From Saprospiraceae bacterium (GTDB taxonomy: Bacteria > Bacteroidota > Bacteroidia > Chitinophagales > Saprospiraceae): a stretch of 38,699 bases of DNA. The position numbers were made by a program, and so were the translations under genes. The stretch lies in contig JAEUUS010000345.1 of NCBI GenBank assembly GCA_016787545.1, forward strand, positions 1-38,699. Direction: 5' to 3'. Numbering within the stretch: the first letter of the stretch is position 1; the number at the start of each line of letters is the position of its first letter. Below, piece by piece: positions 1 through 38,699 of the stretch. The notes below the pieces were generated by a model, which did no database searches, was not told the origin of the DNA, and worked only from the letters and a program-made list of their open reading frames with translations.

Positions 1-435
1 CCCAGCGATACCTGGTGCCTGGGCTCTCAGTATTGGTCCAAAAACCTGCATTCGCCTTCCTACATGCCTAAACATGCTGTACTTTTGGATCTGGTAGGCG
101 CAAAAGGCGCTAAATTCTACAAGGAAAGTGTTTCCCGAAGTGTGGCGCCACAGCTTGTAAACAAGGTATGGGCACTGGCCGCGCAACTGGGTTATAGCGA
201 GTATTTTATCAACGAAGACAAAGGTGGCATTACGGATGATCACGTTTTTGTGATCCAAAATGCCGGTATTCCCATGATCGACATTGTCAGCTTGCCCGGT
301 GACGGAGATCATATTTTTGGTCCACACCACCACACCCATGCAGATAATATCAATGTCATCGACAAAAATGTGCTCAAAGCCGTTGGTCAAACCATGATGG
401 CCTTGATATACCAAACCAACAATGGAGTGATGTAG
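1..435 (+). CDS. M28 family metallopeptidase (glutaminyl-cyclase-like), C-terminal part
   Basis: The reading frame is open from base 1, so the N-terminus lies outside the window; 144 codons remain. The visible part begins with a DTWCLGSQYWSKN segment typical of M28 zinc aminopeptidases and glutaminyl cyclase-like proteins. It continues with ITDDHVFVIQNAGIPMIDIV, where the Asp-Asp-His and the GIP-x-IDI strand match the M28 core, and an HHHTHAD motif that should carry the last zinc-binding histidine. Family knowledge suggests a secreted or periplasmic zinc exopeptidase or cyclotransferase; which activity cannot be decided from this fragment. The gene converges on the LOG gene, and the gap between them is filled by a nested inverted repeat starting 9 bases after the stop codon. 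Confidence 0.85.
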   Translation, partial: PSDTWCLGSQYWSKNLHSPSYMPKHAVLLDLVGAKGAKFYKESVSRSVAPQLVNKVWALAAQLGYSEYFINEDKGGITDDHVFVIQNAGIPMIDIVSLPGDGDHIFGPHHHTHADNINVIDKNVLKAVGQTMMALIYQTNNGVM

Positions 436-443
436 AGTGGGTG

Positions 444-623
444 TTATTAGTGTTTGAGTGTTTTGGTGTTTTAGTTGGCGTTCGGCTGGGTATTTAGTAG
501 GGCTGACGCCTATAAATTGCGTAACTACTGAGAATCCTTCTTACTATTCTCAGTAGTAATCCCCAGCCGAACGCCAACTAAAACACCCAAACACCAAAAC
601 ACTCAAACACTAAAACACTCAAA
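444..623. repeat. Nested inverted-repeat element, family A copy 1
   Basis: The outer arms (about 447-490 and 561-623) consist of degenerate 8-bp units GTGTTTTR/GTGTTTGR followed by the core TTGGCGTTCGGCTGGG; the right arm is the reverse complement of the left with one extra 8-mer. Inside the loop a second perfect inverted repeat pairs 524-535 (ACTACTGAGAAT) with 546-557. The right arm runs into the TGA stop codon of the LOG gene (619-621). The element fills the space between two convergent genes and could work as a bidirectional terminator. Copies occur at 30468-30690, 31303-31461 and, as one arm only, 32874-32930. Confidence 0.9.
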
Positions 624-1188
624 CCTGCCATTTATCCACTGCCCTGTATTCATAGGCTTCCATGGCATTGATTAAGTTTGGCACGGTGTCTGCGGCAATA
701 CACAGGCTTCTGTTTTCTGCTTTTAGGAAGCCGTTTTCCACCATATTGTCGAGCATATGGAGCAATGGATCATAATATCCCCGGGTACTGAGCAGGCCAA
801 TTGGTTTTTTATATTGATGTAGTTGAGCTAGGGTGAGCGCCTCAAAAAATTCGTCCATGGAACCAAATCCGCCGGGTAGTGTAATCACTCCGTCGGTTCC
901 ACGGATTAATAAATCTCTTCGTTCCGACATGGTTTCCACTACAATCATATCTTTAACACCGGGATGGCCGAGTTCCAGGCCGTTGAGTTGATGGGTGATA
1001 ATGCCTGTAATAGGTCCGCCTTCTGCCAAAACAGCATCGGCAATTACACCCATTAGCCCCACACTGCCTCCGCCAAACACCACCCGAATGTTCCGCTGGG
1101 CCAGCATTTTTCCCAATTCGGCGGCGGCTTCGGCAAACCATGGATGGAAGCCCTTATTGGCCCCACAATACACTGCAACTGATTTCAT
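619..1188 (-). CDS. LOG family protein (nucleoside 5'-monophosphate phosphoribohydrolase, TIGR00730 type)
   Basis: A 189-residue Rossmann-fold protein. The N-terminus MKSVAVYCGAN is the usual first strand of the family, so I start at the ATG ending at 1188 rather than 11 codons upstream. The nucleotide-binding loop GGGSVGLMG is at residues 40-48. The family signature PGGxGTxxE appears as PGGFGSMDE (105-113), with Ser in place of Thr and the catalytic Glu kept, and an ERRD segment near 90 holds the usual active-site Arg. Known members cleave the N-glycosidic bond of nucleoside monophosphates to release ribose 5-phosphate and a base, including cytokinin activation in plants; the substrate here is unknown. 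It diverges from the lipoprotein gene at 1255, and its stop codon lies inside repeat family A. Confidence 0.9.
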   Translation of the reverse strand: MKSVAVYCGANKGFHPWFAEAAAELGKMLAQRNIRVVFGGGSVGLMGVIADAVLAEGGPITGIITHQLNGLELGHPGVKDMIVVETMSERRDLLIRGTDGVITLPGGFGSMDEFFEALTLAQLHQYKKPIGLLSTRGYYDPLLHMLDNMVENGFLKAENRSLCIAADTVPNLINAMEAYEYRAVDKWQV

Positions 1189-1254
1189 AGAAGAGGATTT
1201 GAAAGTTGAATTTTCACGCAAACCTCGGATTTTTTCTCATAAACCGATTTACTC

Positions 1255-2556
1255 ATGAACCAATTCCGTATTCTGATTTTTTTGTTGGTCCTGGCTGGCC
1301 TGTATTCCTGCGAAAAAATCATCATTCCACCCGCTCCGAATCCGGTATTTGAATTAACCGTACAAAACGATTTTTTTGAAGTTCAGTCCAAATATGCCTT
1401 GTTCCTTTCAAATGAAGAAGGGGAGCTAAAAGCCTTTCGCTGGCTACCCAGTGAAGATACTGCACATATTCAGGTGCCTGGCAGTACCCCGGAGGATCGG
1501 TTTGATATTACTCTGTTGAAAATCACCACTTTAGAAGCGCCGGGCTCAGGAGTAAAAGACACCTCCCTTACGCTCACCACTTATACACAGGTAGCAAGCG
1601 GGCGAAGGATCCATTTAAGAGATTTGTATTTCCATCAGGTATCCACATTGCGTTTTTCGTTGACCGGGTTTACTACCCTGGATTCCATCGTAGTGTCAGA
1701 TGCGCTCACACTTTCGAGGCCTCAGGCACTCAATAATTATTACGGAGAATATTTGGTGAACAACACCGGGAGGTGCTGGATGAGGGTATTGGTGAATGGA
1801 GAACCTTTTTGGCGTTTTCTGACCTTCAACAATATGGGAGAAGTGGTAGATGCAAATACCATAGATGTATCCACACAGTTTTTGGGCAATTTTTCACCGC
1901 CTCTTACCCTCGGGTTCCCGTTTGTCACTACCTGGCAATATAAACTGGATGGGGTAGTTGACAGCTCAAAACTGGAGTTTTTCCCCTTGTCTGAACATAT
2001 CAGGGCCCCGGGCGGTGAGATTCCGGTGTACGATTCCAGAAAAGTATTTGAACCAGTGAACAACGACCAATTTGATCCAAACCGGCCATATATCGATCTT
2101 TTCCGACTGAATGCATCAGGCCCAATCGGGACAGCCAACGGATACACCTATCATATAGATCAGTTTTTTCCGGCAGTTCCCTCAAGTCTGCCAGAACCAA
2201 CGTTTGATCTGGAAGCGACCACCTTGTCAAATAACCGGGCTGTTGCAGTAACCTGTATCGGTCAATTCGATGTACTCTCCTTTTCCAGGTCACGAACCAC
2301 AACACCCAATATCCATTGGGAAGTCATTACAAAACCAGCCAATGGGTCGGTTTTATACATTTTACCGGATGTGCCTGAAGCATTAGGACAACTTTATCCG
2401 GCTTTAAAACAATATGAGTTCAACAATCAGGTTCAGGCCCGGGCAGATAACTTTCAAAAACTCAATTATGAGCAGGTTATCCAAAAAATGATGGACAATG
2501 CAGATCCCTTGTGGCGGGCAAGAGGTGTATATTTGGGAAGAGAAGAGCAGTTTTAA
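1255..2556 (+). CDS. Putative lipoprotein of unknown function
   Basis: 433 residues. The N-terminus has one hydrophobic stretch followed by LYSC with Cys19, a plausible signal peptidase II lipobox, so the mature protein should be lipid-anchored. I do not recognise a domain. Residues 30-130 look beta-rich with Thr/Ser-rich strands, compatible with a fibronectin- or carboxypeptidase-regulatory-like fold, but this is only composition. The C-terminal 60 residues are more helical and charged. The start lies 66 bases from the divergent LOG start. Downstream is the convergent ScyD/ScyE-like gene with a terminator between them. Its position gives no functional hint. Confidence 0.8.
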   Translation: MNQFRILIFLLVLAGLYSCEKIIIPPAPNPVFELTVQNDFFEVQSKYALFLSNEEGELKAFRWLPSEDTAHIQVPGSTPEDRFDITLLKITTLEAPGSGVKDTSLTLTTYTQVASGRRIHLRDLYFHQVSTLRFSLTGFTTLDSIVVSDALTLSRPQALNNYYGEYLVNNTGRCWMRVLVNGEPFWRFLTFNNMGEVVDANTIDVSTQFLGNFSPPLTLGFPFVTTWQYKLDGVVDSSKLEFFPLSEHIRAPGGEIPVYDSRKVFEPVNNDQFDPNRPYIDLFRLNASGPIGTANGYTYHIDQFFPAVPSSLPEPTFDLEATTLSNNRAVAVTCIGQFDVLSFSRSRTTTPNIHWEVITKPANGSVLYILPDVPEALGQLYPALKQYEFNNQVQARADNFQKLNYEQVIQKMMDNADPLWRARGVYLGREEQF

Positions 2557-2561
2557 TAAAA

Positions 2562-2597
2562 AAAGGCCCATTCTGTAAGGAAACAGAACAGGCCCAC
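2562..2597 (-). terminator. Rho-independent terminator of the ScyD-like gene
   Basis: A stem pairs GGCCCATTCTGT (2565-2576) with ACAGAACAGGCC (2583-2594) with a short loop and two mismatches. Read on the minus strand it is followed by eight or so T residues, the classical layout for ending the minus-strand gene whose stop codon is at 2624. On the plus strand no T-tract follows, so it would terminate the lipoprotein transcript poorly. Confidence 0.75.
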
Positions 2598-2623
2598 CGT
2601 GATGGAATCACCATTCCTAAGGC

Positions 2624-3904
2624 TTACTTCATCAACAGTTTATGCGTTTTGAGCGTCTTGCCTGCCTGTAAGTCCAGCCAATAAATTCCAGCCGGCCAGT
2701 TATGGCGATGCAAGGATTTTTGATGTGATCCAACTGGCAGATAACCCATATTTTCGGTATATATCTGCCGGCCTTGTGCATCCAGCAGCCGCAAGACCAC
2801 TTCTGAAGAGTGGCTCAAATAGAAGGACACCTGAAGGTAATCTGTTACCGGATTTGGGGAAACCTGATCGTTTAGAAGAATTGTTTCAACCTCAGAAGAT
2901 GCTGAAGAGGAAGCATCGAAACGCAGAATTCGGCCAAGTCCTAATTCAGAAGTGTATATGTTACCGGAGGCATCAAGCGCCAAACCTGGCGACAAATCAA
3001 AACCTTCAGCAACCACTTCGCGGGTTCCATTCTGTTTCAGTCGGGTAACTTTGGCAGAAGCAGGTGCGAAATTGAATATGGAGAGATCGAAAGCGCCAAC
3101 TTGGAGTGCGTAAAGATCCCCGGAACCCGGATGCAATACCAGATCCGTCAGCATCGTAAAACCATTTGCATGTGGGCTGACAACTCCGTTTTGGTCAACG
3201 CTTACAATGCTTGCAAGTGAGTCCAAAAATGGGAATCCGGTGAGGTTACACACATAAAATCCACCTCCTGGTTTTGCTAAAATGCGTGTTGGCACAAAAT
3301 CAATATACGGTGGGCCAACTGGGGTTGGATTTAGCATCGGATCGAAGGTACAAAACACCGAACGCTGCCCGGCCGGATCAACCTTTATTATCCCGTTAAA
3401 GCCTGCATCCACCACATACCAGTTGCCGTTTGCGTCCAGCGCTGCGGTATAAGGGTTTGAATCTTCCATTCCCGGAGTCTGATTCTGATAAACATAATCA
3501 GATATCAAAATGGTTTTAATGGAATCCGTAAGTTGGAATGGTTGAGATACCCCGGATACAAAACCGGAAAGGTCAAAAATTAAAACGCCTCCATTAATTG
3601 GAGACACTACCCCCAATTTATTATCCGGAAGTATCATGGAATGCCATGGTCCAACACTCTCCATGGATACGGTATCAAAAAAAGCTGGCAAACCAGTAAC
3701 AACTGGAATTAGCGTTCCATCCGGTTGAAGGATAGAAACGGCCCCATCGTCAAATCCGTAACCGGATTCTGTTACCCAGATTCTGCCTTGCGCATCAATG
3801 TCTACACCATTGGGCAGGCGAAGGTTTTCGCCAACAACCGTGTAGCCCTGTGCAGATAGGGCGCTTACAAAAAGTAAACAAAGCAAGAGAAAGATGTTTT
3901 TCAT
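2624..3904 (-). CDS. ScyD/ScyE-like NHL-type beta-propeller protein with T9SS sorting domain
   Basis: 426 residues. A signal peptide (about 1-19) is followed by a propeller-like region starting LRLPNGVDIDAQGRIWVTESG; repeated G-x-IYV/WYVVD-type strands (for example NGNWYVVDAGFNGIIKVDPA) resemble SMP-30/NHL/ScyD proteins. From about residue 345 to the end is a Por secretion domain with the SPNPVTDYLQVSF opening and a short basic end (KTLKTHKLLMK), so the protein should cross the outer membrane by T9SS and be released or surface-anchored. Substrate or binding partner is unknown. It lies 97 bases downstream of the cytochrome c gene on the same strand and is followed by a clear terminator, so it may be the last gene of a small operon. 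Confidence 0.8.
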   Translation of the reverse strand: MKNIFLLLCLLFVSALSAQGYTVVGENLRLPNGVDIDAQGRIWVTESGYGFDDGAVSILQPDGTLIPVVTGLPAFFDTVSMESVGPWHSMILPDNKLGVVSPINGGVLIFDLSGFVSGVSQPFQLTDSIKTILISDYVYQNQTPGMEDSNPYTAALDANGNWYVVDAGFNGIIKVDPAGQRSVFCTFDPMLNPTPVGPPYIDFVPTRILAKPGGGFYVCNLTGFPFLDSLASIVSVDQNGVVSPHANGFTMLTDLVLHPGSGDLYALQVGAFDLSIFNFAPASAKVTRLKQNGTREVVAEGFDLSPGLALDASGNIYTSELGLGRILRFDASSSASSEVETILLNDQVSPNPVTDYLQVSFYLSHSSEVVLRLLDAQGRQIYTENMGYLPVGSHQKSLHRHNWPAGIYWLDLQAGKTLKTHKLLMK

Positions 3905-4001
3905 ATAAGGAATTGGTTTTAATTTTAATCATTTGCCTTTATATACGGCAATGGTTTTCTTTTGGATCATGAGCACACCATCAATAGGGTGTTTACCATA
4001 T

Positions 4002-4904
4002 TCATTTCTTCAGGTCGGCGGTGGGCAAGTTCGGTTGAGCCATGAGGAAGGTGTAGATAGCTTTCAACTGGTCATCTTCGAAGTTGCCTATTTCTTTCCA
4101 TGGCATGAACTTGCTGTTCAGTTCCTTTCCCATAGGGGTAATGCCTGTTCTCATAGCCGCAATAAATGCCGTATCTCCCCAGGATACAAGATTTCCACCT
4201 GGAGTGAGATTTGGCCCCATGGGAGCCTCAGGGTTGGGATCTTTTCCACCATTCAGGTTTTCGCCATGACAAGTTTTACACCCGAACACCTTGACTACAT
4301 ACTGTCCATATTCAGCAGTCACCCCTCTTTCCGGAGCATAATGCGATGGTTTCTGATGATCAATGGTTTCTGCATTCAGGGCATCACCAAAGGCGCCTAA
4401 CTGAAACAATACATCACACAGGAAAGTAGTGGACGGTCGAGGCCAGCTTTTATCAACGGGCGGAAGAGTCTTCAGGTATGCAATAATTTGTGCAATATGC
4501 TCATCGCTCAGGTACTGAAAATCTTTAGCAGGCATAATCAAAAGTGGAAGCCCTGCCTTGGAAACACCATGCCGAATGGCCCGGTCCCAATCCAAATCCG
4601 TATACTCCTTACAGGCTCCTGCCGGGGTTAGATTTGGCGCTGGAATACTGCCCAGATCCGGCGTATGGAAAAATTCAGTTCCTGCCAGATTTTCACCATG
4701 ACAGTTGATACAAAGGGAAGACACCCATTTTTTGCCTGCAGCAATAGCAGTTGAATCTGAAGGCACAGTAATATACTTAGGCTGAATCTGATACTTTTTT
4801 TCCAGTCTATTTTGTGCAGAACTGCGCAGATAAAACGCTGTTCCAGTGATCAGGAGCAAAAGAGCCCCCAGGACAATACCTGTCCATTTGAGTATTTTTT
4901 TCAT
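4002..4904 (-). CDS. Membrane-anchored diheme cytochrome c
   Basis: 300 residues. One transmembrane anchor (about 6-25, no cleavage site evident) places two cytochrome c domains in the periplasm. Heme-binding motifs are CINCH (65-69) and CKTCH (209-213), each followed by GENL. Likely axial methionines are in LLIMPAKDF (Met124) and KFMPWKEI. Both domains contain the P-N-L-T-P segment common in class I cytochromes of alcohol dehydrogenase-like modules. It probably shuttles electrons to an oxidase or from a dehydrogenase; no partner enzyme is adjacent. The gene sits between an NTF2-like secreted protein and the ScyD-like protein, and begins about 20 bases past a terminator-like hairpin. Confidence 0.88.
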   Translation of the reverse strand: MKKILKWTGIVLGALLLLITGTAFYLRSSAQNRLEKKYQIQPKYITVPSDSTAIAAGKKWVSSLCINCHGENLAGTEFFHTPDLGSIPAPNLTPAGACKEYTDLDWDRAIRHGVSKAGLPLLIMPAKDFQYLSDEHIAQIIAYLKTLPPVDKSWPRPSTTFLCDVLFQLGAFGDALNAETIDHQKPSHYAPERGVTAEYGQYVVKVFGCKTCHGENLNGGKDPNPEAPMGPNLTPGGNLVSWGDTAFIAAMRTGITPMGKELNSKFMPWKEIGNFEDDQLKAIYTFLMAQPNLPTADLKK

Positions 4905-4925
4905 CTTCCAGGAAAGTTATGGATA

Positions 4926-4972
4926 GAAAAAGCCCCATTTGTAACACCCAAAAGAGCATTGCTATGGGGCCT
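4926..4972 (-). terminator. Terminator/attenuator between the NTF2-like gene and cytochrome c
   Basis: On the minus strand a stem formed by GGCCCCAT and ATGGGGC encloses about 24 bases and is followed by TTTTTCT. It lies downstream of the NTF2-like stop (5017) and about 20 bases before the cytochrome start (4904). It either ends the upstream transcript or attenuates read-through into the cytochrome gene. Confidence 0.6.
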
Positions 4973-5016
4973 TTTCTCCGGGTTAGGATTTATGGCAAAA
5001 ACTGTTATCCTGGCAA

Positions 5017-5532
5017 TTAGTCTTTTCTATCGGCATCAAGCGCCGGCATACCCAGCATTGGGGTAAGCTGATCGAACTCGATTTTCCATTCTCCCTTGAT
5101 CTTGCGAAGCACAGCCGCGTCTTTGCTTTTGCCGCCTATCTGCTGGCCGTTTAGTACGATATCTGCTTCGGAATCCCAGATCGCCAAAGCAACATCGGGT
5201 GTCAGTAGGCGAACTTGTACATTTTCGTATTTAAATACTGCCGGTTTGTCCGTCATTTTAGAGAAAGCCTCCCAGCCTTCTTCCATGGCTTTTTTCCCAT
5301 GGGTAATGTTTCCATCCGGGCCGATTTCAGACGCGTCCTCGGTGTAAATGGCAAAGCCAGTTTTCAAGTCGCCGGCAAGGAAGGCATCGTATGCTTTTTT
5401 GAGCGCGGCATGAACAGCCCTGGCTTCGCCGGTGGCATTGCGGCTGCCCATCCAAAGGACGCCACCGGATTGCGCCTGAACAGAAGTGGCTAAAGTTAAA
5501 ATGGCAATGAGGTTGAAAAGAATGTTTTTCAT
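5017..5532 (-). CDS. Secreted NTF2-like (SnoaL/DUF4440-type) protein
   Basis: 171 residues from the ATG ending at 5532, chosen because a signal peptide (MKNILFNLIAILTLATSVQA) starts there; the frame stays open 25 codons upstream with no secretion signal. The mature part begins with a helix, ALKKAYDAFLAGDLKTGFAI, then YTEDASEIGPDG, and ends with LRKIKGEWKIEFDQLT. This is the cone-shaped alpha+beta layout of SnoaL/DUF4440 proteins. These usually bind or isomerise small ligands, but many have no known activity, and I can assign none here. It is probably the first gene of a loose minus-strand cluster with the cytochrome c and ScyD-like genes, with a hairpin after its stop codon. Confidence 0.75.
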   Translation of the reverse strand: MKNILFNLIAILTLATSVQAQSGGVLWMGSRNATGEARAVHAALKKAYDAFLAGDLKTGFAIYTEDASEIGPDGNITHGKKAMEEGWEAFSKMTDKPAVFKYENVQVRLLTPDVALAIWDSEADIVLNGQQIGGKSKDAAVLRKIKGEWKIEFDQLTPMLGMPALDADRKD

Positions 5533-5696
5533 AGTGAAATGAGTTTTAGAATGGTGAAAAATGGATGGCAGATGAGCTGCCGTGTCTTGTCTTTCATTTG
5601 ACACCACAAAAGTGCAGGCACACAGGAGGCTGTACCTTACGCAACCAAACGTAAAATGGCTACGCAGATCTGCGTATTTTCAGGAAATTAGAGGGA

Positions 5697-6329
5697 TCAA
5701 ATCAGCTTGTTCCGCACGGCAAACTGCACCAAACCCGGTATACCATGCACATCCAGCTTTTGCAGGATGTTGTTCCGGTGGGTATCAACCGTACGCGGAC
5801 TGATAAATAATTGTTGTCCTATTTCAGAGCTGCTGAAGCCCTGCGCTACCAGTTTCAGAATTTCCAATTCACGATCCGACAATTGTGCAAGCAATGGCGC
5901 ATCCGGATTGTGTACTGGTTTGGCCAGGGTAAGTGCTACTTCTGTACTAAAAAACGAGTCGCCGGCAGCTACTTTTTGAATGGCGGTACTTAGATCGTCC
6001 AGAGAGGTATTTTTGAATAAAAACCCGCTTACGCCATTAGCGATGGCTTGTTCAATGAGTTCCCTGCTCTGAAGCATGGTCAGCATAATCACTTTCACCC
6101 CAAAGAAGTCCTTTCGAATTTCTGCTGCTGCTTCCAGGCCGTTCATCACTGGCATTTCATAATCCAGCAATACTACTTGGGGTTTGGCGCCGTTTCGCAT
6201 CAATTGTATGGCCTCTTTCCCATTGGCTGCCTCTCCAACCACTTCTACAAACTCCAGCTCCTCTAATAATGCCCGGAATCCTTTACGGACCAGTTGATGA
6301 TCGTCGGCAAGTAGTACGGGGATGGACAT
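5697..6329 (-). CDS. NarL/LuxR-family response regulator
   Basis: 210 residues. The receiver domain (1-120) has the acidic pair Asp9-Asp10, phospho-acceptor Asp56 in VVLLDYEMP, Thr in MLTML and Lys in FLFKN. A linker leads to a LuxR-type helix-turn-helix (about 147-206) with LSDRELEILKLVAQGFSSSE and SPRTVDTHRNNI. It should bind DNA as a dimer when phosphorylated. It starts 16 bases after the stop codon of the histidine kinase at 6346, so the two form a cotranscribed two-component pair. Target genes cannot be read from the sequence. Confidence 0.95.
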   Translation of the reverse strand: MSIPVLLADDHQLVRKGFRALLEELEFVEVVGEAANGKEAIQLMRNGAKPQVVLLDYEMPVMNGLEAAAEIRKDFFGVKVIMLTMLQSRELIEQAIANGVSGFLFKNTSLDDLSTAIQKVAAGDSFFSTEVALTLAKPVHNPDAPLLAQLSDRELEILKLVAQGFSSSEIGQQLFISPRTVDTHRNNILQKLDVHGIPGLVQFAVRNKLI

Positions 6330-6345
6330 AGTTGAAAGAAAAGGT

Positions 6346-8277
6346 TTAAACAGGAACTTTAATGATTGCGATGGTGCCCTGAGGATTTCTATGTTCAGTT
6401 AAAAAAGCTCCGCCCAGGGTACTTACCCGACTAAGAATATTAAGCACGCCCATGGTACCGCGGCTTCGGGCGGCTTCAATGTCGAATCCAATGCCATCAT
6501 CTTCCACCTGGAGAATCAACTGATTATCTTTCATATACAGTTCTACCATCACCTTGGCTGCACGGGCATGTTTAACGATGTTATTCAGCAATTCCTGTGT
6601 GATTCGGTATAACCCAATTTCCACTTTATCTTCCAGTTGAAGTGGTATGTCGCGGGCCTTAAACTGTGTGTTAATACCGGAATATTGCAGGGTATGCTTC
6701 AGCAACAACTCCAGGCTTGGCGCAAGTCCCTGCTGTTCCAGGGTAGGTGGCGACATGATATGGGAGATACTACGAACTTCAGTGCAAGACTGGTCTAATT
6801 GTTCTCCAAGCTCGGCAAATCTGGCTGATTCTTCGGGGGCTATTTTGGACATTTTTCTGCCCAGGGCATCAAATCCCAGTTTAAGCGCCACTAATTCCTG
6901 CGCTATGCCATCGTGCAAATCGCGGGCAATCCGTTTTCGTTCTGCTTCCTGTGCTTCGATAACGGCATTCAAGCCCAGTTTTTGTTCTGCAATAACAGCT
7001 GCATCCAGTTCAGCCTTTTTACGAAGTTTGAAGCGATTGTAAAACAAATAACCCAGTATCAAAATCGCCAGCAGACTTCCACTGAGGCCGTAATTCACGA
7101 CACTGGTTCGGTATAATTCGCTTTTTTGCTGTGCTATTTTGAGCTCTTTCTCTGCTGTTTCATATTGCACCTGTAATTCACTCAAACGATCCCTGACATC
7201 TGCTGTAAGTACAGAATCTGCACAGTTTTTTTCTTTTTTACCGTATATCCTTGCCGTTGGATAGTCGCCCATCAAACAATACAACTCATTCAGGTGACCA
7301 TACACCTTTTCCAGAACAGGATATAATTCAGCACCACCCGCATCTTTTTCAGCGGCTAAGTAATGATTTTTTGCAACCTCAAATGTTCGGTTTTGCATGG
7401 CAATTACACCTAATCCGGTATGTGCAAGCGCGTTGATTTCCGGATCGCCAATGGATTCATTTCCACGTAAGATTTCTTCATAAGATTTCCTGGCTGATTC
7501 AAATTCCAAAGATTCCATCAATCCATTTGCAAGATCAATGGTTGCAATTAATGCTCCAGCCGGATACCCAAATTGTTCAAAGGCTTCTTTACCTTGCTGA
7601 AAAAGGGCCACAGCTTCCCTGGGCTTTCCTAGATCCATGATCACTTCACCCAGATTAACATATACACGTCCCTTTTCAAAAAGTCTTTTAGGTAGATATT
7701 TTAGCAGTTCAATTTCCTGCCTGTATACTCGTTCAGCTTCTGCATATTGCCTCAAATCTTTATGAGCCGCGGCAATTATTTCCATCGCATTGAGAATGCC
7801 AACAGAATCCTTCATTGTCGCAGAAATGGATAAGGCCTCCTGAGCAAGTGGCAAAGCTTTATCTGTTTGTTTCATTCCGGCGTATGCCGTTGCTTTGAAC
7901 TCAAGACTCTCCAGCAGCTGAATCTGGTTGCCATTTTTTCGGGCAATCTCAATGGCTCTATCCAGATAAGGAAGGCTGTTGCGACGATCGCCACTATTTT
8001 GGAGCGCGGAGGCCAGATTGTTCAGACTCCTTACGATAAAAGTGTCATTTCCAAGTTTTTCTGCTTCCAATACACTCTCCTTAGCATATCCTACTGCTTT
8101 TTCCGTATTACTTCCAATGAACGCACGACTTAAATGGCGCAACAATTCAATGCGCTCCCTTCCTTGTGCGGTAGGCAAAACTTGAAGTAAGGAATCAGGT
8201 TTGTACCTGACCTGTGCAAGAATAGATAAAGGAGTAAGGCAAAATGCCCACAACAGGGTTAGGCTCGTCTTTTTCAT
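6346..8277 (-). CDS. TPR-containing NarX/DesK-type sensor histidine kinase
   Basis: 643 residues from the ATG ending at 8277, which opens a signal peptide (MKKTSLTLLWAFCLTPLSIL); the frame continues upstream without a plausible leader. Residues 30-370 are tandem TPR helices that should lie in the periplasm. A transmembrane helix (YGLSGSLLAILILGYLFY) follows, then a coiled coil, a HisKA_3 dimerisation domain with His455 in RDLHDG, and a HATPase domain with QELLNNIVKHA and DDGIGFD boxes. The phosphoryl target is the adjacent NarL-type regulator. This architecture is common in Bacteroidota; the sensed signal is unknown. The threonine dehydrogenase gene lies 97 bases upstream on the same strand. 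Confidence 0.92.
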   Translation of the reverse strand: MKKTSLTLLWAFCLTPLSILAQVRYKPDSLLQVLPTAQGRERIELLRHLSRAFIGSNTEKAVGYAKESVLEAEKLGNDTFIVRSLNNLASALQNSGDRRNSLPYLDRAIEIARKNGNQIQLLESLEFKATAYAGMKQTDKALPLAQEALSISATMKDSVGILNAMEIIAAAHKDLRQYAEAERVYRQEIELLKYLPKRLFEKGRVYVNLGEVIMDLGKPREAVALFQQGKEAFEQFGYPAGALIATIDLANGLMESLEFESARKSYEEILRGNESIGDPEINALAHTGLGVIAMQNRTFEVAKNHYLAAEKDAGGAELYPVLEKVYGHLNELYCLMGDYPTARIYGKKEKNCADSVLTADVRDRLSELQVQYETAEKELKIAQQKSELYRTSVVNYGLSGSLLAILILGYLFYNRFKLRKKAELDAAVIAEQKLGLNAVIEAQEAERKRIARDLHDGIAQELVALKLGFDALGRKMSKIAPEESARFAELGEQLDQSCTEVRSISHIMSPPTLEQQGLAPSLELLLKHTLQYSGINTQFKARDIPLQLEDKVEIGLYRITQELLNNIVKHARAAKVMVELYMKDNQLILQVEDDGIGFDIEAARSRGTMGVLNILSRVSTLGGAFLTEHRNPQGTIAIIKVPV

Positions 8278-8374
8278 GGCGCATGATTTTTGAAGCTTGC
8301 CTTGAAAAACCGATGTAATGTAGAGAAAATCCTCAACCTGCAGTATATCCCAAATTTTTCCTGAATAAATATGG

Positions 8375-9319
8375 TTAAATTCCATATTGCTTCCGCAAAT
8401 GGAACAGCATATCTCTTGTCATGGCGTCCAGGTCGTATTCCGGTTTCCAGCCCCAGTCACGGCGTGCGGCAGAATCGTCGATAGACGCAGGCCAGGAATC
8501 TGCTATCGCCTGGCGAAAATCAGGCACGTAATTCACCTTAAAATCCGGAACTTCTTTCTGAATGCTTGCGGTAATTTCGCCCGGATTAAAAGTCATGCCT
8601 GCCAGGTTATAGCTAGTGCGTACCTGAAGTTGGTTAGCGGGCGCCTCCATTAACTCCAGTGTAGCCCGAATGGCATCCGGCATATACAACATAGGCAAAG
8701 GTGTATCGGCCCGTAAAAAGCATTCGTAAGCTTTGTTTTGAACCGCATAGTGATAAATATCCACAGCATAATCCGTGGTACCTCCACCCGGCATACTCTC
8801 GTAACCAATGATACCCGGATAACGAAGAGAGCGGACATCCAATCCGTATCTGCGGAAATAGTAATTCGCCCAGTTTTCGCCGGCTACTTTACTGATACCA
8901 TATACAGTACCCGGAATCAATACGCTGTATTGAGGCGTCATGGCCGGAGAGGCTTCCAACCCGAAAACAGCAATGGAAGACGGATAATACACCTTAGCAA
9001 CCTGTTGCTCCCGACTCACTTCCAGCACATTAAACAAACTGCGCATGTTGATATCCCAGGCCCACATTGGATTTTTCTCTCCGGTAGCCGACAAAATAGC
9101 CGCCAGGTGGTAAATTTGGGTAACCTTGTATTTTTTGACCAGTTCTGCCAGTGCATTACCATCGAGGGCATCTAAAATTTCCGTTGGGCCATTTTGATTT
9201 TCCAACGGGCGCAAATCGGTTGCAACTACCTGATCTGATCCAAAAGATTTGCGAAGGGCTTCCGTCAAAACTGTGCCTATCTGACCGCCGGCGCCAACAA
9301 GGAGAATGGTGTCTTTCAT
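8375..9319 (-). CDS. tdh: L-threonine 3-dehydrogenase, SDR/UDP-galactose-4-epimerase type
   Basis: 314 residues. Extended short-chain dehydrogenase with the NAD loop GAGGQIG (9-15), catalytic Ser115, and Tyr140/Lys144 in YGISK. The segment RYPGIIGYESMPGGGTTDYA is diagnostic of the epimerase-like threonine dehydrogenases (bacterial and animal type), where the Gly-rich TTDYAV loop recognises threonine. It oxidises L-threonine to 2-amino-3-ketobutyrate with NAD+, a cytoplasmic threonine-degradation step; the usual next enzyme (Kbl) is not in the window. The alternative is another NAD-dependent epimerase, but the signature makes this unlikely. Its start codon is embedded at the edge of the AATGTGG tandem repeat (9321-9404), leaving little room for a conventional leader. 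Confidence 0.85.
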   Translation of the reverse strand: MKDTILLVGAGGQIGTVLTEALRKSFGSDQVVATDLRPLENQNGPTEILDALDGNALAELVKKYKVTQIYHLAAILSATGEKNPMWAWDINMRSLFNVLEVSREQQVAKVYYPSSIAVFGLEASPAMTPQYSVLIPGTVYGISKVAGENWANYYFRRYGLDVRSLRYPGIIGYESMPGGGTTDYAVDIYHYAVQNKAYECFLRADTPLPMLYMPDAIRATLELMEAPANQLQVRTSYNLAGMTFNPGEITASIQKEVPDFKVNYVPDFRQAIADSWPASIDDSAARRDWGWKPEYDLDAMTRDMLFHLRKQYGI

Positions 9320-9320
9320 G

Positions 9321-9404
9321 AATGTGGGGAATGTGGTGGAATGTGGTTAATGTGGGGAATGTGGTGGAATGTGGTTAATGAGGGGAATGTGGTGGAATGT
9401 GGGG
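9321..9404. repeat. AATGTGG tandem repeat with 28-bp higher-order period (family E)
   Basis: Nine subunits of 9-10 bp (AATGTGGGG, AATGTGGTGG, AATGTGGTT) form three 28-bp higher-order repeats; the third has changes in its first and last subunits. It begins directly upstream of the tdh start codon, the final T of which is followed on the minus strand by no spacer. Similar in style to the other short-period elements of the window but without an obvious inverted partner. Confidence 0.9.
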
Positions 9405-9616
9405 CGAATTTATGAAGGGAAAAGGGAAAGCACCAAACCCGTTTTTTCCTGGAGAGAAATTGTCAAGCCCTTTACCTTTCGAGCGCATTTAACGCAATGC
9501 TAACATCTGTTGTATAGCATTTTTGCGTCTATAATTGTTAAAAGCACAAATGTTGCGTCTCTAACGAGGCGTAATTCCCGGAAAAGCATTCCGGGATACA
9601 TTAAACCATACATGCC
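9405..9616. other. Intergenic region upstream of the metallopeptidase gene
   Basis: With the adjoining tandem repeat this makes a 297-base divergent gap. It holds a near-direct repeat around TTTTTGCGTCT (about 9521) and TGTTGCGTCTCT (about 9551). It also has a hairpin ATTCCCGG/CCGGGAT at 9574-9597, ending 20 bases before the ATG. No convincing TAnnTTTG promoter with a -33 element was found, so the promoters of both divergent genes are unassigned. Confidence 0.4.
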
Positions 9617-12600
9617 ATGAAACGGACGATTTTAATTATTACGCTGTTTATTACCCTTTTGAGCGGATCCCTACAAGCTCAATATTTCGGTCGCAATAAA
9701 CCCAGATACAATCAACAGCCCTTTAAAGTGACGGAAACCGAGCACTTTATCATTTACGACTATCTGGACAACCCGGAAAAGCTCAAAGAAATAGCGGCGG
9801 CAGCCGAGCTTTGGTATGACATGCATTCCAAGGTATTGAAAGATACTTTTACCACTAAAAATCCACTGATTATTTACAATGATCACGCCGGATTCCAGCA
9901 AACCAACGCCATTTTGGGCGATATCAGCGTGGGAACGGGCGGGGTTACCGAAGGATTGCGCAACCGGGTTGTATTCCCAGTGGCGCCAACCAACCAACAA
10001 ACACACCACGTACTTGGACACGAGTTGGTTCATGCGTTCCAATACAACAAAGTATTGAACGGTGATTCTACCACTATGCGTAATCTGGCCAATATCCCGC
10101 TCTGGATGGTGGAAGGATTGGCCGAATACCTCAGCATCGGGCGCATTGACGCCAATACCTCTCTTTGGATGCGGGATGCCGTTCTGAACGATCAGGTGCC
10201 ACGGATTAAGGATCTGGACAACGGCAAATACTTCCCATACCGATGGGGACAGGCTTTTTGGGGCTATATCAGCGGCACGTATTCCGATGAGGCCATTGAA
10301 CCGCTGTTTATGAACACAGCCAAATACGGCCTGCAAAATGCCGTTCCTTACACCCTTGGTATTTCCCTGGATTCCTTGTCAAACAGCTGGAGGCGCACCC
10401 TGAAAGACCACTATGGCCGATGGGCGATTAAAGGCAAAAAAGAAGATCTTCCGGGAAAAACACTGCTTGACGACGACAATGCTGGCCAAATGAACATTTC
10501 ACCCGTACTCAGCCCAAATGGGAAATACGTGGTGTTTCTTTCTGAAAAAAATCTGTTTTCCACGGATCTTTTCCTGGCAGACGCCAAAACCGGCAAGGTC
10601 ATGCGCCGGGTGTACAGCACGACTTCCAATGGCGATACAGACCACCTCAATTACTTAGAAAGTGCCGGCACCTGGAGCCCTGACAGCAAACGATTTGCCT
10701 TTGATGCCTATGAAAAAGGTCGCAGCGTACTGATTGTCAAGGATATTTTCAAGGGCCGGAAAACGCAGAAAATCAAAATTCCGGGCGTTCCGGCATTCAG
10801 CAACCCAGCCTGGAGCCCGGACGGCAAAAGCATTGTGGTGAGTGGCCTGGTAAATGGTCAGACCGACTTGTACCAATACACCTTCAAATCCAAAAAAGTA
10901 AAGCGACTTACCAATGACCGCTATTCCGAGATACTGCCAACCTGGAGTGCCGATGGTAAAACCCTTGCCTATTCTACAGATGCATTGAGTATAGACCGGG
11001 GAAGAACCAATGGCGCCTGGACGATGAATCTGGCAGTAATGAATATGGAAACCGGCACAGCGGAGAACATTGACATTTTCCCGGGCGCCGACAACATGAA
11101 CCCTCAGTATGATAAAAACGGCAATCTTTTGTTTCTGAGTAACCGCGATGGACGGCGAAACCTGTACAAATATGATGTTGCCACTAAAAAAGTGTACCAG
11201 CTAACCGATTTGATGACCGGTATTACAGGAGTAACCCCGTATTCCCCGGCCATCAGCGTAGCTGACGACCGCGACCGGATTTTGTACACCTACTACAGCA
11301 AGGGTCGCTACATCATCCATCAGGCAAAAGATGCGGATTTTGAGGTAAAGGAATTGGATCCCATGTCAGTAGATCAGGTGGCAGCTGCATTGCCCCCGTT
11401 TAGCCCCAAGCAAAAGGATATGGTCAACACCGGATTGCGGCTAATGGACACAGAAACAGAGACTAATCCGCAAATGACCCCAAAGAAGTTTAAGCCTAAA
11501 TTTCAACTTGATTATCTGGGAGGTAGTACGGGGGTAGGCGTAAACACCGGGAACAGCAGTTTTGGCGCCCAAACCGGCCTTGCGGGTGGCGTGGATGCTC
11601 TTTTTAGTGATATTTTAGGCAATAATCAGCTTTATGCTGGCGCCGTGTTGAATGGCGATATCCAGGATGCCGGCGGTCAGGTATCTTATATCAATCAAAA
11701 AAGGCGGATTGGCTGGGGCATCAACGCGTCTCACTTTGCATTCCAGAGTGGGTGGTACCAGTATTATGAATATGTGGATGTGCAAACTCCCTCTGGAACC
11801 GTTCCATTGCTGAAAAGCACCTTGGGACTGGAAAGGGTATTTCAACAACGCATTGGCGGTACGGTATTTTATCCCCTTTCTGTTACAAAACGTGTTGAAA
11901 TGGGGACATCTGCAGAATTTTACAGCAGTAGGGTTACAGAATACAATGATTATTATACCCTGGGCGGCAATTATTACGGAACCGACCGGCAGAAACTACC
12001 AAAAGGTGCAACCCTGAATTTGAACAATATTCAGGCAGCATTTGTGGGCGACAACTCCTACTTTGGGTTCACTGCGCCACTAAAAGGCTGGCGGTACCGG
12101 GTCGGGGTGGAACAATACCTGCTGGGGGATTTCAACTTCACTTCCTTCCTGGCTGATGGCCGCAGGTATTTTTATGCAAAGCCAGTCACGTTTGCGGTGC
12201 GCGGGCTCGCATACGCGCGCACAGGAGGGGAATCCACGGCATTTAGTTTGCAATATCCACTGTTTGCGGGCAACTCCTTTTTTGTAAGAGGTTATGATCG
12301 GGATGTGTATAATGCAGCAGAGGATTCAGTTTTTATCTACCGTACGGTGGGCAGCAAAATGCTCATTGGAAACTTTGAGATACGCCTGCCATTCACTGGT
12401 CCAAGACAATTATCGCTCATCAAATCCAATTTTCTGATCACAGATTTGAATTTGTTTTTTGATGCCGGATTGTCGTTTTATGAAAAAGAGGACCTGAAAA
12501 AGGATGCCTATATTCAACATGTTCCGATCCTGTCTACCGGTGTTTCACTGCGGGTCAATTTGTTTGGATATATGGTATTGGAACCTTATTTCGCATTACC

Positions 12601-12664
12601 CATAAGCGCTCCGGAAAGTCAGAAAAGCTGGAGGTTTGGGTTGAATTTTATTCCTGGTTGGTAA
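9617..12664 (+). CDS. Metallopeptidase / TolB-like beta-propeller / outer-membrane beta-barrel protein
   Basis: 1015 residues in three parts. After a signal peptide (1-22) comes a gluzincin-like domain with the zinc motif HELVH (135-139) and a downstream WMVEGLAEY, whose Glu166 is the likely third ligand and fits peptidase-MA-like proteins. Residues about 280-600 contain PD40/WD40-like blades with repeated W-S-P-D/A-D-G-K motifs (TWSPDSKRFAF, AWSPDGKSIVV, TWSADGKTLAY). From about 635 to the C-terminal W, alternating hydrophobic strands and FVRGYDRDVYN resemble the Omp85/BamA-type surface-antigen barrel. I infer an outer-membrane protein with periplasmic or surface peptidase activity; the substrate is unknown. 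It converges on the large T9SS protein across repeat families G and I. Confidence 0.82.
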   Translation: MKRTILIITLFITLLSGSLQAQYFGRNKPRYNQQPFKVTETEHFIIYDYLDNPEKLKEIAAAAELWYDMHSKVLKDTFTTKNPLIIYNDHAGFQQTNAILGDISVGTGGVTEGLRNRVVFPVAPTNQQTHHVLGHELVHAFQYNKVLNGDSTTMRNLANIPLWMVEGLAEYLSIGRIDANTSLWMRDAVLNDQVPRIKDLDNGKYFPYRWGQAFWGYISGTYSDEAIEPLFMNTAKYGLQNAVPYTLGISLDSLSNSWRRTLKDHYGRWAIKGKKEDLPGKTLLDDDNAGQMNISPVLSPNGKYVVFLSEKNLFSTDLFLADAKTGKVMRRVYSTTSNGDTDHLNYLESAGTWSPDSKRFAFDAYEKGRSVLIVKDIFKGRKTQKIKIPGVPAFSNPAWSPDGKSIVVSGLVNGQTDLYQYTFKSKKVKRLTNDRYSEILPTWSADGKTLAYSTDALSIDRGRTNGAWTMNLAVMNMETGTAENIDIFPGADNMNPQYDKNGNLLFLSNRDGRRNLYKYDVATKKVYQLTDLMTGITGVTPYSPAISVADDRDRILYTYYSKGRYIIHQAKDADFEVKELDPMSVDQVAAALPPFSPKQKDMVNTGLRLMDTETETNPQMTPKKFKPKFQLDYLGGSTGVGVNTGNSSFGAQTGLAGGVDALFSDILGNNQLYAGAVLNGDIQDAGGQVSYINQKRRIGWGINASHFAFQSGWYQYYEYVDVQTPSGTVPLLKSTLGLERVFQQRIGGTVFYPLSVTKRVEMGTSAEFYSSRVTEYNDYYTLGGNYYGTDRQKLPKGATLNLNNIQAAFVGDNSYFGFTAPLKGWRYRVGVEQYLLGDFNFTSFLADGRRYFYAKPVTFAVRGLAYARTGGESTAFSLQYPLFAGNSFFVRGYDRDVYNAAEDSVFIYRTVGSKMLIGNFEIRLPFTGPRQLSLIKSNFLITDLNLFFDAGLSFYEKEDLKKDAYIQHVPILSTGVSLRVNLFGYMVLEPYFALPISAPESQKSWRFGLNFIPGW

Positions 12665-12669
12665 TTCAT

Positions 12670-12802
12670 GAGAGCGTCTCAAAAGTAATTTTTACCGCGG
12701 AGTCGGAGAGGGAGCGTAAACTGAGTTAACTGAGAGTCTCACTTTGAGTGAGACTCTCAGTTAACGCTCCCTCTGCGTCTCTCCGCCTCCGCGGTAAAAA
12801 AA
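12670..12802. repeat. Nested inverted-repeat element, family G copy 1
   Basis: Outer arms carry AATTTTTACCGCGGAGTCGG (from 12688) and its near-complement ending CCTCCGCGGTAAAAA at about 12800, built from CGGAGAG/CTCTCCG units. Inside, a perfect 18-bp inverted repeat pairs 12725-12742 with 12748-12765 around a 5-base loop. A TGAGAGCGTCTC flank precedes the left arm and is found again beside the second copy at 36376-36480. The element lies between convergent genes; the inner stem could end transcription in both directions. Confidence 0.88.
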
Positions 12803-12822
12803 AACAACTTGTGGGACAGTCC

Positions 12823-12851
12823 CTTTGTGACTTTAGTGACTTAGTGGTTTA
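12823..12851. repeat. Half element of the CTTAGTG repeat family (family I/J)
   Basis: The sequence CTTTAGTGACTTAGTGGTTT is one arm of the family seen as full inverted repeats at 33133-33242 and 22030-22150. Read on the minus strand it begins with TAA, the stop codon of the large T9SS protein at 12849-12851. Confidence 0.75.
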
Positions 12852-15800
12852 ATGACGGATCACACCCACTTTTTCCACCACTTTTTTACCATCCGGTCCT
12901 TGTACTTCGAGGAAATATAGTCCGGGAGCAAGTTGTTCCGGCAAATTCCATTGAAGTAATTCTCCATTGGCAAGTGCGTATTTGGTGAGTACGGTTTGTC
13001 CATTACTATTCACAAGGCGAATATTCAGCCATTGTCCGTCCCAATCAGCAAGGTCCAGATAGAGAACGCCTTGCGTTGGGTTGGGGAAAACCAGCAAATT
13101 TGCCGGAAGCGGGTGTACTTTATCCAATCGATCTTCTCCAGGGCGCTCCCCTGCAGGTGTTACACCGATTGGGCAATAGAACGTATTCAAATGTGCTTCC
13201 AGGAAAATTTGTGGCTCCAATCGGGAAACAATGTCGATAAAGGTCACATCAGCCTGTGCCGGGAGTTTATACCTGAATATTTCGGATTCCCCGTTGGCTA
13301 TGCTATCAGTAGTAGATTTAAACCTCACTGAATACATAGGAGAATAGTTAGGACTGCGCACCAGATATTCCCTGCCAGAATTTGGCGCTTCGTATGTGGA
13401 GTTATCTGTCGGATATATGGCAGTCATACCATCCGGAACCTGTATTGCCGTGTAAATCAAGCGGTTAGAACAATTATTTGTTACCCTTACCCGATAGGTT
13501 CTGTTCTTTTCTGCATCTGCGGTAATAGTGAGCAGTTCGTATTTCAGGCAACCGGATAATTTCACATCACAGGGTTCTTCTTCCCGTACGGTTACCACAA
13601 AGCAGCAGGATGATGACTGTCCACAACTGTCGGTTGCCACCCAACATACTGGTGTGCTGGTTACGGGAAATACACTTCCGGAAGGCAGGCCAGCGCTTAA
13701 ATTCAAGGCTACGCCCGGGCAGGGACAATCTGTTGCGGCAACAGGCATCGGGTAATTCACTACCGTTGGGCCAGTACCGGGGATAGTGACTAAGCTTACA
13801 TTATTGGGGCAAAAAATTCCCACATTGGAAGGAGCCGGTGTAAGTGAAACCAACGTGTAGGTTGCAATGGTATCACATCCGGTTGTTGCGGGCAGGTTAA
13901 GGATTACCGTTGTCGGCTGGGTATAATTTACGCCGCCGAGCGTAACTGTTTCGCCAGGACAAAACTGAATGGTTCTGCTGACGGTTGGTTGCTGCAACAA
14001 GCTCAAAACGTAGGTACCCAGCGTATCGCATTCATCGCCCTGACCTTGCAGAGTGAGGTTAACCGTTGCGGGCGCCGTGTACGTTTGGCCGCCGAGTACG
14101 ATCGTTTCGCCGGGGCAAAGCGAAACTGGTTGCGTAAATGTTTCCTGAGGCAGTAATCGTAGGATATAAGTTGCCAGTGTATCGCAGGCATCGCCCTGGC
14201 CGGCAAGGGTAAGGTTCACGGAGGTTGGAGCGGTATAGGTTTGACCTCCCAGCGAAACCGTTTCACCCGGGCAAAGCGGAATATTTTCCGTGATGGACAC
14301 CTGGGATTTTAGACTAAGTTCGTAGGTAGCCAGGGTATCGCAGGTGCCATTCAGGCCAGCAAGCGTAAGATTAACAGTAGCCGGAGCCGCGTATTGTTGA
14401 CCGCCGATCAAGGTCGTTTCACCCGGGCAAAGTGCAATATTTTGGGTGAAAGAAACCTGGGGTTTGAGCGTCAATTCGTAGGTAGCGAGGGTATCGCAGG
14501 CATCGCCCTGGCCAGCATGCGTAAGATTAACAATAGCCGGAGCCGCGTATTGTTGACCGCCGATCAAGGTCGTTTCACCCGGGCAAAGTGCGATATTTTG
14601 GGTGAAAGAAACCTGCGGTTTGAGGGTTAGTTCATAGGTAGCGAGGGTATCACAGGCGCCGTTTTGACCAGGGTTAAGTACATTGACTACATTAGGCGCA
14701 AAGTAGGAAAATCCACCAATTAGTATACTTTGATCAGGGCATAACGGGATAAATGTATTGGTTACTACCTGATTTTTAAGGATTAATTCATACACAAATG
14801 ATGTATCACAGGCTCCATTAATACCTGGATGTATAAAATTCAAACTTGCCGGAGCAGTATAACTCTGACCTTCTATTAAAGTAGTATCGCCGGCACAAAG
14901 CGCGATGGTATTTTCAACCAATACTTTATTACCGAAATCAGAGAAAAACCCATAACGACAGCCTGTTGTCACGCCTCCATTTAAAAAGCCCATTTGGAAC
15001 AGTCCTTGCGAATTGGACACCACTGAAGACTGCCCTGCAGTAATGACATTATTTTCAAAAGAGATAGCGGCAGCTACAAACTCACCGCCTGAACCTGGAA
15101 CAACCTGAAAGCTTCCTGGTAAAATCAGGTTGGGGTTGCCATTTAGCACAAAACCATCCTGGAACCCATTTCGTGTAGTTAGAAACAGGTGGAAAGGTTC
15201 TGCTGTAGAACGTACAAACCGAACGGCATTGGAACCACTGCAATCCAATGCAGGCATGATTTCACCTGCAACTTCGCAATTATGTCCGGTCATTTGCCAT
15301 ACATAGGCCGGTGAGGATGTTTCAATCATGTGTGGGCCTGCTGTCACCGATAAATTTGCCATTTGTCCGGCATTCAGGTTTGGAGCCACCACAACACCAT
15401 CCATTTTCACTTGTGTGCCGTTTTCTGTTGCAAGTACAAAAGCAAATTCATCTCCATTTAGCAGACCTTTTTGAACGACATAACGAGTACCTAATTTATC
15501 CACCGGAACCATTTGGTCTGCCATAACATCACGACAAAAGCCTCCAAATAGCCAGCCACTTTCCAACAAATCGTCTTTAATAGTAACGGCAATTGGTTTA
15601 TCAGACACAATTTTAGTCCCGGTTGGGTGTTGGTTGCCTAAGTGGCTGGATGCCTCACCCGACCAGGTTTGTCCACGATTCAGGGTAATATTAAACGAAA
15701 CATTTGCCGGATGCCCAACTATTGCTCGGGTTGGAGTGATCGTTACCGTTGTATTGTTTTCGGAAGCAACAATATCAAACGCAGATTTTGGAAATGGCGT

Positions 15801-16283
15801 ATAGTCTGCGGAGTTATCAGTAATATTTTGAAAAGGCGTGTAAAAAGTTGTTCCCAGGGCATTTTTACCCTTCATAGAGAACAACTCAGGATTATTCGGT
15901 ACTCCGCCAATAAGTTCATAATACGCTGTAATGGGTGCAGTTGACTGGATAAGAAACCCTTTATTATGAACCGTATTTGCCGGGGTATTTTCAACAAATT
16001 GAAAAAATGGAGGCAATTGTAGCACTCCACTGGTATTGGCGGCAATATTAATTGTTTGCACAGGAAATGCCGGATTAGCAGGTTGCGAGACTGTGACGAT
16101 TGCCGGAGTGCCATAAGTAGAAAAGCGAAAAGCTACCGGCCGATCAAAATTACTGGCGTTGTTTTGAGAAATTTCCGGTGCAACAAACCAGAATTCCGTG
16201 TCTTTTTGGGCAAAAAGAAGCCCATTCAGACAAATAATACCAATGAGTGTGAGCAATGACCTGCTCCTGCTGTTAGAGTTCAT
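12849..16283 (-). CDS. Large T9SS-secreted adhesin-like protein (IgGFc-binding-like N-terminus, 7 tandem repeats, HYR-like and Por domains)
   Basis: 1144 residues. A signal peptide (to about 25) is followed by an N-terminal region beginning DTEFWFVAPEISQNN that resembles the IgGFc-binding protein N-terminal domain common in Bacteroidota surface proteins. Residues 460-823 hold seven units of about 52 residues, each with LCPGET-x-x-x-GG-x-x-Y near the start and a central CDT-x-ATY. A HYR-like module follows (VCWVATDSCGQSSSC). The C-terminus (about 1065-1144, opening VFPNPTQGVLYLDL) is a Por sorting domain, so export by T9SS to the cell surface is expected. Each repeat carries two cysteines, possibly disulfide-bonded. 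Function is probably adhesion or matrix binding. A good promoter candidate lies just upstream. Confidence 0.85.
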   Translation of the reverse strand: MNSNSRSRSLLTLIGIICLNGLLFAQKDTEFWFVAPEISQNNASNFDRPVAFRFSTYGTPAIVTVSQPANPAFPVQTINIAANTSGVLQLPPFFQFVENTPANTVHNKGFLIQSTAPITAYYELIGGVPNNPELFSMKGKNALGTTFYTPFQNITDNSADYTPFPKSAFDIVASENNTTVTITPTRAIVGHPANVSFNITLNRGQTWSGEASSHLGNQHPTGTKIVSDKPIAVTIKDDLLESGWLFGGFCRDVMADQMVPVDKLGTRYVVQKGLLNGDEFAFVLATENGTQVKMDGVVVAPNLNAGQMANLSVTAGPHMIETSSPAYVWQMTGHNCEVAGEIMPALDCSGSNAVRFVRSTAEPFHLFLTTRNGFQDGFVLNGNPNLILPGSFQVVPGSGGEFVAAAISFENNVITAGQSSVVSNSQGLFQMGFLNGGVTTGCRYGFFSDFGNKVLVENTIALCAGDTTLIEGQSYTAPASLNFIHPGINGACDTSFVYELILKNQVVTNTFIPLCPDQSILIGGFSYFAPNVVNVLNPGQNGACDTLATYELTLKPQVSFTQNIALCPGETTLIGGQQYAAPAIVNLTHAGQGDACDTLATYELTLKPQVSFTQNIALCPGETTLIGGQQYAAPATVNLTLAGLNGTCDTLATYELSLKSQVSITENIPLCPGETVSLGGQTYTAPTSVNLTLAGQGDACDTLATYILRLLPQETFTQPVSLCPGETIVLGGQTYTAPATVNLTLQGQGDECDTLGTYVLSLLQQPTVSRTIQFCPGETVTLGGVNYTQPTTVILNLPATTGCDTIATYTLVSLTPAPSNVGIFCPNNVSLVTIPGTGPTVVNYPMPVAATDCPCPGVALNLSAGLPSGSVFPVTSTPVCWVATDSCGQSSSCCFVVTVREEEPCDVKLSGCLKYELLTITADAEKNRTYRVRVTNNCSNRLIYTAIQVPDGMTAIYPTDNSTYEAPNSGREYLVRSPNYSPMYSVRFKSTTDSIANGESEIFRYKLPAQADVTFIDIVSRLEPQIFLEAHLNTFYCPIGVTPAGERPGEDRLDKVHPLPANLLVFPNPTQGVLYLDLADWDGQWLNIRLVNSNGQTVLTKYALANGELLQWNLPEQLAPGLYFLEVQGPDGKKVVEKVGVIRH
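13825..14906 (-). repeat. Seven in-frame 156-bp coding repeats
   Basis: The units encode about 52 residues each in the large T9SS protein. The third and fourth units are nearly identical in DNA: compare about 14390-14500 with 14547-14657, which share long exact runs such as CGCGTATTGTTGACCGCCGA. That points to recent duplication or gene conversion. The outer units are diverged, and the last is the most different and slightly shorter. Confidence 0.85.
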
Positions 16284-16307
16284 AAGTAGTACTATGTGTT
16301 TAGGTTT

Positions 16308-16346
16308 AAGGTTTCAAAGGTGATTAAAATTGCTAAATAAAACAAA
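16308..16346 (-). promoter_or_regulatory. Candidate Bacteroidota-type promoter of the large T9SS gene
   Basis: On the minus strand a -33 TTTG (16343-16346) is followed after 20 bases by CACCTTTG (16315-16322), one mismatch from the -7 consensus TAnnTTTG. Transcription would begin near 16308, giving a leader of about 25 bases before the start codon at 16283. Confidence 0.5.
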
Positions 16347-16442
16347 AAACTTCCTGCAGTTTGACAGGTAAAAGACAAACCTTGATGCAAGCAACTGCCA
16401 ACCTCGTTTTTGCACCATTCGCACAAATTGGAAAAGGAGCCT

Positions 16443-16450
16443 TAGGTTTG
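16443..16450 (+). promoter_or_regulatory. Candidate -7 promoter box of the FkbM gene
   Basis: TAGGTTTG matches the Bacteroidota -7 consensus TAnnTTTG exactly and lies 43 bases before the chosen ATG at 16494. No TTTG is found at the usual -33 distance, so this rests on one box. Confidence 0.35.
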
Positions 16451-16493
16451 CCCCGGAAGATTGTACTTGATTTGCGCTAACTCATCGATTCTG

Positions 16494-17186
16494 ATGGATT
16501 CAATCAAAAAAATACTCATCAAACTACTGGATTTAATCCGGCATCAAAAATCCTATTCTCAGGACGGTGAGGATATGGTACTGCGTTCGTTTCTGGAAAA
16601 CAAACCCAGGAATTACAAAGGTTTTTACATAGATGTTGGCGCACATCACCCTGTGCGGTTTTCTAATACCTATCATTTTTACCGGAACGGATGGCAGGGA
16701 ATCAATATTGACGCCACTCCTGGCAGTATGAACTTGTTCCGTTGGTTACGCCGTCGAGATACCAATCTTGAATTGGCAATAGGGGCAGAAAAAGGCAGTT
16801 TAACCTTTTATTGTTTTGACGAGCCCGCTTTAAACACCCTTTCAAAAATGGTTGCGGAAGAACGGTCCTCGGGCGGGCGTTATAAAATCAGGAAAGAAGT
16901 AACTGTTCCTGTTTTACCCCTTGAAGCCGTATTGGAGACCCATCTTCCTCCAGGCCAGAAAATTGATTTTTTTTCTGTTGATGTAGAAGGTTTGGATGAA
17001 TTAGTGTTACGTTCAAATGATTGGAAAAAGTTCAGGCCAACCTTTATACTGGCAGAGGATGCTTCATTTCAAATTCATTCAACTGGCATTTCTCACCAGG
17101 GTGTTTATGGATTTTTGCTTGACAACGGCTATCAATTGGTAGCTAAAACCCAAAGAACCCTGATTTTTCAGGACACGGCAGGATAA
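16494..17186 (+). CDS. FkbM family methyltransferase
   Basis: 230 residues from the ATG at 16494; a TTG 11 codons upstream is also in frame, but the -7 box at 16443 would leave it almost no leader. The family opening YSQDGEDMVLRSFL is followed by the SAM-binding strand GFYIDVGAHHPVRFSNT and INIDATPGS. IDFFSVDVEGLDELVL is the conserved DVEG motif. FkbM proteins transfer methyl groups from SAM, often to O atoms of sugars or lipids; the acceptor here is unknown, and no glycosyltransferases lie nearby. It is 157 bases upstream of porX on the same strand. Confidence 0.9.
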   Translation: MDSIKKILIKLLDLIRHQKSYSQDGEDMVLRSFLENKPRNYKGFYIDVGAHHPVRFSNTYHFYRNGWQGINIDATPGSMNLFRWLRRRDTNLELAIGAEKGSLTFYCFDEPALNTLSKMVAEERSSGGRYKIRKEVTVPVLPLEAVLETHLPPGQKIDFFSVDVEGLDELVLRSNDWKKFRPTFILAEDASFQIHSTGISHQGVYGFLLDNGYQLVAKTQRTLIFQDTAG

Positions 17187-17211
17187 TGCACCTTTAATGC
17201 GCCAAAAAAAT

Positions 17212-17219
17212 TATTTTTG
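17212..17219 (+). promoter_or_regulatory. Weak candidate -7 box upstream of porX
   Basis: TATTTTTG fits TAnnTTTG, but there is no TTTG at the -33 position. The box is also part of an imperfect A/T-rich inverted repeat (GCCAAAAAAATTATTTTTGCC without its last base) that could instead end the FkbM transcript. Its distance to the porX start is about 125 bases. Confidence 0.25.
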
Positions 17220-17343
17220 CCAGCATATATGCCAAAATGATTCCTAACGTTTTAGCCAATTCTAATTCCCATTTCAAAACTCAACCCGCCAACCATGCGG
17301 GTTTCGATTTACTTCACCCACACCACCTCACTCCTTTCCTGAT

Positions 17344-18900
17344 ATGTCAAAAATCCTTTGGGCCGACGACGAAATTGATCTCCTGAAACCACACCTGATG
17401 TTCCTTCAAGGCAAAGGATATGAGGTTGTTACCGCCACAAATGGCTACGATGCTGTGGATTTATACACTGAGCAGGCATCAGATATTGATGTGGTGTTCC
17501 TGGACGAAAGTATGCCCGGACTTACGGGACTGGAAGTGCTGATGAAAATCAAAGCGCTAAACCGAAATGTGCCGGTGGTCATGATTACTAAAAATGAGGC
17601 TGAACATGTAATGGAAGACGCCATTGGCGGACAAATTTCAGACTACCTCATCAAGCCCGTAAACCCAAATCAGATTCTGCTGACCCTGAAACGAATCTTG
17701 GACAACAAGCGTCTGCTGAGTGAAAAAACTGCCCAGAATTACCAACAGGAATTCCGTGAAATCTTCATGGAAATTACTGGCGGATTAGATCAAAACCAAT
17801 GGGTGGAGGCCTATAAAAAAATTGTAAACTGGGAAATGCGCGTAGATGCCAATCAGGCTACAGGGGTGAGTGAAATCCTGTCGCAGCAAAAAGAACAGGC
17901 CAACACAGAATTTTCCAAGTTTGTCACTAAAAACTACTTTGACTGGGTAGACCGTACAAAAGAGGTTGGGCCAATTATGTCGCATTCCATGATGCGAAAA
18001 CATATTTTTCCGCACATCGGCAATGGCGTGCCAACCATAGTGGTACTGCTGGATAATCTGCGGTACGACCAATGGAAAACCATTGAGCCAATTCTGAACG
18101 AGCAATTTCGGACAGAGAATGAGGGCTACTTTTTCAGTATTCTGCCCACAGCCACCCAGTACAGCAGAAATGCCATTTTTGCCGGAATGATGCCTTCTGA
18201 AATTGAGAAAAATTTCCCCGACAAATGGAAAAATGATACGGATGAAGGTGGGAAAAACCTGTTTGAGGACTTTTTCCTGGGCAAGCAAATTGAGCGCTCA
18301 TTCCGAAAACCGGTGAAATGGGATTATGTAAAAGTAACCAATGTCAATCACGGTAAAGAGCTGAACGACAATATATTACATTACATGAACAACGATGTAA
18401 CAGTGATCGTGTACAACTTTATCGACATGCTCTCTCATGCGCGCACAGAGATGGAAGTACTCAAGGAACTGGCTGGTGACGAGCGTGCCTATCGTTCACT
18501 CACCCGCTCCTGGTTCCTGCACTCCCCTCTTTGGACGGCTCTTCAGAAACTGGAAGGTCGTGATGTACAGCTGTTTGTAACCACCGACCATGGTACCATC
18601 CGGGTACAAAGTCCTTCCAAAGTGGTTGGTGATCGTGAAACCACCACCAACCTACGTTACAAAGTGGGCAGAAACCTTCAATATGAAGCTCGTGATGTGC
18701 TGGCCATCAAAGATCCACTCAAGGCAGGCTTACCTCGTCCGAATATCAGCAGCACGTTCATTTTTGCGAAGGAAGACTATTTCTTCCTCTACCCAAATAA
18801 CTACAACCACTACCACAATTATTACCGAAACACCTTCCAACACGGCGGTATCAGCTTAGAAGAGATGATTTGTCCGGTAGTACGAATGAGAAGTAAGTAG
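17344..18900 (+). CDS. porX: PorX, T9SS response regulator with PglZ domain
   Basis: 518 residues, the usual PorX length. A CheY-like receiver (1-120) has Asp8/Asp9, phospho-acceptor Asp54 in VVFLDESMPG, Thr in VVMITKN and Lys in DYLIKPV. After a helical linker, residues about 205-518 form an alkaline-phosphatase-like PglZ domain with VVLLDNLRYDQW, TQYSRNAIFAGM and TTDHGTIRVQSP, which should carry metal-binding residues. PorX works with the kinase PorY and an ECF sigma factor to control T9SS genes, and its PglZ domain is reported as a nucleotide phosphodiesterase. T9SS cargo genes lie in the same window, but no secretion machinery genes do. The TAG stop codon is the first triplet of a family C repeat. 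Confidence 0.95.
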   Translation: MSKILWADDEIDLLKPHLMFLQGKGYEVVTATNGYDAVDLYTEQASDIDVVFLDESMPGLTGLEVLMKIKALNRNVPVVMITKNEAEHVMEDAIGGQISDYLIKPVNPNQILLTLKRILDNKRLLSEKTAQNYQQEFREIFMEITGGLDQNQWVEAYKKIVNWEMRVDANQATGVSEILSQQKEQANTEFSKFVTKNYFDWVDRTKEVGPIMSHSMMRKHIFPHIGNGVPTIVVLLDNLRYDQWKTIEPILNEQFRTENEGYFFSILPTATQYSRNAIFAGMMPSEIEKNFPDKWKNDTDEGGKNLFEDFFLGKQIERSFRKPVKWDYVKVTNVNHGKELNDNILHYMNNDVTVIVYNFIDMLSHARTEMEVLKELAGDERAYRSLTRSWFLHSPLWTALQKLEGRDVQLFVTTDHGTIRVQSPSKVVGDRETTTNLRYKVGRNLQYEARDVLAIKDPLKAGLPRPNISSTFIFAKEDYFFLYPNNYNHYHNYYRNTFQHGGISLEEMICPVVRMRSK

Positions 18901-19160
18901 ACTTGCGACCTACGACTTGCCAAAACGCTGATGTCTACTTGTTACCCTGAGCATAGCGAAGGGTCTGATATCCAATTTTTCCCGCGCATCGTTTGGTAGA
19001 GATCGTTTCCCTGATCCTGACCGGACATTTTTTTCTTCCAATACCCTGGAGCGAGGCTTCGCCGGTCCCTTCGCTACGCACAGAGTGAAAAAGAAACCCC
19101 AGTTTTTTCGTAAATCGTAAATCGCAAATCGCAAATCGCAAATCGCAAATCGTAAATCAA
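18896..19160. repeat. Nested inverted-repeat element, family C copy 1
   Basis: Outer parts are 7-bp units: left AGTAGACTTGCGACCTACG at 18896-18919, right AAATCGCAAATCGCAAATCG within 19108-19159, which is a diverged complement. Inside, TTACCCTGAGCATAGCGAAG (18943-18962) pairs imperfectly with CCCTTCGCTACGCACAGAGT (19067-19086). The left edge is the TAG stop of porX (18898-18900). Minus-strand reading frames through it encode DLRFAIC-type peptide repeats and should not be annotated as genes. Confidence 0.85.
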
Positions 19161-19481
19161 AAAAAATCCCCCTCCACATTGCTGCGGAAGAGGACATCCC
19201 AAAAACCGATTACGTCTTTATATCGTCGGCTGGAACAGCCGTGATAAAATCAATGTAGGAGCCTTTGTTGAAGGCTGGTCATAGTGTTGTTATGAAAAAT
19301 CCGGAATAGGTCGGACTGATATTCAGGTGTTACAGTTGGATTAAATCCGGGATTAAATTCTTCATGCAAAAGTAACGCCACTTTCATTTTTTTAGCATAC
19401 TCATTACACAGAAGATTGAAAAAGATTTTGCGGTATCAAACTGAACAGACTGCTCCAGGCAAACAACAAAATCAGTTTTAT
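19161..19481 (-). other. 321-base gap with a possible eroded small coding sequence
   Basis: No confident gene. On the minus strand a 45-codon frame runs from an ATG ending at 19387 to TGA at 19250-19252 (MKVALLLHEEFNPGF start) and is open upstream to 19435. A second frame, entering from the 3' end of the GTPase gene, reads NKTDFVVCLEQSVQFDTAKS and stops at 19384. The two join plausibly across a run of five T (about 19413), which would be a single frameshift. Both halves have protein-like composition, but I recognise no family. The start of the gap, TCAAAAAAAATCCCCCTCC, has no pairing partner. Confidence 0.25.
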
Positions 19482-21227
19482 TTAATTGATTTCCAGTTCA
19501 TTATCAATGATTTTCAACCGCTCTTTTAATGCTGAATGTTGTTCATTGAGGTATAAAATCTGTGATTCTTCCTGGTCTAACATCGCATCAATTTCTCCAA
19601 AATTGTCAGCAATGCGACCCTTTATAGTTCTTACATACCCGCGAAGTTTGCTTTCCAGGGCATCCTGCATCTGGATTCGACCCTTGCTGATCTCTGCTTC
19701 GTAGCCTTTTACAATCTTGCTCCGTTGGGCTCTGGCAGTAAATCCGGCAAACAACATTCCGATGCCTGTAAGCAGGCCGCCGGTAACATCAAAAACCGTC
19801 ATTTTAGTTACACCTGCCAGCACTAATCCGATGATAGCCGCACCGCTTCCCGCAGCAATACTGGGTGAAACTGTGGTGTTTTCCGGGAATAACTTGCCAT
19901 CATTAAAATTTTCAGAACGGGTCATAAACCTGGCGAATGCCTCCTGAAGCTCTTTCATCACAGCTGCCCGTTTTTCAGAAATCGTTTCGAAAATATAGGA
20001 ATCACTTTTAACAAGCGTATCTGCCGCACGAATTTTCAAATCGATCAACTTGGCCATTTGCTGCACAGAATCAGCAAGATCCACCACTCCATCATTCAAT
20101 TTATTGCGCAATTCGGCATTCAATTGCAATTCAAGTTGTTTCGCCAATCCGTTCAACCAATCCGTTATGGTGGCCTGTTTGCTAAACAAGCCCATCACGG
20201 AACGCTTCAACAAGGCTGGGAATGAAAGGCCAGCCGATAACTCTTCTCCAATTCCCCGAGTAATCCGATCATAACCATTTAGCAGGTTTTCCATCAATAA
20301 ATCCACATGATGGTTTGATTTTCTTTCCTGGTTATCCAAGGTTTGGGTAATGTCTTTCCGAAACTCCGTATCCAGACGAAACTGCTCCGCACGGGTATCC
20401 AGATCGGTCCTTAGCCGGTCCAGAATATGACCGGAGGTTGCCAGGTTGTTTTTTAGTTTCAAGGCTGCTCCCCGCCCTCCGGTAACATGTGTACGGATAT
20501 AATCGCGTACGGCAGAAAAATTACTTTGATCAAACCGGCCTTCCAACTCTGCTTTGGCGCTGGTAGCATAAATAACCGGATCTTCCATGCCTTTTTTCAG
20601 GGCAAATTCAAACAAGCCGCGCTCATTCACGGCCAGGTCTTCGGCCGACATCAAATCTTTTTGCTGAAGCACAAATATGATCTTCTTGTGCCAGTCGCGG
20701 TGTATAAAGTCAAAAAAATCCCAGGCGGATTGTCGGTATGGGTTTTTCGCCTCAAACACAAAAATGACCAGATCACTGGCAGGAATAAAGTGTTCGGTTA
20801 TTTGTTGGTGATTGGCAATAATGCTGTTCGTGCCCGGCGTATCCACTACGGCGATATCTTTGAGGATATCAACAGGCAGGTATAACTTTTTAAGAAAGGG
20901 ATTTACTGTCACCGTTTCTTCTGTTTCCCCATAAAGAATTTGCTGAACGGTATCCGTCATTGGTTGGGGCGCTACGGCACATATTTCACGCCTGGATTCC
21001 AGCAAGGCATTTACAAAGCTGCTTTTTCCGGCTTTAACTTCGCCAACGATCACAAACATAAAGGGTTCCGACATCCGGTTGCGCAATTCTCCAACCATGG
21101 AAGCCAGTTCTTTGTGCCCGATTTCCTGACTAAGTTGCTGTAAATCTTTCACAAGATCTTCGCATTGCGCGCGAAGTGCAAGGGTACGTTGGTTCAAAAT
21201 CATGCGCCAAACATAGGTATTTTCCAA
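19482..21227 (-). CDS. Bacterial dynamin-like GTPase
   Basis: 581 residues as drawn; a second ATG eight codons in is an equally good start. The P-loop is GEVKAGKSS (62-70), switch II contains VVDTPGTNS, and a switch I Thr is in QPMTDTVQQ. The guanine-specificity loop is probably LQQKDLMS. Residues 260-450 are long helices of a stalk. Residues 457-499 (starting IAAGSGAAIIGLVLAG) form two hydrophobic segments suited to a membrane-inserting paddle. The C-terminus is coiled coil. By family this is a GTP-driven membrane-remodelling or membrane-repair protein at the inner membrane. It stands alone, whereas some bacterial dynamins come as adjacent pairs. Confidence 0.9.
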   Translation of the reverse strand: MENTYVWRMILNQRTLALRAQCEDLVKDLQQLSQEIGHKELASMVGELRNRMSEPFMFVIVGEVKAGKSSFVNALLESRREICAVAPQPMTDTVQQILYGETEETVTVNPFLKKLYLPVDILKDIAVVDTPGTNSIIANHQQITEHFIPASDLVIFVFEAKNPYRQSAWDFFDFIHRDWHKKIIFVLQQKDLMSAEDLAVNERGLFEFALKKGMEDPVIYATSAKAELEGRFDQSNFSAVRDYIRTHVTGGRGAALKLKNNLATSGHILDRLRTDLDTRAEQFRLDTEFRKDITQTLDNQERKSNHHVDLLMENLLNGYDRITRGIGEELSAGLSFPALLKRSVMGLFSKQATITDWLNGLAKQLELQLNAELRNKLNDGVVDLADSVQQMAKLIDLKIRAADTLVKSDSYIFETISEKRAAVMKELQEAFARFMTRSENFNDGKLFPENTTVSPSIAAGSGAAIIGLVLAGVTKMTVFDVTGGLLTGIGMLFAGFTARAQRSKIVKGYEAEISKGRIQMQDALESKLRGYVRTIKGRIADNFGEIDAMLDQEESQILYLNEQHSALKERLKIIDNELEIN

Positions 21228-21439
21228 AAAAACATCAAAGTGTTGATTGAGACGGTTTCTGGAAATCGCCCTTTCAGATTTATAGGAAAATACGACAGAC
21301 TTATGCGATGATTTGTCAGGAATTTCCGGTTATGTGAGTGAGACTAGCCAGGTCTTATCATAATTTGACCTTGTTACTCAACTACATTTCATGTTGATGG
21401 ACTGTAGTTTTTCAATTTACCAATCATTTGTTTTTAACC

Positions 21440-22000
21440 ATGAAAATCAAAAATCTTGTAATGTTTCTCACCATGCTGGGAAGCTTTTGTGTATTTTCCG
21501 GCATTCAGGCACAAAGTACCGGTCCTAAACGGGAGGTGGGATTACAATTCAGTTCTCTGGATTTGGACGGCAGTTCATTCAGTGCATTTTTTAAAAAGGA
21601 AAAAAAGGAGAATGTGTACCGACGGATACGTTTTGCCACCGGAGACCTGGGGCTTGGTATTCAGGAAGAATTCACAAACTTTAATTTTCAGGTAGCTTTT
21701 GCCATTGGCCGGGAAAAGCGAAAAGAGCTTGATGACAAACTGGTGTTTTATCATGGACCGGAATTTAGTGCACTTTTTAGTGCATATGCCAATTCTGAAG
21801 ATGATTTGGCCTTTAATATTCGGCCAAGATTTGGCTGGGTATTTGGACTTCAACACAGTTTTAATGAACGTTGGGGTATCAATATAGAAACAATACCAAC
21901 TGTTTATGTGGGCGCCACCATCAATGATATCAACGAAGGGTTATTTTTTGGTGCAGGAGGTTCCACTACGGTTAGCCTGGGCATAGTGCGCAAGTTCTGA
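21440..22000 (+). CDS. Small outer-membrane beta-barrel-like protein
   Basis: 186 residues from the ATG at 21440, which opens a signal peptide ending near IQAQS. The rest alternates polar and hydrophobic residues in short strands (REVGLQFSSL, GLGIQEEFTNFNFQVAFAIG, FNIRPRFGWVFGLQ, TTVSLGIVRKF) and ends with Phe, typical of an 8-stranded outer-membrane barrel recognised by BamA. I recognise no specific family. It diverges from the GTPase gene with about 210 bases between them; no promoter passes my criteria there. It converges on the NtrY-like kinase across a family I/J repeat. Confidence 0.7.
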   Translation: MKIKNLVMFLTMLGSFCVFSGIQAQSTGPKREVGLQFSSLDLDGSSFSAFFKKEKKENVYRRIRFATGDLGLGIQEEFTNFNFQVAFAIGREKRKELDDKLVFYHGPEFSALFSAYANSEDDLAFNIRPRFGWVFGLQHSFNERWGINIETIPTVYVGATINDINEGLFFGAGGSTTVSLGIVRKF

Positions 22001-22029
22001 TCGACCGAATTTTCCGGGGGCTACAAAGG

Positions 22030-22150
22030 TGTTAAAACCACAAAGGCATAGCGGACACAAAGATTAAGTTTCTTCAGTGTTCTCCGTGCCTTTGTGGTTT
22101 TTATACCTATGTAATTCCCCTGCTTAGTGCCCTCTATTCCTTTGTGGTTC
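22030..22150. repeat. Inverted-repeat element of the CTTTGTGG family (family I/J)
   Basis: Arms TTAAAACCACAAAGGCA (22032-22048) and TGCCTTTGTGGTTTTTA (22087-22103) pair almost perfectly around about 38 bases. A third half-arm, CTTAGTGCCC...CCTTTGTGGTTC, follows at 22123-22150. It lies between convergent genes (stops at 22000 and 22186) and could serve as a terminator. Confidence 0.8.
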
Positions 22151-22185
22151 AAGTTAAGTTATGGTAAACCTGCTCCATTGTCAAA

Positions 22186-23532
22186 CTAAAATTCCAGTAC
22201 AAAGCGGGCGCCTCCACCGATGGCGGTACTTACCCGAATATCGCCGCCATGTAATTGCATGATTTGTTTGGAAATACTGAGTCCTACGCCGGTTCCGGTG
22301 GGCTTAGTGGTAAAAAACGGAATAAAAATCTCATCCAGCAGTTCAACGGGTATACCCGGACCGTTGTCTTCCACTTCAATGAATGGTTTCCCACGCGTAT
22401 CCGCGCCTGCGCGCAAGGTAATTCGGAGATCTGCGCCTCCGGCTGGCTCATTTGATTGGAGTGCCTCCCTGGCATTTTTCACCAGATTAATGAGTATCAT
22501 TTCCAACTGACCAGCATCTGCATACAGTTGCAATCCCTCTGGTTGAACAAAATATTCGAGTTGTATCTTCTGCTCTTTGGCTTCCGGGCCGGTAAGTTGC
22601 ACAACCCTCTCCAACAAGTTTTTGGCATAAATTTCTTCCAGACGAGGTGCTGGAATAGCGCTAAATGAGCGATAAGCTTCCACAAAATTCACCAGTCCAC
22701 GGCTCCTGGAAGCCACCACTTCCAGCGCTTCGGTTAGGTCGGTGGTAGCTGGACTTTCTGCCAGGTCGTGCTTTACAATGTCTTGTGCGGTTTCTACCAA
22801 CGACACAATTGGCGTGACGGAATTCATGATTTCATGGCGCAAAACCCGGGTTAAATTACGCCAGGCATCCACTTCTTTGCGCTGCAGTTCCGGATGAATA
22901 TTTTGCAGGGTAAGTAAGCGTACCGCCCTGCCCTGCAAACTCACACTTACTCCTTGTACAGCTAATTGACGACTGGTTTCCGGCTGATACAACATTTTTC
23001 CTTTTGATGTAAGTTGTTGTACAAACTGAGTTAGTGCCTTATGCCGTTCCGGCAAATCATGCAAATGGTGCAACCGATAAACACCTAATAATTGGAATGC
23101 AGCACTATTAGAAACCAGCACTGCTGATTGGTTATCAAACACCAGAATTCCGGCGCTTAAATGTTGTACAATGGTGTTGAGAAACAGCAGATTAGCTTCC
23201 TTTTCTGCACGGGTTTGCCGAAAAGCTTCCAGCACCTCATTAAATTGCCTGTTCACCTCCGCAAATGAATCACCTTTCTCTTTGGTGGAGGCAAATCGGA
23301 TAGCGAAATCCGAATACCGTACACTTTCAAAAAAACGAGCGAGTCGTCTGTTGGTATCATTTACATACCTGAATAAGGAAACAGCTATTCCTGCTGCTAT
23401 GATTCCCATCAGAAAAGCTAACCCGGGCTGAGGGTCCGGCCATAATGCTGCCATAACCGCGGCGATAATAGCAACCGACAACAGCAGGATGCGCCAGATC
23501 AGCGCGATGGAAAAGGAACGGACAAGTGCCAT
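22186..23532 (-). CDS. NtrY-like membrane sensor histidine kinase
   Basis: 448 residues. Two transmembrane helices (about 12-30 and 36-54) are close together with almost no periplasmic loop, so it senses within the membrane or in the cytoplasm. A HAMP-like segment (55-105) and a PAS-like domain (112-210) precede the H-box RVLRHEIMNSVTP with His233, and the ATPase has LINLVKNAREAL, DNGPGIP and GTGVGLSIS. The HEIMNSVTPI form is that of NtrY-related kinases. No response regulator is adjacent, so its partner is elsewhere. It starts 2 bases after the bestrophin stop codon (TAATTATG arrangement), which implies translational coupling and an operon with bestrophin and adenylate cyclase. Confidence 0.9.
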   Translation of the reverse strand: MALVRSFSIALIWRILLLSVAIIAAVMAALWPDPQPGLAFLMGIIAAGIAVSLFRYVNDTNRRLARFFESVRYSDFAIRFASTKEKGDSFAEVNRQFNEVLEAFRQTRAEKEANLLFLNTIVQHLSAGILVFDNQSAVLVSNSAAFQLLGVYRLHHLHDLPERHKALTQFVQQLTSKGKMLYQPETSRQLAVQGVSVSLQGRAVRLLTLQNIHPELQRKEVDAWRNLTRVLRHEIMNSVTPIVSLVETAQDIVKHDLAESPATTDLTEALEVVASRSRGLVNFVEAYRSFSAIPAPRLEEIYAKNLLERVVQLTGPEAKEQKIQLEYFVQPEGLQLYADAGQLEMILINLVKNAREALQSNEPAGGADLRITLRAGADTRGKPFIEVEDNGPGIPVELLDEIFIPFFTTKPTGTGVGLSISKQIMQLHGGDIRVSTAIGGGARFVLEF

Positions 23533-23534
23533 AA

Positions 23535-24413
23535 TTATATAAGCTCACCAATGTGTATTTCAATGCCATGTACCATTTTGCCTAACGGAAGGTCGTTTTC
23601 ATCTGCGCCGAACGGCTCTTCAATTTCTTCTGCAATCAGTTCCAAACTGGCCAATACATAGAAAATAAAACCTACAATTGGGATGACCCAATAACCCAGA
23701 TTGAACACGAAGCCAAATGGCAGGGTCACCACATAAAACAGCACGAATTTTTTAATAAACACGCTGTAGGAATACGGAATCGGGGTGTTTTTAATACGCT
23801 CACAAGCCCCGCAGATGTCTGTAAATGACTGAAGTTCAGCATTGAGAAACAACAACTGTTCTCCGCTGATTTTTTTGGAAACAAGCATATCATTGGCTTT
23901 GAACATCATGAGTGATGCCAGTTGATTTGGCAGGTGTTTTTCCAAATCAATTCGACGCTGCAGGGCTCCTGGAATATCGTCGAACAATTCCAGTCGGGTT
24001 TCTTCGGTGCGCAAGTGGTTTTTGAGCAGCAAGGCATATTTCGGGATCGCTTTTTCAAAAAATTGTCGGTCGGGATCCCCGGCAGGCAACATAGCGGCAA
24101 GTTTCATAGCCAGATTTCGACTGTTATTCACCAGTGCTCCCCACAGCTTTCGCCCCTCCCACCAGCGTTCATAGGCGGTATTGGTGCGAAATACCAGCAA
24201 AAAGGAAATGACAAAACCCAAAAGGGTATGCATGATGGAGATGTTCCGAATGTGGCTTTTCTCACTCAGTTGCCACACCTCCATCTCCAACCAGGCAACC
24301 AGACCTGAATAGGCACAAACGACCAATATCCAGGGAAATAGTCGCCGAACGGTATCGGAACGGTGAAAATGATACGGCCATACAAACCAGGCCTTGGGAT
24401 CGTGTGCTATCAT
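23535..24413 (-). CDS. Bestrophin family ion channel
   Basis: 292 residues from the ATG ending at 24413; the open frame upstream is only repeat and the overlapping cyclase tail. The N-terminal helix is followed by the first transmembrane segment (FPWILVVCAYSGLVAW), then HTLLGFVISFLLVFRTNTAYERWWEGR, the hallmark of bestrophin/RFP-TM proteins (Asn-Thr-Ala-Tyr-x-Arg-Trp-Trp). IPYSYSVFIKKFVLFYVVTLPFG includes the second conserved pore segment, and EIEEPFGADENDLPL is the acidic cluster of the calcium clasp region. Family members are pentameric anion, or in some bacteria cation, channels. It is the middle gene of the cyclase-bestrophin-kinase operon, and its start codon lies in family D repeat. Confidence 0.92.
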   Translation of the reverse strand: MIAHDPKAWFVWPYHFHRSDTVRRLFPWILVVCAYSGLVAWLEMEVWQLSEKSHIRNISIMHTLLGFVISFLLVFRTNTAYERWWEGRKLWGALVNNSRNLAMKLAAMLPAGDPDRQFFEKAIPKYALLLKNHLRTEETRLELFDDIPGALQRRIDLEKHLPNQLASLMMFKANDMLVSKKISGEQLLFLNAELQSFTDICGACERIKNTPIPYSYSVFIKKFVLFYVVTLPFGFVFNLGYWVIPIVGFIFYVLASLELIAEEIEEPFGADENDLPLGKMVHGIEIHIGELI

Positions 24414-24468
24414 GGACGGTAGACGGTGGACGGTGGACGGTTGACGGTGCCTATCGTCCATCGTCCAC
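24411..24468. repeat. Family D repeat between cyclase and bestrophin genes
   Basis: Degenerate 7-bp units GGACGGT (24415-24449) are followed by inverted units TCGTCCA (24454-24467) across a short loop TGCCTA. Read on the minus strand, it contains the cyclase stop codon (24451-24453) and the last few cyclase codons. It ends with CCGTCCATG, whose ATG is the bestrophin start. The same unit occurs inside the FadH-like gene at 34381-34446. Confidence 0.9.
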
Positions 24469-26838
24469 AATAAAGTACATATCCACCTGCCCTTTGTTGT
24501 GCACATCTTTTTGCCCACGGTGTTCGGCCAGGTAGAGGTGTTTGACGGCTTCGGCGGTGGCGCCGGAGATATTGACACGGCCGGGTTCGCCGTGTTCTTC
24601 GAGGCGGGCTGCCAGGTTTACGGCATCGCCCCAGATATCGTAGGCAAATTTGTTTTTACCGATAACACCCGCCATTACAGGGCCGGTGTGGATGCCTATT
24701 CGCATTTCGGTGAGAAAGGAATCAGGGTGCGCTTCGCGGCGGTTTTTCAACCATTCTGCCATTTCCAACGCCGCGCGTACGGCATCGGCGGCATGGGTAT
24801 CATTAGGAATTGGCAAACCTCCCGCACACATGTACGCGTCGCCAATGGTTTTGATTTTTTCTAATCCGTGGCGCTCACAAATTTCATCAAAAGCCAAAAA
24901 ACACTCATTGAGCTCGTCAATCAATTGCCCCGGGGTAAGCCTGGCTGAAAGGCTGGTGAAGTTGACAAAGTCGCTGAACAGCACCGTTGCCGACTCGTAC
25001 AGTCGTGGGGTAGCCTGTCCGCTGCTTTTCAGTTCGGCGGCAATTTCTTCCGGCAGGATATTGCGCAGAAGGACATCACTTTTTTGTTTTTCTGCTTCGA
25101 TTTCGAGTTTTTGCGCCTGAATTTGCCGGTTTTGGCTCTCTACTCTTCGTTTAGATCTGCGGGTGAACCACCAGGAGATACCCACAACCAGCAACACCAC
25201 AAACAAGGCCAGTCCGAGAATATAGGCAACCCGGCGGAAATTGGCTTCCTGTTCTGTCTGATAAGCCTGTTCCCGTTGGATACGTTCCAGTTCCTGGGCG
25301 CGTCGGGTGCTGTCAGCCTGGTTTTGTGCTCTTTCAATCTGTTCTTTTTCCCGCAATTCCAGGATTACACGATTTTGTTTTTCTGCGTCGAGTTGTTGCG
25401 CAGCCAGACGGAGTTGCTGGCGGGCCTGCAGGGCTTGAAGGGTTTGTTCGCGGAGCTTGGCCTGGTCGGCATCTTTCTGTGCCTCCAGAAGCCGGACCTC
25501 ATCTTCTTTTCGCCGGGCTTCCAGTTCCAGGTTTTTGTTTTGCAATTCCAGACGTTCCCGCTCGTATTTCACCTGATTCAATTCCAGATCCTTGAAATTT
25601 TGCCGGGCAATCAGGAATTTAATTTGTCCTTCAGCAGCAGAAAGGAGCGCGCGTTGTTGGGTCAGGCGTTGTTCTTTGGTTTGATCTTCCCGCCGTATTT
25701 CGTCCAGTACATTCAGGTATTCCCGGTAATATTCAAAGGCTTTTTCAAAATCGTAGAGATCGTGGTACAAATCCGCGCCGGTGCGATAAGCTTCAGCGAG
25801 TACCTGCTTTTGTTTGGTCTCGGAAGCATACTGAATGGCTGTTTGGTTGTGTGACAGGGCGTTATAAATGTCGTTGCTGCTGAAATACACCGTTGCCATC
25901 AGGTGTTCCAGATTGGCCAGCGCCGCATAATCCTTTCTGGAAATCAGGAGTTTTTGCGCTTTTAGCAGGTATTCTATACCTCTTTTGGATTCGCCGGTAT
26001 TATGCAAGGCAATGCCCATATTAGCCCATAATACCTCCGGATATTCGCAAGGGATGTAGCTGCATTGCATTTCAGCCTTTCGGAAATACTCCAGCGCCTT
26101 GGGATAATCCTGGAGGCTGACATATTGCCGACCAAGATTGTTGTATAGCAAGGATTGCTCCTGCGTAGTACCTGCTGTTTCAATAATATCCTGAAGCAGC
26201 AGATAATAATAGAGACTTTTTCCTGCATCGCCGGCGGCATCGTAAGCGCGGGCGCGTTTTTGGTAAATTTGGACTAAACGGGGGTTGTTGCCTTCTTCTT
26301 TAAACTTGTAAATCAAGTCTTTATACAGTATTTCGGCACTGTCAAACCGCATGTCAAACAAACAGGCATCGGCTGCTTTTTCCCGGGTGTCAAAATCCTC
26401 CGGGCGCAAGGCAAGGACTTCGCGGTAATATCGGCGTGCGGAGGCATACAGCTTTTCCCCAAAAAACAGGTCGCCAATAGCAGTTTTGACATTTAGTTGC
26501 AGGGTTCGGTTGCCTGCATTTTCGAGTTTGGCTTCCGCCTCTAAATAATACTGGAGGGCTTCCTGCGGTCGATCGGTGCGGACAAAAACTTCGCCTAACA
26601 AAATAGACGCGCGAATGATGCCGCCATCGTACCGCAGACTTCTGGCCATGGAAAGACTGCGATTGGCCAGGTCTTCCCGCTGTGAGTCGCTATGGGAGCG
26701 TTTTGCCTGCTCTAAAATTTCGTCTACTTCTACTGTATTGCGCTCAATTTCATCCAGTGGCTGGGCGAAAATGGCTGGTGTATTGCCAAAAAGCAAGCAA
26801 CACAGTAAAAACAGTCTTGCGATCATGAATGGATTCAC
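24451..26838 (-). CDS. TPR adenylate cyclase (class III)
   Basis: 795 residues; an ATG four codons downstream (26826) is an alternative start. After a signal peptide (to about 25), residues 30-390 form TPR helices, 395-535 a long Glu/Gln-rich coiled coil, then one transmembrane helix (YILGLALFVVLLVVGISWWF). The cytoplasmic class III cyclase domain (about 610-780) has metal-binding Asp in VLFSDFVNFT and KTIGDAYM. KIKTIGD and YDIWGDAVNLAARLE supply the Lys and Asp that select adenine and the transition-state Arg. It should make cAMP in response to a periplasmic signal. First gene of an operon with bestrophin (37 bases downstream) and the NtrY-like kinase. The last residues lie in repeat family D. 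Confidence 0.92.
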   Translation of the reverse strand: MNPFMIARLFLLCCLLFGNTPAIFAQPLDEIERNTVEVDEILEQAKRSHSDSQREDLANRSLSMARSLRYDGGIIRASILLGEVFVRTDRPQEALQYYLEAEAKLENAGNRTLQLNVKTAIGDLFFGEKLYASARRYYREVLALRPEDFDTREKAADACLFDMRFDSAEILYKDLIYKFKEEGNNPRLVQIYQKRARAYDAAGDAGKSLYYYLLLQDIIETAGTTQEQSLLYNNLGRQYVSLQDYPKALEYFRKAEMQCSYIPCEYPEVLWANMGIALHNTGESKRGIEYLLKAQKLLISRKDYAALANLEHLMATVYFSSNDIYNALSHNQTAIQYASETKQKQVLAEAYRTGADLYHDLYDFEKAFEYYREYLNVLDEIRREDQTKEQRLTQQRALLSAAEGQIKFLIARQNFKDLELNQVKYERERLELQNKNLELEARRKEDEVRLLEAQKDADQAKLREQTLQALQARQQLRLAAQQLDAEKQNRVILELREKEQIERAQNQADSTRRAQELERIQREQAYQTEQEANFRRVAYILGLALFVVLLVVGISWWFTRRSKRRVESQNRQIQAQKLEIEAEKQKSDVLLRNILPEEIAAELKSSGQATPRLYESATVLFSDFVNFTSLSARLTPGQLIDELNECFLAFDEICERHGLEKIKTIGDAYMCAGGLPIPNDTHAADAVRAALEMAEWLKNRREAHPDSFLTEMRIGIHTGPVMAGVIGKNKFAYDIWGDAVNLAARLEEHGEPGRVNISGATAEAVKHLYLAEHRGQKDVHNKGQVDMYFIVDDGR

Positions 26839-26860
26839 GACGCGAAGAAAAGGAATTTTT

Positions 26861-26904
26861 ACTTACGACTTACGATTTACGACCTACGACTTACGATGTG
26901 ATTT
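26861..26904. repeat. Family C short repeat, copy 2
   Basis: Five or six 7-bp units of the form ACGACTT/ACGATTT lie in the divergent gap between the cyclase start (26838) and the four-helix-bundle gene (26973). It is a single-orientation copy without visible inverted partner. Any promoters for the two genes must lie in or next to it. Confidence 0.85.
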
Positions 26905-26972
26905 GTGTTTGGGAGGGGTTGATAAGTTGGATTTTTTTAATAACTTTTGAAATAATTAAACGCTTAACCCAG

Positions 26973-27332
26973 ATGAAACCAGACCAGTGGAACCAAAGGT
27001 TCAAATGCTTTGCTATTGCCATCATCAATCTTGTCAGACAATTTCCCCGGGATTCGGCTTATTGGACTATTGGAAGGCAATTAATTGATGCAGCAACTTC
27101 TTCGGCAGCAAATTACAGAGCCGCCAAAAGGGCAAAATCATCCAGGGATTTTATCAACAAGCTAAAAATTGTTGAAGAGGAATTGGATGAAAGTATGTTC
27201 TGGTTAGAACTTACGGTAGGGGTATCAGAAGCCTGGAGAGCCACTGTTGCTCCCCTTTACAAAGAAGCAAATGAATTATTATCCATTACCATTGCGTCCA
27301 TTAAAACTGCCCGCAACAAACAATCATCCTAA
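26973..27332 (+). CDS. Four helix bundle protein (S23/TIGR02436 family)
   Basis: 119 residues from the ATG at 26973; the open frame before it is repeat-derived. The pattern FKCFAIAIINLVRQFPRD, GRQLIDAATSSAANYRAAKRA and FINKLKIVEEELDESMFWLEL is the classical S23 family, first known from intervening sequences in 23S rRNA genes. Members are small oligomeric bundles, and one relative, Avd, binds nucleic acid in diversity-generating retroelements. No reverse transcriptase or variable repeat is present here, so this is a stand-alone copy of unknown role. Its TAA stop is the first triplet of a family C repeat that separates it from the convergent gene. Confidence 0.92.
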   Translation: MKPDQWNQRFKCFAIAIINLVRQFPRDSAYWTIGRQLIDAATSSAANYRAAKRAKSSRDFINKLKIVEEELDESMFWLELTVGVSEAWRATVAPLYKEANELLSITIASIKTARNKQSS

Positions 27333-27389
27333 GTCGCAAATCGTACATCGCAAATCGTACATCGTAAGTCGCAAGTCGTAAGTCTACTT
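27330..27389. repeat. Family C short repeat, copy 3
   Basis: The whole 51-base space between two convergent genes, plus both stop codons, is this repeat: 7- to 8-bp units such as AAGTCGCAAATCGTACATCG at 27331. The left end contains TAA of the four-helix-bundle gene. The right end, read on the minus strand, contains TAG of the 27384-28910 gene in the string AAGTAGACTTACGAC. PorX ends in nearly the same string. Confidence 0.9.
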
Positions 27390-28910
27390 GCCATTCCAGA
27401 TTCTCATCTGAAGTGACTGAAGTACCATATCCCAGAGGATTTCGTAAGGGATGATTTCAATTTCGTGGGCCTGGCTGGCTGTATCTAAAGGAACGGTTCG
27501 AAGTTGCTTGTAATAGCGTTCGGCCTTGCGACTGGAAGCTTCCCGGTGGAAATTGGCTTGTGGTACCTGGAGCAACATTTTAATGAAACAGTTGCTGCGG
27601 AAAGTAGCATCGCCTTTGAGGTAGCGGCTACAGTATTTTTCGATTGCGTCGATGCGTTCGGAGGATTTTTTGTAGTCTTTTTCTGCTATAGCGTATAGGA
27701 TTTGAGCGATGAGTACACTGATATTCATGCCACTGCGGTCTTTGGCAAACAGGTTGATTTCATTGATGAATTTACCCATTTTAAACCGCTTTGAGCGTTC
27801 GCTGAGGATGGACTCGGGTATTTTCCCAATTTTGATCAGGTAGAACACATAGGCCTGGAAAATGCGCCACATTTCTACGATCTGGATTTGTTTTTCCTCA
27901 AAACGCGAATAATTGGTCACCTTTTCATACAAATGATAGGCTTCTTCCCAGTGTTCGGTGCGCACTGCCAGCAGGAAGAACAGTTCCTGGAGTTTGAACC
28001 AGTTGAATGAACCTTCTTCAAAGAAGTATTCGCAGCGCTCAATAGCTTTCTGGCCTTTTTCAAACTCGCCCAATTGGAGGTAACAAACAATCAGGTTGTA
28101 GTAGAAAACCTGAAGCGGCAGGCCACTATCGTAGTCTTTTTTATCAAAAAAGGCAATGGCTTCCTCGCAAAGTTTGGCGGTTCCTACATAGTCGTTCACG
28201 CTATTGTAGATCAGCAAATGCACCATCCGGCCGAAAAGGTGGAGCTTAAAAGAACTGCAAACGGCCATAAATGGCTTCAATTCTGCATAAAACTCCTCGG
28301 CTTGCTGCGTAACTTCTTCCTTGGTGGATTTGCTGTTGGTGTACTGAGCCATCAATTCGGAGTAGAAAAACTCCGCCTTGCTCTCCATTTGCCAAATCTT
28401 TTCATACTCCACGTACTGCGCCTTCATATCCTCATACTTGCCCAAGTCTCCGTCTACAGTGCTGTACTGTAGACGCAAAACGCGCAGAATATCGAGGGTC
28501 AGTTCCGTAAATTCGAAATGTTTGGCGTGCTTGAGCAGGCGCTCCAGCACATCAATGCCGGTGATTTTGGCATTGCGGATCAACAGCGTCATGGCTGCCG
28601 ACCATTTTTTATAGCATTCAAAGAACGCTTTTTGCCGATTGGTAAAGTTGGCGTCCTTAAAATCTAACAGGAAAATAGCGTCGAGTAATCGTTCTTTCAA
28701 CTTGTTCTTCAAGCTGGTGAGATTCACGTCGTCGCTGTCGCTCTTTTTGAATAAAGCTTTGGCGTCGTCGTCCGTTTCTACTTTTTTATCTAAAAGGGCG
28801 TTAAATAGAACCTCCATCTTCGAGTCGGGCTCGATGATGAATTTAAATACTCCGCTTCCTTTTAATTTGGTCTTGTTGACCAGTCCCACAAGTTCCACGA
28901 GATCACGCAT
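27384..28910 (-). CDS. Unknown helical-repeat (TPR-like) cytoplasmic protein
   Basis: 508 residues from the ATG ending at 28910, chosen over one 12 codons upstream because MRDLVELVGLVNKTKLKG looks like the natural helix start. There is no signal peptide or membrane segment. Residues 150-400 are paired helices with TPR-like spacing, for example FYYNLIVCYLQLGEFEKGQKAIERCEYFF read in segments. The N-terminal 100 residues are charged and start with a short alpha-helical domain. I recognise no enzyme motif. Bacteroidota genomes contain many such unclassified helical-repeat proteins, so this could be a scaffold. A promoter candidate lies about 240 bases upstream. The stop codon is in repeat family C. 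Confidence 0.75.
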   Translation of the reverse strand: MRDLVELVGLVNKTKLKGSGVFKFIIEPDSKMEVLFNALLDKKVETDDDAKALFKKSDSDDVNLTSLKNKLKERLLDAIFLLDFKDANFTNRQKAFFECYKKWSAAMTLLIRNAKITGIDVLERLLKHAKHFEFTELTLDILRVLRLQYSTVDGDLGKYEDMKAQYVEYEKIWQMESKAEFFYSELMAQYTNSKSTKEEVTQQAEEFYAELKPFMAVCSSFKLHLFGRMVHLLIYNSVNDYVGTAKLCEEAIAFFDKKDYDSGLPLQVFYYNLIVCYLQLGEFEKGQKAIERCEYFFEEGSFNWFKLQELFFLLAVRTEHWEEAYHLYEKVTNYSRFEEKQIQIVEMWRIFQAYVFYLIKIGKIPESILSERSKRFKMGKFINEINLFAKDRSGMNISVLIAQILYAIAEKDYKKSSERIDAIEKYCSRYLKGDATFRSNCFIKMLLQVPQANFHREASSRKAERYYKQLRTVPLDTASQAHEIEIIPYEILWDMVLQSLQMRIWNGK

Positions 28911-29272
28911 AGGCCTAGATAAATTGATTATAAAGAAATATGGCACAAAGAGGTAACCGTTGCTGTGTTTGTTGTTTCAGCATCAGGAACCATAATGGGC
29001 CAATGAACCCTGAATCGGTTGGGAATAAAAAAACGGGGAGAAGAAGAAAACGGGAAGGTTAGAAGGTTGCTCTTTTCCGTTTCGTCATACTTCCGAAGGC
29101 CGGATTAAAATGCATACGGGATGCAATAAAAATGGATTATTATAAAATCAGCCACAAAGGTAATTTTTCTCTTTTAAGTTATTCCAAATTTATGCCAAGG
29201 TCTTTTAAACGTCAGCAAGAATACAATTAACGGCGTGTATTGGCGTTGAAGCGGTCGTATTATTGAAAATAT
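28911..29272. other. 362-base intergenic region
   Basis: It separates two minus-strand genes and holds no gene I can support. It is A/T-rich near 29110-29200 and contains the promoter candidate listed separately. No family A to J repeat was seen, making this the longest repeat-free gap in the window. Confidence 0.5.
29149..29188 (-). promoter_or_regulatory. Candidate promoter of the helical-repeat protein gene
   Basis: On the minus strand TTTG (29185-29188) precedes TACCTTTG (29155-29162), an exact TAnnTTTG -7 box, with a spacing of 22 bases that is slightly long. Transcription would start near 29149, giving a leader of about 240 bases before the start at 28910. Confidence 0.5.
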
Positions 29273-30463
29273 TTATACGAAAAGCAGGGGTTGAAACGAT
29301 GTATTCAGGATTTTTTGGGCATCTGCCTCCAACCAACGCTGGAGCAAAGTTGCATAAACTTGACGAAAATCTACAACAAATTTTACATCACCTTCTTCCA
29401 GATCTACCAAATCAGGCATTGGATTCAGCAAACCCTCCTGTTTTAACCCTCCGCCTAACAACATCATGTTGTTGGCCGTTCCATGATCTGTACCACCGGA
29501 AGCATTCTGCGCTACACGCCTGCCAAACTCGGAGAAGGTAACCACCAATACTTCCTGCCATTTACCATTAGCCTTCATATCGGCCGCAAATGCCGCCATA
29601 GCGCCGTTTAACTCCTCAAACAAACGTTTCTGTTGGCCGTCCTGATTGATGTGGGTGTCAAAACTGCCCAGGGAAGCATAGTACACGGAAGTGTTGGTGT
29701 CGGCTAAAATCAGGGAGGCAATGGTTTTGAGGTCTCGACCTAAACCCGTAGGAGGGTAAGCGGCCTGAGTGGGCTGTTTTTTACTTTGTTCAAACAGATA
29801 ATCGGCAGACGACAAGGTTTCGGCCATGGTTTTGTACAGGTAATCTACCGGTTTTTCATCATTGGGCGACTTGGGGCCAGCTGCCACATAATCGGCAAAG
29901 TATGCACTGCGGGTACTTTCATACAGGCGTTTCACGTCCTGAAAGGCCAGGCCCTTGGTGTTTTCGCCTTTCAGGGCCAGGCTCAGCGTATCGTCCAGCT
30001 CCAGGGCCGCAGCCGGTCTGCCTGCGCAGTGCGCATCCAGGTAGCGTCCGAGCCAACCGGTTTGCCAATAGGCATCTGCCGGGCTGCCGCTGTGCCAGAT
30101 ATCCATGCTCCGGAAATGAGAGCGATCCGGATTGGGATATCCCACACTGTTCAAAATGGCCATGGAGCCATCGTCCCACAGCGATTTTAGTCCGCTCAGA
30201 GCTGGGTGAATACCAGCCTCATCGGTGAGCGACAGCGCCTGCTCGCGTTTGATCCCGAGTCGCGGCCGTTCCTTATAATATATATCGTTGCGCACGGGGA
30301 TGATGGTGTTCAGGCCATCATTCCCGCCACTTAGCTGAATGATGACCAGTTTTCGGCCATTAACAGATACGGCGCCTGGTGTTTCCAGTGATTTCAGGAA
30401 ACCAGGCATCCAAAGGGCCGCAGTGGCCAAAGAACCAGACTTTAGAAAATCGCGACGAAGCAT
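29273..30463 (-). CDS. DUF1501 family protein with Tat signal
   Basis: 396 residues. The N-terminus MLRRDFLKSGSLATAAL is a twin-arginine signal, so the protein is exported folded. LVIIQLSGGNDGLNTIIPV and TFSEFGRRVAQNASGGTDHG are the hallmark blocks of DUF1501, related to the alkaline-phosphatase/sulfatase superfamily; Asp and His in these blocks probably bind metal. Function is unknown. DUF1501 genes normally follow a DUF1800 gene directly, and the two are thought to act together. Here the DUF1800 gene (31458-32873) is on the same strand but separated by the opposed YceI gene and two repeat elements. Confidence 0.92.
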   Translation of the reverse strand: MLRRDFLKSGSLATAALWMPGFLKSLETPGAVSVNGRKLVIIQLSGGNDGLNTIIPVRNDIYYKERPRLGIKREQALSLTDEAGIHPALSGLKSLWDDGSMAILNSVGYPNPDRSHFRSMDIWHSGSPADAYWQTGWLGRYLDAHCAGRPAAALELDDTLSLALKGENTKGLAFQDVKRLYESTRSAYFADYVAAGPKSPNDEKPVDYLYKTMAETLSSADYLFEQSKKQPTQAAYPPTGLGRDLKTIASLILADTNTSVYYASLGSFDTHINQDGQQKRLFEELNGAMAAFAADMKANGKWQEVLVVTFSEFGRRVAQNASGGTDHGTANNMMLLGGGLKQEGLLNPMPDLVDLEEGDVKFVVDFRQVYATLLQRWLEADAQKILNTSFQPLLFV

Positions 30464-30467
30464 GGGT

Positions 30468-30690
30468 GAGTGTTTTAGTGTTTTGGTGTTTGAGTGTTTT
30501 AGTGTTTTGGTGTTTTAGTGTTTTGGTGTTTTAGTTGGCGTTCGACTGTGTGTTTAATAAGACTGCCGCCATGGAAAGGGAGCTTTTTGAATCTTCCCAT
30601 TATCGTACTACCCACTCAAGGCGCAGCCTTAAGAATCGCCCAACCGAAAGTCAACTAAAACACCAAAACACTAAGGCACCAAAACACTCA
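30468..30690. repeat. Nested inverted-repeat element, family A copy 2
   Basis: The left arm (30468-30550) has about nine 8-bp GTGTTTTR units and the core TTGGCGTTCGACTG. The right arm (30638-30690) is its shorter complement. The inner pair is imperfect (AAGACTGCCGCC near 30560 against AAGGCGCAGCCTT near 30618). It starts 4 bases upstream of the DUF1501 start codon and fills most of the divergent gap to YceI. Confidence 0.88.
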
Positions 30691-30774
30691 AAAAAAATTA
30701 AGTGTTTCAACAACTAAATTCAAAACACCGTGTTTAGTGTGTATTCAATTTCAACAATCCTATTTTTCAACATC

Positions 30775-31305
30775 ATGGCAACTACGAACTGGAATCTCGA
30801 CTCCGCACACTCTGAAGTTACTTTCAAAGTAAAACACCTGGTTATTTCTACTGTTTCAGGTCAATTCAAGCAGTTTTCTTCTGCAGTTTCTACCGAAGGC
30901 GACGACTTTACTCAGGCACAAATCAAATTTGACATCGATACCAACTCTATCGATACCGGCATGGAAATGCGCGATAACCACCTGCGTGGCGACGATTTTT
31001 TTAATGCTGAAGCATTTCCAACGCTTCAATTCGTGTCTACCGGCGTACGTTCACTCGGCGGTTCCGACTACGCCATCGACGGCAATCTGACTGTCCGCGA
31101 CGTAACCAAACCCATCACCCTCAAAGCCGAATTTGGCGGTATCGCGGTAGATCCATACGGCCAAACCAAGGCTGGTTTTGAGGTAGAAGGCAAAATTAAC
31201 CGCCAGGAATTCAACCTCACCTGGAATGCCCTCACCGAAGCCGGCGGCGCCGTTGTTTCCGACGAAGTGAAATTCCAGGCTAATGTGCAATATGTCAAGG
31301 GTTAG
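30775..31305 (+). CDS. YceI family protein
   Basis: 176 residues from the ATG at 30775 (MATTNWNLDSAHSEVTFKVKH), which is the canonical YceI beginning without signal peptide. VSGQFKQFSSAV, SIDTGMEMRDNHLRGDDFFN, FPTLQFVST and LTVRDVTKPITL are all conserved family blocks of this lipocalin-like barrel. Homologues bind isoprenoid-type lipids such as polyprenyl chains; a cytoplasmic version like this one may bind or carry such lipids or quinones. It is oriented opposite to the DUF1800 and DUF1501 genes and bounded by family A repeats on both sides, and its TAG stop (31303-31305) is the first triplet of one of them. Confidence 0.93.
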   Translation: MATTNWNLDSAHSEVTFKVKHLVISTVSGQFKQFSSAVSTEGDDFTQAQIKFDIDTNSIDTGMEMRDNHLRGDDFFNAEAFPTLQFVSTGVRSLGGSDYAIDGNLTVRDVTKPITLKAEFGGIAVDPYGQTKAGFEVEGKINRQEFNLTWNALTEAGGAVVSDEVKFQANVQYVKG

Positions 31306-31461
31306 TGTTTTGGTGCTTTAGTGTTTTGGTGTTTTGGTTGGCGTTGGGCTGGGTAGCTCACGGGGCAAAAGCCCTTTTTCCAATTATTTTTCCAAGAAGG
31401 CTTTGCCCCGTGAGTCACCCAACCGAACGTCAACCAAAACACTAAAACACCAAAACACTAA
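31303..31461. repeat. Nested inverted-repeat element, family A copy 3
   Basis: The element occupies exactly the space between two convergent genes and includes both stop codons (TAG of YceI at 31303, TAG of DUF1800 at 31458-31460). The outer arms run about 31303-31354 and 31414-31461, with GTGTTTTGG units and TTGGCGTTGGGCTGGG. The inner arms CTCACGGGGCAAAAGCC (31357-31373) and GGCTTTGCCCCGTGAG (31399-31414) pair with one bulge. The inner sequence is unrelated to that of copy 1 although the outer arms match. Confidence 0.92.
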
Positions 31462-32873
31462 CAAACCTGATACTCCGGTGTCGCCATCAACTGAATGATG
31501 GTGGATTGGATGCGATCAGCTTTGGTTTGGTGTTGTGTGTGTGCTTCTACTACTGATTTAGGGAGGTTTTTTGTGCGTACTGACCACAAAAAACCTCCTA
31601 TTTTTTCCATCAAATCCTGTTCCGGCACCTGACTGAACATATCCATGGCGGGTTTCCAGTCGATGTCTGCCGTGAGGCGTCGGTTGATGCCTCGGCCAGT
31701 TTGTCCCATCTGCTGATCATCGTCGGCTTTGCCCTGAACATCCAGTTCCTGATTGAGGTAAATCAATTGCGGAATGCGCAGGCGCAACATCAGTGAACTA
31801 CTGTCGATCCAGTTTTTTCCGCCCGCCCAACCAGCCACATTGGGTGGGTAAAACAGTATCTGCCCCAGCGCTTTTTGTAGCATCAGCTGACTTTCCGGAT
31901 CGGCCAGTTCCATAGGTAACGTGCGCCGGATACCTACCCACAAGGCTACCGGCGATTTGATCAGGCAGCCCCGGTTTTCGGGTGCATAAAACCAGTCGGA
32001 TCGGGCAATATCTTCCAGAATGCGCATGATTTTGTAGCCGGAGTCGTAAAAGCGATCGCCCAGCCACCGGATGCGATCTTCCGGGATATGTTGTTCGTTC
32101 ACTAAAAAACGGTACAATTTCCGGGCAATGAACCAGGCCGTTTCCCGCTTCTCCAGCAGCATATCCAATACTTCATCCCCGCCAAAAGCGCCGGTTTTCC
32201 CGAAAATGGTTTTGTTCCCCGTATCGTGATCCCATTTGCGAAATACAAATTCGCCATCCAGCCGGTGGTTCCAGCCGGTAAAGGCCCGGGCAGCTTCTTT
32301 GATATCGTTTTCTGTGTAGTTCCCCCGGCCCAGGGTGAACAGTTCCATCACTTCCCGGGCAAAATTTTCATTGGGATGCTGTTTCTTGTTCTGCTGGTTG
32401 TTCAAAAACGAGATCATGGCTGCCGATTTCGAAACGCCTCGCAGCAAATCCCCGAAATTGCCCAGCGCCTGTTCGCGGATCACCGCCAGTAATTGTTGCT
32501 GGTACAGGATATTGATGTTCCGACTGGCAAAATGTCCGTGCCAGAATAAGGCCATTTTTTCCCGCAACTGCGCCTTGGTGTGGGTCATTTCTTCCAGCCA
32601 TAGCAGGTTCAGGTTCTGCAAATCTTCTTTGCTCTGTTTTCGTAATGCCTTCCGCTGTTCCTTATCCAGCTCCCGGCGCTCCATTTTGCCCAATTCGCCC
32701 ACCCCCATCAATAGCCCTTTTACGGCATTATCCGCCACATCAAAATGTTGCGGCGCCGCCAACGATTCATCGCGCAGCTTGGGCCACCACACCTCCTGCG
32801 GCAACGCCGACCAGGCTGTCCAACTTTTGGTTCGCGGACCAAATCCAAATCGCCAAAGCAAATGGTGAAGCAT
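31458..32873 (-). CDS. DUF1800 family protein
   Basis: 471 residues. The opening LHHLLWRFGFGPR is the family start, followed by LREKMALFWHGHFASRN and NENFAREVMELFTLGRGNYTENDIKEAARAFTG, the diagnostic block of DUF1800. The C-terminal half includes NVAGWAGGKNWIDSSSL. No clear signal peptide is visible, unlike the partner DUF1501 protein. The role of the pair is unknown; it is widespread in Bacteroidota and Planctomycetota. The ATG is immediately preceded by a half copy of repeat family A, and the stop codon is inside another copy. The gene should be followed by DUF1501 but is interrupted by YceI. Confidence 0.92.
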   Translation of the reverse strand: MLHHLLWRFGFGPRTKSWTAWSALPQEVWWPKLRDESLAAPQHFDVADNAVKGLLMGVGELGKMERRELDKEQRKALRKQSKEDLQNLNLLWLEEMTHTKAQLREKMALFWHGHFASRNINILYQQQLLAVIREQALGNFGDLLRGVSKSAAMISFLNNQQNKKQHPNENFAREVMELFTLGRGNYTENDIKEAARAFTGWNHRLDGEFVFRKWDHDTGNKTIFGKTGAFGGDEVLDMLLEKRETAWFIARKLYRFLVNEQHIPEDRIRWLGDRFYDSGYKIMRILEDIARSDWFYAPENRGCLIKSPVALWVGIRRTLPMELADPESQLMLQKALGQILFYPPNVAGWAGGKNWIDSSSLMLRLRIPQLIYLNQELDVQGKADDDQQMGQTGRGINRRLTADIDWKPAMDMFSQVPEQDLMEKIGGFLWSVRTKNLPKSVVEAHTQHQTKADRIQSTIIQLMATPEYQVC

Positions 32874-32930
32874 GTGTTTTAGTGTTTTAGTGTTTGAGTT
32901 TGGGAGTGTTTGAGTTGGCGTTCGGTTTGA
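32874..32930. repeat. Family A half element, copy 4
   Basis: Only one arm is present: GTGTTTTAGTGTTTTAGTG followed by further 8-mers and TTGAGTTGGCGTTCGG. It lies directly upstream of the DUF1800 start with no spacer. No inverted partner appears in the next 200 bases. Confidence 0.85.
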
Positions 32931-33132
32931 GGTTGTGGTGGAGGGTAGCCAGGATTCAGAATGACCTTGAACTTATTCACCCAAATCTAACCTAACCCCA
33001 ACCACGAAGTGCCCCCAACCCGACCACGAAGTGGTCTAACATAAATAGACTCGGGAAGGGAAGGAATGTTTAAGCATTAACGGAAATTTAAGGGATGGCG
33101 TATCTTTACAGGTGTGGAATGGTTAGAACGTA
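32931..33132. other. Intergenic region upstream of the FadH-like gene
   Basis: Part of a 413-base divergent gap. It contains a direct repeat of ACCACGAAGTG (about 33000 and 33024), the second copy forming a small hairpin GACCAC-GAA-GTGGTC (33022-33036). TATCTTTA near 33100 is one mismatch from the -7 consensus, but no -33 box fits. No gene is seen. Confidence 0.45.
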
Positions 33133-35338
<2,206 letters not shown>

Positions 35339-35413
35339 GCGGAAGGTCTGATGTGTGCTTTTTAACGCTTTTTACATATTTAGCCTTAATTGGCACCATC
35401 AACCTCTCCATAA

Positions 35414-36376
35414 ATGAAGAACAAGTTTTTATTTTTTTGCTACGGATTCCTACTGGCATCCATTTGGGGTGTCTGTTTCCTGGATTCAACAATGGCTGAT
35501 AAAGTAACCGCTGCCATGGGTTTGGCATTCACTTTTTTAAGCGCATATTTTTTACAGCGACAATATGGGTTTAGCTTAAGCAAAGTGGATAAGTGCATCG
35601 TTGCCCTATTTCCATTGATTTTCCTGATTGGATTATACAACTCCCTGATTGATTTTGGGTATTTTCGGTTCAAAATGTATAATTTTTCTGCTATTTTCCA
35701 GACAGTATTTTACTTACAAATAATTAATCCTGGTCTGATAGCATTTATAACCTTGGTTTTAGGACTTACATGGCTCAAAGACCTCCGGAATCCGGCCAAT
35801 GTTTTTGTATTTAGCTTTATTACCTTGTTTTATTCCTACCTTTTTATGTATGAGTGGAAATTACGTTGGCATGACGGTAAAAGAATTAATTTCGATACAG
35901 AAGCGCAAGCCAGCAATAGCGTAATAAAGACAAATGATCAGGAACTCAACCATAACATCAACCTGGCCAATTTTGCCTTTATCAATGCTACCTTGGATAC
36001 CGTTTCGCTGTTGGACAACGCGGATAAATACATTCTTTTGGAGACATGGGCAGAAACTTGTGCGCCATGCAGAAAAGCAATGCTTGAAATGCCTTCTTTT
36101 TATCAGTCGGTAGCAGATAAGTTGTCGGTATTTTATGTGTATGAAAACCGGAAAGCGAGTGTCAGAGATAATTTTGAGCAGATTTTTTCTTTTAAGGAAA
36201 TCAAGGATACATCAAGGATTGTCATTGATATTGAACAGGAATTGTATCATGCGTTGGGTATGCAGGGGTATCCCTATTTTTTGCTATTTGATGCTAAGGG
36301 TAATCTGATCCTTCATATCCAGGGCTATGGTAATAAGGATAACATTGCGGCGAGAATAGCTGTGCATCTGAAATGA
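35414..36376 (+). CDS. Membrane protein with C-terminal thioredoxin-like domain
   Basis: 320 residues. About five hydrophobic segments (roughly 5-22, 31-48, 59-80, 95-120, 128-147) are followed by a TlpA/thioredoxin-like domain from about 183. YILLETWAETCAPCRKAML has the redox-type CAPC motif (Cys216, Cys219), and QGYPYFLLFDAKGNL provides the cis-Pro loop (Tyr-Pro). It is probably a periplasmic disulfide reductase or cytochrome-maturation-type protein, though the membrane part is not one I recognise. It is 75 bases downstream of the FadH-like gene on the same strand, so could be cotranscribed. It converges on a T9SS cargo gene across family G copy 2. Confidence 0.8.
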   Translation: MKNKFLFFCYGFLLASIWGVCFLDSTMADKVTAAMGLAFTFLSAYFLQRQYGFSLSKVDKCIVALFPLIFLIGLYNSLIDFGYFRFKMYNFSAIFQTVFYLQIINPGLIAFITLVLGLTWLKDLRNPANVFVFSFITLFYSYLFMYEWKLRWHDGKRINFDTEAQASNSVIKTNDQELNHNINLANFAFINATLDTVSLLDNADKYILLETWAETCAPCRKAMLEMPSFYQSVADKLSVFYVYENRKASVRDNFEQIFSFKEIKDTSRIVIDIEQELYHALGMQGYPYFLLFDAKGNLILHIQGYGNKDNIAARIAVHLK

Positions 36377-36480
36377 GTTTTTTACCGCGGAGGCGGAGAG
36401 GCGCGGAGAGTTTGACAATCAATTATTTACACCTCTGCGTCTCTCCGCTTCTGCAGTAAAAATTACTTAAGAGACTCTCA
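36376..36480. repeat. Inverted-repeat element, family G copy 2
   Basis: The left arm GTTTTTTACCGCGGAGGCGG (36377-36396) continues as AGAGGCGCGGAGAG. The right arm CTCTGCGTCTCTCCGCTTCT (36433-36452) continues as GCAGTAAAAATTACTT and ends GAGACTCTCA at 36480. The last triplet, read on the minus strand, is the TGA stop codon of the 36478-37377 gene. The inner hairpin seen in copy 1 is missing; the loop is only about 22 bases. Confidence 0.88.
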
Positions 36481-37377
36481 CTTTATACACATTACCCTGA
36501 ACCACCCTTCTGATCCATCGGAAAATCTTGCGCTACCGAAATACAACCCGGGCGTAAGTGCTGGCAATACCACCCGATTGTTCTCGCAGTTTCCGGTGGA
36601 AAGCACCAGGGCGCCGAGCGCATTGTAAAGCTTCAAATGCTGCAAGGGTTCATTTTGATCCAGTTCCAGTGCCAGAAAATCTGAAGCCGGGTTAGGATAC
36701 GCCTTTACTGGCCGGGTAGTAAGGTTGTTCGTGGAACTGGCGTAACAAGTGCTCAGTCCCGGCCTGATATACAAGAGTTGTCCATTGGTGCTGAAGCAAC
36801 GGATGCTCATGGGAATTCCGTCCCAAAGAGAACAAAAAGTTTCTGAGTCAAGAAAATCCTCCATTTCTCCAATGCCTTCCACCCAGCGGAAAGGGCCGCA
36901 AACGCTGTTAAAAATGACAGATTTTCTGGGTATCCCGTCTAAAAGTGTTTCGGTGTCTATCTGCACCACATAACGGATAGCCTGATTGGGATCAACACCA
37001 GGCAGAGAATCTCCTACAACAAAGTTGAAATCATAAATCAGTTGTTCAGGCGAGTTTTCCATCCATCTGTACGTTCGCCCATTTTCTTCCCTGTAAAAAC
37101 GCGCATCGGAAATCCAGGGGCCGCTGCTCATGTTCGTGGAATAAATGAGCTCGTGGTAATATTTCCCGTCCTTGAGTGCGGAGTCTGCTGAAAATGTATA
37201 CCTGCGTATTTCAGAAGGCCAGCCGGGAGAGGGATGTTTCCAATCCACAATCCATTCGTTTTGGGCAGTTACAAATGGCAGGAAGAGGGTATCTGAACAC
37301 TGGTGGTCTGGTCGCGCGTTCAGGTTGCTTAGCTGAAGGCCTAACAGGATGGAACAAACGAGTAAATGGAACTTCAT
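36478..37377 (-). CDS. T9SS type A sorting domain protein of unknown function
   Basis: 299 residues. A signal peptide (about 1-21) precedes a 190-residue region with LPFVTAQNEWIVDWKHPS and many aromatic and Asp-rich strands; I recognise no domain, but the style is that of Bacteroidota secreted proteins read out as beta-sandwiches. From about residue 222, VKAYPNPASDFLALELDQ opens a Por sorting domain that ends with GWFRVMCIK. It should be exported through T9SS. A perfect -7 box lies at 37426-37433. Its stop codon is in repeat family G. Confidence 0.82.
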   Translation of the reverse strand: MKFHLLVCSILLGLQLSNLNARPDHQCSDTLFLPFVTAQNEWIVDWKHPSPGWPSEIRRYTFSADSALKDGKYYHELIYSTNMSSGPWISDARFYREENGRTYRWMENSPEQLIYDFNFVVGDSLPGVDPNQAIRYVVQIDTETLLDGIPRKSVIFNSVCGPFRWVEGIGEMEDFLDSETFCSLWDGIPMSIRCFSTNGQLLYIRPGLSTCYASSTNNLTTRPVKAYPNPASDFLALELDQNEPLQHLKLYNALGALVLSTGNCENNRVVLPALTPGLYFGSARFSDGSEGWFRVMCIK

Positions 37378-37425
37378 AGCAGTAGTTTTTATGGTATTTG
37401 AAATATTTTACATGTTGCGCTAAAA

Positions 37426-37433
37426 CAAATTTA
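37426..37433 (-). promoter_or_regulatory. Candidate -7 box of the 36478-37377 gene
   Basis: TAAATTTG on the minus strand matches TAnnTTTG exactly and lies 48 bases before the start codon. No TTTG occurs at the -33 distance, so confidence is limited. Confidence 0.35.
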
Positions 37434-37494
37434 TTGGTAATCAACGTTATAACAGCGCATTATCTTGACCTTTGCCCAATTGCGACACACAAAC

Positions 37495-37562
37495 CAGTTA
37501 TTCAATCTTCCAGACCTATAAGGTTTTGGAAAACCTTATAGGTCTGGAAGACTGAATAACTG
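37495..37562. repeat. 33-bp-arm palindrome, family H
   Basis: Two 33-base arms (37495-37527 and 37530-37562) pair with one mismatch around the two bases GG. The core is ACCTATAAGGTTTT and its complement. It lies between divergent genes, 11 bases before the ATG at 37574, so transcribed RNA of the downstream gene would start with or contain this hairpin. Confidence 0.9.
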
Positions 37563-37573
37563 CACTCAAACCC

Positions 37574-38398
37574 ATGTTCACCAACCGACTCATTGCTCCT
37601 TTTGCCGTTTTAGGCGCCGTTTTTCTGGTGCTGGCCTGGACTTACGACGAAAAGTACGCCTTTTATTTTGTGCCATGCTTAGTGGTGGCCGCGCTGCTTT
37701 ACATCACTTCTCCGCAGATTAACTGGTGGTGGTACACCCGCAATCCGCCTGAACTCAGCACAGAGTTGCGCGCATTTCTGGAACGCAACCACGGGTATTA
37801 CCAGCGGTTGAGCGATACCGAAAAACGTCGTTTCCGCGGCCGCATCGCACTTTTCAATATGGGTACCGACTGGGAGCCGCTGGCTTTTCCGGAAGATTCT
37901 TTACCGCCGGATGTGCAGGTAGCCATATCGGCGCAGGCCGTGATGCTTACGTTCCATCGGGAGGACTTTCTTTTTGAGGCCTTCGAAAAGGTGATCATTT
38001 TCCCTCGACCATTCCCCACTCCGGAACATCCATACGATCATGCCTCGGAGTTACATCCGGGAGATGGATGTTTGTTGTTTTCCGCAGAACAAGTCATGCT
38101 GGCCTTTGTAAAGTCGCAACAGTGGTACAATGTGGCTCTGCATGAATATGCCAAAGCATTTGTGCTGAAATACCCCTCAGAGTCCTGGCCAAGTCTGGCT
38201 GAAGACTCCGTTTGGGAGGCATTGCAGCAAATTAGTGGTATGTCTGCCGCTTATGTGGAATCTGTGATAGGTATACAAGGGGTGGAACCTTTGCCGGTAG
38301 CTATTCACCATTATTTTGTGTTTCCGGAGCGTTTTGCGCAGACGCTTCCAGACTTAAACAAAGTATTTTCCGGTATTTTTGCCCCTTTAGCTGCCTGA
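37574..38398 (+). CDS. M90/MtfA-like protein with degenerate zinc motif
   Basis: 274 residues with two N-terminal transmembrane helices (about 8-22 and 29-45), then a domain resembling MtfA-type M90 metallopeptidases: LERNHGYYQRLSDTEKRRFRGRIALF, AISAQAVMLTF, FEKVIIFPRPF and LPDLNKVF. The expected zinc motif HExxH (usually LHEFAH in relatives) is HEYAK (190-194), with Lys in place of the second His. The place where the third ligand Glu usually sits reads AIHHYFVFP. Either zinc binding is altered or the protein is inactive, perhaps keeping only a binding role. E. coli MtfA binds the Mlc repressor; no such link can be made here. It is preceded by the palindrome at 37495. Confidence 0.82.
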   Translation: MFTNRLIAPFAVLGAVFLVLAWTYDEKYAFYFVPCLVVAALLYITSPQINWWWYTRNPPELSTELRAFLERNHGYYQRLSDTEKRRFRGRIALFNMGTDWEPLAFPEDSLPPDVQVAISAQAVMLTFHREDFLFEAFEKVIIFPRPFPTPEHPYDHASELHPGDGCLLFSAEQVMLAFVKSQQWYNVALHEYAKAFVLKYPSESWPSLAEDSVWEALQQISGMSAAYVESVIGIQGVEPLPVAIHHYFVFPERFAQTLPDLNKVFSGIFAPLAA

Positions 38399-38487
38399 TA
38401 TACTTTCATTATCATTTCATTTGCGCATTCCAACACATTCCGCCGTACTGTAATATTCAAAAAGGCGTTTACATTCGCGTTAAAAAA

Positions 38488-38569
38488 AATGACCACCCCC
38501 ATCCCCCTCAATGACCCAAAATGACCTCCAATGACCCTAAATGACCCCAATGACCATAAATGACCTTTC
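38488..38569. repeat. AATGACC tandem repeat (family F)
   Basis: About seven degenerate units of 9-11 bp with AATGACC at their head, ending 11 bases before the ATG of the last gene. No inverted partner is seen. Similar in position and style to the AATGTGG repeat before the tdh start. Confidence 0.85.
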
Positions 38570-38580
38570 AACTACCCACC

Positions 38581-38699
38581 ATGAGAAACATACTCCTCCT
38601 TTCTATCCTTACGCTGGCGCTGGCGCAAAGTTGTGATACCGCCAAGAAGAGTTCCGCATCCAAAAACAGCAAAGCCGGCGTCGACAAAACGGTGATGGC
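38581..38699 (+). CDS. Putative lipoprotein, N-terminal fragment
   Basis: The frame is open to the window edge. The first residues MRNILLLSILTLALAQSC form a lipoprotein signal with Cys18, followed by a Lys/Ser-rich linker (DTAKKSSASKNSKAG). Too little is present to name a family. The start codon follows the family F tandem repeat. Confidence 0.65.
   Translation, partial: MRNILLLSILTLALAQSCDTAKKSSASKNSKAGVDKTVM

Follow-up and report, generated by a model that had tools for sequence, protein, structure and literature searches.

Nested palindromes in a Saprospiraceae genome and likely mobile hairpin elements that enclose four-helix-bundle genes

Several described systems pair a small gene with inverted repeats. 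PMC4990558 describes intervening sequences (IVS) of 23S rRNA in which an S23/PF05635 gene lies between complementary stem-forming sequences, and which occupy the place of a former hairpin tip. REP/REPIN elements and their RAYT (TnpA-REP) genes, as portrayed in PMC3733652 and PMC6006769, combine a small gene that has its own palindrome type with gene-less copies and co-inheritance. In the available sections of PMC4679880, heptamer TAACTGA direct repeats lie between genes, Bacteroidetes included, and are mostly non-inverted, without a named associated protein gene. The PF05635 family is described as resembling Avd, a component of diversity-generating retroelements, in PMC10053308.

The elements that we describe here, in a 38,699-nucleotide contig of a Saprospiraceae bacterium (the window), share features with each of these systems and with MITEs. 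As in rRNA IVS, a gene of this family stands between complementary arms; unlike IVS, the elements are intergenic, their neighbours are protein genes, their arms are tandem arrays whose 7-11 bp units fall into many sequence families, and they have gene-less copies genome-wide and show nesting. No Rfam family was matched in the window. Gene-less copies and co-inheritance recall REP/RAYT systems, but no HuH/Y1 enzyme is part of the elements, the gene is a four-helix-bundle (4HB) or a GxxExxY gene, and the arms are tandem unit arrays. Like MITEs, they include gene-less derivatives with inverted ends; the short direct repeat (TACTT) that flanks the gene-bearing element at one site may be a target-site duplication. 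Unlike in MITEs, the gene-bearing partner is without a known transposase and the arms are degenerate arrays. The protein has the fold of Avd, although neither a reverse transcriptase nor a variable repeat was seen beside the elements. Seven-base units between genes are also shared with the intergenic heptamer repeats (TAACTGA repeats, STRR). We know of no function for the 4HB (S23/IVS) proteins, and in the open-licence literature we found no paper tying them to inverted tandem arrays.

Nested palindromes of the window

A first-pass annotation had proposed that unrelated repeat families share one nested design, in which outer inverted arms of degenerate tandem units of about 7-8 bp surround a second inverted repeat that is not conserved between copies. 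For family A the arms of 8-bp units were borne out in copies 1 to 3 (Table 1), and the inner stems quoted for copy 1 (ACTACTGAGAAT, 524-535/546-557) and copy 3 (CTCACGGGGCAAA, 31357-31369/31402-31414) are exact. Tandem units of 8 bp in family A and of 7 bp in family C are clear, those of G weak; the gene-less family C copy does have outer inverted arms, with a pairing of just 72%. The fourth nested copy of family A was absent from the first-pass list. As RNA the palindromes fold very stably, none of 200 dinucleotide shuffles being as good in family A copy 1 (475-595, z = -9.2), family A copy 3 (31320-31450, z = -12.3) or family G copy 1 (12672-12802, z = -10.6).

Table 1. Coordinates of elements, arms and arrays in the window
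Feature	Position	Strand	Evidence or remark
4HB-bearing element (heptad family C), 520 bp with its arms	26865..27384	+	BLAST vs G021, sequence
Left arm, heptads ACGACTT/ACGATTT	26865..26899		Inverted repeat I8, 85% complementary
Right arm, heptads TCGCAAA/TCGTACA/TCGTAAG	27334..27384		Inverted repeat
4HB gene, 119 aa, PF05635/TIGR02436	26973..27332	+	Pfam, NCBIfam, structure model
TACTT, left 5-bp direct repeat beside element	26860..26864		Window/G029 vs G021
TACTT, right 5-bp direct repeat beside element	27385..27389		Window/G029 vs G021
Family A copy 1, nested palindrome without gene	447..624		Inverted repeat, fold
Family A copy 2	30467..30692		G021 counterpart: other interior, other unit variants
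Family A copy 3	31303..31466		G021 counterpart: interior = ACCACTAAG palindrome
Family A copy 4, degenerate; ACCACTAAGG palindrome inside at 33135-33241	32873..33272		I16, I18
Family C copy without gene, arms 72% complementary, other sequence within	18896..19160		Arm score
Family G copy 1, nested palindrome	12670..12802		z -10.6
Family G copy 2, within stretch missing from G021	36364..36480		GxxExxY element L302 arm match
ACCACAAAGG-type palindrome	22022..22149		I12, I21
GACGGT heptads, single array	24413..24449		4HB arm match (L090)
GACGGT heptads, single array, reverse strand; in frame within coding sequence	34406..34442		Arm score
AATGTGG units, single array	9321..9404		4HB arm match (L004)

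Across the genome we read 29 family-A sites among the matches listed (100 of 202 pattern matches) and drew 300 random control windows from loci of the genus. A palindrome score of at least 40 was reached by 20 of these 29 listed sites versus 39/300 controls, and a score of at least 60 by 15 versus 25/300; nine of the 29 appeared unpaired, some of them at contig ends. The outcome that the first-pass annotation named as refuting its claim, arms unpaired in most copies and inner stems random, was not obtained for the arms, paired in 20/29; for the interiors the result is mixed. They differ between copies, as claimed, but not all are random: the same ACCACTAAGG palindrome lies inside 5 of the 29 listed sites, compared with 0/400 control windows drawn from the same genome. 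In some copies the inner stem is itself a different palindrome, one module nested within another. Covariation was assessed by comparing within-copy with between-copy pairing (13/17 copies anchored, including L287 and the G021 copy 3, which are apparently mis-anchored): the 14-nt stem adjoining the arms did not pair significantly better within copies (0.758) than between them (0.745, p 0.24). The 24-nt arms were paired in a copy-specific manner (within 0.833 vs between 0.778, p 0.0015).

A four-helix-bundle gene between inverted arms

The heptad arms of the element in Table 1 enclose a 4HB gene that the first pass had overlooked. Scanned as a longer frame (26829-27329), its product matches PF05635 with 40.1 bits (Pfam cut-off 33.8); it also matches TIGR02436 with 65.6 bits (NCBIfam cut-off 24), and the Pfam and NCBIfam profile scans found no transposase domain in the gene. 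The structure model (pLDDT 96.3) superposes on 2rld with a TM of 0.82-0.85 and on Avd (4dwl) with 0.77-0.78, but with a Foldseek E of 0.09 or worse for the latter. Solved relatives with the Avd/S23 fold form pentamers. The net charge of 4HB proteins has a median of just +2 and is uninformative.

In the draft genome to which the window belongs (G000, 741 contigs), inverted arms of differing sequence flank 7/7 4HB matches (6 distinct elements), with scores of 40-248. L004 and L005 are one element spread over two contigs, L006 has long arms of little tandem character, and L003 carries an in-frame stop. For relatives we used 60 stretches, picked down the E-value list among the matches listed with places near contig starts left out, which gave a total of 68 4HB places (62 in the fetched stretches and 7 in our own genome, one place lying at a contig edge). 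Within the genus, arms were found at 45/46 of the 4HB genes fetched, as against 20/558 other ORFs of the same loci and 11/185 control ORFs of at most 200 aa. In other families of the order just 6 of 22 4HB genes reached the threshold, and arms may therefore be dispensable or too degenerate outside the family of the genus. Over 144 4HB loci, a score of at least 35 was obtained for inverted arms in 99, for direct ones in 27 and with a shuffled downstream flank in 29.

Of the 20 control ORFs with high scores, three are GxxExxY-like and one is GIY-YIG-like (by sequence). Others, namely yceI, hisF and ftsA, stand between full palindromes, and such host genes can likewise have palindromes on either side. 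Some arms (L096, L100, L112, L122) contain a conserved GTAGAGTACACC-like motif.

Arm units, protein subfamilies and site states

Protein similarity and arm similarity are linked. In a Mantel test limited to 50 armed elements and to sites that have no neighbour gene in common, r came to 0.44 (p 2e-4), the largest of 5000 permutations being 0.165. Family A arms recur with the same 4HB subfamily in different genomes (L002/L120), as do GACGGT arms (L001/L084/L090). We followed one subfamily through named genomes, using the best 80 of 223 relatives (77 usable): arms were present at 25/32 Saprospiraceae-type loci vs 1/157 other ORFs, and at 24/45 other loci vs 11/234 other ORFs. The locus of Flavilitoribacter nigricans (L157) is among those with arms. 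Among the armed loci of these best 80 of 223, the pattern GGY-N4-GG occurs in 21/27 of the Saprospiraceae type and in 28/31 of the rest, compared with 7/45 armed elements of other 4HB subfamilies. This 4HB subfamily retains the GGY heptad as far as Deltaproteobacteria and ANME-1 archaea. On our reading, the same design appears in unrelated sequences because each 4HB subfamily has its own arm unit.

The arrays of the window itself match such arms. Family A scores 71 against 4HB arms (shuffled maximum 46), the gene-less family C copy 58 against the window's own 4HB arms (28), the GACGGT arrays 69 against the arms of L090 (28) for the first in Table 1 and 59 against 4HB arms (29) for the second, and the AATGTGG array 83 against the arms of L004 (34). 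For family G we scored 31 GxxExxY hits (29 fetched and 2 own; 30 usable). Copy 2 matches the arms of the GxxExxY element L302 (45, shuffled maximum 24), and family G is likely related to elements with a GxxExxY nuclease-like gene. GxxExxY arm links are at or barely over shuffles for copy 1, whose best match is such an element (26 vs 26), and for the ACCACTAAGG/ACCACAAAGG repeats, including the ACCACAAAGG-type palindrome in Table 1 (28 vs 26). We also considered whether the CCCTGAGC..GAAGGG stretch in the gene-less family C copy derives from GIY-YIG genes; this link was abandoned because this genome's short GIY-YIG gene (L343) sits between other palindromes.

Sites occur in gene-bearing, gene-less and empty states. 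The BLAST alignment of the window with the related genome G021 breaks exactly at 26864/27385: G021 is missing the 4HB element and has one TACTT, where the window and G029 have two (a single site). G029 retains the gene, G010 has a hairpin of the same family without it, and G017 has another palindrome family plus a run of N. Given the related hairpin in G010, G021 may have lost the element, and its empty site may reflect precise deletion between the TACTT repeats, one such repeat having been examined. At a second site the 4HB frame is open in our genome and G029, G021 has an internally deleted remnant, and G010 and G034 have short palindromes. At a given intergenic site the palindrome family varies from species to species, which could reflect hot spots or in-place sequence conversion rather than transposition. 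At family A copy 3, just one arm and the interior differ between G021 and the window.

Origin of the elements

We read these loci, with a probability of about 0.6, as hairpin elements, likely mobile, whose arms are predicted to be bound by the encoded protein, several of the window's palindrome families being gene-less relatives. The 4HB protein, with its Avd/S23 fold, would bind the unit array within a single-stranded hairpin, which host replication and repair would then copy to a new site. The tip of an existing hairpin would be a frequent target, a short target duplication would be left behind, and gene loss with repeated insertion would produce nested palindromes. The first-pass annotation had expected a common generating process; this is supported by the tie of arm families to 4HB subfamilies, and of family G to GxxExxY. 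Template switching, one of the processes it named, is compatible and would be part of the proposed model.

A Y1 transposase as common driver is not supported. Were the system REP/RAYT-like, such an enzyme would copy the palindromes in trans, as in the REP precedent set out in PMC3733652 and PMC6006769, and the 4HB gene would be a passenger. The genome does have five PF01797 hits, with palindromes beside all four that were inspected, but these are of another type, REP-like and without tandem-unit arms, and exact 12-mers from the four are found nowhere in the window. The arm unit tracks the 4HB subfamily, the palindrome type being co-inherited with the 4HB gene rather than with Y1, and we regard this explanation as quite unlikely. 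It is also unlikely that there is no element at all, and that fork slippage and template switching make and convert palindromic arrays between which 4HB and GxxExxY genes survive by chance. The flanks of yceI, where several species have palindromes in matching positions with one unit family per species, fit that idea, as does the G021 version of family A copy 3, which looks as expected from partial conversion; the enrichment of arms at 4HB genes over other ORFs of the genus, a subfamily-unit link that holds at unrelated sites and across phyla, and the absence of the whole element from G021 with its single TACTT speak against it.

Two further readings centre on RNA. If the arms formed long stems in RNA for RNase III to cut, with the 4HB protein binding its own transcript, mobility would be incidental; the stable folds agree with this, as do the rRNA IVS with this protein family, stem-flanked and RNase III-cut in PMC4990558, and the fold shared with Avd, part of a diversity-generating retroelement (DGR) ribonucleoprotein. 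Numerous copies are gene-less, however, site content shifts between close species, and the window is without an Rfam family; we consider an RNA function as the main explanation improbable. We give least credence, and very little, to RNA-mediated spread through a reverse transcriptase like the one that Avd assists in DGRs. The Avd-like fold and the resemblance to Avd described in PMC10053308 would suit it, whereas PF00078 was unmatched in this genome, which is 86.67% complete, so that the absence is uncertain.

Beyond hairpin elements in this genome, we tentatively propose, as a possibility that we hold at less than even odds, a class of transposase-free mobile elements of bacteria and archaea, in which an Avd-like 4HB protein would recognise its own unit, host replication would copy hairpin into hairpin tips, and protein and unit would co-evolve; rRNA IVS might then be a branch settled in ribosomal hairpins. 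If the link between protein and unit holds, many unexplained intergenic palindromes would become assignable to named gene subfamilies, and the unit of its own arms would become a ligand to test for each 4HB protein. The long-standing question of rRNA IVS movement could likewise be tested directly in their intergenic relatives.

Genes in the loops of hairpins

In the elements described here a four-helix-bundle (4HB) protein gene lies in a hairpin loop, protein subfamily is linked to the arm unit, a single site takes alternative states, and modules are nested. The arms are inverted arrays of short tandem units. The first-pass annotation had proposed that several repeat families share a nested-palindrome design and a common generating process. 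Two copies of family A and one of family G fold as RNA 9 to 12 standard deviations better than dinucleotide shuffles. A gene that the annotation did not notice is present as a 4HB open reading frame (PF05635, TIGR02436) between family-C arms.

All seven PF05635 matches in the source genome, two of which are a single element on two contigs, are flanked by inverted arms (scores 40 to 248; see table). Arms were called at an alignment score of at least 35 between the 400 bp upstream and the reverse complement of the 400 bp downstream, at 4HB loci chosen by E-value order; the source genome and many relatives are drafts. The family is present in at least 54 of 60 relatives, and arms were found at 45 of the 46 4HB places fetched in the genus versus 20/558 other ORFs at the same loci, and at 6/22 places in other families of the order. 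Of 144 4HB loci examined, 99 pass this threshold when the flanks are compared as inverted repeats; the corresponding counts are 27 for a direct comparison and 29 after one flank has been shuffled. The best-fitting unit period in 50 armed elements was 7 or 14 (27 elements), 8 (12), 9 (6), 10-11 (4) or 6 (1), and the 5´ arm was G+T-rich in 46 of them.

The window's 4HB element and the 4HB matches of the source genome
Feature	Position or locus	Arms or remarks
Left family-C arm	26865-26899	
4HB ORF	26973-27332	between family-C arms
Right family-C arm	27334-27384	
4HB element	L001	GACGGT heptads
4HB element	L002	family A
4HB element, in-frame stop	L003	GGTCATTTAGG units
4HB element	L004/L005	AATGTGG nonamers
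4HB element	L006	long inverted repeat, little tandem character
4HB element, window's own	L007	family C

The two contigs that carry L004/L005 (C375 and C178) are 97.7% identical in the 4HB ORF (384/393) and 83.8% in the adjacent DUF3098 gene (299/357), reflecting either a strain mixture in the draft or an element moving between strains. Several 4HB elements (L096, L100, L112, L122) have in common a GTAGAGTACACC-like motif placed between the arm and the gene.

Arm units, protein subfamilies and other genes

Between genomes, similarity of the 4HB proteins correlated with arm 5-mer similarity once locus pairs with any common neighbor gene within 4.5 kb were left out (r 0.44; maximum of 5000 permutations 0.165). 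The same unit occurs at unrelated sites, GACGGT in L001, L084 and L090 and family A in L002 and L120. In named genomes, relatives of the GACGGT subfamily (80 of 223 kept) occur in Saprospiraceae, Deltaproteobacteria, Nitrospirae, Omnitrophota, Clostridia, ANME-1/Methanophagales archaea and others. Their usable loci had arms in 25/32 cases in the Saprospiraceae-type set (L138-L171; 1/157 other ORFs) and in 24/45 in the other set (L172-L217; 11/234 other ORFs). At an arm threshold of 28, and with at least two GGY-N4-GG required, the GGY heptad was present in 21/27 and 28/31 armed loci of these two sets, versus 7/45 armed elements of other subfamilies.

Genus genes of the nuclease-like GxxExxY family (PF13366) have arms in 23/30 cases versus 2/45 other ORFs, and thus form a second gene family of the same arrangement. 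The evidence is thinner in the source genome: of its six matches, two amount to short fragments, and several are located at the ends of contigs. When the window's arrays were compared with the arms of 23 GxxExxY and 50 4HB elements, 4HB arms best matched A (71), C (58), GACGGT (69) and AATGTGG (83), with shuffled maxima of 46, 28, 28 and 34. GxxExxY arms were the top match for G copy 2 (L302 of G021; 45 versus 24 shuffled), for G copy 1, yet level with shuffles (26 versus 26), and for ACCACTAAGG-type arrays, barely above them (25 versus 23; 28 versus 26).

Two short GIY-YIG-like genes (L343 and L075:3330-3635), each between long palindromes of other types, are possibly a third such family. Full palindromes of one family also stand on either side of hisF-like genes in two genomes (L100:10757-11801, L112:10924-11950). 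Within the window, a GACGGT heptad array (34406-34442) lies in frame in an FMN-oxidoreductase-like ORF (33182-35335), where it translates as a 12-residue linker joining two domains; a gene-less family-C copy contains CCCTGAGCATAGCGAAGGG (18945-18963), with similar stretches in L183, L201 and L206; and a large ORF (12849-16283) includes a repeat of period 156 bp (14011-14828).

Nested palindromes and alternative states of shared sites

Family A has inverted arms of 8-bp units (TTTTAGTG, TTTTGGTG, TTTGAGTG), then the stem TTGGCGTTCGGCTGGG and a variable interior. The 22-base pattern GTGTTTKRGTGTTTKRGTGTTT has 202 matches in the source genome and none when read backwards. Unpaired outer arms in most copies, named beforehand as refuting the idea, were not observed: among 29 sites drawn from the first 100 matches, 20 were paired at a score of at least 40, versus 39/300 random windows of the genus, and arms fit their own partner better than those of other copies (0.833 versus 0.778, p 0.0015). 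The 14-nt stem showed no own-copy pairing preference in the within- versus between-copy comparison (p 0.24). Inner stems had been described as unconserved, and interiors do otherwise vary, but five of the 29 sites enclose the same ACCACTAAGG palindrome (0/400 control windows of the same genome), one being the window's fourth copy (32873-33272, enclosing 33135-33241). In G021, a relative, copy 3 has the ACCACTAAGG palindrome in place of the window's stem, and that stem is carried by copy 2. Some "unconserved" stems are therefore other modules of the same kind.

Alignment to G021 (about 80-89%) breaks at the window's 4HB element, with 26864 and 27385 adjacent there. TACTT is present on both flanks in the window and G029 and once in G021, a single candidate target duplication in which the empty G021 site may be either the original state or the result of loss. 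At this site the same heptads form a hairpin with no gene in G010, whereas G017 has a different family and a run of N, and G026 nothing recognizable; the G034 sequence ends there. At the L002 site, the 4HB frame is open and enclosed by family-A arms in the source genome and G029; G021 has a remnant joining residues 3-24 to 82-122, and G010 and G034 have short palindromic spacers. Beside DUF3098, the source genome's 4HB element has as its counterpart gene-less spacers with other modules in G021, G034 and G026. Around yceI, palindromes occupy the same places in the source genome, G021, G010 and G034, and within each of these genomes they belong to a single unit family; no palindromes occur there in G026 or G007. 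Conversion of palindromes in place, which we retain as a rival to movement of the elements, is also consistent with shared sites having unit families specific to the species.

Two further window features are a 1155-bp stretch missing from G021 (35335-36489; ORF 35414-36376 and G copy 2) and a 33-bp near-perfect palindrome lacking tandem units (37495-37562), of which a similar module is nested in G021's DUF3098 spacer.

Possible mechanism

A Y1 transposase gene flanked by the families' own arms had been envisaged, but the four Y1 genes inspected, of five hits in the source genome, are accompanied by other palindromes. The reverse transcriptase family PF00078 had no match in this draft genome; thus neither is an obvious enzyme source. 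The window's 4HB protein, modeled at pLDDT 96.3, has 2rld and 2gsc as nearest solved structures, and its predicted fold matches that of Avd, a protein from a diversity-generating retroelement, at TM 0.77-0.78, yet with a Foldseek E of 0.09-0.19. A known parallel, described in PMC4990558, is the rRNA intervening sequence, in which a gene of the same protein family is enclosed in a stem that took the place of a tetraloop and that RNase III cleaves. We suggest that the 4HB protein may bind its own unit within the hairpin, that copying would be carried out by host replication or repair, that hairpin tips could be the preferred targets, and that gene-less forms may arise through gene loss.
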